Source: Bacteroidaceae bacterium (GTDB taxonomy: Bacteria > Bacteroidota > Bacteroidia > Bacteroidales > Bacteroidaceae). From it: a stretch of DNA of 46,405 nucleotides. The notes beneath the pieces were generated by a model. It worked only from the letters and a program-made list of their open reading frames with translations. It was not told the origin of the DNA and ran no database searches. The translations under genes were made by a program, and so were the position numbers. This document shows, in pieces, positions 1 to 46,405 of this stretch; position 1 is the first letter of the stretch; every line of letters begins with the position of its first letter. The stretch spans positions 1-46,405 of the forward strand of contig JAFXVN010000064.1 in NCBI GenBank assembly GCA_017524545.1. Reading direction: 5' to 3'.

Positions 1-97
<97 letters not shown>

Positions 98-107
98 TTT
101 TTAGCGA

Positions 108-138
108 AGCCTTCGAGAGAAATCTCGGAGGCTTTTTT
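108..138 (+). terminator. Intrinsic terminator of the rRNA operon
   Basis: An 11-bp stem (108-118 with 123-133, one G.U pair) closed by a GAAA tetraloop is followed by six T. The T tract overlaps the -33 box of the next promoter. Confidence 0.9.
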
Positions 139-166
139 GTTATATGGGAAAAAAGTCGTATCTTTG
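136..166 (+). promoter_or_regulatory. Bacteroidetes sigma-type promoter for the acyltransferase gene
   Basis: TTTG at 136-139, exactly 19 bp, then TATCTTTG at 159-166: a perfect match to the Bacteroidetes -33/-7 consensus. The start codon is 22 bp downstream. Confidence 0.8.
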
Positions 167-188
167 TGCGAGATAAACGCGGTATTAC

Positions 189-2192
189 ATGTTATTTTCA
201 AGGACAAACACTCAGGCACTAAAGGGTGTCGCTGCCGTCACAATAGTTGTGTTTCACATTCTGTTGGGATATGATATTTCTCCAGTATTTAACATGTGGG
301 GCGGACTTTTCGTGGCAGCGTTCTTGATTTTGAGTGGCTATGGGCTGGAGGAGTCGTTCAAGCAAAATGGTCTTGACGGTTACTGGCAAAAGAGGCTTGA
401 TAAGGTTATCCTGCCTGTTGTCTTCTTTGTTTGTGTCTATAGCTATGTGTTCTCTTTTTTCTCCACGGAAATGTCAATGCAGAGATGCCTTGATGAATTG
501 CTGTATGTCATACCAACTTTCTGGTTTGTTTTTTTCATTCTGAAATGCTATCTTGTTTATTGGATTGGAACGCGATTCTTAGGTGAACGTCAGCGTTTTT
601 TCTTTTTTGTCGTCTGTGCATTGGTCTGCTTGAATTTGCGTGCTCCATGCGGACATTTAGAGGCAGAGCAATCCTTTAGTTTCCTTGCTGGTGTATTATT
701 GTCCAAGCACAAGCATCGTGTTGAAAGTCTTTCGCAGAAACAACTGATGAAGGTAATGTTCCTTTTGCTCTTCGTCGGGGCGGCGTTTTTCTGCTTGAAA
801 ACTTTCACGCCATTGCATACCTTGAAAGGGGAAATCGCATACAATTATCTGCTATGTCCTTTTCGGCTTTCTATGGGATTGGCCTTTATCCCTTTGCTTA
901 CGTTCCTGCATGTAGGAAAAAGTGCCTTAATGCAGACTGCAGGCAAATACAGCCTGGAAATCTACATTGCGCATATCCCTTTCATAGGCATGATAGCGGA
1001 TGTGGAGAGCACAATGCTCTTCCTCGTCTATTCTGTTGCAGGTTTTGCCATCCTTCTTATCTATAGGACATTTGTGGAGAAAAAACTGAGTGTCGTAGAA
1101 GCATTGTTCATTGTTGTTAATGTGGTTTTTGTGGCAAAGTATTCGGCAAGAATCTCTGAATATGCTGCTTTGTATGCCACTCTTTTTGCCGCCATATTCT
1201 ATTACGCCTTGCTTCGTTGGGTTATACCTTATATATATAATTCAAAATTCAAAATTAGTAAATTCAAAATTCTTTCAGCCTTCTGTCTGCTTGTTTTCGG
1301 GGGAATGGTGACTGTGCAGTATGCCATCGATCCTTACGAGCTTCAGGTGGATAGATGGTCTGCTCTGCATTTCCCGATACAAAACCTTTTGTCTGGCATC
1401 TATCCTTACACAGCCAATACGCACTTGGGCGGCAATGCATCGCCATTCCCGGTATGGCAGGTACTTCACATCCCCTTCTATATTATGGGTAATGTCGGGT
1501 TGTCGTTCTTTGCGGCGGCGGCACTGTTCCTTTGGAGCTGTTGGAAGGCACAGGGAAGGGAACGTGCTCTTGTGGCCGGTCTGTTGCTGTGTTCCTCTGT
1601 TGCTGTTTGGTATGAGGTTACGGTGCGAAGCGACCTTATCACGAATATGCTGCTTTTGGCAGCAATCATCAATTTCGTCTTTCACCGTATGAGTCAGCAA
1701 TGGGTTGAAGACAATCGATGGTGGATTTCCTGTGCTGTCGGTCTGTTGGCGTGTACGAGAATTATTGTGCTTATTCCCATAACGATATTATTGCTGCCCT
1801 ATTTCATCAAGATGCCATGGCGCAGGCAGGTTGCTGTGGCATTGCTGACAGCTTTTGTCTTTGCCTTGACATTTGTCCCCTTCGCCCTTTGGGATTGGCA
1901 GGAGTTCTTTTACTTCCAGAACAATCCTTGGGCATTGCAAACGAGGCAGGGTAATGTCCTGGATTTCTGCCTTTTTGTCCCGCTTGCGATATTCTTGGCA
2001 ATGAATCACAAAGCGGTGCTGGCACAGTACTGCCGTAATTCAGCGCTGATGCTTTTTCTGTTCGTTTCTGTCACTTTCGTTCATAACATGTACCAGAGCG
2101 AGAACTGGAATCTCTTCTCTTCTGCGTACGATATCACCTATCTTTCCACGGCTCTTCCCTTCTGTCTGCTTGCCATAGGAGAGAGGAGGTGA
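189..2192 (+). CDS. Acyltransferase 3 family / GT-C-like fusion membrane protein
   Basis: The 667-residue polytopic membrane protein has two halves. Residues about 5-345 look like acyltransferase family 3 (LKGVAAVTIVVFH with His23, LSGYGL near 50, Arg69), a family that O-acylates surface sugars. Residues about 365-667 form a second hydrophobic block with an early acidic loop (AIDPYELQVDRW) and a conserved-looking Pro/Gly-rich stretch (SGIYPYTANTHLGGN), resembling GT-C (GT87-like) polyprenyl-sugar glycosyltransferases. The join carries a 7-bp-unit repeat read as YNSKFKISKFKI (residues 351-362). The polysaccharide genes downstream support a role in capsule or O-antigen decoration. The acyltransferase half is fairly certain; the GT-C assignment is inference from topology. 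Confidence 0.75.
   Translation: MLFSRTNTQALKGVAAVTIVVFHILLGYDISPVFNMWGGLFVAAFLILSGYGLEESFKQNGLDGYWQKRLDKVILPVVFFVCVYSYVFSFFSTEMSMQRCLDELLYVIPTFWFVFFILKCYLVYWIGTRFLGERQRFFFFVVCALVCLNLRAPCGHLEAEQSFSFLAGVLLSKHKHRVESLSQKQLMKVMFLLLFVGAAFFCLKTFTPLHTLKGEIAYNYLLCPFRLSMGLAFIPLLTFLHVGKSALMQTAGKYSLEIYIAHIPFIGMIADVESTMLFLVYSVAGFAILLIYRTFVEKKLSVVEALFIVVNVVFVAKYSARISEYAALYATLFAAIFYYALLRWVIPYIYNSKFKISKFKILSAFCLLVFGGMVTVQYAIDPYELQVDRWSALHFPIQNLLSGIYPYTANTHLGGNASPFPVWQVLHIPFYIMGNVGLSFFAAAALFLWSCWKAQGRERALVAGLLLCSSVAVWYEVTVRSDLITNMLLLAAIINFVFHRMSQQWVEDNRWWISCAVGLLACTRIIVLIPITILLLPYFIKMPWRRQVAVALLTAFVFALTFVPFALWDWQEFFYFQNNPWALQTRQGNVLDFCLFVPLAIFLAMNHKAVLAQYCRNSALMLFLFVSVTFVHNMYQSENWNLFSSAYDITYLSTALPFCLLAIGERR
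1239..1272 (+). repeat. 7-bp-unit repeat inside the acyltransferase gene
   Basis: Units of the TTCAAAA type repeat four times with one imperfect unit. It is translated in frame as YNSKFKISKFKI. The AddA-like gene (34344-34376) carries the same word in the same reading frame (IYNSKFKI). Confidence 0.8.
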
Positions 2193-2253
2193 CACTTAAC
2201 CTGCTATTTGTTTGCAAAGTTTAGCATTTTGAGGTGCTTGAACAATAAAAAGC

Positions 2254-2284
2254 TTGGTTAATTCGTTATATTATTGTACCTTTG
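2254..2284 (+). promoter_or_regulatory. Promoter for the GT2-Wzi genes
   Basis: TTGG at 2254-2257, 19 bp, TACCTTTG at 2277-2284, with the start codon 18 bp further on. Confidence 0.75.
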
Positions 2285-2302
2285 TACGATAATTGACATA
2301 CG

Positions 2303-3166
2303 ATGATAACAGCCTCGATAGTAACATATAATAACAACCTTTTGGATTTGGAGGGCATCCTTCGAAGCTTGCTCATTTCGCCTGTTCAGATTGTTTGGGT
2401 TGTGGACCACAGTGATGTGTTCACTCGTCTGGAAGGTGAGTTGCAGGAGTATAAGCGCAAGGATGAAGAGTTTTTGAGGCACGAGGGGAGAGGATTCAGG
2501 TTGGAATACATCAAACAGCCAAATAGAGGATACGGTGCCGGTCACAATGTGGCTTTGCGCAAGGCGATAGAGCTGGGCAGCCAGTATCATCTTGTCGTGA
2601 ACCCGGATGTGTGGTTTGGTGCAGATGTGATTCCTGCCTTGTGGAGGCTGATGGAAGATGACGAGTCCATAGCTCAAGTGATGCCGAAAGTGTTCTTCCT
2701 GAACGGGTCGGTGCAACGTCTCGCCAAGCTATGTCCAACGCCGATGGATCTCTTCTGCAGATTCTTTATGCCAGGCAAATTCATAGCCAAAAGGAACGAC
2801 AAATTCGAGTTGAAGCATTCCGGTTATGATAAGGTGATGGATGTGCCATACCTGTCCGGCTGTTTTATGTTTTTCAGGGTCAGTGCCTTGAAGAGTGAGG
2901 GTTTGTTTGATGAACGCTTCTTCATGTATATAGAAGACTTGGACATAACCCGCCGATTGCACGCAAAATATAAGACACTGTTCTACCCTTCGGTGAGCAT
3001 ATATCATCGTTTCAGCCGTTTGTCTTATCACAAATGGCGTATGTCGCTGGTACACATGATAAGCGTCGTGAAGTACTTTAACAAATGGGGCTGGATATAT
3101 GATAGTGGCAGAAGACGCTTTAACAAAAGACTTTTGAGGGAGTTGAAAGCGAAAGGCGAAGAGTGA
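2303..3166 (+). CDS. Glycosyltransferase family 2 (rhamnosyltransferase-like)
   Basis: The 287-residue cytoplasmic GT-A enzyme probably transfers a nucleotide-activated sugar onto a growing lipid-linked polysaccharide. It opens with the family start ASIVTYNN (4-11). PNRGYGAGHN (73-82) and the metal-binding NPDV (100-103, the DxD equivalent) follow. The acceptor-side motif is LSGCFMFFR (184-192) with FDERFFMYIEDLD (202-214). This pattern is typical of WbbL/RfbF-like rhamnosyltransferases, but sugar specificity cannot be read from the sequence. The stop is a few bases from the next start, so the two genes are probably cotranscribed from the 2254 promoter. Confidence 0.88.
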   Translation: MITASIVTYNNNLLDLEGILRSLLISPVQIVWVVDHSDVFTRLEGELQEYKRKDEEFLRHEGRGFRLEYIKQPNRGYGAGHNVALRKAIELGSQYHLVVNPDVWFGADVIPALWRLMEDDESIAQVMPKVFFLNGSVQRLAKLCPTPMDLFCRFFMPGKFIAKRNDKFELKHSGYDKVMDVPYLSGCFMFFRVSALKSEGLFDERFFMYIEDLDITRRLHAKYKTLFYPSVSIYHRFSRLSYHKWRMSLVHMISVVKYFNKWGWIYDSGRRRFNKRLLRELKAKGEE

Positions 3167-3168
3167 AG

Positions 3169-4674
3169 ATGAGGAGCGTTGTTGTTATATTTGTTTGCCT
3201 TTTGTTTTACCCTCTTGCCGTCTCGTCGCAGGAAAGTTTTTTAGGCGAGAACGTACAGTATGGCGCAAGCTTGCGCGGCACGGGTGGCGGCGGCGACAAT
3301 GCTCCGTTCTGGTTCTCCTGCAACAGGTACGGATTAGGGCCTGTTGAGAATAATTCTTTCCTGGCAAGGGCTTATATCAAGCGTGATGTGGAAACAGACT
3401 CGTTGAAGTTTTGGCGTGTCGGTTATTGTGCCGACATAGCGGCGGGATATGGCAACCAAAGCGAGTTTAACGTCCAGCAATTGTTTGTGGATGTGCAGTG
3501 GAAGAACCTGAGGCTGTCACTTGGGCAGAAGCAGAGACCTTCGGAGTTCAAGAATGAGGAGCTGTCCAGTGGCGGAATGACACTTGGCATCAATGCACGT
3601 CCCTTGCCTCAGGTGAGGTTAGAGATTCCTGACTTTCTGATTGTGCCTGGTACAAAGCAGCTTTTTGCCATCAAGGCACATATTGCATACGGCATGTACA
3701 CCGATAACAGGTGGCAGAGCAACTGGTGTGAAGGAACGAACAATCTATATACCAAGAACAGCCTGTTCCACTCGAAGTCATTGCTAATGAAGATTGGCAA
3801 CGAGAAGAAGTTCCCGCTGACGTTGAAGTGGGGCTTGGAGATGGCCTGCCAGTTTGGAGGCAAGGGGTATAATGTGGTTGGTTACAAGGGGGAAAAACTC
3901 CGTCAAGGTGTCAAGCTTGGCGGCAATTTCTTGAATTCCTTCTTTCCCGGTGGGGGTGATGTCAACGACGATTCCTTTACCAACGCCAACGGCAACCACC
4001 TTGGCTCATGGCATTTCCGCTTGGATTGGACGGCGAAGAACTGGAGTGTGGGCGCGTATATGGATCACTTTTATGAAGACCACAGCCAGATGTTTGTGCA
4101 GTACGGTTTCTGGAAGGACATGCTGCTGGGCGTTGAGATAAACCTTCCGAAGAACCGTTATCTGAGCAATTTGGTTTATGAACACCTCGGCACCATGAAC
4201 CAGAGCGGCCCTCTCTATCATGATGCGACAGAAGAGAATCCGCAGCAGATAAGTGCAAATGATGCCTACTATAACAACCATGTCTATGGCGCGTGGCAGC
4301 ATGGCGGCTTTGTCATGGGCAATCCACTCATTCTTTCGCCCATGTATAATGGGTATATGGGCATGGAGGGCATGATGCACAACTACTTTAACCGCGTCAA
4401 TGCGCATCATGTGGGCATCAAGGGCGAGCCGAGTGAGAGATTGTCATGGAGGGTGCTATATACATACGAGAAGAACCTTGGTTCATACGACCGTCCGGTG
4501 ATGGATCCTCTTGAAGGTCACTTCCTGCTTCTCGAAGCCACCTATAGGATGAAGCAAATCAGAGGACTGAGTTTCTCGCTCGCTTACGGCCATAATCATG
4601 GCAGCTTGTTGGGGAAGGCCAACGGTGCCATGCTGACGGTGGCGTGGGACGGATGGATACGCAAAACCGACTAA
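3169..4674 (+). CDS. Capsule assembly Wzi family outer-membrane protein
   Basis: The protein of about 501 residues has an N-terminal signal peptide (MRSVVVIFVCLLFYPLAVSS). The Wzi-like opening follows (YGASLRGTGGGGDNAPFW, then NRYGL). The rest is rich in alternating aromatic strands expected for an outer-membrane barrel (for example GMTLGINARPLPQVRLEIPD and a membrane-strand-like end). Wzi proteins help anchor or assemble surface polysaccharide. ATG at 3169 is chosen; a GTG at 3163 in the same frame would add two residues and overlap the GT2 stop. It belongs to the same run as the GT2 and WecA-type genes. Confidence 0.85.
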   Translation: MRSVVVIFVCLLFYPLAVSSQESFLGENVQYGASLRGTGGGGDNAPFWFSCNRYGLGPVENNSFLARAYIKRDVETDSLKFWRVGYCADIAAGYGNQSEFNVQQLFVDVQWKNLRLSLGQKQRPSEFKNEELSSGGMTLGINARPLPQVRLEIPDFLIVPGTKQLFAIKAHIAYGMYTDNRWQSNWCEGTNNLYTKNSLFHSKSLLMKIGNEKKFPLTLKWGLEMACQFGGKGYNVVGYKGEKLRQGVKLGGNFLNSFFPGGGDVNDDSFTNANGNHLGSWHFRLDWTAKNWSVGAYMDHFYEDHSQMFVQYGFWKDMLLGVEINLPKNRYLSNLVYEHLGTMNQSGPLYHDATEENPQQISANDAYYNNHVYGAWQHGGFVMGNPLILSPMYNGYMGMEGMMHNYFNRVNAHHVGIKGEPSERLSWRVLYTYEKNLGSYDRPVMDPLEGHFLLLEATYRMKQIRGLSFSLAYGHNHGSLLGKANGAMLTVAWDGWIRKTD

Positions 4675-4712
4675 ATTTCTGGACATATTTGGGAGAAAGA
4701 GAAAGACACAAC

Positions 4713-5141
4713 GTGAAAACGACACTTTACATATTGGTTCTTGTATCGATGCTGATTGCCGTGACAGGGTGCGACAAGAGGGATTGCAATGGCGACTTGG
4801 ACGGCATGTGGCAGCTGCTGGAGTGGAGAGACAAAGACGATGTGGTGAAGGCGACCAAGGAGGATATGATATTCTATTGCTTCCAGTTGCAGATGGCCAG
4901 CTTTCAAAGACAAAGCGGCGAGTTCTTCATCCGTACGTCTATGGAGGCAACCCCAGAGAAGATACGTATATACAATCCTATTGAATATATAGGGAATGGG
5001 CATGATAAGATTCAGCCGATGTCAATTCTTTCTGAGGTCGGAGTGCCGGAAGACGGCATCCTGTGGGTTCAGACCCTGACAGGCAGTACAATGGTGTTGA
5101 AGACCGACGGGCAGGACATCCTTACTTTCAGAAAGTATTGA
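4713..5141 (+). CDS. Small lipocalin-like lipoprotein
   Basis: The protein is about 142 residues from the GTG at 4713. This start gives a clean type II signal peptide (VKTTLYILVLVSMLIAVTGC). In-frame starts further upstream lie inside the Wzi gene and add a charged non-signal stretch. The mature part (DLDGMWQLLEW..., ending VLKTDGQDILTFRKY) resembles the small lipocalin-like lipoproteins of Bacteroidales, which open with GxWxL. Exact role is unknown; its place between wzi and a WecA-type gene suggests an accessory to envelope polysaccharide export. Confidence 0.65.
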   Translation: MKTTLYILVLVSMLIAVTGCDKRDCNGDLDGMWQLLEWRDKDDVVKATKEDMIFYCFQLQMASFQRQSGEFFIRTSMEATPEKIRIYNPIEYIGNGHDKIQPMSILSEVGVPEDGILWVQTLTGSTMVLKTDGQDILTFRKY

Positions 5142-5165
5142 AGAATTATTAAGAACAGTAAAATC

Positions 5166-6245
5166 ATGGACAGAGTGATAATTCTTCTCGCGGCATCATT
5201 CCTTTCGGCAGTGGTAGTGACCCTTGTCGGTTTGCCTCTTGTCATCAGGATGTGCCGTTATTTTGAGTATTTTGATGTGCCTGATAAGCGGAAGGTGCAC
5301 CATAAGCCCGTGCCGCGTCTGGGCGGATTGGTGTTCATGCCAGCAGCTGTCGTCGGACTTTTCGTGGCATCATGGACAAACCATATGATGTCAGGCGAGG
5401 AGTTCGTGTTTGGCGTGTCAACGATAGCCATGACGGCAGGCGGGCTGATTATTTATCTGATAGGTGTCATCGACGACCGGTTTGGAATGAAGGCAGTCCA
5501 TAAGTTTGTCATACAAACGATAGCCGCGCTTCTCCTGCCCCTTTGCAATCTGGTCATTACGGACCTCAACGGTCTTTTGGGTCTGCATGAAATCCCCTTC
5601 GTTGTGGGCTATGTGCTGACGGTAATCTCGATACTTACCATTGTGAACGCCATCAACCTAATTGACGGCATAGACGGCCTGTCTTCGGGGTTATGCATTT
5701 TGATACTTGTAGCTTATACAATACTGTTGAGGAGGAATCCTGCCATCGCTTCGCTGGATGCCGCCATAGTAGGTTCGCTGGTCGTCTTCTGGTGCTTCAA
5801 TGTGTTTGGAAAGGTTGGCGGGCTGAAGATATTCATGGGCGATGCAGGCAGTCTTTTCTTGGGCTATGTCTGTGCCTATATGGGTATAAAGAGCCTGATG
5901 CGTCCCATCGCGCCTGTGGATTGTGGCGAGGAGCAGATGCTTATCTCCATCACACTGCTGTTCATTCCTGTGATTGATGTCGTGCGTGTGGCCTTACAGC
6001 GTCGTTTTACCGGGCATGGCATCTTCGAGCCGGACAAAACACACATCCATCATATCCTGATGAATGCGGGTCTGTCGATGCATACCACTTTGGCCTGCAT
6101 ACTCTCGCTGTTCCTTTTGATTTGTGGTATTAACTATGCCCTGTGGCAGTGCAATTTTCTCATGCCGCTTATCGTGCTTACGGATATTGCCATCTATGCG
6201 CTCATCTGGGGAGTGCTGATGCTTACGGGCAAGTCGGACAATTAG
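5166..6245 (+). CDS. WecA/MraY-type undecaprenyl-phosphate sugar-1-phosphate transferase
   Basis: The 359-residue integral membrane enzyme of the GT4/WecA-TagO-Rfe group moves a HexNAc-1-phosphate from UDP to undecaprenyl phosphate, the first step of many surface glycans. Visible family motifs are DVPDKRKVHHKPVPRLGG (37-54), the Asp pair in GVIDD (100-104), NAINLIDGIDGL (161-172), FMGDAGS (223-229) and the cytoplasmic HIHH loop (293-296). About ten membrane spans are apparent. It is the last gene of the rightward block and meets the dehydratase gene tail to tail with a 1-bp gap. Substrate (GlcNAc or another HexNAc) is not determined. Confidence 0.92.
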   Translation: MDRVIILLAASFLSAVVVTLVGLPLVIRMCRYFEYFDVPDKRKVHHKPVPRLGGLVFMPAAVVGLFVASWTNHMMSGEEFVFGVSTIAMTAGGLIIYLIGVIDDRFGMKAVHKFVIQTIAALLLPLCNLVITDLNGLLGLHEIPFVVGYVLTVISILTIVNAINLIDGIDGLSSGLCILILVAYTILLRRNPAIASLDAAIVGSLVVFWCFNVFGKVGGLKIFMGDAGSLFLGYVCAYMGIKSLMRPIAPVDCGEEQMLISITLLFIPVIDVVRVALQRRFTGHGIFEPDKTHIHHILMNAGLSMHTTLACILSLFLLICGINYALWQCNFLMPLIVLTDIAIYALIWGVLMLTGKSDN

Positions 6246-6246
6246 G

Positions 6247-8181
6247 TCAGTCCAGAACTTCGTACTTCGACTGGCGGCTCTTGAACTCGGGCACGATTTC
6301 CTTCATAATCTTCACAATCGCCATGTCATCATAGGTGTAGCTGGCTTCGAGCAGACGCTCTTCGTTGTGCTTGGCCTGCTCGTAGTCATACTCGCGCACC
6401 TTGGCAACCATTATCTTGGGATGTACGGTAGGCAGGGTGTGTTCGGCATCGTTGAGCACTTCTTCGTAGAGCTTTTCTCCATCGCGCAGTCCGGTGAACT
6501 GGATTTCGCAACCCAGTGCGCCGCTCAGTGTAATCATGCGTTGGGCCAGGTTGGCAATACGCACAGGCTTGCCCATGTCGAAGACAAAAATTTCGCCGCC
6601 CTTGCCCATTGTGCCGGCTTCCAGCACCAGCTTACAAGCTTCGGGGATGAGCATGAAGTAGCGGATGATGTCAGGGTGTGTGACCGTCACCGGCCCGCCT
6701 TTGGCAATCTGCTCCTTGAAGATGGGTATCACGCTGCCGTTGCTGCCCAGCACGTTGCCGAAGCGTGTTGTGACGAATTGTGTGCAGGGCTTTTTCCCAT
6801 CTGCCTGTGGGAAGGCTTCAGGTGTGGTCTCAATCGCCTTGTTGAGCGACTGGCAGTATATCTCGCAGATGCGCTTGGAGCAGCCCATCACGTTTGTCGG
6901 GTTGACGGCTTTGTCGGTCGAAATCATCACGAACTTCTTTGTGCCGTACTTGACGGCAAGGTCTGCGATGATGCGTGTGCCATAGACATTGTTTTGGACG
7001 GCCATAGCGGGGTTGTCCTCCATCATCGGCACATGCTTGTAGGCGGCGGCGTGGAAGACATAGTCAGGACGGAACTGGCGGAAGATTTCTTCCATGAATG
7101 TCTTGTTGGTGATGCTTGCCACGATTGTATGGCACGAGATATTGGGGTACTTTTCCGCCATCATGCGCCGGATGTCGTGCATCGGTGTCTCTGCCTGGTC
7201 GATGAGAATCATTTCCTTTGGCTCGAAGCGTGCCACCTGTTTCACCATCTCGCTGCCGATGCTGCCTGCCGCGCCGGTGATGAGCACACGGTTTGCGTTC
7301 AGCTGTCTGCCGATGGCCTGCATATCGACTTCTATCTTGTCGCGGGGCAAGAGGTCTTCGATGTCCACCTCGTGCAACTGGCTGTAGCGCAGTTCGCTCT
7401 TTCCGTCCCATTCCTCTGCCGTGAAAGGCATCATCATGATTTTGATTTTGGCGGCGATGAGGTTGTTGATGAGTGTCTCCTGTTCGCGGAAGTGCACTGC
7501 CTGCAGAGGGCTTACCATCAGGATGGTCACGTTCTGCTTTTGCATGATTCCTATCAGGTCGTCGTCATCTGTCCAGACAGGTACGCCCATCAGCCATTTC
7601 CCTCTCATTTCGGGATCCGAGCTTATGAAACCCTTGATGATGTGGCGGTTTGGCGTTTCGGTGCGGATGCTCTTTGCCAGGCTGATGCCGCCGTTCTGCA
7701 CACCATAGATGAAGATGCGCTTCGTTTTCCCGTCGCTGCGCAGCATGTCGTACATCGTCTTGACGGCTATGCGGACGGCGCACATGAACATAATGGCGAA
7801 TAGGAGCAGGAGCACAAGCAGGTTGGGGAACTGCAGGATGAGGTTCTCTTTCTCCGGAATAAGCAGATAGGCGACGTATGCCAATACGGAGCCGAGTATC
7901 ATGGCAAGGGCGATTCGGCTAAGGTCAACGAAGCTGCTGTATCGGAAGATGCCGCTGTAGGTATGGAAGATGCGGAACGAGATAGTGTAGGGAATAAGCA
8001 GAATGCCGATATCTTGCAGAAGAGTCCAGAAGTGACTCGTCAGGTTACTTCCTCCCTGCATGAGGTAGTATCCAAGATAGCCGCTAAATACAATGATGAC
8101 ATAGTCAATGAGCAGGATGCACCAATAAGGTAATGTATTGCGATTGAAATACCAATTCAATAGTCGTGACATTATATTCAT
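6247..8181 (-). CDS. CapD/FlaA1/PglF-type UDP-HexNAc 4,6-dehydratase, membrane anchored
   Basis: The 644-residue protein has four N-terminal membrane spans (about 18-140), a linking nucleotide-binding-like domain (150-280) and a C-terminal extended SDR domain. The SDR part shows GAAGSIGS (303-310) for NAD(P), HAAAYKHVPMME (377-388), STDKAVNP (421-428) and an M-x3-K motif (432-436) in place of Y-x3-K. That replacement is typical of the UDP-GlcNAc 4,6-dehydratase branch. It would make the 4-keto-6-deoxy precursor of bacillosamine- or FucNAc-like sugars, fitting the adjacent transferase. ATG 8172 is an alternative start. A clear promoter lies 37 bp upstream. Confidence 0.9.
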   Translation of the reverse strand: MNIMSRLLNWYFNRNTLPYWCILLIDYVIIVFSGYLGYYLMQGGSNLTSHFWTLLQDIGILLIPYTISFRIFHTYSGIFRYSSFVDLSRIALAMILGSVLAYVAYLLIPEKENLILQFPNLLVLLLLFAIMFMCAVRIAVKTMYDMLRSDGKTKRIFIYGVQNGGISLAKSIRTETPNRHIIKGFISSDPEMRGKWLMGVPVWTDDDDLIGIMQKQNVTILMVSPLQAVHFREQETLINNLIAAKIKIMMMPFTAEEWDGKSELRYSQLHEVDIEDLLPRDKIEVDMQAIGRQLNANRVLITGAAGSIGSEMVKQVARFEPKEMILIDQAETPMHDIRRMMAEKYPNISCHTIVASITNKTFMEEIFRQFRPDYVFHAAAYKHVPMMEDNPAMAVQNNVYGTRIIADLAVKYGTKKFVMISTDKAVNPTNVMGCSKRICEIYCQSLNKAIETTPEAFPQADGKKPCTQFVTTRFGNVLGSNGSVIPIFKEQIAKGGPVTVTHPDIIRYFMLIPEACKLVLEAGTMGKGGEIFVFDMGKPVRIANLAQRMITLSGALGCEIQFTGLRDGEKLYEEVLNDAEHTLPTVHPKIMVAKVREYDYEQAKHNEERLLEASYTYDDMAIVKIMKEIVPEFKSRQSKYEVLD

Positions 8182-8217
8182 ATAAATACTATGGGGGCGT
8201 AATTACCAATTCCATGG

Positions 8218-8248
8218 CAAAGTTAACATTTTTTTATCACACAGCCAA
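8218..8248 (-). promoter_or_regulatory. Promoter of the dehydratase gene
   Basis: Read on the minus strand: TTGG (8245-8248), 19 bp, TAACTTTG (8218-8225). Confidence 0.75.
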
Positions 8249-8331
8249 AAGACACGGCACAAAAAGAAGCGAATACCTTGTTTTGTAATGTGTGCTTTGC
8301 AAATGGGGGGGGGTAGATATTAAAAAGCGTT

Positions 8332-9624
8332 TTAGAATAGTGCTTTCCATGAAGAAGCAAACACCCAGCGGTTTTGCATAAAATGTGTGCCGAAGGTGTG
8401 CAAATAGTCTATGGAGAGGCCGACGGTCTGGTTGTGGCTCTGTAGCATGTCGATGATGATGCCTGCGCCACCTTCTGGACGCAGCTGTGCCTTGATGTCG
8501 AGCAGTCTCTCGCCCATTTGTCCATCGGCCACTCGGTGGAATGTGATGCCCTCGTTGTAGCGCACTCCCCATTGTGTCCGCACGCCGAAGCGCACGTCTC
8601 TTGTCAGTGGCACGGCCCAGCCCGCAGCTATGTCTCCGTGGTAGATGTGCAGCTGTTCGCCCCAGGCGATGGTGGGATTGGGCATTTCCAGTTTCGCCTG
8701 CGACAGGGTGTAACGGCCCATGGCGGAGAGGAAGAGGTTGTCCGTGAGGAACCATTCCGCCTCGAATCCGGCTGTGACGGATGCGCTGGTGCGTAGTGTG
8801 ACCCCCGTCATGTCGAATCCCGGTGCCGCCTCTGCAAAGTCTGCGACATCTATCGAACGGGCGTTTGTCTCTGTGCCGGAAATCAGTCGGAAACCCGAGG
8901 GACAATAGTCCCAGGCATACAGTTGCTTCAGCTCCGAGTTGGTGGGCATCATGCGCCGGACACCTTTGCGACCGATGATGCGGTCAGTCAGGAAATATGC
9001 CACATGTGTGCTGACCACCCCGATGCCTGCCCCCATGAAAATGTCGTTCATCCAGTGCGCGTTGTGCCTGATGCGCAGCAATTGTGTGCCAGTGGCGGCT
9101 GTGTAGCCTCCGATGGTAATCCAGGGGCTGATGTGGCCGTATTCGCGACTAAGCACCGTGGCACCCATGAAGGCGAGCGATGCGTGCATGGAGGGGAAAC
9201 TGTTGGAGCCGGAGCCGTCCGGGCGTTCCTCTGTTACGCTCCATTTCAGCGTCTGCGACAGTCCGACGGTCAGCCCGAGGGCGATTCCGTTGGCAGTCAC
9301 CATGCGGCGGGTTGTGCTGCGTGGCTTCACGCCGCAGGCCTTCATCACCCATGTGGCAGCCAGAGGCGAGAGGGCAAGCCCATAGTCTGCCCAGCGGTGG
9401 TTGCTTTCGCGGAAAGGGCCTGGCAGCCGGTTGAATTTGCGATGGGTGAAGGTCTGGATGATGCCGCGCACGGGCATGAGGATGCCGTCGCGGTTGAAGC
9501 GCATCTCCTGGCGGATGAGGCTGTCTTCGACGATGGATTGCTGCATGTGGTAAAGCAAGGAGTCTTGGCTCTTGCTCTGAACGGTGGTGCAAAGTAGCAG
9601 AAGTGACAGGAGAAGTTTCTTCAT
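8332..9624 (-). CDS. PAP2 phosphatase with C-terminal outer-membrane-barrel-like domain
   Basis: The 430-residue protein has a signal peptide (MKKLLLSLLLLCTTVQS). The PAP2 active site is complete: K127-x6-RP (135), PSMH (144-147) and R184/R186-x-H190-x3-D194. Residues about 250-430 no longer look membrane-helical. They show alternating strands and end in WKALF with a terminal Phe, as in outer-membrane barrels. PAP2 enzymes remove phosphate from lipid A, undecaprenyl diphosphate or phosphatidyl lipids. A paralogue with the same layout lies at 36401-38131. It follows prs on the same strand with only a 22-bp-unit array between them and no clear promoter of its own, so it may be read through from upstream. 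Confidence 0.82.
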   Translation of the reverse strand: MKKLLLSLLLLCTTVQSKSQDSLLYHMQQSIVEDSLIRQEMRFNRDGILMPVRGIIQTFTHRKFNRLPGPFRESNHRWADYGLALSPLAATWVMKACGVKPRSTTRRMVTANGIALGLTVGLSQTLKWSVTEERPDGSGSNSFPSMHASLAFMGATVLSREYGHISPWITIGGYTAATGTQLLRIRHNAHWMNDIFMGAGIGVVSTHVAYFLTDRIIGRKGVRRMMPTNSELKQLYAWDYCPSGFRLISGTETNARSIDVADFAEAAPGFDMTGVTLRTSASVTAGFEAEWFLTDNLFLSAMGRYTLSQAKLEMPNPTIAWGEQLHIYHGDIAAGWAVPLTRDVRFGVRTQWGVRYNEGITFHRVADGQMGERLLDIKAQLRPEGGAGIIIDMLQSHNQTVGLSIDYLHTFGTHFMQNRWVFASSWKALF

Positions 9625-9631
9625 TGGGGGG

Positions 9632-9785
9632 ATTGTGCAACGTGGCGTGTCTCGTTGGTCAATTAGGCGTGCCTCGTTGACTAACTAGGCGTGTTATGTT
9701 GGTCAACTTAACGTGTGAAGTCGGCCAACTTCACGTGGGAAGTTAACCGACTTGACAGGGGAAGTGTACAGACTTGGCACGCGGG
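9632..9785. repeat. Array of seven degenerate 22-bp units
   Basis: Successive 22-bp units start at 9632, 9654, 9676, 9698, 9720, 9742 and 9764. They share GTTGGTCAACTT- and GCGTG-type blocks. The first complete units have dyad cores such as AGGCGTGCCT. The array fills almost the whole gap between the PAP2 gene and prs. Confidence 0.8.
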
Positions 9786-9787
9786 CA

Positions 9788-10726
9788 TCAGCAGAGGTAC
9801 TGCTTTGAGATGCTCTCGTTGTTCTCCACGAACTGAATCGTCTGTGCCAAGAGCGGAGCGATGGACAGCTGTCGCACCTTGCTGCATCCTCCTGCATAGG
9901 GGATGCTGTCTGTGAAGACCATTTCCTCAATGGCGGAGGCTTCGACACGTTCGCTGGCGGGGCCGCTCATGATGCCGTGGCTGGCGAAGGCGCGTACGCT
10001 GCGGGCTCCGTTCTGTTTCATCAGGTCGGCAGCCTTTGTGATGGTGCCGGCGGTATCGACCATATCGTCAATCAGGATGACATCTGCGTCTGTCACGTCG
10101 CCGATGATGTCCATTGTCGCCACTTCGTTGGCCTTCTTGCGTGTCTTGTTGCAGAGCACCAGAGGGCAGTTCAGGAATTTGCTGTATTTGCTTGCGCGCT
10201 TTGAGCCGCCCACGTCGGGTGTCGCAATGACCGGATTTTCCAGGTTGAGGCTCTGTATGTATGGCAGTATGACGCTGGAAGCGAAGAGGTGGTCAACGGG
10301 TACGTTGAAGAAGCCTTGCTCCTGGTCGGCGTGCAAGTCCATTGTGATGAGGCGTGTGATGCCTGCCACGCCGAGCATATCGGCCACAAGCTTTGCAGCG
10401 ATGCTGACACGCGGCTTGCTCTTCCTGTCCTGGCGTGCCCAGCCGAAGTAGGGAACGACGGCGTTGATGGTGCGTGCCGAGGCACGTTTGGCGGCATCTA
10501 TCATCAGGAGTAGCTCCATCAGGTTGTCGGCATTTGGGAAAGTGCTTTGCACCAGAAAAACATCCCTGCCTCGGATGGACTCTTCGAAGCAGACTTCAAA
10601 CTCACCGTCGGAGAACTTTGTGATAGAGAGGTTGCCCAGCTCGCAGCCCAGCTGCTGGCATATCTTCTCTGCCAGATAACGTGACTTGGTGCCCGAAAAC
10701 ACCTTGAATGACTTTGTCTCTTCCAT
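9788..10726 (-). CDS. prs: Ribose-phosphate pyrophosphokinase (PRPP synthetase)
   Basis: The 312-residue cytoplasmic enzyme makes PRPP from ribose 5-phosphate and ATP for nucleotide, His, Trp and NAD synthesis. Family signatures are KFSDGE (37-42), FGWARQDRKSKPR (94-106), the metal-binding DLHADQEQGFF (130-140) and the PRPP loop VILIDDMVDTAGT (216-228). Length is the usual 310-320. The start at 10726 (MEETKSFKVFSG) matches the family N-terminus; the upstream in-frame extension is unrelated sequence. Its upstream gap is entirely a 9-bp-unit array. Either transcription comes from thiE or the promoter is hidden in the array. Confidence 0.97.
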   Translation of the reverse strand: MEETKSFKVFSGTKSRYLAEKICQQLGCELGNLSITKFSDGEFEVCFEESIRGRDVFLVQSTFPNADNLMELLLMIDAAKRASARTINAVVPYFGWARQDRKSKPRVSIAAKLVADMLGVAGITRLITMDLHADQEQGFFNVPVDHLFASSVILPYIQSLNLENPVIATPDVGGSKRASKYSKFLNCPLVLCNKTRKKANEVATMDIIGDVTDADVILIDDMVDTAGTITKAADLMKQNGARSVRAFASHGIMSGPASERVEASAIEEMVFTDSIPYAGGCSKVRQLSIAPLLAQTIQFVENNESISKQYLC

Positions 10727-10736
10727 TGTTTTATAT

Positions 10737-10781
10737 CTGATTGTTCTGAATTCTCTGAATACTCTGATGATTCTGATTGTT
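10737..10781. repeat. Five tandem 9-bp units between thiE and prs
   Basis: CTGATTGTT, CTGAATTCT, CTGAATACT, CTGATGATT, CTGATTGTT follow each other with no gap. They reach into the thiE-like stop codon and make up nearly all of the intergenic space. Confidence 0.85.
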
Positions 10782-11391
10782 AAGCAGAGGCAGCTTTCCT
10801 GAGTTTGCGGAAGTGTGCGATGAGTTCCTTGTAGTCGCGCTGCGAGTGGACATCGAAGTGGTTCCAGAGGTCGCCTCTGATGGCAACGCCTCCGAATCCC
10901 CATTCGCGCACTTGCTCGATGTTGCCCAGCGAGATGCCGCCTTCAGCTATGACGTTGCGGTCGATGATGCCCTGCCGTGCGGCGCCTCGGAGCTCGTCGG
11001 GGGTGAAGGAGGCTTTGTTCCAGTCCTCGGAGATGCTGTCGAAGATGTTGCGTAGCAGCACATACTGGCACTGCGGCTTCTGCTCGGTAACGCTTTGCAG
11101 GTCGTAGCAGGTGCGGGTGATGGGGCCGTTGTATGAGGCGGGGGCCTGTGGATGGCGCTTGCTGAGGTGGATGCCCATGAGGCCGAACTCCTCGCGCAGG
11201 TAGAAGTGGTCGTGCACTACTATTTTGCTGCGGAACTGCTCTGGCATGAGGCTCAGCAGCCGCTCACAATATACGGGTTCTGAATCAGGTTTGCGAAAAT
11301 GGAGGATGTCCAGCCCTTCCTCAAAAAGAGTGGTCAGAATCTTGTCTTCTTCCACGAAGAATTCAGGGCAGGTAAGCAGAATAAGTTTCAT
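10780..11391 (-). CDS. thiE: Thiamine phosphate synthase / TenI family protein
   Basis: The 203-residue TIM-barrel protein has the ThiE/TenI layout: MKLILLTCPEFF at the start, LDILHFRKP (27-35), VHDHFYLREEFGLMGIHLS in the middle, and the phosphate-binding end AEGGISLGNIEQVREWGFGG. True ThiE couples the pyrimidine and thiazole halves of thiamine. TenI relatives aromatise the thiazole or have other roles, and the sequence does not separate the two cleanly. Start 11391 is chosen because residues upstream come from the repeat region. A TACCTTTG box lies 29 bp upstream. No thiamine riboswitch was recognised. Confidence 0.75.
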   Translation of the reverse strand: MKLILLTCPEFFVEEDKILTTLFEEGLDILHFRKPDSEPVYCERLLSLMPEQFRSKIVVHDHFYLREEFGLMGIHLSKRHPQAPASYNGPITRTCYDLQSVTEQKPQCQYVLLRNIFDSISEDWNKASFTPDELRGAARQGIIDRNVIAEGGISLGNIEQVREWGFGGVAIRGDLWNHFDVHSQRDYKELIAHFRKLRKAASA

Positions 11392-11419
11392 TCCGTTTCT
11401 CTGTGTCGTTTTCTGGGTG

Positions 11420-11427
11420 CAAAGGTA
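11420..11427 (-). promoter_or_regulatory. -7 box for thiE-like gene
   Basis: TACCTTTG on the minus strand, 29 bp before the start. The expected -33 position falls inside the 7-bp repeat and reads TTTT. Confidence 0.6.
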
Positions 11428-11428
11428 C

Positions 11429-11525
11429 AAAAAAAAGTGAAAAGTGAAAAGTGAAGAGTGAAAAAAATGTTGCCGCTGTGCAGTTCCCCAATAATTTTTC
11501 ACTTTTCACTTTTCTCTTTTCACTT
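11429..11525. repeat. Inverted pair of 7-bp-unit arrays between divergent genes
   Basis: GTGAAAA-type units (about 11436-11466) are followed by a spacer and complementary TTTTCAC-type units (about 11497-11525). Transcripts through it could form a long hairpin. It provides the -33 regions of both divergent promoters. Confidence 0.85.
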
Positions 11526-11532
11526 AATTATG

Positions 11533-11540
11533 TATCTTTG
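11533..11540 (+). promoter_or_regulatory. -7 box for the GH43 gene
   Basis: TATCTTTG, 33 bp before the GH43 start. The -33 position reads TTTT and lies in the 7-bp repeat. Confidence 0.6.
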
Positions 11541-11573
11541 CAAGCAGAACAATGTATTAAGCTTAATAAAGGT

Positions 11574-12473
11574 ATGAAGAAGACAAGACTATTCGCCACT
11601 TTGTTTCTCGTTTTTGTGGCGATTCAGGTTAACGCACAGAAGAAGTACTCCAACCCCGTCTATGGCTCGGATTTCCCAGACCCGACCGTGCAGCGTGCGC
11701 TCGACGGCACGTTCTACTCGTATGCCACAGGCTGCAAGTGCAAGAAGAGCACTGACTTAGTCAACTGGACTAACGTCTCCGGCGTGATTTCCCGTCCCAC
11801 GTGGAACGACAGCATCCATGCTGACGGCACGAGGGACAATTATAGCCTTTGGGCGGCTGACGTCAACTATGTCGATGGCAAGTACATCTGCTACTATGCC
11901 TCGGCGCTTTGGGGCAACGGCTCTCGCACGGGTATAGGTGTTGCCGTGGGCGACACGCCTACCAAGTTCACCGACAAGGGCAAGCTCTTCCGCAGCACAG
12001 AGATTGGCGTGAAGAACAGTATCGACCCCTGCTATGTGGAGGAGTTCGACAAGAAGTACATCATTTGGGGCAGCTTCAACGACATCTGTATGGCAGAGCT
12101 TACGGATGATGCTCTTGCCGTCAAAAACTTCTCTCCCATCAACAACCCCCAGCCGGACGGCTCTTGGAAGCGCCATACAGGTGTGACGAAGCTGGCAGGC
12201 GGAGCCTTCGAGGGAGCCATGATTTATAAGCGCGGCAAGTACTACTACCTCTTCTGCAGCGTCGGCTCCTGCTGTGAGGGCGAGAACAGCACCTATCGCA
12301 CGGTCGTGGGACGTTCTACGAAGCTCACTGGCCCATACGTGAACAAGCAGGGCGGACAGATGGTAAGCAACAACTACACGACCATCATTTCGGGCAACGA
12401 CCGCTGGAAAGGCCCTGGCCACAACAGCGAGATTCACCGACGACGAGGGGCAGACCTGGCTCCTCTATCATAG
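11574..12473 (+). CDS. GH43 glycoside hydrolase, N-terminal part before a frameshift
   Basis: Signal peptide MKKTRLFATLFLVFVAIQVNAQ is followed by a five-bladed-propeller GH43 catalytic domain. The catalytic residues are recognisable: base Asp36 in DFPDPT, Asp151 in SIDPCYVEE and acid Glu213 in GGAFEGAMIY. GH43 enzymes are alpha-L-arabinofuranosidases, beta-xylosidases or endo-arabinanases. The reading frame ends prematurely after GPGHNSEI. The expected continuation (TDDEGQTWLLYHSYDM) is present in the next frame from about 12437 and runs into the 12481 ORF. The two therefore are one gene of about 1,020 codons broken by one extra base (or two missing) near 12436. Secreted; the gene opens the carbohydrate cluster. 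Confidence 0.85.
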   Translation: MKKTRLFATLFLVFVAIQVNAQKKYSNPVYGSDFPDPTVQRALDGTFYSYATGCKCKKSTDLVNWTNVSGVISRPTWNDSIHADGTRDNYSLWAADVNYVDGKYICYYASALWGNGSRTGIGVAVGDTPTKFTDKGKLFRSTEIGVKNSIDPCYVEEFDKKYIIWGSFNDICMAELTDDALAVKNFSPINNPQPDGSWKRHTGVTKLAGGAFEGAMIYKRGKYYYLFCSVGSCCEGENSTYRTVVGRSTKLTGPYVNKQGGQMVSNNYTTIISGNDRWKGPGHNSEIHRRRGADLAPLS

Positions 12474-12480
12474 TTATGAC

Positions 12481-14634
12481 ATGAACAACAACTGCAACGG
12501 GCGCCTCATGCTTCTCGATAAGATAACGTGGGACAGGAGTGACTGGCCAGTCATCAACGACGGACACCCCAGTAGCGATGAAATGGATGCACCCGTCTTC
12601 TACACAGGCAACAAAGCCAACGTGACCTACAAGGTTGTCAATCCCGACCTGATGAAGAGCGGATGGAAAGGCTGGGATGTCACCGCCAGCGAAGACTGCG
12701 ACAACGCAAGCGGAAAGGGTACAGCCTTCATGCCTTTTGGCTATGCAAAGTTCGGCGGCACGTTCGACATCTCGCAGACCGTCACCACCAGCGTGCAGGA
12801 CGGACTCTACGAGATGAAGGTGAACGGCTTCGACACGGAGCACAGCGTCGAGTACTATGTCGGGAAGGTGGCAACGCCTGTCCTCTGCCCTGCAGACAAC
12901 AACACGACCGCCCCCACCTCCGATGCCGTCGTCTCCAATAACTTCCTCAACGGCAAATTCATCCAGAGCGTCTATGGTCTCGTCATTGGCGGCAAACTGA
13001 CCTTCGGTATGCGCACCAAGCAGCCGCTTTCTTCCACCGAGCGTTTTTGCGTGGGCAACGTCAATATCATCTATCGCGACAAACTCGCTAATGCCGATTC
13101 GACGGCTTTGGCTTCCGTGCTGAACAGCTATTATGCAATGGCAGACAGTTTTGCCAATGGCAGTGAGCCTTATTACAGCGGCTTCGACAGGACAATGGCC
13201 TTCTACAGGGAGACGGCCGAAGGTACGGAAGATGCCCAGACCCGCTACCAGCAGTTGCTGAAGATTAACCGCACCATCGACAGCATCCAAACCAGCATAG
13301 ACGCCTATGCCAAGCTGGTGCTTGAGGTGAAGACACTGCAAGACAAAATCGCTGTTGCCGAGGCTGGCGGGTATAGCACTCAGGAGGCAAAGGACGCTCT
13401 GGCTGAGGGTCAGCAGGTGCTTGCCGACCGCAGTCTCAAGGACAGGGATCTGAATGCCCTCATTACTCGTCTGCAGACAGCAGGCCGCAACATGATGTAC
13501 GCCTACCAGACGGGCGACGGTACCAAGGATAACCCCTACGTCATTCTCCGTCCGGAGCAGCTCGACCACATGCACGACGTCCTCAAACAGGACGAGATGG
13601 TCTATTTCGTGCTTGAAGCGGATGTGGATATGGAGGGCTATGACTGGAAGCAGCTCAACACCAGCGAGAACAGCTACCGCTACTGGATAAACTTCGACGG
13701 CAAGGGACACATCATCCGCAACCTCACGCCCAACGGCGCGAAGTACTATCCCAGCTTCTTCGGCACCATGTGCGGTGAGATTCGCAACACCGGCTTTGTG
13801 GATGCAAAGGTGGATGCGGCAGCCTCCGGCGCAGCCATAATCGGCGGTACACTCGGCCACAGCACCTTCAAAGATGCCGAAGGCAACCTCCTGCCAGTCA
13901 TCATCGAGAACTGCTACATGACCGGCACTATCACCAGCAAAGGCTATGTGGGGGCAATTGGCGGCACGCTTGGCAATTCGCCTATCACTATCCGCAACTG
14001 CTACAGTGCTGTTTCCATCACAGGCAATGGCTCGTCTGCCAACTATTCGGGCGGCCTCGTGGGGCGCGTCCGCACAGACCTTACCATCGAGAACTGCTAT
14101 GCAGCCGCTTCTGTCGTTTCGCCTATTGCAGGCGGCATTGTGGCAGGCGGCCAGAACTCTTCGACACCTGGCTGCATCTACAACAATGTCATTGCATGGA
14201 ACCCCAGCGTGGATGGCACAACAGCGGCTCCCTTCGGCACCACAACCGAACTGGATGTCCTCTCCCACACCTATACCTTCGCAGACATGTTGCTGAACGG
14301 AGAGCCTGTTAGCGACGGCAAGAGCCATACGGAGCTTTGCGAAATTGCAGGCAAATGGGGCGCTCCTTGGTACAAAGACCCGACAGCAGGCAACGGTTAT
14401 CCCATCCTTCAGTGGCAGTTCGAGCGCGGCGATTTCCGCGAACTGTGTGGCTTCAGCATCGACGACGACCCGACGGGAATAGCTTCTCCTAAATCCTTCT
14501 CTGAAGGGAAGAATTTTAATTCACCCCTCTTTTTAGAGGGGATGGGCGAGGCTTTCAACCTCTCTGGCCAGCGCCTGCAGAAGTTGCAGAAGGGCATTAA
14601 CATTGTTGATGGCAGGAAAATCGTTGTCAAATAA
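12481..14634 (+). CDS. C-terminal part of the frameshifted GH43 protein, with GLUG-like repeats and sorting tail
   Basis: The 717 residues (the frame is open from about 12437) finish the GH43 propeller (NGRLMLLDKITW). A beta-rich module follows (about 40-200), then a helical coiled-coil-like segment (LQDKIAVAEAGGYSTQEAKD region, about 280-335). Next is a block with GLUG-like repeats (GAIGGTLGNSPITIRNCY, GGLVGRVRTDLTIENCY). The C-terminal tail NLSGQRLQKL...GINIVDGRKIVVK matches the tails on GH38, GH127 and BspA here, probably a secretion or anchoring tag. Just before the tail lies a double-hairpin repeat (14483-14552). The ATG at 12481 is only the first Met in this frame, not a natural start. 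Confidence 0.8.
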   Translation: MNNNCNGRLMLLDKITWDRSDWPVINDGHPSSDEMDAPVFYTGNKANVTYKVVNPDLMKSGWKGWDVTASEDCDNASGKGTAFMPFGYAKFGGTFDISQTVTTSVQDGLYEMKVNGFDTEHSVEYYVGKVATPVLCPADNNTTAPTSDAVVSNNFLNGKFIQSVYGLVIGGKLTFGMRTKQPLSSTERFCVGNVNIIYRDKLANADSTALASVLNSYYAMADSFANGSEPYYSGFDRTMAFYRETAEGTEDAQTRYQQLLKINRTIDSIQTSIDAYAKLVLEVKTLQDKIAVAEAGGYSTQEAKDALAEGQQVLADRSLKDRDLNALITRLQTAGRNMMYAYQTGDGTKDNPYVILRPEQLDHMHDVLKQDEMVYFVLEADVDMEGYDWKQLNTSENSYRYWINFDGKGHIIRNLTPNGAKYYPSFFGTMCGEIRNTGFVDAKVDAAASGAAIIGGTLGHSTFKDAEGNLLPVIIENCYMTGTITSKGYVGAIGGTLGNSPITIRNCYSAVSITGNGSSANYSGGLVGRVRTDLTIENCYAAASVVSPIAGGIVAGGQNSSTPGCIYNNVIAWNPSVDGTTAAPFGTTTELDVLSHTYTFADMLLNGEPVSDGKSHTELCEIAGKWGAPWYKDPTAGNGYPILQWQFERGDFRELCGFSIDDDPTGIASPKSFSEGKNFNSPLFLEGMGEAFNLSGQRLQKLQKGINIVDGRKIVVK
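14483..14552. repeat. GC-rich double-hairpin element in GH43 3' part
   Basis: Hairpins CCTTC-TCT-GAAGG (14495-14507) and CCCCTCT-TTTT-AGAGGGG (14524-14541). Translated as SPKSFSEGKNFNSPLFLEGM, similar in style to the SPLKGE...SPFKGDLEG peptides of the other copies. The outer inverted repeat is weak here. Confidence 0.6.
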
Positions 14635-14655
14635 TAATAAAAAGGAGGAAACATT

Positions 14656-15468
14656 ATGAGACACCAGATTCTTTTTCTAATCCTGCTCTGCACCGCACAT
14701 GCCTGGGCACAGCAGCAAAATGTCAGCGGCATCGTCAAGGGTCCCGACGGTGGCATTGCCAATGTCTCTGTCCGCGAGATTGATTCGAACCGCCGTTTCT
14801 TCAATCACACAAGGACAGACGGGAACGGACTCTTCTCCTTCCATGTGCGCGACGCACAGCATTCCCTGCAATTCTATGCCCCAGGCTATCGTACCATTTC
14901 GCATAAGATGCTTGGTGAGAAAAAGTTCAACGTCACAATGGAAAAGTGCCGCACTTCGCCGTATGTCGCTACCGCCAAGGTCATTCTCAGGAGCGACAGG
15001 CTGTTCAACGGCCATTATCTTGGAAATGTCGTAAATCAGCCGGCTTGGATAGAGAAGATGTGCGACACGCTCTATTCTATCATCCTTCCTATCCAGATGG
15101 AGCGGCTTGTGGATGAATATCCGGCAGGCCGGCAGCTTATCATCCTCGACGAGTATGGCCGGCAGGTGACGCAGTGCGAGAATGTGATTGACGTCTATCC
15201 CCTCAGTGAAGACCCGGACAAGCTGGACACATACTGTGTGTCGCAGTCCTATACAGGCACCGACCGCATCCCCGGCGGCGCGGACGACGAGACAAAGCTC
15301 TATGCCTATCCTCACTTCCAAATCTCCCGCGCCCAGCTCGAGCAGTTCTGTGAAAAGCCCGAACTGCTTGGCCGCCTTGCCGTCGATACCTATCGCGCCA
15401 ACAACTACTGGAACTTCTTCCCGACACCCAAGACCATCGGACTCATCAAAAAGGCTTTGGCAAAATAA
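14656..15468 (+). CDS. Secreted protein with carboxypeptidase-regulatory-like domain
   Basis: The 270-residue protein has a signal peptide (MRHQILFLILLCTAHAWAQ). A CarboxypepD_reg-like beta-sandwich covers about 22-98 (SGIVKGPDGGIANVSVREID, then FSFHVRDAQHSLQFYAPGY), of the kind that begins TonB-linked and carbohydrate-binding proteins. The remaining 170 residues (several Cys, ending TPKTIGLIKKALAK) are not recognised. There is no beta-barrel, so it is not a SusC. It sits 21 bp after the GH43 gene and 33 bp before GH38 in the same direction, probably one operon. Confidence 0.6.
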   Translation: MRHQILFLILLCTAHAWAQQQNVSGIVKGPDGGIANVSVREIDSNRRFFNHTRTDGNGLFSFHVRDAQHSLQFYAPGYRTISHKMLGEKKFNVTMEKCRTSPYVATAKVILRSDRLFNGHYLGNVVNQPAWIEKMCDTLYSIILPIQMERLVDEYPAGRQLIILDEYGRQVTQCENVIDVYPLSEDPDKLDTYCVSQSYTGTDRIPGGADDETKLYAYPHFQISRAQLEQFCEKPELLGRLAVDTYRANNYWNFFPTPKTIGLIKKALAK

Positions 15469-15501
15469 TACGGACTCCCACAAGGGAGAAAACTGTGAAA
15501 T

Positions 15502-18500
15502 ATGAAAAGGAAACTGCTTTCTGCCATCTTGCTCTTCTGCTGTGCTTCCCTCTGTCAGGCAGAGGATGAGAAGACCTTCTTCCTCATCTCCAACACCCAC
15601 CTCGACACGCAGTGGAACTGGGATGCCAAGACCACCATATCGCAGTATGTGAAGAACACGCTGGTCGATAACATGGCCCTCATGGACAAGTACCCAAGTT
15701 TCCGCCTTAACTACGAAGGTGCCATCAAGTACATGTGGATGAAGGAGTACTACCCGACGGAGTTCGAGCAGATGAAGCAGTATGTCCAGAACGGGCAGTG
15801 GCACGTCAGCGGCATGTCCATTGACGCTTGCGATGTGATGATGTCCTCGGCCGAGAGCATCCTGCACAGTATGCTCTATGCCAACCGCTTCTACAAGAAG
15901 GAGTTCGGCGTGCGTGGCGGCTACGATGTCATGCTGCCGGACTGCTTCGGCTTCTCCTACGCTCTGCCCTCGCTCATGCGCCATGCCGGGCAGAAGGGCT
16001 TCCATTCTGCCAAGCTCGGATGGGGCTCGTCGGCATACGACAAACTGCCGCACTTCGGCGTCTGGCAAGGCGTGGATGGCAGCAAGGTCTATGCCATCTA
16101 CAAACCCGGAGCATACGATGTTCATGAGGATTGGAACAAGGACTTGACCAACGATGCCGACATTCTTGGCAAGATAAACACCAACATCACGGAGAGCGGC
16201 GTACCCGCCTGCGTGAAGTACGTCGGTCCGCGTGGCGACAGGGGCGGTGCTCTTCAGGACAATCCCAACAAAGAGGGCGAGAACACGCTCTATTGGTTGA
16301 GCTATAATACTCAGAAGGAAGAAGGTCAAATTAAAGTGCGTCTTGCCTCTCCCGACGAGTTCTTTCAGTATATGGAGGAGCACGACAACGGTCAGTACAA
16401 GGTGTGGAACAGTGAGCTGCCCATGCGTGTTCACGGCGTAGGCTCTTATACCAGCTGGGGAGCCTTGAAACTTTGGAACCGCAAGAACGAACTGCTTGCC
16501 GATGCAGCAGAGAAGGCTTCCTCGCTCGCTCTATGGTATGATGTGCGTCCATATCCCTCGGAGCAGCTAAGAAATGCCTGGGTGCGTACCATTTGGCAGC
16601 AGCACCACGACGGGCTGACAGGCACGAGCATCCTGCCTGCCAACGACATTTCCTACAATGAGTACTACATTGCCAACCGTGCCTTTTCCCAAGAGCTTTC
16701 CACAAGTGCCGGTGCTGTCATTCAGCTGATGAACACACAGACGGAAGGCATTCCCATCGTGGTTTATAACCCGCTCTCGCACGAGCGGACGGACATCGTG
16801 GAGGGGTCTGTCTATACAGGCCGTCGCCAGAGCAGTGTCCGGGTTCTCGACCCGGACGGCAATGAGGTTCTTGCGCAAGTCCTGAAATATGATGCCGCTA
16901 CTCGCTGCTTGCACTTCATCTTTGCAGCCACTGTGCCTTCGCTCGGCTATGCCGTCTATGAGGCAAGGGTAGGGGAGACACCGACGTTGACCTCCGACCT
17001 CTCCTTCGAGGGCGGCAACAGCCAAAAGAGAATCTCCAATGGCCGCTATCGTGTCACGGTCAACAGTGCAGGAGACATCAGCAATCTTTTTGACCACAAG
17101 AACAACCGCACTCTCATCAATGCTGCTGTCAAGCAACAGCTCATCTACGACCACGAGGACACTTGGCCTGCTTGGGAAATCAGTTATACTGATGTCTGCC
17201 GCACGCCGTCGTCATACGTGTCGGGCGATGCGGAGATAGAGCTTGTGGAGGATGGCCCGCTGCGCAAGTCGCTGCGCATCACACGCCAGAAGGAAGGCTC
17301 AACCTTTGTGCAGTACATTCGCATGAATGCCCTGAACGACCGCGTGGAGTGCGTCAACGAGGTGGACTGGCAGACGTATGAGCGTATGCTGAAGGTCAAC
17401 TTCCCCTTCACTTTCAGCAATGCCAACGATACCTATGATATATCCTTGGGCACCATCTCGCGTGGCGTCCGCACAAAGGACGAGTACGAGGTCTGCGGCC
17501 ATCAGTGGGCCGACCATAGTGCCACGACTGGCCGCTATGGTGTCGCTATCCTGAGCGATTGCAAATATGGCTGGGACAAACCTTCTGCCACCTCGCTTCG
17601 CTTGACACTCCTGCGCACACCTTCCTGCAAGAACTACGACCATCAGGCCAATATGGATCTCGGGCCGAACAAGTTCACATACGCTCTGCTGCCTCACGAA
17701 GGCGGTTGGAGCGAGCAGACGCAGATGCAGGCAAGTCAGCTCAACCAGCCTCTCATAGCCTTTGTAGCCTCCAAACATTATGGACTCATTGGCCGTCGCG
17801 TGCCCTTTGTTTCGCTCAACACCGACAAGGTCGCCATCAAGGCTCTGAAGAAGTCCGAGGACAGCTCCGAGAATATCCCCGAGTTCATCGTGCGCGTCTA
17901 TGAATGGGCGGGCGAAGACCAACAGGATGTGCGCCTCTCCTTCCCCTTGCCTATCGGTTCGGCATGCGAGGTGAACGGCATCGAGGAAGAGATTCCCGAT
18001 GGGCAATTCACAATAGACAATGGGCAATTGGTCTTCAATATCGGCCGTTATCAGCCCAGGACCTTTGCGGTGCGTCCTGCCACGATGGGCTTTGTTACCT
18101 ATGGAGGCATCGAAATTGGCCTTCCGTCTGGTCGCCCCATCACGCTCCCTTACAACATAGACCTGATGAGCTACGACAACGCTCGGGGCAATGCAATCAG
18201 CACTTATACATACGCCTACCCTGCAGAGCTTATTTCCGATACCCTTACATGCGACGGCATCGACTTCGTTATGGGGCCTCGCGAGAGTAGTGCTAAGAAT
18301 GTCTTGCGTCTCAACTCCGAACAAACAATTGCCCTCGACCGTAAGCCCGGCGAGAAAAAGCTTTACTTGCTCATGGCCAGTCCCACAGCAGCAGGTGCCA
18401 AGGTGACGGTGAAGGCTGGCGACGAAGAGACCGTGATAGACGTGCCCTATTTCTCTGGCCGCTGCGCAGAGCCACCCTCCTGCACCACGCTCACGGAGAA

Positions 18501-19347
18501 CTACCGCAGAGAGAACATTGTCTTTGCCTCGTCCCATGCCCACAAGGTGCCCGACAAGACAAACGAGACGATGCAGATGCTTTATATATATAAATATGGT
18601 ATAGAGCTGCCCGAAGGTGTCGATGAAGTCACTATCAGTTCTTCCGACCGCAAGACCTTCCTCTTTGCAGTGACTGCCTCTGCCACTCAGACCGACGACA
18701 TCGAACCCTTCGCGCCCCTCACCACAGAGATAGAATCTTCAATGGTCAATGGTCAATGGTCAAATAGTAAATGGTATGATGACCGCCTCGTGCCGCGTTC
18801 CGTTTCCGCTTCGCATCAGAACGGCACAAACGAGTCGGCCGCCAAAGCCAACGACCAAGACCCCACGACCAAGTGGTGTGTCACCAGCGGACAGAGCGAA
18901 ACGCCTTGGCTGCAATACGTGCTGAAGGACACGGCCGTCGTGGAGCACTGGATGGTGCTTGGTGCAGCTCGCGAGAGCGGCGGCTATGTGGCCAAGTCCT
19001 TCAAGTTGCAGTATTTGGCAGAAGACGGCACTTGGGTGGATGCCGATGTTGTGGAGGGCAACCAGAAGAACAAGGTCATTCGCACCCTTTCGCAGCCCAT
19101 CACCACAACCCGCGTCCGCCTGCAGATGATTCAGGGTGAACAGAATGCCTACACCACTCGCATCTACGAGTTTGCCGTCTATGGCTACCTCAAGGGCGAA
19201 GACCCGGATGGCATGTACAATGTACAATGTACGATGGACGATATGCCGTGGTACGACATGAGCGGTAAAAAGATAAATCCCCAATGGCTTAACGCTAAAT
19301 CCACAAGAGGAATTTATATACAGAAAGGAAGAAAAGTAATTAAATAA
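15502..19347 (+). CDS. GH38 alpha-mannosidase with F5/8-type domain and C-terminal tag
   Basis: The 1,281-residue secreted enzyme has a signal peptide (1-20). The GH38 N-terminus has zinc ligands His33 and Asp35 (NTHLDTQWNWD), the nucleophile Asp147 in LPDCFGFS, and the later WQQHHDGLTGTS His/Asp motif (about 368-379). Long beta-sandwich domains follow. A discoidin/F5-8-type domain spans about 1100-1240 (SASHQNGT..., DPTTKWCV, YEFAVYGY), and the tail is YDMSGKKIN...GIYIQKGRKVIK. It should release alpha-mannose from N-glycans or other mannosides. Three 7-bp-unit repeats are read through near its domain joins (residues about 835-844, 1080-1090 and 1239-1246). Upstream is the regulatory-like protein, downstream a SIMPL protein 23 bp away. 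Confidence 0.92.
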   Translation: MKRKLLSAILLFCCASLCQAEDEKTFFLISNTHLDTQWNWDAKTTISQYVKNTLVDNMALMDKYPSFRLNYEGAIKYMWMKEYYPTEFEQMKQYVQNGQWHVSGMSIDACDVMMSSAESILHSMLYANRFYKKEFGVRGGYDVMLPDCFGFSYALPSLMRHAGQKGFHSAKLGWGSSAYDKLPHFGVWQGVDGSKVYAIYKPGAYDVHEDWNKDLTNDADILGKINTNITESGVPACVKYVGPRGDRGGALQDNPNKEGENTLYWLSYNTQKEEGQIKVRLASPDEFFQYMEEHDNGQYKVWNSELPMRVHGVGSYTSWGALKLWNRKNELLADAAEKASSLALWYDVRPYPSEQLRNAWVRTIWQQHHDGLTGTSILPANDISYNEYYIANRAFSQELSTSAGAVIQLMNTQTEGIPIVVYNPLSHERTDIVEGSVYTGRRQSSVRVLDPDGNEVLAQVLKYDAATRCLHFIFAATVPSLGYAVYEARVGETPTLTSDLSFEGGNSQKRISNGRYRVTVNSAGDISNLFDHKNNRTLINAAVKQQLIYDHEDTWPAWEISYTDVCRTPSSYVSGDAEIELVEDGPLRKSLRITRQKEGSTFVQYIRMNALNDRVECVNEVDWQTYERMLKVNFPFTFSNANDTYDISLGTISRGVRTKDEYEVCGHQWADHSATTGRYGVAILSDCKYGWDKPSATSLRLTLLRTPSCKNYDHQANMDLGPNKFTYALLPHEGGWSEQTQMQASQLNQPLIAFVASKHYGLIGRRVPFVSLNTDKVAIKALKKSEDSSENIPEFIVRVYEWAGEDQQDVRLSFPLPIGSACEVNGIEEEIPDGQFTIDNGQLVFNIGRYQPRTFAVRPATMGFVTYGGIEIGLPSGRPITLPYNIDLMSYDNARGNAISTYTYAYPAELISDTLTCDGIDFVMGPRESSAKNVLRLNSEQTIALDRKPGEKKLYLLMASPTAAGAKVTVKAGDEETVIDVPYFSGRCAEPPSCTTLTENYRRENIVFASSHAHKVPDKTNETMQMLYIYKYGIELPEGVDEVTISSSDRKTFLFAVTASATQTDDIEPFAPLTTEIESSMVNGQWSNSKWYDDRLVPRSVSASHQNGTNESAAKANDQDPTTKWCVTSGQSETPWLQYVLKDTAVVEHWMVLGAARESGGYVAKSFKLQYLAEDGTWVDADVVEGNQKNKVIRTLSQPITTTRVRLQMIQGEQNAYTTRIYEFAVYGYLKGEDPDGMYNVQCTMDDMPWYDMSGKKINPQWLNAKSTRGIYIQKGRKVIK
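18004..18031. repeat. Four 7-bp units inside GH38
   Basis: CAATTCA, CAATAGA, CAATGGG, CAATTGG; translated within GQFTIDNGQLVFN. Confidence 0.7.
18739..18770. repeat. 7-bp units at the GH38 / F5-8 domain join
   Basis: TCAATGG units (two perfect, then drifted). Translated as SMVNGQWSNSKWYD just before the discoidin-like domain. Confidence 0.7.
19214..19237. repeat. 7-bp units before the GH38 C-terminal tail
   Basis: TGTACAA, TGTACAA, TGTACGA; translated as MYNVQCTMDD between the discoidin-like domain and the tail. Confidence 0.65.
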
Positions 19348-19370
19348 CCTTAATAAATAACTTTAATACT

Positions 19371-20093
19371 ATGCAAGTGAATCATTCAAAATTCGCAGGC
19401 GAGGCGTTGATACTCGCCATTGGCATCTTCTTCGGATGCAGAGCTATCCAACAAGGTATCGTGCAGTTCAAGGAAATGGATCGTATCGTCACAGCCAAAG
19501 GTCTGTGCGAGCGGGAAGTGAAGGCCGACAAAGCCACTTGGCCGCTGAAGTTCAAGGAACTTGGCAACGACCCCGCAGAACTCTACGGACGCATCGAGAA
19601 GGACAACGAAGTCATCCTGAAGTTCCTCAAGGCAGGTGGACTGACAGACGAGGAAATCTCCTTGGCACCGCCCACGCTCGTTGACCAGCAGGCCAACATG
19701 AGCTACTCCAGCGAGACTGTCCGCTATCGCTACAAGGCAAACTGCGTTGTCACCGTTGTCACCAAGAACGTGGACCTCGTGCGCAAGCTTGTCAACAAGC
19801 AGCCAGAGCTGATGCGCCAAGGCGTTACCATTGTCGGCAACGAGTACGATGACGACCCAGCTGTGACCTACGAGTTCACAGGCTTGAACGACATCAAGCC
19901 CGAGATGATAGCCGAGGCGACTAAGAACGCCCGCAAGACGGCGGAGCGCTTTGCCGAGGACTCCGAGAGCGAGCTGGGTAAGATACGCACGGCCGACCAG
20001 GGTCAGTTCAGCATCGAGAACCGCGACAAGAACACCCCGTGGCTCAAGAACGTCCGCGTCGTTACCACCGTCGTCTATTACCTCAAGGACTGA
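19371..20093 (+). CDS. SIMPL domain protein
   Basis: The 240-residue protein has one N-terminal hydrophobic segment (EALILAIGIFFGCRAIQQG). A SIMPL (DUF541) domain follows: ITVxxxG-like TAKGLCEREVKADKATW near 42, the central NVDLVRKLVNKQPELMRQGV stretch, and the AxxxAxxxAExFAEDSESELGKI helix. SIMPL proteins are periplasmic or membrane anchored and of poorly defined function. Only 23 bp separate it from GH38. Its last 16 bp overlap the 3' end of the convergent TSCPD gene. Confidence 0.8.
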   Translation: MQVNHSKFAGEALILAIGIFFGCRAIQQGIVQFKEMDRIVTAKGLCEREVKADKATWPLKFKELGNDPAELYGRIEKDNEVILKFLKAGGLTDEEISLAPPTLVDQQANMSYSSETVRYRYKANCVVTVVTKNVDLVRKLVNKQPELMRQGVTIVGNEYDDDPAVTYEFTGLNDIKPEMIAEATKNARKTAERFAEDSESELGKIRTADQGQFSIENRDKNTPWLKNVRVVTTVVYYLKD

Positions 20094-20341
20094 GCCTTCA
20101 GTTGTTCCAAGGCTCTGCACAGCTGGTCAGGACACGAAGTTCGCTTCGTGCCGCAACGGATACCGTCTAAGCGGCGGATGACATCGTCTATCTTTTGTCC
20201 CGTAACGAGTCGGCTGATGCCCTGCAGGTTGCCGTTGCACCCGCCAACGAAGAACACCTGCTGGATGATGTCATTGTCATCTGCGGTCACGTCAATCACT
20301 TGCGAGCAAGTTCCCTGTGTCTGGTATTGAATGTGTTTCAT
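20078..20341 (-). CDS. TSCPD domain protein (TIGR03905-like)
   Basis: The 87-residue protein reads as the short stand-alone TSCPD family: YQTQGTCSQVIDV at the start, VFFVGGCNGNLQGISRLV in the middle and the signature CGTKRTSCPDQL near the end. The Cys residues suggest metal binding. The domain is related to the C-terminus of class II ribonucleotide reductases and its stand-alone role is not known. It overlaps the SIMPL gene tail to tail. Confidence 0.85.
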   Translation of the reverse strand: MKHIQYQTQGTCSQVIDVTADDNDIIQQVFFVGGCNGNLQGISRLVTGQKIDDVIRRLDGIRCGTKRTSCPDQLCRALEQLKAQSLR

Positions 20342-20351
20342 GTGATGTTGT

Positions 20352-23072
20352 TTATTTGAAACTTAGATACTTCTTTCCTCCCTGAATGTAGATTGAACCT
20401 TGCGGAGTCGTTGGATGTTGGCCGTTGGGCATCGGCCATTTGCGGCCAAGTGTGTCATAGACAGACTTCCCCTTCGCAGGAGAGTTGAAGGGAGGCTGAA
20501 TGATTCCTATGGGGTCTTCGCCCTCTTCGACTCGTTCGATGCGGAAGTGATCAACCTTGAACCAGCCTGTGGCTTCGCTGCTTGAGGCTTGTGTGCCGTC
20601 GGGCTTCAGGCAGCTGGTGCGGATGCCGAGGCTGAGGCTCTCGCCTTCCTTGACATCCACCGTCACTTCCATCTCTTCCAGTATGAAGGAGGAAGAGCTC
20701 TTGCTGTGATGCCCTGCGAAGGTGGCTGTCTCGCCCTCTGTCAGGTTCCCCGCATAGTCACTCTCTTTGCCGAAGTACTGGACGTTGCTGTTAGCAAAGA
20801 GCCGACAGGTGCCGAGTTGCCCGTCCTGACACCAAAGGAGGCAGCGGACACGGTAGGTTCCGGGCGTGAGCTTCGAGGCGGGAACGGTTTGATAGAGCTG
20901 GAAGTCGAGCGGGAAGGGCAGCGTCCTGTACCAGCAGACATTCTCGCCATAATGGTTCATGGCATCGTGGTTGATGCCGTAGCTGTTGCCGTTCAGTGTC
21001 CCCTGCACGCTCCATCCATAGGGGCGGTAGCTTTTCTTCTCTATGCCGCCGTGATTGACCTGTGTGGCCGAGGTGAGTTCAAAGTCGGGATTGATAAGCA
21101 GAGAGTCGGTGAGCGTCTTCTTCCCTTTGCGCAAAGCATCTGGGAAAACGGTGACGCGCAGCTTGGCAGCACCGTAAGGCACAAGCTTGATGCTGCGCTG
21201 GCTGCCGCTAAAGACGATGTACTCCGATGCCGGCAGGACAGGATTGTAGCGGTTGTTTTCTAATGTCCAAGTGATGGGGCGGACGGGGAGCGTCACGCTG
21301 AGGGGCGTGCCGTCGAGGTCGAAGGGATAGGCGTTCTGGAGCTTCTCCTGGTCTGTGTCGAGCGTCAGCGTCTCGGCATCTGTGTTGAGGGCGTAGTTGA
21401 AGGCTCCGCCCGGTGTCATGCTCCAGCACTTGAAGCCGTCGCCAGGCACCTTGCCGTTCATGTTGCTATATTCGTTTGTGTCCTCGGAGACTTTGGCGGG
21501 CACAGGATAGGTCATAAGCAGCGGACCGCACTCCACATATTTCCCCTGTCCTCTTGCTGCCTCCACGACTGTCGGTGTCATGGTGAGCGAGAGCGTCACC
21601 ACATCGCCATCGTTCCAGTCGCGTTCCAAAGTGACGAAAGAAGACCCCTCTAAATCTCCCCTTAAAGGGGAGACTTCCTGTTCCTCTCCACTTGATGGAG
21701 AGATGGAGAGGGTCCCTTCTTTGCACCAGCCGGGGATGCGGAAGACAAAAGGAAAGTGTGTCGTCTCGGGCAGGGAGAAGCGGAAAGTAATCTCCCCGCT
21801 GAAGGGGTAGTACGTCTCCTCTGTGATGTGGCACTGCGTTTCGCCCACCTTGAAGTCAATCTCGCTGGGCGCGTACATTGCCGCCACGATGGCTTCGTCC
21901 TTGCCGCGCATCCAGAGGCGCGAGGCGAAGTTGGGCATCATGCGGTGCATGTTGCCGGCACAGCACTCCGTCTCGTGCGTGGGGCGGTAGGCCATCCATG
22001 TCGAGCCGCGCTTGAACTTGTTGTTGTCGGAGTTGCCCGTGCAGATGACCTGGTTGACGGACGAGAAGTACTGCACGGCATCGAAGTTGGCAGTGACGGC
22101 TCCCGGTGCGGCGTTGAAGATGGCACGCTCGATGCGGTCGGCCCATTCGGCCTCGCCTGTGACGGTGAGGAAGTAGCCGAGCGACCAGGTATAGTCGGTG
22201 ATGTCGCAGGTCTCGTGGGCGATGTCAATGTCCTGCCCCAGCGTGTATTCCGCGCTGCTTGGCACACCGTCGGGCAGCAAATGGTCGCGCTCCATCTTCC
22301 GTTCTGCATTCATGGCGATGCGCAGGTACTCCTCGTTGCCTGTATAGGCGTAGAGGAGCAAGGGAACTTTGAGCATTTCGCAATAGGTGACGCCGTGCAG
22401 GTGGATGAACTCTTCGCTGCCGGCATCGGTGGCATCGAATTCGAAGCCGCCTGTCTTGTAAGCAGTCTCGGCCTTCGTCAGGAGGCTTTTCGTGCCAGTC
22501 TCTCCATAGAGCCAGAGCAAACCTTCGAGGTTGAGGATGTGGCGGCGGCCGTTGGTCAGGTCGGTGTTGGTCATCGTGTTGTAATTCCTGCGCAGAGCCG
22601 TCTTGAGCGTTGACGGATTGCCGTGCGCGTCGGAGTATGCTTTCATGGCCCGCCAGAAGACGGCCTGCGGCCAGAGGCTGCTGATGACCGACGAGCCGAG
22701 CCGACCGTTCGACTGCGGATGGGCTATTGTATATTTGATGCCATCTTCGCCTTTCTTGATGAGTTCCTCGTCATTGAGGAGATAACCCAGACGGAGCAGT
22801 CCGTCGGTGTAGTAGGCCGTCTGCTCATAGCGCCACCAGTCCTGCCCGTAGTCGCCGTTGCGCGGTATCTCGCCCGCCCACAGGCAAGTGTTGTAGGGAT
22901 AGGAAAGGGCTTCGGGATGTCCTGTCAGTCCACTCTTCTGCCGCTGCAGAAACTCCAGCAGCCAGCCCTTTGGCGTGATGTCTGCAATAAGACCCTCCTG
23001 AAAAACAAACTCTGCTCCCTGGCTTGCAAAGCAAACCATGAGTGCCGCCAATAGCATGTATGCTCTTCTCAT
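20352..23072 (-). CDS. GH127 (DUF1680) beta-L-arabinofuranosidase-like protein
   Basis: From ATG 23072 the protein has about 906 residues with a signal peptide (MRRAYMLLAALMVCFASQGA). The (alpha/alpha)6-barrel domain has the family start LxxxWLLEFLQRQKSGLTGH and LTNGRRHILNLEGLLWLYG. The catalytic zinc/Cys signatures ETCD (about 285) and ETECCAGN (about 366) are both present. Two beta-sandwich modules and the tail YDTLGRKW...GSIYIQGGKKYLSFK follow. GH127 enzymes cleave beta-L-arabinofuranosides from plant hydroxyproline-rich glycans; other activities exist in DUF1680. A double-hairpin repeat is translated in frame near residues 453-477. The ATG at 23120 lies downstream of the promoter too, but 23072 gives the better signal peptide. 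Confidence 0.87.
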   Translation of the reverse strand: MRRAYMLLAALMVCFASQGAEFVFQEGLIADITPKGWLLEFLQRQKSGLTGHPEALSYPYNTCLWAGEIPRNGDYGQDWWRYEQTAYYTDGLLRLGYLLNDEELIKKGEDGIKYTIAHPQSNGRLGSSVISSLWPQAVFWRAMKAYSDAHGNPSTLKTALRRNYNTMTNTDLTNGRRHILNLEGLLWLYGETGTKSLLTKAETAYKTGGFEFDATDAGSEEFIHLHGVTYCEMLKVPLLLYAYTGNEEYLRIAMNAERKMERDHLLPDGVPSSAEYTLGQDIDIAHETCDITDYTWSLGYFLTVTGEAEWADRIERAIFNAAPGAVTANFDAVQYFSSVNQVICTGNSDNNKFKRGSTWMAYRPTHETECCAGNMHRMMPNFASRLWMRGKDEAIVAAMYAPSEIDFKVGETQCHITEETYYPFSGEITFRFSLPETTHFPFVFRIPGWCKEGTLSISPSSGEEQEVSPLRGDLEGSSFVTLERDWNDGDVVTLSLTMTPTVVEAARGQGKYVECGPLLMTYPVPAKVSEDTNEYSNMNGKVPGDGFKCWSMTPGGAFNYALNTDAETLTLDTDQEKLQNAYPFDLDGTPLSVTLPVRPITWTLENNRYNPVLPASEYIVFSGSQRSIKLVPYGAAKLRVTVFPDALRKGKKTLTDSLLINPDFELTSATQVNHGGIEKKSYRPYGWSVQGTLNGNSYGINHDAMNHYGENVCWYRTLPFPLDFQLYQTVPASKLTPGTYRVRCLLWCQDGQLGTCRLFANSNVQYFGKESDYAGNLTEGETATFAGHHSKSSSSFILEEMEVTVDVKEGESLSLGIRTSCLKPDGTQASSSEATGWFKVDHFRIERVEEGEDPIGIIQPPFNSPAKGKSVYDTLGRKWPMPNGQHPTTPQGSIYIQGGKKYLSFK
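21642..21715. repeat. Double-hairpin element inside the GH127 gene
   Basis: Outer arms AGACCCCTCT (21642-21651) and AGAGGGTC (21707-21714). Inner hairpins TCTCCCCTTAAAGGGGAGA (21655-21673) and CTCTCCA-CTTGA-TGGAGAG (21684-21702). Translated on the minus strand as SPSSGEEQEVSPLRGDLEGS. Confidence 0.85.
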
Positions 23073-23099
23073 AACTAACCAGATGTTTCTTTTTGCCTG

Positions 23100-23107
23100 C
23101 AAAGTTA
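23100..23107 (-). promoter_or_regulatory. -7 box for GH127 gene
   Basis: TAACTTTG on the minus strand, with TTGA at the -33 position (23127-23130), 19 bp apart. Confidence 0.6.
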
Positions 23108-23211
23108 CAAAGAAATGCATAATGAATCAAGCTATTGGGTTAAATAAATAGTAACTTTTTGGCAATTCAAACTCCAATGGTCAGGCAAAAGGAGAAAAGT
23201 GCGTGATTTAT

Positions 23212-23242
23212 TTGGCAGAACAGAGAAATAACAGTACCTTTG
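23212..23242 (+). promoter_or_regulatory. Promoter for the FISUMP-type lipoprotein
   Basis: TTGG (23212-23215), 19 bp, TACCTTTG (23235-23242). Confidence 0.75.
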
Positions 23243-23313
23243 CCAACGTAAAGAAGAACATGGCGTGTTCAAGAAGGAAGCCACCCATGTTACTAAAAGC
23301 AAAAAGACATACG

Positions 23314-24069
23314 ATGAAAACAAGAAGTATTATGAAGTCGTTGCTCCTGATGGCGTGGTGTGCAGGTGCCTGTGTCGTCAGCAGCTGTGGCGATGATGAT
23401 GATGAAATCAGTCCTGTGGAAAATTCAGGTGGAAGTTCAAGTAGAGCCGACACCAAAGAATATGTTGACCTCGACTTGCCCTCTGGTACGCTGTGGGCAA
23501 CCTGCAATGTCGGAGCCAGCAGCCCCGAAGAATCTGGCGACTACTTCGCCTGGGGCGAAACGACACCGAAGGACGATTATGGTTGGAGCACCTACAAGTG
23601 GTGCAAAGGCTCAAGTTCGACGATGACGAAGTACTGCACAAACAAGAATTCCGGCACGGTTGACAAAAAGACTGTGCTTGAGCCAGAGGACGATGCCGCG
23701 ACAGCTAATTGGGGCAGCGAATGGCAGACACCGAGCTTGGAACAGCTTCAGGAGTTGTGCGACGACAGATACACGACAACGACATGGACGACGCAAAACG
23801 GCGTGAACGGCTGCAAGATAACGAGCAACAGCAACGGCAACTCCATTTTCCTGCCCGCTGCGGGCTATCGCAACGATACGAGGTTCTTCCACGCAGGCGG
23901 CTTCGGCTTCTACTGGTCGCGTTCGCTCCGCCCAGAGGACGGCTACACCACAACCGACAGCCGCAGCGCGGATGGCTTGGACTTCGACGCGGACGGCATC
24001 TACTGGAGCAGCTACTGCCGCCGCTACTACGGCCAAAGCATCCGCCCTGTCCACGTTGACAATAAGTGA
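23314..24069 (+). CDS. Lipoprotein with FISUMP/DUF1566-like domain
   Basis: The protein has 251 residues from ATG 23314, with a type II signal peptide (CAGACVVSSCGDDDD). The single globular domain has the signature of the Fibrobacter succinogenes major paralogous domain: YVDLDLPSGTLWATCNVGA, GDYFAWGET, WGSEWQTPSLEQLQEL, FLPAAGYR, YWSRS and a closing SIRPVH. Such domains are common in surface lipoproteins of Bacteroidales and have a C-type-lectin-like fold in relatives. Function unknown. The upstream in-frame extension from 23203 overlaps the promoter and is not used. Confidence 0.8.
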   Translation: MKTRSIMKSLLLMAWCAGACVVSSCGDDDDEISPVENSGGSSSRADTKEYVDLDLPSGTLWATCNVGASSPEESGDYFAWGETTPKDDYGWSTYKWCKGSSSTMTKYCTNKNSGTVDKKTVLEPEDDAATANWGSEWQTPSLEQLQELCDDRYTTTTWTTQNGVNGCKITSNSNGNSIFLPAAGYRNDTRFFHAGGFGFYWSRSLRPEDGYTTTDSRSADGLDFDADGIYWSSYCRRYYGQSIRPVHVDNK

Positions 24070-24151
24070 GACACCTAAGCTATATGACCAATTAGGTTAA
24101 CCTAAATGCGCAATTAGGCACGCCTAATTCCCCCACGAGGCATGGCTCGTG
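24070..24151. repeat. 22-bp-unit array with dyad cores
   Basis: Units at 24086, 24108 and 24130, with a weak one before them. Each core is palindromic: TTAGGTTAACCTAA, AATTAGGCACGCCTAATT, CACGAGGCATGGCTCGTG. Confidence 0.8.
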
Positions 24152-24195
24152 AGGCAAAATGAAATACTAACAACAAAACCTTAAGATAAACAACA

Positions 24196-26913
24196 ATGAA
24201 GAAAAGAATCCTTACCTCTATGCTTTGCTGCGCCTTTTCAGCCAGCATGATTATGCCGATGCAGGCTGCAGGCTCAGTTGACGAGATTAGCGACCTGTTG
24301 GTCAGCTACAGCTTTACAAACGACGGCGACGACAGCGGCACATACGCTGCCACGCTGAAAGGCTCTGCATCGTTTGTCACACTTGGCGATGGCAACCGCG
24401 TCCTCTCGACTGGCAACAACCAGGGCTACCTCGACCTCGGGCAGCAGATGGCACGTACCGTGCTCGGACAGCTTACCGGCGACTATACCATCTCCCTCGA
24501 CATCAACGTGGGCGTGCCCAACTCGCTGAACAGCTACTGCTGGGCGTGGGCTATGGGAAACGGCACGGACAAATATACGGCGCTGGTCAACAAGGCTGGC
24601 GGTGCCGACTGGTACTATGAGATAAAGAACTCCACTGCCTATATGGCACATTCCAACAAAACGCTCCGCGAAGAGGAGTGGCACACGATTACCGCTGTGC
24701 AAAGCGGAAGCACTTGCGCCATCTATGTTGACGGAGAGCAGAAGGGCACAGTCAGCACGACTCTGCATCCCTCCAGCTTTGCTTCCACCATCAGCCAGAG
24801 CTGGTTAGGAAAGTCGCCTTACAGCGGCGATGCCTATATGACAAACACGATGATGGACAACTTCCGCATCTTCAATAAAGCCCTCACCGCAGCAGAGGTG
24901 CAGACACTCTTCGAGGCTCGTCCGCAGCAGCAGGCAGAAGACGAGGTGACGTTCCCCATCACCTACAACTTCTCGACGCTTCAGGACAATGAAGGCCAGT
25001 TCACTGGTTCGCTCAAGAATGGCGCTAAGCTGACGACCTTTGGCACTAAGCCTGTACTCAGCCTCGGCAGCAGCGACGGCTATTTCGACTTCGGCGAAGA
25101 CTTCGGCAAGGCTGTGGGCAAGCTCGATGAGACATTCTCTATCAGCACCACACTCTACGTCCCCAAGACAACCTCTGTCTCCGGTGCAGGCAACTTCATC
25201 TGGTGCTTTGCAAGGAGTTCCAGCCAGGGCTATCTCTTCCTCTCTGCTAAGGACACACGCTATTCCATCTCGACATCCAACTGGAGCGGCGAGACTAATG
25301 TAACTGCCAGCACGCCTATTGCACAAGGGGAATGGGTGAACGTCACCTACGTCCAGAACGGCAACACAGGTTCCCTCTATGTGAATGGCCAGAGGAAGAG
25401 CCAGAACACCAACATGAGCACACATCCTGCCGACCTGAACCGACTCTTGATGAACTATCTTGGCAAGAGCTGCTACGAAGGCGACGCCTACCTCAAGGAT
25501 GCCCTCTATGCCGATTTCAGCATCTACAACACAGCCATCAGCAGCGACGAGGTGGCTGAACTCGCAGCAAACGCCCTGTCTTATAACGACATAGGCAATC
25601 TGGGATTCATTGCTATGGATCTTGAGGCCTTGACGCTGCCCAGCTGCATCAACAACCTCTACGAAGGTGTCACGCTGCCTACGAAGGGTGCCTTTGGCTC
25701 TACCATCACTTGGCAATCCGACAACACCGCTTTGCTCTCGAATGCAGGAAAAGTTGTCGGCACGCCAGAGGAAACACGCCAGCACGTCACTTTGACCGCC
25801 ACGCTGACCAACGGAGAGGCGAGCGACACAAAGACCTTCGACGTCTATGTCCACAAGAAGGACAGCCCCTACAGCCATTACCTCTTCACGTTCTTCCCCA
25901 GCAACTCGGACGAGAACATCTACTACGCTGTTTCGGATAATGGCTACGACTATACTGTTGTCAACAAGAACAAGCCTGTGATTTACGCAGAGGGCAACAC
26001 CGTGATGAACGGACTGCGCGACCCGCACATCCTGCGCGGCGAGGACGGACGCTTCTATATGGTGGCCACCGATATGCGCTGTGCCCTCGGCTGGAGCAGC
26101 AACAGAGGTATGGTGCTGATGCGCTCCGACGACCTTGTCAACTGGACCTGTAGCACCGTACATTTCCCCACTCGCTATGCTGGGACTTACTTTGCCAACG
26201 TGACACGTGTCTGGGCACCTGAGACCATCTACGACGCTGTGGCCGGGAAGTATCTCATCTATTTCTCCATCCTCACCAACGACGGCGTTGTGCCCTACGA
26301 CAAAGTCTTCTACGCATACGCCAATGAGGACTTCACCGACCTCGAGGGTGAGCCTATCTACTTCTATGACAGAGGCAGCGCCACAATCGACATGGACATT
26401 GTCTTCAACGAGAACGACGGCCTCTATCATGGCTTCTACAAGAACGAAGGCAGCGGCGGCATCTGTCAGGTGACAGCCACCAGTCTCACCGCTCCCGCTG
26501 GAGAGGAAGGCAGCCAGTGGAGCGCTCCGTCGGGAACCTTGCAGCAGACAACTGAGGCTGTGGAAGGTGCAGGTGTATTCCGTCTCATCAATAGCGACGA
26601 CTGGATTCTCATGTACGACTGCTACAACAACGGACACTACCAGTTCTGCTCATCGCAAGACCTCTTCCAGTTCACCTTCCGCAAGAACACCACCACCAGC
26701 GGTGCCTTCACACCCCGTCACGGAACCGTCATTCCCATCACGGAAGAGGAGTACCAAATCCTTAAGAAACTCCCCGACGTGACGGGTATCAAGTCCCCGG
26801 AAAAGGCAGAAGGGAATAAGGCAGAAGCATCTTATCGCAAGGTGCTAAAAAATTCCGGCATCATCATAACTGATGGCCGGAATGAAATAGACCTTAGTGG
26901 AAAGGCGAAGTAA
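24196..26913 (+). CDS. Secreted LamG-LamG-GH43 glycoside hydrolase
   Basis: The 905-residue protein has a signal peptide (MKKRILTSMLCCAFSASMIMPMQA). Two concanavalin/LamG-like modules come next (about 35-235 and 255-460, both with the W-x-x-V-x-G.LYVNG pattern and an AEV closing helix). A bacterial Ig-like linker follows (ITWQSDNTALLSNAGKV, about 505-555). The C-terminal propeller (about 565-870) has catalytic-base motif NGLRDPHILRGEDGRFYMV, WAPETIYD and DMDIVFNENDGLYHG, typical of GH43. The C-terminus (GIIITDGRNEIDLSGKAK) is a variant of the shared tail. It likely trims arabinose- or galactose-containing polysaccharide. Specificity is not readable. Confidence 0.85.
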   Translation: MKKRILTSMLCCAFSASMIMPMQAAGSVDEISDLLVSYSFTNDGDDSGTYAATLKGSASFVTLGDGNRVLSTGNNQGYLDLGQQMARTVLGQLTGDYTISLDINVGVPNSLNSYCWAWAMGNGTDKYTALVNKAGGADWYYEIKNSTAYMAHSNKTLREEEWHTITAVQSGSTCAIYVDGEQKGTVSTTLHPSSFASTISQSWLGKSPYSGDAYMTNTMMDNFRIFNKALTAAEVQTLFEARPQQQAEDEVTFPITYNFSTLQDNEGQFTGSLKNGAKLTTFGTKPVLSLGSSDGYFDFGEDFGKAVGKLDETFSISTTLYVPKTTSVSGAGNFIWCFARSSSQGYLFLSAKDTRYSISTSNWSGETNVTASTPIAQGEWVNVTYVQNGNTGSLYVNGQRKSQNTNMSTHPADLNRLLMNYLGKSCYEGDAYLKDALYADFSIYNTAISSDEVAELAANALSYNDIGNLGFIAMDLEALTLPSCINNLYEGVTLPTKGAFGSTITWQSDNTALLSNAGKVVGTPEETRQHVTLTATLTNGEASDTKTFDVYVHKKDSPYSHYLFTFFPSNSDENIYYAVSDNGYDYTVVNKNKPVIYAEGNTVMNGLRDPHILRGEDGRFYMVATDMRCALGWSSNRGMVLMRSDDLVNWTCSTVHFPTRYAGTYFANVTRVWAPETIYDAVAGKYLIYFSILTNDGVVPYDKVFYAYANEDFTDLEGEPIYFYDRGSATIDMDIVFNENDGLYHGFYKNEGSGGICQVTATSLTAPAGEEGSQWSAPSGTLQQTTEAVEGAGVFRLINSDDWILMYDCYNNGHYQFCSSQDLFQFTFRKNTTTSGAFTPRHGTVIPITEEEYQILKKLPDVTGIKSPEKAEGNKAEASYRKVLKNSGIIITDGRNEIDLSGKAK

Positions 26914-26925
26914 TACTCCGCCTTT

Positions 26926-28974
26926 CTATCTCCAAGCGCTGAAGTTCGTTATCTTACTGCGGAAGTCGCCTGTCTCCTGCAAGGGGAAGACGAGCGTCCG
27001 CATGATTTTGTAGGTGCTCTTCTTGCTGTCGGTGCGGTGGCCTGTGTCGGGCTTGAGGTTCTCCACGAGCTTGCCGTCAGCATAGAGGCTGATGCCTTTG
27101 TTGTCGCCCTTCAGTTGGATGGTCTCGCGCTTGCCGGGCTTGCCCTTGTACTTGAAGGTGAAGAGATAGCCGTCGCGACTGAAGCCGAGCATCCCCTTGA
27201 TGGGGTCGGAGAGGTAGAAGGTGCTGCGCTCGCTGGTGCAGAGCACAGTTCCGGGCTTCTCGTCAGCCCAATCGATGGTGAACTCAACGATGTAGGGGTA
27301 GCCTATCTGATGGATAAGTGAAGAGTGAAGAGTGAAGAGGGAAGAATTTGAGTAACCAGTGGTTCCAGATTGTAACTTAGATTCTTCACTCTTCACTCTT
27401 CGTTCTTCACTATATATTGTGCTCTTGGGCTTCAGGTCGATATGGTTGACCATACTCTTGCGGCCGATTTCGTCGGTGAGCGGACCGTCTTCAAGTTTCT
27501 TTGCCAAGGTCTGCCACTCGTCGAAGGCAGCGTCTGTGCTGTCGCGAAGGGCGTTCCAGCATTTCTCGCTGATAACCTGCATGGCAGGCAGGATGCGGTC
27601 GTGGCTGTCACCCACGGAGATGCCGTTCTTGATGAAGTCGTTCCAGAGGGCGAACATGCCGCCGTCGATGAGCGGGTCTTGGTGGTCGAAACGCTTGTTG
27701 CGGATGAGCGAAGGATTCCAATGCTGGAAGAGCCATTTGGTGTTGAGGTAGTCGTTGTAGTAACCTGCTGCAGGCACGATGTAGATGAAGGCGTCGGGAA
27801 TGGAAATCATGTGGAAGCCCTGCTTGTGCATCTCAACGGGGTCAGCGTAGCCATTGTACCAAAGGCTCATCAGCACACCGTCGGAAGGCACGGGCGTCAC
27901 ACCCTTGGCATGGGTCAGGCTGCCCCAGAAGACAGGTTGCTTGCCATAACTCTTGACGGTGTTGCAGAGGTGGACAATCAGTTCGCGGAAGCGTTCGCAG
28001 ATGGCCGAGTCCTTGTTGCTGTACTCGTCCGTTCCGATATGGAAGCGAGGACAAGTGAAGACAGGGTCGGGGCCGCCAAGGAACTCGGCATAGAGGCTGT
28101 CGAGGAAAGGAATGACTTCGGGGTTGCGAAGGTCGAGATGGTCGGCACCGAACTCCTCGCTGGCCAGCGAAGGACGGTAATGTGTGAAGGCAAGGCTATG
28201 TGCCGGGGCATCGAACTCAGGAATAATCTCCACGCCCATCGTCTCGGCATAGCGGATGAAGTCGCGCATCTCCTGCTTCGAATAGCTGCCATCGATAGCG
28301 GTCAGGCCAGGGAACACATCGCTTTCCATGCGGAAGGCAGCGTAGGCCTCGTCCCAACTGTCGTTGTACTGGTCCTTGAAGCCGTTGTCGTTGAGGTGCA
28401 GCTGCAATGTGTTCATCTTGTAGTAGGACAGAATGTTGACCAGCGAATAGAGGTAGCTCATCGGGAAGAACTTACGCCCCACGTCGAGCATCATGCCGCG
28501 CATCGGATAGTCCGGCTTGTCGGTGATGGTGCCGCAGGGAAGGAAGCCCCTTGTCCTGACCCCTGCTTCGTTCTTTGTGAAGTAGGTCTGATTCAACTGA
28601 AGCAAGGTCTGTGTGCCCCACAAAGCACCTTTTGCTGTGATAGCTTGGATGGTGATGCCCTTCGGACTGATGGTCAAGCGGTAACCCTCGTCGCCGAGCT
28701 TCTTGGCCTCCTTTTGGGGGAGAAGGGAGAGGAAGATGGAAGTGTCTGTGCCTTTCTTCTGTTGGGCAGTTGGGATGCCCCAAGCTTTGCCCAGATACTC
28801 GGCTACATTTTGCAGCGAAGCATTGTCGAAAGCGACTGTGGTGAACTTAGCTGCCTCAACGGTGCCCTGTGCAGGCTTTATCTCCTGAACGTCGGGGATG
28901 CAAAGAGGCTGTGCGGCAACTCGTCCAAAGCAAAGGACGAAAAGCAATGCAGAAAGAATTGTTTTGCGGTTCAT
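26926..28974 (-). CDS. GH20 beta-N-acetylhexosaminidase
   Basis: The 682-residue secreted enzyme (signal MNRKTILSALLFVLCFGRVAAQ) has the GH20b N-terminal domain (YRLTISPKGITIQA). The catalytic barrel shows GMMLDVGRKF, LNTLQLHLNDN, FDAPAHSLAF, the catalytic Asp-Glu pair in FHIGTDEYS (about 311-319) and WYNGYAD. It would remove terminal GlcNAc or GalNAc, matching the GH38 mannosidase in host N-glycan or mucin breakdown. A 93-nt inverted 7-bp-unit element (27318-27410) is inserted in frame near residues 522-553 (SEERRVKSEESK...SSLFTLHSS). It lies after the barrel, so the fold may tolerate it. Confidence 0.92.
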   Translation of the reverse strand: MNRKTILSALLFVLCFGRVAAQPLCIPDVQEIKPAQGTVEAAKFTTVAFDNASLQNVAEYLGKAWGIPTAQQKKGTDTSIFLSLLPQKEAKKLGDEGYRLTISPKGITIQAITAKGALWGTQTLLQLNQTYFTKNEAGVRTRGFLPCGTITDKPDYPMRGMMLDVGRKFFPMSYLYSLVNILSYYKMNTLQLHLNDNGFKDQYNDSWDEAYAAFRMESDVFPGLTAIDGSYSKQEMRDFIRYAETMGVEIIPEFDAPAHSLAFTHYRPSLASEEFGADHLDLRNPEVIPFLDSLYAEFLGGPDPVFTCPRFHIGTDEYSNKDSAICERFRELIVHLCNTVKSYGKQPVFWGSLTHAKGVTPVPSDGVLMSLWYNGYADPVEMHKQGFHMISIPDAFIYIVPAAGYYNDYLNTKWLFQHWNPSLIRNKRFDHQDPLIDGGMFALWNDFIKNGISVGDSHDRILPAMQVISEKCWNALRDSTDAAFDEWQTLAKKLEDGPLTDEIGRKSMVNHIDLKPKSTIYSEERRVKSEESKLQSGTTGYSNSSLFTLHSSLIHQIGYPYIVEFTIDWADEKPGTVLCTSERSTFYLSDPIKGMLGFSRDGYLFTFKYKGKPGKRETIQLKGDNKGISLYADGKLVENLKPDTGHRTDSKKSTYKIMRTLVFPLQETGDFRSKITNFSAWR
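27318..27410. repeat. Inverted 7-bp-unit element inside GH20 (4 + 4 units)
   Basis: Left arm GTGAAGA x3 plus GGGAAGA (27318-27345), 37-nt spacer, right arm TCTTCAC-type x4 (27383-27410). The 93-nt length keeps the reading frame. Confidence 0.85.
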
Positions 28975-29008
28975 AGTTGTTTTATTTAATTGTTATAATG
29001 AGATTTGG

Positions 29009-31825
29009 TCAGGAGTGAGCCTTGCCGCACAGCTGCCCCAGCTTACAGTAGCTGCATGTTTGCGGGTCTGTGGTGCAGGTAAAGGGCTTGTTGGGGTCGA
29101 AAATGTCGTTGAGGATTTCCTGCAGGCTTTCTCGGAAGGTTGCGGCTTGTTGGTTTGCGAAGTCGTTCACGACTTCTTTGTTAATCACGATTGAGGGGTT
29201 GTAGTCGTCTGCCGCCGCCTTAATCGGGAAGAAGAGTACAGGCTGGATGGGCAACGTCGATTCTCCTTTTTCCATTTCAGCCAAAGCATAGAGGAATATC
29301 TGCAGCTGGTAGCGAGGGGATTCGTGTGTTCCTGTCTTGTAATCGACGATGCGCAGCCGTCCGTCCATCTCGTCTATGCGGTCAATGCGTCCGCCGACTT
29401 TGACAGACCCACCCCAGCCCTCCCTTAAAGGGAGGGAGATTGTTCGCTCCTCTTCTGCACCGATGATGCGGAAGGGCGCATGGCGTGCGTCGTAGCGGAT
29501 GAGTGCCTGAAGGTATCGAAGCAGGACATCGTGGGCGATGAGGGTGGTGCCTTTGTAAGCAGACCCCTTTTGAATTGCCATATTGAAACGCCGTCTTATT
29601 TCAGGCAGGCGGTCGAACTCATCTGTTGGGTGGAACCAGCAGACATCGAAGACGGTATGCAGCATCCGTTGCAGTTCTCGATGGATAGACTCTTTGATGA
29701 CGAACTTGTCTTCTCCTTTCTCTTCGCAGAGCATGTTGGCAGTGATGCAGTTCGTGCCGTAGCGTTCCTGCAACCACTCGTAGAAGAACTCGGCGGTGTC
29801 GTGGAAGATGTTGCCGATGATGTCGGCAGAGATGCCTTCCTCTGCATCGTCCTCACGGCGGATGCGCAGCACATTATTTATATAGAACTGCATGGGGCAC
29901 GCCTTGTAGGTGTTGATGGCCGAGGGGCTGAGCGTGATGTGTTCGCCATCGGGCAGGCTCTGGTCGTAGCGTAGGCGCAGGCGTTCCATCACTTCTGCTG
30001 TCTTCTCGACCACAAGAGGTGGCGTGGCTTTCAGTTCGGGTTCGCTCCTCAGCCAGCGTGTTTTGATGGGAATGTCTGTTTCGGCAAGCATTTGGCGCAG
30101 GAAGCGCGACATTTCGTGCTGCACGCCGTCGTTCGTGCTCTCGTTATAGACACAGGTCAGATGCTCGCAGCGTTGCACAAGTCGGTAGAAATAGTAGGCA
30201 TAGACGGCGATGCGGTGCCTTTGCGTCGTCAAGCCAAATGCTTCTCGCAGGCTTTCGGGGATGAACGAGTTAGCGTGAGTGCTTCGCGGCAGATTGCCTT
30301 CCTCGACGGAGAGCAGGAGAAGATTCTCGAAGTCCAGACAACGTGTCTCCAGCATTCCCATCACTTGCAGCCCTCGGTCGGGTTCGCTGTGGAAGGGTAT
30401 CTTGGTGCTCGCCATCATTTGGCGAAAGAGACGGAGCAAAAGAGACCTACCCCTGCCCTCCCTTAAAGGGAGGGAGTTAGAGAGGGTCTTTATCATCCTG
30501 TCGCAGCGGAAGACGGTCTCGCTGTAGAGTTGCTCGAAGATGTTCGGCTCTTCTATCTGTGCATAGTGAAGGGCAATCTGCCGGAGGAGGGTGAGCAGCC
30601 AGTCGAGCAACTCTGCTGTGTTGTTGCCATGATAGACGAGGCATTCCTCTTCCTTGAGCAGTTCAAAGAGCGGCTGCCTGCGCAAAGTCTGCACGAAGGG
30701 ATAGCGGAAACGCTTGCGGTCGGCATCGTAGCCCTCCATCTGCAGTTTCAGCAGCGACATGATGATGCCATAGACAGGCGTGTCGGCAATGGGGAACCCC
30801 ATTGTGACATTGACTTCAGAAGCCGATTCGGGAATGGCATGAAGGACGGGCTGCATCAAGGCTTCGTTGCAGAGGACGATGGCCTTCCCCGTCCAAGTGC
30901 TTACATATCTCGCCGCTGCATTGTCTGTCGTGCAGGCGATGAAGGTCACGTCTCGGAGGTGGCGGAAGTTGTCGAAGGCTTCCTCTTCGTTGATGGCACA
31001 GGGGAAGTCGCGCAGGTTCAGCTTCATGAAGTAGCCAGCCTCGCAGTCGTCGTTCTCAGGGTTGCAGTAGTAGATGTCGTAGTCCCAGTAGAAGCGTGCC
31101 TTGCCCTCGCGCTGGATGAGGCTCATTATCGTGTGCTCCACATTGTTCAACACGTTGAAGCCCGCAAAGACGACGGCTCTCTTTCCCTCTAAAAGCTTCA
31201 GCACGAGGCTCTCGTCTGCCTGCATCTGTTCCGTGACGTGGCGGAAGAGTGCACCTTCCCAAAGTTTGCCTTCGGCAAGGAGCCGTTCGTGCAGTTTCGT
31301 GTATATCTCGTACATGTGGCTCCATGTGTGGAGAAACTTCTCTTGGAGGCGCGTGCTGTTTTCTAAGGAGAAGCGTCCGAAGAAGCGTTGCAGCGTCTCG
31401 CGCTGGGAGTTGTCGAGGTAATCGAGGCTTTTGAGTCGCTCTTGGTCGGCAATGTTGGTGAAGATGGCGCGAGCGTCGGCAAGATGCTTGTCTATGTCGT
31501 CGAAGTCTGCCATCAGCACTTCGCCCCAGCTCCAGAACTCGTCGAGCGTTTCGGTGTAGTCCTTTCCGAGCACTTCCTGCATGACACTATGAAGCTGGCA
31601 GATGCACTCCAACTGGTCGGCCACCTCGATTGAAGTGAGGCTCTGGAAGAGGTCGCCCATCGTGCAGTACTGAGGCACCCATGCAGGCTCTTTGCTCAGG
31701 ATGGCAAACTCGCGGCTCAGGAACATACCCGCTCGTTTGCCGGGAAAGACAACAACGACATCGCGCATGTCGTTCGTAAAATGGGCCAGCATGTCGGCTG
31801 CTATGATATTGAGAAAGCTTTTCAC
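29009..31825 (-). CDS. addB: AddB-like nuclease / inactivated-helicase subunit
   Basis: The 938-residue protein has a helicase-like N-terminal region (VVVFPGKRAGMFLSRE, SLYVAG-type region VVFAGFNVLNNVE). A C-terminal PD-(D/E)XK nuclease follows (GGRIDRIDE, then LRIVDYKTG about 823-831 and the Q-helix YQLQIFLYAL). One Cys at YKACPMQFY plus a terminal C-x5-C-x2-C-x5-C (CTTDPQTCSYCKLGQLC) form the AddB/Cas4-type iron-sulfur site. It should work with the AddA-like protein upstream in double-strand-break end resection. Two GC-rich repeat peptides are inserted: SLPLREGRGRS (near 446-461) and SLPLREGWGGS (near 795-806), the latter directly before the nuclease motif GGRIDRID. It starts 4 bp after the AddA stop, in a 7-bp-unit repeat. 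Confidence 0.85.
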   Translation of the reverse strand: MKSFLNIIAADMLAHFTNDMRDVVVVFPGKRAGMFLSREFAILSKEPAWVPQYCTMGDLFQSLTSIEVADQLECICQLHSVMQEVLGKDYTETLDEFWSWGEVLMADFDDIDKHLADARAIFTNIADQERLKSLDYLDNSQRETLQRFFGRFSLENSTRLQEKFLHTWSHMYEIYTKLHERLLAEGKLWEGALFRHVTEQMQADESLVLKLLEGKRAVVFAGFNVLNNVEHTIMSLIQREGKARFYWDYDIYYCNPENDDCEAGYFMKLNLRDFPCAINEEEAFDNFRHLRDVTFIACTTDNAAARYVSTWTGKAIVLCNEALMQPVLHAIPESASEVNVTMGFPIADTPVYGIIMSLLKLQMEGYDADRKRFRYPFVQTLRRQPLFELLKEEECLVYHGNNTAELLDWLLTLLRQIALHYAQIEEPNIFEQLYSETVFRCDRMIKTLSNSLPLREGRGRSLLLRLFRQMMASTKIPFHSEPDRGLQVMGMLETRCLDFENLLLLSVEEGNLPRSTHANSFIPESLREAFGLTTQRHRIAVYAYYFYRLVQRCEHLTCVYNESTNDGVQHEMSRFLRQMLAETDIPIKTRWLRSEPELKATPPLVVEKTAEVMERLRLRYDQSLPDGEHITLSPSAINTYKACPMQFYINNVLRIRREDDAEEGISADIIGNIFHDTAEFFYEWLQERYGTNCITANMLCEEKGEDKFVIKESIHRELQRMLHTVFDVCWFHPTDEFDRLPEIRRRFNMAIQKGSAYKGTTLIAHDVLLRYLQALIRYDARHAPFRIIGAEEERTISLPLREGWGGSVKVGGRIDRIDEMDGRLRIVDYKTGTHESPRYQLQIFLYALAEMEKGESTLPIQPVLFFPIKAAADDYNPSIVINKEVVNDFANQQAATFRESLQEILNDIFDPNKPFTCTTDPQTCSYCKLGQLCGKAHS
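29405..29440. repeat. Single-hairpin GC-rich element in addB nuclease domain
   Basis: AGACCC (29405-29410) plus hairpin CCCTCCCTTAAAGGGAGGG (29418-29436). Read as SLPLREGWGG on the minus strand. Confidence 0.8.
30443..30489. repeat. Single-hairpin GC-rich element in addB middle
   Basis: Outer AGACC/GGTCT arms (30443-30447, 30485-30489) enclose hairpin CCCTCCCTTAAAGGGAGGG (30456-30474). Confidence 0.85.
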
Positions 31826-31862
31826 TTTTTCACCCTTTCACTTTTTCACTTTTCACTTCCAC
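31824..31862. repeat. 7-bp-unit repeat across the AddA stop / AddB start
   Basis: Minus-strand GTGAAAA-type units give the last AddA residues (VEVKSEKVKG) and run up to the AddB start codon. Confidence 0.75.
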
Positions 31863-33590
31863 TGCCCCTTTCCCCATGATGTACCAGATGTAGCCCTTCA
31901 CGTTGTGCTCGGGGTACATCTTGCGCAGGCAGTCCATATAATTTCCCACTTGCTCTTTGTAGAGCTTGCTGGGGTGGCCGAACTTATAGTCGATAACGGT
32001 AATGTCGTTGCCGTGGATGACGACGCGGTCAGGGCGCAGCACGCACGGCAGCCCGTCGTCGTCGATGCTTGCAATGCCGCACTCGTTATAGACGGTATTC
32101 CCTGCGGAGAACCAAGAGGCCACAAGCGGACTTTGGAAACCTTGCTTGATGCGCTCGGTGATGGCTTGCCAATCGTCGCCTTCGCCGATGACACCTTCCT
32201 CGCGAGCCTTGCGGAGCACTTCTTCGAGCTGGCCGACATCGTTGATGCGGCTGAGGACTTCGTGCATCCGTTTGCCTATCTCGCGCTGAGAGAGATAGCC
32301 CCCTCCCCGCTCCCCCTTTGGGGGAGTGCTTTTGAGCGGCGAGGTATCGACAATGGGGCTCTCCCCCAAAGGGGGAGCGGGGAAGGGGCTTCTTTGAATT
32401 TCATTAAGGTACTCTTCTGCCTGATTGCTTTGCAGGAAGTATAGCATGGGATTCCGTGTGATGACCCTCACGTCGATGGCGTCCTTCTCGCGATGCTCGA
32501 TGCGAAGGCGATTGACAGACCCCTCTAAATCTGCCCTTGAGGGTGAGACTTCATTCCTCGAGTTCTCTCCCTTTAGGGGGGAGTTAGAGGTGGTCAGTGG
32601 TGTTCCCTTTTCAAAGCTGAAGCATTCCTCGTCCGTGTCATTATCATCACTTCGGAGCGAACGATAAATGAGTTCTGCTGCGGTGGTGACGTTTTTGTCC
32701 TTTTCCTTGTCGTAAGGCTTTGTCTTTCCCCATATATAGAGGTTCGCTTTGGCGCGTGTGAAGGCAACGTAGAGTGTGTTGAGGGCATCCACACGCCGCT
32801 CCAGATGTTCCTCTTCGTAGTTCGGCGCAAAGACAGAGCTCCTGACGTCTTTCGAGTAGATGGAGATGGGGAGTGCACCAAGCTCGTTGTACGGAACCTT
32901 GTCGGTTTCGCACCATAGCATTTCGCCTTGTCGGTCTTTCTCTATGTCCCAGTGGCAGAAGGGCAGCAGGACGGTGTGGAACTCCAGCCCCTTCGATTTG
33001 TGGATGGTCAGGATGCGGACGCCAGCGACGGCCGAGCCAGGCACGGAACGCTGGTGCAGCTTTTCGTCCCAAGCTGTGAGGAAGGTTTGAATGTCTGGAA
33101 CTCCGGCACTGCGCAGGTGGTTCTGCAGCTCGTCGAAGAAAGTCAGGACATAGACATCTTCACCCTTGATTTCCCCAAGCGAGAAGATGTACCAAAGCTT
33201 TTCTGCGAGGAGGTAGAGGGGCAGTTGCAGCAGTTCCTCGCGATGTGCTGTGAACTCCTCGGGCAAGACTTCCTCTGCATTCCGAAGGGCAATGTCTTGC
33301 AGGGTGGTGTTTTGTCCGAGAACATCTCTCAGGTAGTGCAGCATGAGGTACTTTTCGGAGATGCCGTCCTTATGGCTCTTGTCAATGAGCAGGCGGAGAG
33401 CTGCCACAATCATCTGCACGCTGGTGGAGGCTTCGAGCAGAAAGGCCTCTTCGCTCACGAGACGGATGTCAGGAGCACATTGGTTGAAACCCTCGATGAT
33501 TTGCTGCGCCATCAGGTTCGTACGGACGAGGATGGCTATCTTGCTGAGGTCGAGGCCGCCTTCCTGCAACAGACGAATCTGCGAAGCCAT
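31830..33590 (-). CDS. addA: AddA-like helicase-nuclease, C-terminal part after a frameshift
   Basis: The 586 residues carry UvrD/AddA C-terminal motifs: IAILVRTNLMAQQII, VRILTIHKSKGLEFHTVLLP (motif V), LYVAFTRAKANLYIWGK (motif VI). A final PD-(D/E)XK nuclease (LRPDRVVIHGNDITVIDYKFG) completes the AddA plan. The N-terminal half is encoded upstream in another frame. Two GC-rich elements are read through: SPFPAPPLGESP...PPKGERGGG (32297-32390) and SPLKGENSRNEVSPSRADLEG (32517-32595). The first Met (MASQIRLLQEGG) is internal to the family, so this ORF is unlikely to be a complete independent gene. Confidence 0.85.
   Translation of the reverse strand: MASQIRLLQEGGLDLSKIAILVRTNLMAQQIIEGFNQCAPDIRLVSEEAFLLEASTSVQMIVAALRLLIDKSHKDGISEKYLMLHYLRDVLGQNTTLQDIALRNAEEVLPEEFTAHREELLQLPLYLLAEKLWYIFSLGEIKGEDVYVLTFFDELQNHLRSAGVPDIQTFLTAWDEKLHQRSVPGSAVAGVRILTIHKSKGLEFHTVLLPFCHWDIEKDRQGEMLWCETDKVPYNELGALPISIYSKDVRSSVFAPNYEEEHLERRVDALNTLYVAFTRAKANLYIWGKTKPYDKEKDKNVTTAAELIYRSLRSDDNDTDEECFSFEKGTPLTTSNSPLKGENSRNEVSPSRADLEGSVNRLRIEHREKDAIDVRVITRNPMLYFLQSNQAEEYLNEIQRSPFPAPPLGESPIVDTSPLKSTPPKGERGGGYLSQREIGKRMHEVLSRINDVGQLEEVLRKAREEGVIGEGDDWQAITERIKQGFQSPLVASWFSAGNTVYNECGIASIDDDGLPCVLRPDRVVIHGNDITVIDYKFGHPSKLYKEQVGNYMDCLRKMYPEHNVKGYIWYIMGKGAVEVKSEKVKG
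32297..32390. repeat. Long inverted double-hairpin element (AGCCCC type) in addA
   Basis: Arms of about 30 nt are almost perfectly complementary. Inner hairpins are CTCCCCCTTTGGGGGAG (32310-32326) and CTCCCCCAAAGGGGGAG (32361-32377). The same subtype occurs at 39206-39311. Confidence 0.9.
32517..32595. repeat. Double-hairpin element (AGACCC type) in addA
   Basis: Outer AGACCCCTCT / AGAGGTGGTC arms with two drifted inner hairpins (around 32534-32546 and 32565-32582). Confidence 0.8.
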
Positions 33591-35242
33591 GTCAAGGAGT
33601 GAAGAGTGAAGAGTGAAGAATCAGAGTTTGTTCCGTCTTCCAAAAGCTTACTATTATTCTTCACTCTTCGTTCTTCACTCTTCACTTTGTAAAGCTTCAC
33701 CCTCACGTACCCCTTCCCGTCTTTCTTCTTTGCTTCCTGCCCGACATCCTCGTAGATGCGGCTCAACTTAATCTCTGCTTCGGGCTTTATCATGTCGAGC
33801 AATGCTGCTGCTCGGGGGAAGAAGTCTTTGGTGAAATCGACGATGATTTGATGGCTGCGATAGTTGATTTTGAGCGGCTCGGAATGGATATGGAAGCGTT
33901 GCAGCTTCTTTTCCCTTTCGATGCCATAGAGAATTTTCCAGTCGCCTCCACGCCAGCGGTAGATGCTCTGCTTGATGTCGCCCACGAGAAGTCCCTTCCC
34001 GCCCGAGGAAAGTTTCTCGAAGAGCAGCTTCTTGAAGTTCTCCCATTGCATCCGGCTTGTGTCCTGAAACTCGTCAATCATCACATAGTTGATGAAGGTG
34101 CCAATCTTCTCGAAGATGAAGGGCGCATCGCTTCCCTCGACCATCTTGCTGAGGAGGGCAGGCGTGGAGCTGAGTGTGAAACGTCCGGCCTCGCCTTCAA
34201 TCTCGCGTGCGCGTTCATCTATATATTCCAGCAGTCGGAGCATCCCGAGGTGGCGGAGGGCAAGCGAGGCGGAGAGATATTCCTTGCGGCGCACTTCGTA
34301 TAAGGCAATAAATTCCGCAAGACGAGCCTGCAAGTCAAACGTGCTTGAATTTTGAATCTTGAATTTTGAATTATAAATGGATTTCCCAGGTCCTTCGCTC
34401 TTCATCGCCTTTGCGTCTGTGAGGAAGTTGAAGAGATTCTTGCCGTAGGTGATTTGGCCGAAGTCCTCAATCTGGCTCATCAGCTCGTCCACGGCATCTT
34501 GCACCTCCTTTTCTGCTTTCTTCCTGATGGCTTGCATCTTGCTCTTGAAGGCCTTGATGACCTCCGCATTGCTGATGCGTTTCAGTTCCGCTTCGCTGCG
34601 CCGCTGGTATTCCTCGCGGAAGATGTTGCCCGCGAAAGCCTTCAGCGGCCCTACGATGTCCCATTTGTCGCCGCTGTCGAGTTGCTCGTGGATGTAATCC
34701 AATACCCATTGCCTCACTTCCGGCCGAGTGTCCATTGTTTCGATGAGGCTGTCCACTGCGCTCGCTATCACCTCGTCGTGCGACAGCTCAACCTGCAGGT
34801 TGGCGGAAAGCCCCAGCTCGCGTGCCATGTTGCGCAGGATGCTTTGGAAGAATGCGTCGATGGTCTCCACACGGAAGTGCGAGTAGTCGTGCAGGATGGC
34901 AGTGAGTGCTTTGCCTGCCTGAAGGCGAAAGACCCCCTCTAACTCCCCCTTAAAGGGGGAGGACTCTCTCCCTTTAAGGGAGGGCTGGGGTGGGTCTGTC
35001 CTTTCCAAAATGGCATCCATGTAGGGGCGTGCCTCTTCCAACCCCATCTTCAGGCCATAGAGTGTCTCGAGGATTCGGCTCTTCATCTCTGCCGTCGCCT
35101 TGTTGGTGAAGGTCACGGCGAGTGTATGCTTAAACTCGTTTTCGGCGTGTGGCTGCATGAGCTGCATGATGTACTCGACGGCCAGCGTAAATGTCTTGCC
35201 CGACCCTGCCGAAGCCTTGTATATGTTGAGAGTCTGTTCCAT
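33536..35242 (-). CDS. addA: AddA-like helicase, N-terminal part ending in a frameshift
   Basis: From ATG 35242 (MEQTLNIYKASAGSGKTFTL) the part has the Walker A motif at residues 10-17. The AVTFTNKATAEMKSRIL motif (about 45-61), the Walker B VMIDEFQDTSRMQWENF and LLVGDIKQSIYRWRGGDW follow: the UvrD/AddA N-terminal plan. The frame runs through a 7-bp-unit element (SEERRVKNN...SSLFTLHSL) and then leaves the family frame at or near 33590. The continuation is in the 31830-33590 ORF. Further inserted peptides are SLKGRESSPFKGELEG (34930-34997) and YNSKFKIQNSS (34344-34376). The upstream in-frame extension to 35425 reads through a 22-bp-unit array and is rejected. TATCTTTG lies 28 bp upstream. Confidence 0.85.
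   Translation of the reverse strand: MEQTLNIYKASAGSGKTFTLAVEYIMQLMQPHAENEFKHTLAVTFTNKATAEMKSRILETLYGLKMGLEEARPYMDAILERTDPPQPSLKGRESSPFKGELEGVFRLQAGKALTAILHDYSHFRVETIDAFFQSILRNMARELGLSANLQVELSHDEVIASAVDSLIETMDTRPEVRQWVLDYIHEQLDSGDKWDIVGPLKAFAGNIFREEYQRRSEAELKRISNAEVIKAFKSKMQAIRKKAEKEVQDAVDELMSQIEDFGQITYGKNLFNFLTDAKAMKSEGPGKSIYNSKFKIQNSSTFDLQARLAEFIALYEVRRKEYLSASLALRHLGMLRLLEYIDERAREIEGEAGRFTLSSTPALLSKMVEGSDAPFIFEKIGTFINYVMIDEFQDTSRMQWENFKKLLFEKLSSGGKGLLVGDIKQSIYRWRGGDWKILYGIEREKKLQRFHIHSEPLKINYRSHQIIVDFTKDFFPRAAALLDMIKPEAEIKLSRIYEDVGQEAKKKDGKGYVRVKLYKVKSEERRVKNNSKLLEDGTNSDSSLFTLHSLTWLRRFVCCRKAASTSAR
33599..33685. repeat. Inverted 7-bp-unit element at the addA frameshift (3 + 4 units)
   Basis: Left arm GTGAAGA x3 (33599-33619), 38-nt spacer, right arm TCTTCAC-type x4 (33658-33685). 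The GH20 copy has 4 + 4 units and is in frame. Confidence 0.85.
34344..34376. repeat. 7-bp-unit repeat (TTCAAAA type) in addA
   Basis: Minus strand reads AATTCAAAATTCAAGATTCA, translated IYNSKFKIQNSS. Same word as at 1239-1272. Confidence 0.8.
34930..34997. repeat. Double-hairpin element (AGACCC type) in addA 5' part
   Basis: Outer AGACCC (34930-34935) and GGGTCT (34992-34997). Inner hairpins CTCCCCCTTAAAGGGGGAG (34943-34961) and CTCCCTTTAAGGGAG (34968-34982). Confidence 0.9.
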
Positions 35243-35269
35243 CCTGCCTATTTCGTGCTTCCAAGTACG

Positions 35270-35277
35270 CAAAGATA
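35270..35277 (-). promoter_or_regulatory. -7 box for addAB
   Basis: TATCTTTG on the minus strand, 28 bp upstream of the AddA start; TTGC at the -33 position. Confidence 0.6.
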
Positions 35278-35351
35278 CGCTTTTCTGTCGAAATCTGCAA
35301 GAGAATAAGGGCAGAATGACTAAACATTCTACGGATTGCTCCTCGGCGGTT

Positions 35352-35417
35352 AAGGTTGTCCCACTGGTGAGACAAGTTTTTCCCACACGTGGGACAACCT
35401 TTTCCCACTGGTGGGAA
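35352..35417. repeat. Three 22-bp units with CCCAC/GTGGG dyads
   Basis: Units at 35352, 35374 and 35396 have cores CCCACTGGTGAG, CCCACACGTGGG and CCCACTGGTGGG. It lies between the divergent addA and panB genes. Confidence 0.85.
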
Positions 35418-35527
35418 AACTCCACGCGACACGCTCTTGTCGAAGCGATGACATTCCCCTTTGGCCGAAAACTAACCTTCCTTGTTAATTTTTGTCGAGC
35501 TTTGCTTCATAGTTCGGAATTATTTTG

Positions 35528-35535
35528 TACCTTTG
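35528..35535 (+). promoter_or_regulatory. -7 box for panB
   Basis: TACCTTTG, 51 bp before the start codon. No clean -33 box at 19 bp. Confidence 0.55.
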
Positions 35536-35585
35536 CACACTCAAAAAACGAAGTTATTGCACAAAGTTAAATAGTAAATTGAGAC

Positions 35586-36404
35586 ATGTCTGGATACTTA
35601 GTTAGCGATACACGCAAGGTGACGACTCACCGTCTTATTGAAATGAAGGAGCAGGGACAGCAGATTGCGATGCTCACGTCCTACGACTATACGATGGCAC
35701 AGCTGGTTGACGGGGCTGGCATTGACATCATCCTTGTTGGCGACAGCGCCAGCAACGTGATGGCTGGCAACATGACGACGCTGCCCATCACGCTCGACCA
35801 AATGATTTATCACGCCAGTAGCGTGGTTCGCGGCGTGAAGCGTGCCCTTGTGGTGTGCGACATGCCGTTCGGCACCTATCAGGTGAATGCGACGGAGGGC
35901 GTGAAGAATGCTATCCGTATCATGCAGGAGAGCGGTTGCGATGCCCTCAAACTGGAGGGTGGGGTAGAGATACAGGACACCATACGCGCCATTCTCGATG
36001 CAGGCATCCCTGTGATGGGACATCTTGGCCTTACGCCGCAGAGCATCAACAAGTTCGGCACATACGCCGTCCGTGCTAAGGAAGAGGCTGAGGCCGAGAA
36101 GCTGCTTAGCGATGCCAAGCTGCTCAGCGAGATGGGCTGCTTTGCCATCGTGTTGGAGAAGATACCGGCAGCCCTGACACAGAAGGTCTGCGAGCTGGTG
36201 AAGGTGCCCGTCATCGGCATCGGAGCAGGACAAGCCGACGGCCAGGTGCTGGTTGCTCACGACATGCTTGGCATGACCAAAGGCTTCTCGCCCAAGTTCT
36301 TGCGCCGCTATGCCGACCTCTCAACTGTCATCACCGATGCTGTCGGCCAGTACGTCACCGACGTCAAGTCCGGGGACTTCCCCAGCGAAGCTGAGTCGTA
36401 TTAG
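35586..36404 (+). CDS. panB: 3-methyl-2-oxobutanoate hydroxymethyltransferase
   Basis: The 272-residue TIM-barrel enzyme uses methylene-tetrahydrofolate to make ketopantoate from alpha-ketoisovalerate, the first committed step of pantothenate and coenzyme A synthesis. Signatures are [15 protein letters not shown] (28-42), [13 protein letters not shown] (49-61), [29 protein letters not shown] and [11 protein letters not shown], with IGIGAG near the end. Length is that of the family. It is monocistronic here and ends 1-4 bp into the convergent PAP2 gene's 3' end. Confidence 0.96.
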
Positions 36405-38131
36405 AAGCTGAAGCAGATGCCGAAGCTGGGTGTTATCTGGTGCAGGTTGCGCTTGAAGCTTCCCGTTTTCCCGGAAATTTCGTCATCTACGTTTCCACCA
36501 CTATTCACTGAGGACAGGTAGGCGTTGGCTTCATCGACGAGGCTGAAGTTCTCGAACTCGTAATCGTAGTGGGCACGGGTGAAGTCGTAGTCAAGGCAGA
36601 TGCGCCATACGATGTTGTGCTTCAGAGCGTATGAGAAGCTGACGCCTGTGCCGAACATGAAGCTGCCTCTGCCGTCCAGGTAAATACCCTTTATGCGGTC
36701 GTAGGTGTTGACATCCTCCAGATTTTCCATTTTGAGCATTTCTTTCTCGAAGTTCTCCACCTTTGCCATGTAGTCGTTGTCATTGCCCGACATGTCTGCT
36801 ATATACCAGACGTCACCATTCTTGCGATGACCGAAGAGCAGCTTCGCTCCGAGGCTCATACGCTTGTTCAGAGGCAAGCTGCCATAGACACCGCCCATGA
36901 TGTCGAAGCTCGACATTTGGTCTTTGTGCGTTTCTGTGCCGTATTTGTATTCTGGTGCGGAAGTAACGGGATGCTCGTATTGGTTTGTTGCAGAATTATA
37001 ATGTAGTGTGCCGGATGTCCATACTTCATCTGTTTCATTCCAGCGCGGCGTGACGGCGGTGCTGTTGATGCGAGCCCGCACACCGAAGCCCAGATAGGGA
37101 TTCAGGAAATAGGCAGCTTCTGCACCAAGCACCGTGCTAATACCTTGCTTGATGTTGAGCGGGCCTCCAGCCTCAGTGATTTCATCGGGTATACTTTTTG
37201 CACCCATCACAAAGCCTGTGCCTGCCTGTAGCGAGAAGAACGACGGATGTTCGCTCACATCGTTCAGGTTTTCCATCTCGCGACGAATCGTGTACTTGTC
37301 TTTGAAGATGAGGTCGGAGATAGCGTAGCCAAGTTCTGTGGAGAGGATACCGATGCCGGCTCCCGTCAATACATCGCTTACCCAGTGGCGATTGTTCATC
37401 ACGCGGAAAGTGGCGATACCCGTGGCGACCGTGTAGCCTCCGACGCTATACCAAAGGCTGCGCGTCAGACCGTATTCTTTGTGCAGGACGGTGGCTGCCA
37501 TGAATGCAGTTGCCGTGTGGCCAGAGGGGAAGGAGTTGCAGGTCGAGCCGTCGGGACGCTCTTCTGCTGCGGAATACTTGATGCCATTCACGATAGCAGC
37601 CATGATGGCACCAGAGAAGGCATTGCTTACCAGCAGTCGTCCCCATTGCGAGCGTCCCTGGTAGCCGGTTGCCTTCAGTCCGTATGTGAGTGCCAGCGGT
37701 GCCCACTGGATGTAGTCGTCGGCTCTGTTGTGGAAGCCTGTATTGATGTCGGTGTTCACCTTGCGCACATCTCGCTTGATGGTGTGTGCTGTGATGCCGA
37801 GTACGATGTAAGGCACGCTGGCGAGCGTGAGGTCGCGCTTCACTGTCCAGTATCTCTCCGACTTGTCCGACCAGTCCGATTTGTCTGACTTGCCCGACCA
37901 GCCTGGCCAATCCGACCTTTCTGGCCAGCCATACTGCCTTTGGCACATGATGGAGACAGGCATCTCATTGGATGATTCGTCAAGCAGGAGTTTTGACAAT
38001 TCCTGCTCCTTGCTCTGTAGTTCGTGTAGCGTGGTGGGCAGTTCCCAGTGCAGTGCAGGAACTTGTGTGTCGATGGCAAAGGCTTGGAGCGAAGCCATCA
38101 AGAGGATAAAGGAAGCCAGATGTTTTGACAT
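36401..38131 (-). CDS. Second PAP2 phosphatase with outer-membrane-barrel-like domain
   Basis: The protein has 576 residues from ATG 38131 with a signal peptide ([19 protein letters not shown]). The PAP2 motifs are intact ([41 protein letters not shown]). After these comes a long beta-rich region ending in Phe ([11 protein letters not shown]), as in barrels. It is a longer paralogue of the 8332-9624 protein. Residues about 69-93 come from a 9-bp-unit array and read as WSD/KSD tripeptides ([13 protein letters not shown]). The ORF stays open to 38887 on this strand, but that stretch is the complement of the next gene. A lipid A or undecaprenyl-diphosphate phosphatase role is family-based inference. 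Confidence 0.8.
37856..37927. repeat. Eight 9-bp units inside the second PAP2 gene
   Basis: GTCCGACTT-type units repeat every 9 bp (GTCCGACCA, GTCCGATTT, GTCTGACTT, GCCCGACCA, GCCTGGCCA and more). Translated as a three-residue repeat rich in Trp/Lys-Ser-Asp, close to the N-terminus of the mature protein. Confidence 0.88.
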
Positions 38132-38149
38132 ATTTGTGTGTTTTTCTTG

Positions 38150-38157
38150 CAAAGATA
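38150..38157 (-). promoter_or_regulatory. -7 box for the second PAP2 gene
   Basis: TATCTTTG on the minus strand, 18 bp upstream of the start. Confidence 0.55.
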
Positions 38158-38201
38158 TAAAAAAGATTAAGGATTGAGGGCAGATAATTAAAGCTTTTTT
38201 G

Positions 38202-38209
38202 TACTTTTG
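38202..38209 (+). promoter_or_regulatory. -7 box for the two-propeller GH43-like gene
   Basis: TACTTTTG followed by C, 39 bp before the start. No convincing -33 box. Confidence 0.45.
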
Positions 38210-38248
38210 CAAAATAATGTCAACGATTGAGATAGATAATATCAAATT

Positions 38249-40228
38249 ATGAAACGTCTTCTTTCCCTTGTTTTGCTTTTTGCGGGCTGTGCGATGCTCA
38301 ATCTTCAGTGTACAATGGTTTTCGCCTACGAGTTCATCTATGGCGACGATACCCGAACGGGCACGCTCTTTGCCAAAGACCCGATTGTGGTCTTTCATGG
38401 CGGACGCTACCTTATGTATTATAGCATCCCGCCTCATAATAGTAGGGATTGGGAGGGCTGGAACATCGGCATTGCCGAGAGCAGCGACCTTCGACATTGG
38501 CAGAGAATAGGCGAGATAACGCCCCAGGCCGAGTACGAGGCAAAGGGACTCTGTGCGCCGGGAGCGATTGTCAGGAACGACACCATCCACCTCTTCTACC
38601 AAACCTACGGCGGAGGACGCACCGACGCTATCTGTCATGCTTGGAGCACGGACGGCCTCACCTTCGAGCGCGACAAGACGAACCCTATCTTCCGACCGAC
38701 AGGTGCCTGGAACTGCGGACGAGCCATCGATGCTGAGGTCATTGCCTTCAAGGGAAAATACTTCCTTTACTTTGCCACACGCGACCCGCAGTTCGAGCGC
38801 CAGTTGCTCGGTGTGGCGACAGCACCCATCGGCACAGACTTCCGCCGCAGCGACTGGACGCTTGCCTTGGACGCTCCCATCTTGCAACCCGAACTGCCGT
38901 GGGAAGGCAAGTGCTGCGAGGGTGCGACGGTCATCGAATACAAGAAGAAGCTCTACATGTTCTATGCTGCCGACTACAACAACTGCCCGCAGCAGATTGG
39001 CTTAGCGGTCAGCAAGGATGGCATTCACTGGCAGCGTTGCTCCGACCAGCCTTTCCTTCGTAATGGTCTGCCGGGCGAATGGAACGAGAGCGAGAGTGGA
39101 CATCCCTGCGTCTATTGCGACCAGCAGGGGCAGACGCATCTCTTCTTCCAGGGCAATAACACGCACGGACGGCACTGGCTGCTGACGAGTGTGCCGCTTA
39201 AATGGACAGCCCCCTCCCCGCTCCCCCTTTGGGGGAGTGCCCCATTGCCGCTGGTTGTCTATCCGAAAATAGCACTTCCTCACTCCCCCAAAGGGGGAGA
39301 CGGAGGGGGCTGGAGCGGGGTGAGGCCCGTCATCGACGCCGATGCGCCCGACCCCTCTGTCATCCGCTATGGCGACACCTACTATGCTGCTGCCACGTCG
39401 GGCAACAAGCCACAGGCATATCAGCGTTATCGCTCGAAGGACTTGCTGACGTGGGAACCGATGGGATTCATCTTCGACGAGTGGCCCGAATGGACGTGCG
39501 GCAGCTTTTGGGCACCAGAACTCTTCGACCTCTGCGGCCGCACAATGTGCTACTACACAGCCCGACAAAAGAGCGACAGCACCAGCTGCATCGGTGTGGC
39601 GATGGCAGATGGTCCCGAGGGCAAGTTCAAGGACTACGGCCCCCTCGTTCGCACCACCAACGAAGCCATCGATGCCTTCGTGTTTCGCGACGGCACACAG
39701 CTCTATATCTCGTGGAAAGCCTATGGCCTCGACCCAAGTCATCGTCCCATTGAACTGCTCTGCCAACGCCTCTCGGACGATGGCCTGCATCTTGTGGGCG
39801 AGCCGTTCACACTGCTTCGCGACGATGAGCGGCAGGGGATGGAGGGACAATGCATCTTCCGCCAGGGCGACTGGTGGTATATCCTCTACAGCATCCGCGA
39901 TTGCTGTTCACCCAAGAGCGACTATGCCGTCAGCGTGGCTCGCAGCCATTCTATTCAAGGACCTTGGGAGAAGTACGAGAAAAACCCTATTTTAGAGGGA
40001 AAGACCCCCTCTGACTCCCCCTTAAAGGGGGAGAAAAAGAAGTCTCCCTTTAAGGGAGATTTAGAGGGTCTCCAGAGCTGCGGTCACGGCACAATGGTTC
40101 GCACACCGCAGGGCGACATGTACTACCTCTGCCACGCCTACTACTGGAATCGCTATAAGGAAGGCCGCAAAGCCGTCCTCTTCCGCCTCGACATAGGCGA
40201 AGACGGCTGGGTGCGTAAAATGGATTAG
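38249..40228 (+). CDS. Two-propeller GH43/GH32-superfamily lipoprotein
   Basis: The 659-residue protein has a possible lipobox (LLFAGC, Cys14). It contains two five-bladed-propeller units of the GH43/GH32/GH117 superfamily. The first (about 25-315) has FAKDPIVVFHGGRYLMYYS and RAIDAEVIAF. The second (about 360-655) has VIDADAPDPSVIRYGDTYY, GSFWAPELFDL and IDAFVFRDG. The linker between them is a GC-rich repeat element (39206-39311) and a second element lies near residues 585-607. The closing HGTMVRTPQGDMYYLCHAYYW resembles the GH43 GHG-type ending. The stop codon lies inside a GATTAGA-type repeat. Substrate unknown; probably a plant or host glycan side chain. Confidence 0.78.
   Translation: MKRLLSLVLLFAGCAMLNLQCTMVFAYEFIYGDDTRTGTLFAKDPIVVFHGGRYLMYYSIPPHNSRDWEGWNIGIAESSDLRHWQRIGEITPQAEYEAKGLCAPGAIVRNDTIHLFYQTYGGGRTDAICHAWSTDGLTFERDKTNPIFRPTGAWNCGRAIDAEVIAFKGKYFLYFATRDPQFERQLLGVATAPIGTDFRRSDWTLALDAPILQPELPWEGKCCEGATVIEYKKKLYMFYAADYNNCPQQIGLAVSKDGIHWQRCSDQPFLRNGLPGEWNESESGHPCVYCDQQGQTHLFFQGNNTHGRHWLLTSVPLKWTAPSPLPLWGSAPLPLVVYPKIALPHSPKGGDGGGWSGVRPVIDADAPDPSVIRYGDTYYAAATSGNKPQAYQRYRSKDLLTWEPMGFIFDEWPEWTCGSFWAPELFDLCGRTMCYYTARQKSDSTSCIGVAMADGPEGKFKDYGPLVRTTNEAIDAFVFRDGTQLYISWKAYGLDPSHRPIELLCQRLSDDGLHLVGEPFTLLRDDERQGMEGQCIFRQGDWWYILYSIRDCCSPKSDYAVSVARSHSIQGPWEKYEKNPILEGKTPSDSPLKGEKKKSPFKGDLEGLQSCGHGTMVRTPQGDMYYLCHAYYWNRYKEGRKAVLFRLDIGEDGWVRKMD
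39206..39311. repeat. Double-hairpin element (AGCCCC type) forming an inter-domain linker
   Basis: Outer arms CAGCCCCCTCC (39206-39216) and GGAGGGGGCTG (39301-39311) are an 11-bp perfect inverted repeat. Inner hairpins CTCCCCCTTTGGGGGAG (39220-39236) and CTCCCCCAAAGGGGGAG (39282-39298). Confidence 0.92.
40002..40071. repeat. Double-hairpin element (AGACCC type) in the GH43-like gene
   Basis: Outer AGACCCCCTCT (40002-40012) and AGAGGGTCT (40063-40071). Inner CTCCCCCTTAAAGGGGGAG (40015-40033) and TCTCCCTTTAAGGGAGA (40043-40059). Read as SPLKGEKKKSPFKGDLEG. Confidence 0.92.
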
Positions 40229-40269
40229 AGATTAGGGATTAGAGATTAGAGGTTCGGGATTAGGGAATA
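40223..40269. repeat. GATTAGA-type 7-bp-unit array containing a stop codon
   Basis: About seven GATTAGA/GATTAGG units; the TAG stop of the preceding gene is inside the first unit. Confidence 0.8.
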
Positions 40270-40272
40270 GAC

Positions 40273-40306
40273 AAAGAAAGCCCCCACAGTTGTGGAGGCT
40301 TTCTTT
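40273..40306. terminator. Bidirectional terminator between the GH43-like gene and gdhA
   Basis: A 15-bp stem with one mismatch (40273-40287 with 40292-40306) and AGTT loop, flanked by A-rich and T-rich ends, serves both convergent genes. Confidence 0.85.
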
Positions 40307-40310
40307 CGTT

Positions 40311-40341
40311 CTCCCCATTACGGGGGAGTTAGAGGGGGTCT
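40311..40341. repeat. Half double-hairpin element abutting the gdhA stop
   Basis: Hairpin CTCCCCATTACGGGGGAG (40311-40328) followed by the outer arm AGAGGGGGTCT (40331-40341), ending next to the gdhA stop codon. Confidence 0.75.
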
Positions 40342-41682
40342 TTATACGATGCCCTGAGCCATCATTGCTTTGGCAACCTTCATGAAACCTGCCACGTTGG
40401 CACCCTTCACATAGTTAACATAGCCGTCGGGCTGTGTGCCGTACTTCACGCAGTTCTCGTGGATGTTCTCCATAATCCAGAGCAGCTTGGCATCCACCTC
40501 TTCTGCGCTCCAGCTGAGGCGCTCGCTGTTCTGAGACATTTCGAGACCTGATACAGACACGCCGCCTGCATTGCTGGCCTTGCCGGGAGAGTAGAGAATC
40601 TTAGCTTCCTGGAAGACGCGGATTGCACCGGGAGTGCTGGGCATGTTGGCACCTTCGGCAACTGCGATGCAGCCGTTGGCAACCAGAGCCTTTGCCTGCT
40701 CCTCGTTCAGCTCGTTCTGCGTAGCGCAAGGCAGAGCGATGTCGGCCTTCTCGAACCAGGGCTTTGCACCGTCGCCAACGTATTTGGCTGTGGGATACTT
40801 GTCAACATATTCCTTGATACGTCCGCGATAGACCTGCTTCAGCTCCATGATGTAGTCGAGCTTTGCGCGGTCGATGCCGTCGGGATCGTAGATGTAGCCG
40901 TCGGAGTCGCTCATCGTCATCACCTTGCCGCCGAGCTGCAGCACCTTCTCGGCTGCGTACTGAGCCACGTTGCCTGCGCCGGAGATGAGCACCTTCTTAC
41001 CTTCCACGGTGTCGCCCTTCGTCTTCAGCATAGCACGGAGGAAATAAACGGTGCCGTAGCCTGTTGCTTCGGGACGGATCAGCGAACCGCCAAACTCGAG
41101 ACCCTTGCCAGTCAGCACACCGCTGTACTCGCGCGTCAGCTTCTTGTACATGCCGAACATGTAGCCTACCTCACGACCACCTACGCCGATGTCGCCTGCG
41201 GGAACGTCCGTGTCAGGACCGATGTGGCGCGTCAGCTCAAGCATGAAGGCCTGGCAGAAACGCATTACCTCGGCGTTGCTCTTACCGCGAGGGCTGAAGT
41301 CAGAGCCACCCTTGCCACCACCCATTGGCAGCGTGGTCAGCGAGTTCTTGAAGGTCTGCTCGAAAGCCAGGAACTTCAGGATGCCCAGGTTCACGCTCGA
41401 GTGGAAACGGATGCCGCCCTTGTACGGGCCTATAGCGTTGTTGTGCTGGATGCGATAACCCATGTTGGTCTGAATCTGACCCTTGTCGTCCATCCAAGTC
41501 ACACGGAACTGGTAGATGCGGTCGGGGATGCAGAGTCGCTCGATGAGGTTTGCTTTCTCAAATTCGGGGTGCTTGTTGTACTCTTCTTCGATAGTGCCCA
41601 GCACTTCTTCTACTGCCTGATGATACTCGGGTTCATTGGGGAAGCGTCTTTTCAGATCTTCCAAGACTTTCTTTGCGTCCAT
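40342..41682 (-). CDS. gdhA: NADP-type glutamate dehydrogenase
   Basis: The 446-residue cytoplasmic enzyme interconverts 2-oxoglutarate plus ammonia and glutamate, the main ammonia-assimilation route in many Bacteroidales. Clear motifs are FRVTWMDDKGQIQTNMGYRI (59-78), GPYKGGIRFH (85-94), the catalytic Lys in PMGGGKGGSDFSP (119-131), PAGDIGVGGREVGYMFG and the Rossmann loop ISGAGNVAQYAA. Length and N-terminus (MDAKKVLEDLKRRFP) match the hexameric small-subunit NADPH class. The promoter-like TACTTTTG lies 49 bp upstream. Confidence 0.97.
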   Translation of the reverse strand: MDAKKVLEDLKRRFPNEPEYHQAVEEVLGTIEEEYNKHPEFEKANLIERLCIPDRIYQFRVTWMDDKGQIQTNMGYRIQHNNAIGPYKGGIRFHSSVNLGILKFLAFEQTFKNSLTTLPMGGGKGGSDFSPRGKSNAEVMRFCQAFMLELTRHIGPDTDVPAGDIGVGGREVGYMFGMYKKLTREYSGVLTGKGLEFGGSLIRPEATGYGTVYFLRAMLKTKGDTVEGKKVLISGAGNVAQYAAEKVLQLGGKVMTMSDSDGYIYDPDGIDRAKLDYIMELKQVYRGRIKEYVDKYPTAKYVGDGAKPWFEKADIALPCATQNELNEEQAKALVANGCIAVAEGANMPSTPGAIRVFQEAKILYSPGKASNAGGVSVSGLEMSQNSERLSWSAEEVDAKLLWIMENIHENCVKYGTQPDGYVNYVKGANVAGFMKVAKAMMAQGIV

Positions 41683-41730
41683 AGAATAAATAATTAGTTT
41701 AGCTAATGGTTGTTATTTGTTATCCGGGCG

Positions 41731-41738
41731 CAAAAGTA
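41731..41738 (-). promoter_or_regulatory. -7 box for gdhA
   Basis: TACTTTTG on the minus strand; TTGC at the -33 position, 19 bp away. Confidence 0.55.
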
Positions 41739-41804
41739 CAGCAAAAAGTTCAATCCTGCAACTTTTTGAAAGAGAAAGTTGAGAAAATGTCGCTTTTTGT
41801 TATA

Positions 41805-42491
41805 TTATCCCGCATAAGTCAAGGGGAAGATGCATATTGTTGCTGTTTCGTCGGCACAATGCAAGGCGAGGGCGCAGCTGCCGAGTGTGGCACCTGTCGT
41901 CATCACATCATCGACAATGACGAGGTGTTTGCCTCGCCACTCGTCGGGTACAGAGGCTTGGTAGATACCTTCGGCGTTCTTTCTTCGGGCTTCGCCTTTG
42001 AGCCGCGACTGCGGCTTTCGGTTTTTCGTGCGCCTGATGAGATTCACCACTGGCAGTCCTGTCACTTCCGACATGCCCCGTGCCAGCATTTCAGCCTGGT
42101 TATAGCCTCGCTTCCATCGTCTCCATCGGGTCAATGGCACAGGCACCAGCGCATCGACTCCCTCCCAAAAGCCCTGCCTCTCTGCTTCCAGCGCTGCCCA
42201 CTTGCCCAGCTTGGCGGCGAGGTCGCTCTTGCCGTGGAACTTGATGCCGATGATGAGGTTGTGGTAGGGCGAATGGTGGTTGTAGGAGAGGAACGTCGTG
42301 GCTTGCCGCACGTCGGCCTTGTCCCAGACCATGCGAAGCAACGGGTTGTCGTTGATGTCCATGATGCGATAGCGCGGCAGCCCGATGGCGCAAAAGGCAC
42401 AGAGCACATCCTCGCCCGCCATCAGCAGCTTGCCGCACACCGGGCAGGTACGTGGCAGCAGAAGTTCCTTCAGGTCAGTCAGCAGACTCAT
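41805..42491 (-). CDS. ComF family phosphoribosyltransferase-like protein
   Basis: The 228-residue protein has an N-terminal zinc ribbon (PRTCPVCGKLL...CAFC) and a C-terminal type I PRTase-like fold. The PRPP loop is HLVIVDDVMTTGATL (about 191-205) and the core is LIRRTKNRKPQSRL. ComF proteins are needed for DNA uptake in naturally competent bacteria, and their job in Bacteroidales is not settled. Start at 42491 (MSLLTDLKELLLPRTCP) fits the family; the ORF could extend 13 residues upstream. A good promoter lies 48 bp upstream. Confidence 0.87.
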   Translation of the reverse strand: MSLLTDLKELLLPRTCPVCGKLLMAGEDVLCAFCAIGLPRYRIMDINDNPLLRMVWDKADVRQATTFLSYNHHSPYHNLIIGIKFHGKSDLAAKLGKWAALEAERQGFWEGVDALVPVPLTRWRRWKRGYNQAEMLARGMSEVTGLPVVNLIRRTKNRKPQSRLKGEARRKNAEGIYQASVPDEWRGKHLVIVDDVMTTGATLGSCALALHCADETATICIFPLTYAG

Positions 42492-42538
42492 TGTCTTTGC
42501 GCATATAGTATAAATAATGTATAGGGACAATCTTCCTG

Positions 42539-42569
42539 CAAAGGTACAGAGTTTTCTGTCTTATCCCAA
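42539..42569 (-). promoter_or_regulatory. Promoter of the comF-like gene
   Basis: Minus strand TTGG (42566-42569), 19 bp, TACCTTTG (42539-42546). Confidence 0.75.
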
Positions 42570-42586
42570 CTTTTTTTGCTGTTTTC

Positions 42587-42617
42587 TTTGTGCGTATCGA
42601 ATAATTCGCTAACTTTG
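42587..42617 (+). promoter_or_regulatory. Promoter of the MNT/HEPN pair
   Basis: TTTG (42587-42590), 19 bp, TAACTTTG (42610-42617); the MNT start is 18 bp downstream. Confidence 0.8.
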
Positions 42618-42635
42618 CAAAGCAAACTGCCCATT

Positions 42636-42956
42636 ATGACTGTAAAAGAGAAGGAGATAATCCAGAAGTTAAAGGAGACCAGCCATAGAGTCGTCCCACC
42701 CGAAGGAAAGGTGTGGCTCTATGGCTCACGTGCTCGTGGCGATGCTCACGAAGGTTCGGACTGGGACATATTGATTCTCCTGAACAAGCCCAAACTCGAG
42801 GCAGATGATTACGGCGTAGCATATCCATTCCGAGAATTGGGCTGGGACATTGGAGAGGAAATAAATCCGACATTGTACGCCAAAAATCAATGGAATTCAT
42901 GGACATTCCTCCCCTTCTATAAAAATGTTGAAAAAGACAAAATAGTCCTACTATGA
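42636..42956 (+). CDS. MNT-type nucleotidyltransferase domain protein
   Basis: The protein has 106 residues from ATG 42636, placed just after a perfect promoter. The minimal nucleotidyltransferase motif is LYGSRARGDAHEGSDWDIL: Gly30-Ser31 and the metal pair Asp42/Asp44. The third acidic residue expected in the later strand is not obvious (INPTLYAKNQW has Asn where Asp is common). The stop overlaps the HEPN start by 4 bp, the usual MNT/HEPN arrangement, in which the MNT partner can AMPylate the HEPN toxin. The region is more AT-rich than its neighbours, which may mean acquisition. Catalytic competence is uncertain. Confidence 0.85.
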   Translation: MTVKEKEIIQKLKETSHRVVPPEGKVWLYGSRARGDAHEGSDWDILILLNKPKLEADDYGVAYPFRELGWDIGEEINPTLYAKNQWNSWTFLPFYKNVEKDKIVLL

Positions 42957-43360
42957 GCTTAAGTGATGAAGAACGTAGAATAGTTGTTAGATTAGAATAC
43001 GAGAAAGCATGTAAGACCATTGATAAGGCAGGAGAGTATCAAGCACTTGGTCATTGGGATACAGTAGCCAACAGATTGTATTATTCTCTGTTTCATGCCG
43101 TGAATGCGTTGCTTATAAACGATGGCCATTCCGTTAACACCCACAGAGGAGTTATCAGTGTGTTTGGCAGTGACTATATTCGTACAGGCATCTTCCCGAA
43201 GGAAGCAGGCCGCCTATATTCGGATTTACAAACCTTACGTAATAACAGTGACTATAATTGCTCTTTCGATGCAACGGAAGAAGAAATAAAACCATTGATT
43301 GAACCAACAAGGCAGTTGATAGAAGATATAGGGAAATATCTACAACATCCAGATGTTTAA
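42953..43360 (+). CDS. HEPN domain protein (UPF0332-like)
   Basis: The 135-residue all-helical protein has the HEPN/UPF0332 signature ANRLYYSLFHAVNALL (39-54), followed by THRGVISVFGSDYI and LRNNSDYN. Arg41-x6-His48 has the R-x4-6-H spacing of RNase HEPN toxins. However, these residues belong to the general signature helix, so RNase activity is not shown. It is translationally coupled to the MNT gene (ATGA overlap). The pair may be a toxin-antitoxin module or a housekeeping UPF0332 pair. Confidence 0.85.
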   Translation: MSLSDEERRIVVRLEYEKACKTIDKAGEYQALGHWDTVANRLYYSLFHAVNALLINDGHSVNTHRGVISVFGSDYIRTGIFPKEAGRLYSDLQTLRNNSDYNCSFDATEEEIKPLIEPTRQLIEDIGKYLQHPDV

Positions 43361-43369
43361 TCAGTTTCC

Positions 43370-43402
43370 CATTGTCAATTATCAATTCTCAATTATCAAC
43401 TA
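43370..43402. repeat. 7-bp-unit array after the HEPN gene
   Basis: Units CATTGTC, AATTATC, AATTCTC, AATTATC, then a partial one. Confidence 0.75.
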
Positions 43403-43448
43403 CAAATAGTGTCGCCTATGACATAACCAAAAGGAATTAGATATACAT

Positions 43449-43640
43449 AAGAAAGAAGCGTCCGCTTAGATTCTTGTTCTTTCCAAATTCGCCAAATTTA
43501 AAGAACGTACACAAGAGTAAAAGTGTGGATGCTCACGCCAAGGCGTGGGCTTTTACTCGTAAATGTGTACAAAGGTGTTTGGCGATACCTGGAGAGAACG
43601 TAGACGAATGAAGTCCACGTTTTCTTTTTGTGTCCTCTCC
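43449..43640 (+). ncRNA. Candidate structured RNA / 5' leader upstream of the BspA-like gene
   Basis: Seen by hand folding. P0 pairs AAGAA (43449-43453) with TTCTT (43471-43475) around an AAGC/GCTT hairpin. P1 is GTTCTTT/AAAGAAC (43476-43482, 43500-43506) with inner AAATT/AATTT and loop CGCCA. P2 is GTACACA/TGTGTAC (43507-43513, 43564-43570), then GAGTAAAAG/CTTTTACTC (43515-43523, 43550-43558), capped by a CTCACGCC/GGCGTGGG hairpin. P3 is AGGTGT/ATACCT (43573-43578, 43585-43590) with loop TTGGCG. P4 is GGAGAG/CTCTCC (43591-43596, 43635-43640) with nested AACGT/ACGTT and GAC/GTC. CGCCAAA (43490-43496) in P1 is fully complementary to TTTGGCG (43578-43584) in P3. No ORF or TAnnTTTG box is seen here. 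It may be an mRNA leader or an independent RNA. I did not recognise an Rfam family. Confidence 0.6.
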
Positions 43641-43680
43641 AAAGCTTAAACATTTAATAACCTCTTAATAAACAAACATT

Positions 43681-45597
43681 ATGAAGAAGATTTTACTTTT
43701 AACGTTATTGGCATTGTGTATGCCTGTGATTACAAATGCGAATGTTGCGTCCTATGGCTTCGCGGCAAATGAAACGGAGAAGAACGAGAAGGATGCCACT
43801 GCTCCCAAAGATGAGATGCCTACCGACGATGACCTGGAGATTATGAAACAAGAATTATTGATGCAAGCATATCTTTGTTCTGAAATTTTGACGATATCAG
43901 AAATGGAATTGCGCGAGATGGATCCGAATTTTGAATATGCTTATGACCTTTACAGGACATTCTATGAATGCCTAAGTGAATTACAAACTTTAATGTATCG
44001 CATTGAATACGCTTCCACAATGGAAGAGTTGGAAAGCTGCAGGCAAGAATTAGATTTACTTGTTTCTAAGATAGAGCAACTCCAAAAGGATATCGAGGCA
44101 TTGTCCATTATTGTGGCCGTCACCAAAGAAGGCATTGAAATGACTTTCAAAATTCTTGATATGAAGAATAAGATTGTTCAAGTAGGTGATTACAAAACAT
44201 CTGCTGTGTCTCAAGACACAAAAGGCATAATTACCATCCCTGCCGAGGTGAATGGCTACAAAGTTGTTGAAATTAGCAACAATGCTTTCAATGGCTGCAG
44301 CGGTTTGACATCTGTTGCCATTCCTGATAGTGTGACCTACATAGGTGAAAGTGCCTTTTATAATTGCAGCGGTTTGACATCGGTTACAATTCCTGATGGC
44401 GTGAAATCCATAGGTGGAAGTGCCTTTTATAATTGCAGTAGCTTGACATCGGTTACCATTCCTAAGAGTGTGACCTACATTAGTACATATGCCTTTTCTA
44501 ATTGCAAGGGACTTAATAAAGTTATTGTGCCCGATATTGCCGCCTGGTGTGGAATCTCATTCGTAAATGAAGTTGCGAATCCGTTGTATTATGCGAAACA
44601 TCTTTACAGCGATGATAACACAGAGATAACAGAATTAATCATACCAGAAGGTGTGAATAGCATTAAAGACTATGCCTTTTATAATTGCAAAAGTCTGATT
44701 ACTGTTAACATCCCCGCAGGCGCGACCAGCATCGGCATTTCTGCTTTCAGAGGTTGCAGCAGCCTAACCTCTGTCACCATTCCCAATAGTGTGACAAGCA
44801 TCGGCAGTTCTGCCTTCTGGGGGTGCAGCAGCCTAACCTCTGTCACCATTCCCAATAGTGTGACAAGCATCGGCAGTTCTGCCTTCTACGGTTGCAGCAG
44901 CCTAACCTCTGTCACCATTCCCAATAGTGTGACAAGCATGAATAAATATGTTTTCTATAATTGCAGCAGCCTAACCTCTGTCACCATCCCTAACAGCATA
45001 ACCAGCATTGCTCAGGGAACTTTCTATGGCTGTGAAAGAATGACCTCAGTCACTATCCCTAATAGCGTGACAAGCATAGGTCCTTCTGCCTTCTACTATT
45101 GCAGGACTCTGTCATCTGTTACAATCCCTAATAGTGTGACAAAAATAGGTTATTCTGCCTTCCAAAATTGCTGGAGCCTGTCGTCTGTTGTCATTCCAGA
45201 GAGTGTAACAAGTATCGACTCTGAAGCCTTTTACAACTGCGATTTGGGTAAGGTCTATTGTTTAGCAGAGAATGCTCCAGTGACAGACAACTCTGCATTT
45301 TCATCTGAATATGGTTATGTTTATGATTGGGCCAAACTCTATGTTCCCGCAGGTTCTATAGATTCTTATAAAGCGACTTCGCCTTGGAGCAAGTTCGGTA
45401 CAATTATTGGTCTGACGGAGGACGATATAGACGGAATCCTGGAAGTTGAAAGTTCAAAGTTGAAAGTTGAAAGTACCGCCTATGACCTCAGCGGACGTCA
45501 AATAGTAAATGGTCATTTGTCAAATGGCAAGTTGCCTAAGGGCATCAATATCATCCGCTACCCCGACGGGACGACAAGAAAAGTCTTGGTGAAATGA
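43681..45597 (+). CDS. BspA-like leucine-rich repeat surface protein
   Basis: The 638-residue protein has a signal peptide (MKKILLLTLLALCMPVITNA). A helical coiled-coil-like N-terminal region (about 50-155) precedes a ladder of 23-residue LRR_5/BspA repeats (about 165-530, consensus CSSLTSVTIPNSVTSIGSSA). One degenerate non-repeat insert lies near 280-320. The C-terminal tail contains YDLSGRQIVNG and KGINII...RKVLVK. BspA proteins bind host extracellular matrix or other bacteria. Three central repeat units (about 44754-44960) are nearly identical at the DNA level, suggesting recent expansion. Two 7-bp-unit repeats flank the start of the tail. A strongly folded leader lies upstream. Confidence 0.92.
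   Translation: MKKILLLTLLALCMPVITNANVASYGFAANETEKNEKDATAPKDEMPTDDDLEIMKQELLMQAYLCSEILTISEMELREMDPNFEYAYDLYRTFYECLSELQTLMYRIEYASTMEELESCRQELDLLVSKIEQLQKDIEALSIIVAVTKEGIEMTFKILDMKNKIVQVGDYKTSAVSQDTKGIITIPAEVNGYKVVEISNNAFNGCSGLTSVAIPDSVTYIGESAFYNCSGLTSVTIPDGVKSIGGSAFYNCSSLTSVTIPKSVTYISTYAFSNCKGLNKVIVPDIAAWCGISFVNEVANPLYYAKHLYSDDNTEITELIIPEGVNSIKDYAFYNCKSLITVNIPAGATSIGISAFRGCSSLTSVTIPNSVTSIGSSAFWGCSSLTSVTIPNSVTSIGSSAFYGCSSLTSVTIPNSVTSMNKYVFYNCSSLTSVTIPNSITSIAQGTFYGCERMTSVTIPNSVTSIGPSAFYYCRTLSSVTIPNSVTKIGYSAFQNCWSLSSVVIPESVTSIDSEAFYNCDLGKVYCLAENAPVTDNSAFSSEYGYVYDWAKLYVPAGSIDSYKATSPWSKFGTIIGLTEDDIDGILEVESSKLKVESTAYDLSGRQIVNGHLSNGKLPKGINIIRYPDGTTRKVLVK
44754..44960 (+). repeat. Three near-identical 69-bp LRR-coding units
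   Basis: Units starting at about 44754, 44823 and 44892 share a block of over 60 bases almost unchanged, while other LRR units in the gene have diverged. Confidence 0.8.
45444..45528. repeat. Two 7-bp-unit repeats around the BspA tail start
   Basis: AGTTGAA-type units (45444-45474, read as EVESSKLKVES) and AATGGTC-type units (45501-45528, read as NGHLSNGK) flank AYDLSGRQI. Confidence 0.7.
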
Positions 45598-45598
45598 A

Positions 45599-45665
45599 AG
45601 AATGAAAGAATGAGAAAATGAGAAGAGGCGGCAGTTGCTCCGAAACGGGCGGCTGCCGCTTCTTT
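45599..45665 (+). terminator. BspA-gene terminator, copy 1 of a 67-bp direct repeat
   Basis: GAATGAAA-type lead-in, then a stem of at least 13 bp (45622-45634 with 45653-45665) ending CCGCTTCTTT. Copy 2 at 46264-46330 differs at only three positions. Here the T tract is cut short by the AraC fragment. Confidence 0.8.
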
Positions 45666-45726
45666 GAAATCTTTCCACCGCTACTTCAAGCGCGTGTGCG
45701 GCATGACCGCCACTGATTATGCGAAC
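45661..45726 (+). pseudogene. AraC-family C-terminal HTH fragment
   Basis: In frame from about 45661 the sequence reads SLKSFHRYFKRVCGMTATDY. This matches the end of AraC/XylS DNA-binding domains (second helix-turn-helix and the GMTPxxYR block). The rest of the gene is absent. The fragment touches the 67-bp terminator copy on one side and the 3' end of the ATPase remnant on the other. Confidence 0.65.
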
Positions 45727-46145
45727 AAGTCATCCATCAGGACTTGCCGCAGAACCATGCCGCTGTGCTTGCCGTAGGTGATACCGAATGTCGTCACCAT
45801 TGTCAGATGAACGGTCTGCTTGGCACTGAGCGTTTCTTTGAGAGACTCAATACGGACCTGCAGTTTTTCCGATTCATCTCTGTCAATCGTGTATGGCGTG
45901 CCGACAAACTTCATCTCGCAGAGGTTCACTACTTTGTCGGCCCTCATAATCAGCAGGTCTATCTGTGCACCTGCGTGTTCGCCGTCGCCCTTTATAGCCC
46001 ATGCGGAAATGGTGGATTTGTTCCACGTTGCCGGACTGCCTGTATGGGACATAGCGCAGGATAAAGTCGCTTTCCACTAAGGCTTTTAACGTATCAGAAA
46101 GACCACCGCTTGAATCTCCTGTTTCCTGCCAATAATGTTACTCAT
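45717..46145 (-). pseudogene. Internally deleted ATPase (DUF234-type) remnant
   Basis: From ATG 46145 the minus strand reads MSNIIGRKQEIQ, the usual start of Bacteroidales AAA ATPases with a C-terminal nuclease-like domain. The sequence then jumps to the late part of the same family (GGLSDTLKALVESDFILRYV in a second frame). After a further shift it reads AGAQIDLLIMRADKVVNLCEMKF to the natural-looking end VLMDDLFA in the third frame. The P-loop and most of the ATPase domain are missing. A perfect promoter is retained just upstream. The 111-residue ORF at 45717-46052 is the intact C-terminal piece and could still be translated. Confidence 0.75.
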
Positions 46146-46164
46146 AATATGCCATATTTTGCCG

Positions 46165-46195
46165 CAAAGGTACAGAAAATATCACATTCGGCAAA
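46165..46195 (-). promoter_or_regulatory. Perfect promoter left in front of the ATPase remnant
   Basis: Minus strand TTTG (46192-46195), 19 bp, TACCTTTG (46165-46172), 20 bp from the ATG. Confidence 0.75.
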
Positions 46196-46263
46196 ATATA
46201 ATATACTAAATTCTGCCGAACAGAATCATTTTTAACTGACTTTGGCAAGATTGTGAGGAAAGA

Positions 46264-46330
46264 AGAATGAAAGAATGAGAAAACGAGAAGAGGCGGCAGT
46301 TGCTCCGAAGCGAGCGGCTGCCGCTTCTTT
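46264..46330 (+). terminator. Copy 2 of the 67-bp terminator repeat
   Basis: 64 of 67 positions match copy 1. Stem 46287-46299 with 46318-46330 is followed by a T tract to 46334. No rightward gene ends directly before it, so it appears to be a duplicated terminator. Confidence 0.75.
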
Positions 46331-46378
46331 TTTTGCTTCCCGGTGTTTGCTTTTGTGCAAAGATATGACAAAAAGACT

Positions 46379-46405
46379 AAATAATTCATAATTCATAATT
46401 CATAA
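46379..46405. repeat. ATAATTC 7-bp-unit array running off the window end
   Basis: At least three ATAATTC units, cut by the window boundary. Confidence 0.75.

Follow-up and report, generated by a model that had tools for sequence, protein, structure and literature searches.

The 46,405-nt Bacteroidaceae contig analyzed here (the window) carries short GC-rich palindromes within a series of protein-coding genes, which raises the question of what these elements are and which enzyme, if any, places them there. A preliminary description listed ten copies, and all ten sites are present: nine lie within open host frames and one, at 40311, between two open reading frames (ORFs). The account given there of an outer inverted repeat, hairpins, and recurrent peptides (SPLKGE and SPFKGDLEG) holds, most clearly in the elements we call family 1; as was also claimed, CCCCCTTAAAGGGGG gives P-L-K-G in two of its three frames and meets TAA in the third, which is deducible from the sequence itself. 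The copies are related, but instead of the single family proposed they split into three. We believe that the window elements are probably non-autonomous (MITE-like) copies of a larger element encoding a DUF559 nuclease, and comparison of sequences suggests that they move by cutting and repair.

Family 1 (AGACCC...GGGTCT) occupies seven window sites, including two lone arms. A model built from one family 1 arm (R1) detected all seven in a scan of the window at E<0.01, although the second arms of the elements at 21642 and 32517 were weak. A two-armed element (21642..21715; R1, 42.3 + 22.1 bits; peptide GTLSISPSSGEEQEVSPLRGDLEGS) lies in frame in an ORF on the minus strand (20352-23120) with a Pfam GH127 domain. 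The PD-(D/E)XK ORF at 29009-31825 (minus strand), which matches PF12705 and which we infer to be AddB-like, holds two in-frame inserts: a single arm (29405-29438, minus strand; 46.6 bits; peptide ISLPLREGWGGS) and a 47-nt single-hairpin element (30443..30489; 40.3 bits; peptide KTLSNSLPLREGRGRS). Two minus-strand ORFs resembling the C-terminal (31830-33590) and N-terminal (33536-35425) parts of AddA contain, in frame, an 80-nt two-armed element (32517..32596; 30.0 + 23.0 bits; peptide LTTSNSPLKGENSRNEVSPSRADLEGS) and a 68-nt two-armed element (34930..34997; 51.1 + 45.3 bits), respectively; the loop of the latter is 35 nt of different sequence in 19 of 25 aligned loci from relatives. On the plus strand, a GH43 ORF (38249-40228) carries a 70-nt two-armed element in frame (40002..40071; 49.2 + 37.5 bits), which contributes 24 amino acids where a relative's orthologue (L066) has eight, EPEGAGSM. 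The second lone arm (40311-40341, plus strand; 37.3 bits) lies between this ORF and one of the glutamate dehydrogenase family, as identified by Pfam.

The family 2 arm is AGCCCCCTCCCCGCTCCCCC. Both of its members are likewise in frame, one within the UvrD/AddA-like C-terminal ORF (32297-32390, with the arm AGCCCCCTCCCCGCTCCCCCTTTGGGGGAGTGC) and the other within the GH43 ORF (39208-39311); the arm string at 32297-32329 is repeated at 39208-39240. R1 gives family 2 sites E values of about 0.06 (0.055 and 0.13 for 39208-39311). Family 3 (AGCTTC...GAGGCT) has one decayed window member, 14481-14553, in frame near the C terminus of the ORF at 12481-14634 (plus strand; peptide ASPKSFSEGKNFNSPLFLEGMGEA), which the R1 arm model did not match. 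The sole Rfam match in the window was 5S rRNA.

Scanning beyond the window, as the preliminary description had suggested, confirmed that the family is dispersed and inserts into genes in frame, both across the genome and in relatives. The genome contains 39 copies of CCCCCTTAAAGGGGG and 166 matches to a relaxed hairpin pattern, on both strands; reversed patterns gave none in either case. The hairpin is mostly confined to one clade within the host's genus and absent from 90 of 139 genomes of that genus. These figures make it scarcely conceivable that the palindromes are immobile products of ordinary expansion in hypervariable loops, even though the sites are variable loops and some are common to several species. 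Nor do all orthologues carry the same peptides at the same sites: among the genomes examined, all congeners, some lack the insert and others have a different one. Certain insertion sites are common to several species.

We gathered 165 two-armed elements, each consisting of two inverted hairpin units and a spacer. Of these, 136 lie within ORFs (at least 150 codons, with at least 30 amino acids on either side of the element), 15 are near an ORF end, and 14 are noncoding. The frame bias that the preliminary description proposed to look for was found in orthologous comparisons: for 207 of 209 site pairs, which are not independent of one another, the net change in length was divisible by 3. Most elements (142 of 165, versus 99 in shuffles) are open on both strands, so that either orientation should be tolerable. 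Target duplications, which it also proposed to look for, did not appear, direct repeats of 1 to 5 nt being at chance level across 117 distinct sites. Insertion into genes holds as to frame, but in the cleaner comparisons the native loop is replaced rather than merely extended. Plain insertion without host loss predicts about 0 extra nt in empty orthologues, whereas 18 of 20 "clean" ones had more (median, 44 nt) and the other two had less, the opposite sign; because the loops vary greatly and some of the alleles compared contain repeats of other kinds, replacement is judged from about seven cleaner cases. The insertion sites are variable loops in which other inverted tandem repeats are also found, and partial arms adjoin elements at some sites.

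The preliminary description had no mobilizing enzyme and suggested a search for a RAYT-like gene (REP-associated tyrosine transposase). The arms point instead to DUF559. Among 177 facing pairs of neighboring arms, drawn from 186 loci with overlapping loci kept, 172 are spaced <200 nt apart; the remaining five are spaced 404 to 413 nt apart, and all five enclose a DUF559 gene, although four represent a single orthologous site and one locus, L174, was picked for its wide spacing. No other gene, and no transposase, lies between these five widely spaced pairs. Two still wider pairs considered as autonomous copies, on C79 (795 nt) and C34 (553 nt), turned out to be adjacent separate elements, while the pair on C1 held DUF559. 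DUF559 (PF04480; E=5e-33) is a Vsr-like nuclease that matches PDB 3hrl (E=4e-15) and, as a distant likeness to homing endonucleases, 3r3p, "Mobile intron protein" (E=0.0025), which we take to be I-Bth0305I. E29, Q48, D57, E68, G71, H74, D83, and R86 are invariant in 99 stop-free copies, and the conserved acidic and His residues resemble an active site.

Both long DUF559 frames of the host genome carry the arms of the window family (R1, 47.8 + 44.7 bits for C1 and 47.9 + 42.6 bits for C52, the latter copy having no clear in-frame ATG). The family 2 arm, as 32 nt of AGCCCCCTCCCCGCTCCCCCTTTGGGGGAGTGC, flanks a DUF559 gene in another genome (G157, locus L263), so a nuclease-bearing version with matching arms is known for two of the three window families. 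Inverted hairpin arms (inverted-repeat score of at least 15) flank 27 of 31 DUF559 loci in the genus (the 30 best matches plus L174) and 24 of 25 further loci in element-rich genomes; none of 400 random placements passed (maximum, 13). Arm type follows nuclease type: in 28 of 30 cases, the closest relative by nuclease shares the arm type, compared to a mean of 5.7 and a maximum of 15 in shuffles. One orthologous site occurs across species in three states, namely, full nuclease element (the host genome, L059, L110, and L111), internal-deletion derivative (a 155-nt form in L054 that retains both arms and 13 nuclease codons), and empty (L089).

DUF559 might instead often ride as a passenger, or serve as a defence gene, on palindromic elements moved by something else. 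We regard this as improbable, given that DUF559 is enclosed by all five of the widely spaced arm pairs, that nuclease and arm types co-segregate, and that the active-site-like residues are conserved, but it would accommodate the DUF559 proteins that lack detectable arms, the weak matches to PADLOC defence models (searches of PADLOC and NCBIfam yielded no defence system assignment for DUF559), and the few genomes that keep an element load with no nuclease detected. In line with a role for the nuclease, at least four hairpins or arms occur in 64 of 98 DUF559-positive and 6 of 41 DUF559-negative genomes, counts that ignore kinship. The exceptions include G163, with 44 hairpins and no DUF559 hit, and G170 and G010, with 34 and 18 second-pattern arms, respectively, and likewise no DUF559 hit; incomplete assembly or loss could account for them.

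Less probable still is a spread of the palindromes through template switching during replication or through repair by the host, with no dedicated enzyme. The absence of target duplication, the loss of native sequence, the partial arms beside elements, and the additional inverted tandem repeats that these loops contain would all suit such a process; the near-constant 404- to 413-nt spacing around DUF559 and the nuclease-specific arm types would be left unexplained.

We consider it very unlikely that the elements are REPIN-like and moved by RAYT proteins, although the distribution of one RAYT type looked promising. The host genome has four RAYT-like genes, and the C43 type is found in 9 of 15 element-rich genomes of the clade and 0 of 13 others, with hairpin counts higher in the nine genomes that have it than in the 19 that do not (Mann-Whitney, p=5e-4); the lack of target duplication would also fit an HUH enzyme. 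However, no arms (E<=0.05) lie within 0.8 to 1.6 kb on either side of the C43-type gene in eight of eight other element-rich genomes, and we rejected RAYT as mobilizer on the basis of these flanks. Three of the host's RAYT loci (L040, L041, and L043) likewise lack arms, and L042 has one element about 440 nt upstream. The RAYT-like genes score 32 to 45 bits in NCBIfam, where the cutoff is 80; six element-rich genomes have no C43-type RAYT, and this RAYT also occurs in eight genomes from outside the clade, which contain 0 or 1 hairpin each.

Returning to the DUF559 nuclease, the complete element, in the copies measured, consists of an arm (GACCC-type end, linker, and hairpin), 404 to 413 nt with one DUF559 gene, and an inverted arm; short forms have two arms and a spacer of <200 nt or a single hairpin. 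The nuclease, acting in trans, would cut DNA, resection would remove some target sequence, and repair would copy the element into the gap, in a homing-like process with no splicing. Recutting of older copies at the hairpin, followed by their replacement, may account for partial arms beside new copies and for differing variants at one orthologous site; frame-preserving insertions in tolerant loops would be kept by selection.

Such elements share features with several known systems. Rickettsia palindromic elements (RPEs) and other intragenic REPs are short palindromes in frame in genes, including tRNA synthetase and DNA repair genes, according to PMC3733652, in which most REPs are placed between genes and no dedicated transposase is named for CGTC REPs (including RPE-4 and RPE-6). 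The likeness to RPEs drawn in the preliminary description is borne out for ORF-preserving, in-frame insertion; the hosts differ, and the resemblance is one of behavior. Here, a nuclease gene with matching arms exists and most copies are intragenic. REPIN/RAYT systems, as described in PMC6006769 and PMC3733652, similarly pair inverted hairpin units around a spacer, have short copies that are non-autonomous, and include an endonuclease gene with those repeats on either side; the enzyme here, however, is a Vsr-like PD-(D/E)XK nuclease rather than an HUH tyrosine transposase, RAYT-like genes of other genomes lack arms, and the elements are mostly intragenic. EDxHD homing endonuclease genes (PMC3943268) also show no target duplication and lie within conserved genes, but the elements described here have many unrelated sites, inverted hairpin arms, small derivatives, and no intein domain that we could find. 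Like MITEs of insertion sequences, they would derive by internal deletion from a larger element whose ends are inverted; unlike DDE-type MITEs, they show no target-site duplication, and the widely spaced arms enclose DUF559 and no transposase.

The chances seem evenly balanced that this is a widespread class, with a DUF559 (Vsr/EDxHD-like) gene between hairpin arms, that enters genes in frame without a splicing device, replaces loops, and sheds short hairpin copies marked in proteins by SPLKGE- or SPLPLGEDLGEG-type peptides; we found no description of such a class. A nuclease between cognate arms, with short derivatives, is found in the window's genus and in part outside it. The score required for arms is achieved by only 13 of 30 phylum-wide DUF559 loci and by 9 of 15 from plasmids; at two of the latter, the control with reversed flanks itself scored as high as 15. 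DUF559 genes flanked in this way were seen in Bacteroidota, Deinococcota, Cyanobacteriota, and Alphaproteobacteria. DUF559 may also be what moves intragenic palindromes of other kinds, for example the CGTC REPs, for which no transposase is named; at least two partial matches to CGTC-type motifs were seen near DUF559 in 4 of 45 loci, with nothing systematic. If correct, our interpretation supplies a candidate enzyme for in-frame palindromes, allows mobility to be tested with a single small protein, and hints at what a common but functionally uncharacterized nuclease family does; SPLKGE-like peptides in annotated proteins would be element footprints, not native sequence.

Elsewhere in Bacteroidota, DUF559 lies in frame within LeuRS, MetH, an epimerase, HsdR, HsdM, and guanylate kinase, and a Pfam search (E<=1e-5) of ten in-frame fusions of DUF559 to host proteins identified no intein domain. 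Conserved proteins are remodelled in their loops by repeated DNA. One LeuRS loop accommodates a DUF559 domain in a further two Bacteroidota, whose arm scores (10 and 8) are at background level, suggesting that the arms are decayed or absent; in the host genome, the same loop holds a short element that encodes the peptide KTLSNSPLKGENSLPLR.

All 10 sites of the preliminary description (14483 to 40341) are present in the window. A profile of one arm (R1; hairpin, linker, and GGGTCT end) recovered seven of them at E < 0.01; sites 32297 and 39208 form a second family (R1 E of about 0.06), and site 14483, missed by R1, represents a third, decayed family. The genome that contains the window holds 39 copies of the exact core CCCCCTTAAAGGGGG (reversed control, 0), 166 matches to the relaxed hairpin TCCCN(0-2)TTTAAN(0-2)GGGAG (control, 0), and at least 154 R1 arms at E ≤ 1, a lower bound because just 150 of 1,582 candidates were scored.

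Scanning 186 loci, most chosen for holding an arm or core regardless of coding, with nhmmer (threshold, 16 bits; reversed-control maximum, 15.7) yielded 165 distinct two-armed elements, whose lengths cluster at 68, 70, 74, 80, 89, and 92 nt, and 61 lone arms. Most two-armed elements (n = 136) lie inside ORFs (≥150 codons, with ≥30 amino acids [aa] on each side); 15 are close to an ORF end, and 14 are noncoding. Length modulo 3 was 2, 1, and 0 in 108, 22, and 6 intragenic elements and in 1, 10, and 3 noncoding ones, respectively. Both strands are open in 142 of the 165 (shuffles: mean, 99; maximum, 110). Orthologue comparison bears out the earlier proposal of in-frame insertion: 207 of the 209 coding-site pairs compared differ in net length by a whole number of codons (flanks ≥70% identical; pairs not independent). 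One earlier paper reportedly treats intragenic small mobile sequences.

In orthologues without the element, a native loop stands where the element sits. The window GH43 protein has 24 aa where its orthologue has EPEGAGSM; an element of 23 aa replaces 13 aa in leucyl-tRNA synthetase (LeuRS); 24 aa stand in place of 9 aa when locus L136 is compared with the window; and the loop of site 34930 is 35 nt of other sequence in 19 of 25 aligned relatives' loci. Among "clean" orthologues of 20 elements, some of which hold other repeats, the sequence between the flanks exceeds the empty-site expectation in 18 and falls short in 2. Exact ends were available for 155 of the 165 elements, leaving 117 sites once similar flanks were removed; at these sites direct repeats of 1 to 5 nt across the element ends occur at chance frequency, so the target duplications suggested earlier as a check did not materialize. 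Left flanks favor A/C, and right flanks favor T/G. Each of 31 orthologous site groups holds at least two elements, in some groups of different variants. A crude pattern places partial arms directly beside 23 of 165 elements, with chance accounting for at least two; the most frequent junction joins CTAACTCC to A. Repeats of other families (tandems that are AT-rich or of GGGGCAAG, inverted in some cases) take up these protein loops in relatives or lie in the spacer of elements (L082, L059, L073, L039, and L013).

A widely spaced arm pair on contig C1 of the same genome surrounds a 123-aa ORF encoding a DUF559 protein (PF04480; E = 5e-33), a Vsr-like nuclease with PDB relatives 3hrl (E = 4e-15) and 3r3p ("Mobile intron protein"; E = 0.0025). 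An alignment of 99 copies without stops shows no variation at E29, Q48, D57, E68, G71, H74, D83, and R86 and almost none at D70. An inverted repeat scoring ≥15 surrounds DUF559 at 27 of 31 loci (the 30 best in the genus plus L174), and hairpin arms are visible by eye at the other four (scores of 10 to 13); none of 400 random placements in 46 other loci reached this threshold (maximum, 13). A DUF559 match was obtained in 14 of the 15 genomes classed as element rich (≥30 arms in a capped count); with loci examined for 30 of their 51 matches, 24 of 25 new loci, C1 and C52 of our genome among them, passed the threshold, and arms are still recognizable at the sole failure (L269; 11.5). The C52 copy is an open 133-codon frame with no obvious in-frame ATG. 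DUF559 also occurs flanked by the second-family arm of the window, at L263 in a related genome (G157). Where arm types, set by eye for 32 DUF559 loci, were usable (n = 30), the nearest nuclease relative shared the arm type in 28, a figure inflated by orthologous copies (1,000 shuffles: mean, 5.7; maximum, 15).

The association holds in the reverse direction. Facing neighbor arms in the 186 loci form 177 pairs, overlapping loci included; the gap is under 200 nt in 172 and 404 to 413 nt in 5, and each of the five wide gaps contains DUF559. With arm spacings of up to 3 kb considered, these loci showed no other enclosed gene. Four wide pairs (L032, L059, L110, and L111) represent one orthologous site; L174 is independent and was chosen beforehand for its spacing. 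At what we take to be the rmlA/rmlB junction, the element is complete in our genome, L059, L110, and L111, reduced in L054 to 155 nt (the two arms plus 13 codons from the start of the nuclease and then a stop), and absent from L089. The association and this one deletion series provide good support for derivation of the short elements from a DUF559 nuclease element in this genus; the elements may move by a cut-and-repair route.

The relatives scan proposed in the preliminary description located elements well beyond the window: 49 of 139 genus genomes, our own included, contain at least one relaxed hairpin, and the other 90 have none. Counts are strongly skewed (166 in our genome, then 126, 101, 87, 69, 67, and so on), and single matches mean little because the reversed control yields 0 to 3 per genome. 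All 15 element-rich genomes fall within the 28 whose AddA-like protein is closest to that of the window (64 to 79% identity in the others of this clade); outside it, three genomes have 13 to 28 hairpins (G078, G204, and G242). DUF559 (E ≤ 1e-5) occurs in 98 of the 139, and a load of ≥4 was found in 64 of 98 DUF559-positive versus 6 of 41 DUF559-negative genomes (Fisher P = 3e-8; Spearman, 0.57; neither corrected for phylogeny). Counter-cases G163, G170, and G010 hold elements without a DUF559 match.

A REP-associated tyrosine transposase (RAYT) is a rival candidate mobilizer. Our genome has four RAYT-like genes, and the C43 type occurs in 9 of 15 element-rich genomes versus 0 of 13 other clade members. 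However, the stretches examined around it in eight other element-rich genomes contain no arms, and this type is also present in eight genomes beyond the clade, each with 0 or 1 hairpin. In RAYT-like proteins (L201 and L207 to L209), an in-frame VHGEG-type minisatellite is also present, with copy numbers that vary between genomes.

DUF559 hairpin elements may reach beyond the genus. A longer exact core matched 2 of 151 genomes family-wide, and a pattern scan with one genome per species matched at least 100 stretches; among the matches listed, all 100 come from uncultured Bacteroidales, Prevotellaceae, Bacteroidaceae, or Prevotella assemblies, many with ruminant-sample names. In a phylum-wide sample, DUF559 (E ≤ 1e-10) occurs in 84 of 198 genomes, and 13 of the 30 best loci passed the arm threshold. 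It lies in frame within LeuRS (L277 and L280), MetH between two B12-binding domains (L297 and L303), an epimerase (L274; L266, judged by its sequence), HsdR (L281), N6-methylase/HsdM (L291), and guanylate kinase (L235); each LeuRS or MetH pair may be one old event because its two genomes share a family. Arm scores are 10 and 8 in LeuRS and 16 and 10.5 in MetH. The LeuRS insertion column is that of the 68-nt element in our genome; relative L141, like 1h3n in the alignment, has a short loop there. Arms reached the threshold at 9 of 15 plasmid loci examined, from 24 plasmid records with DUF559 (reversed-flank control, 9 to 15): four in Deinococcus and one each in Azospirillum lipoferum, Picosynechococcus PCC 7003, Pseudanabaena (whose plasmid carries its arm at 7 sites), Sphingomonas, and Sinorhizobium. 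In the titles and opening lines of abstracts retrieved, with most subscription journals outside coverage, we found no tie of DUF559, COG2852, or PF04480 to palindromic elements; one report links a Caulobacter DUF559 protein to DNA damage (PMC12907096).

The DUF559 position within the hpa operon differs between species on Deinococcus plasmids L306, L307, and L317, and on Sinorhizobium pSymB (L318) the gene lies between long, nearly identical inverted copies of ∼110 nt with hairpins. Within the window, positions 1 to 100 hold a partial 5S rRNA gene truncated by the window start. At 33536 to 33640, the AddA-like gene, mostly a single ORF of about 1,070 to 1,150 aa in close relatives, is two ORFs overlapping out of frame beside a TTCACTCTTCACTC-type tandem repeat, reflecting either a frameshift via repeat slippage or an assembly error.
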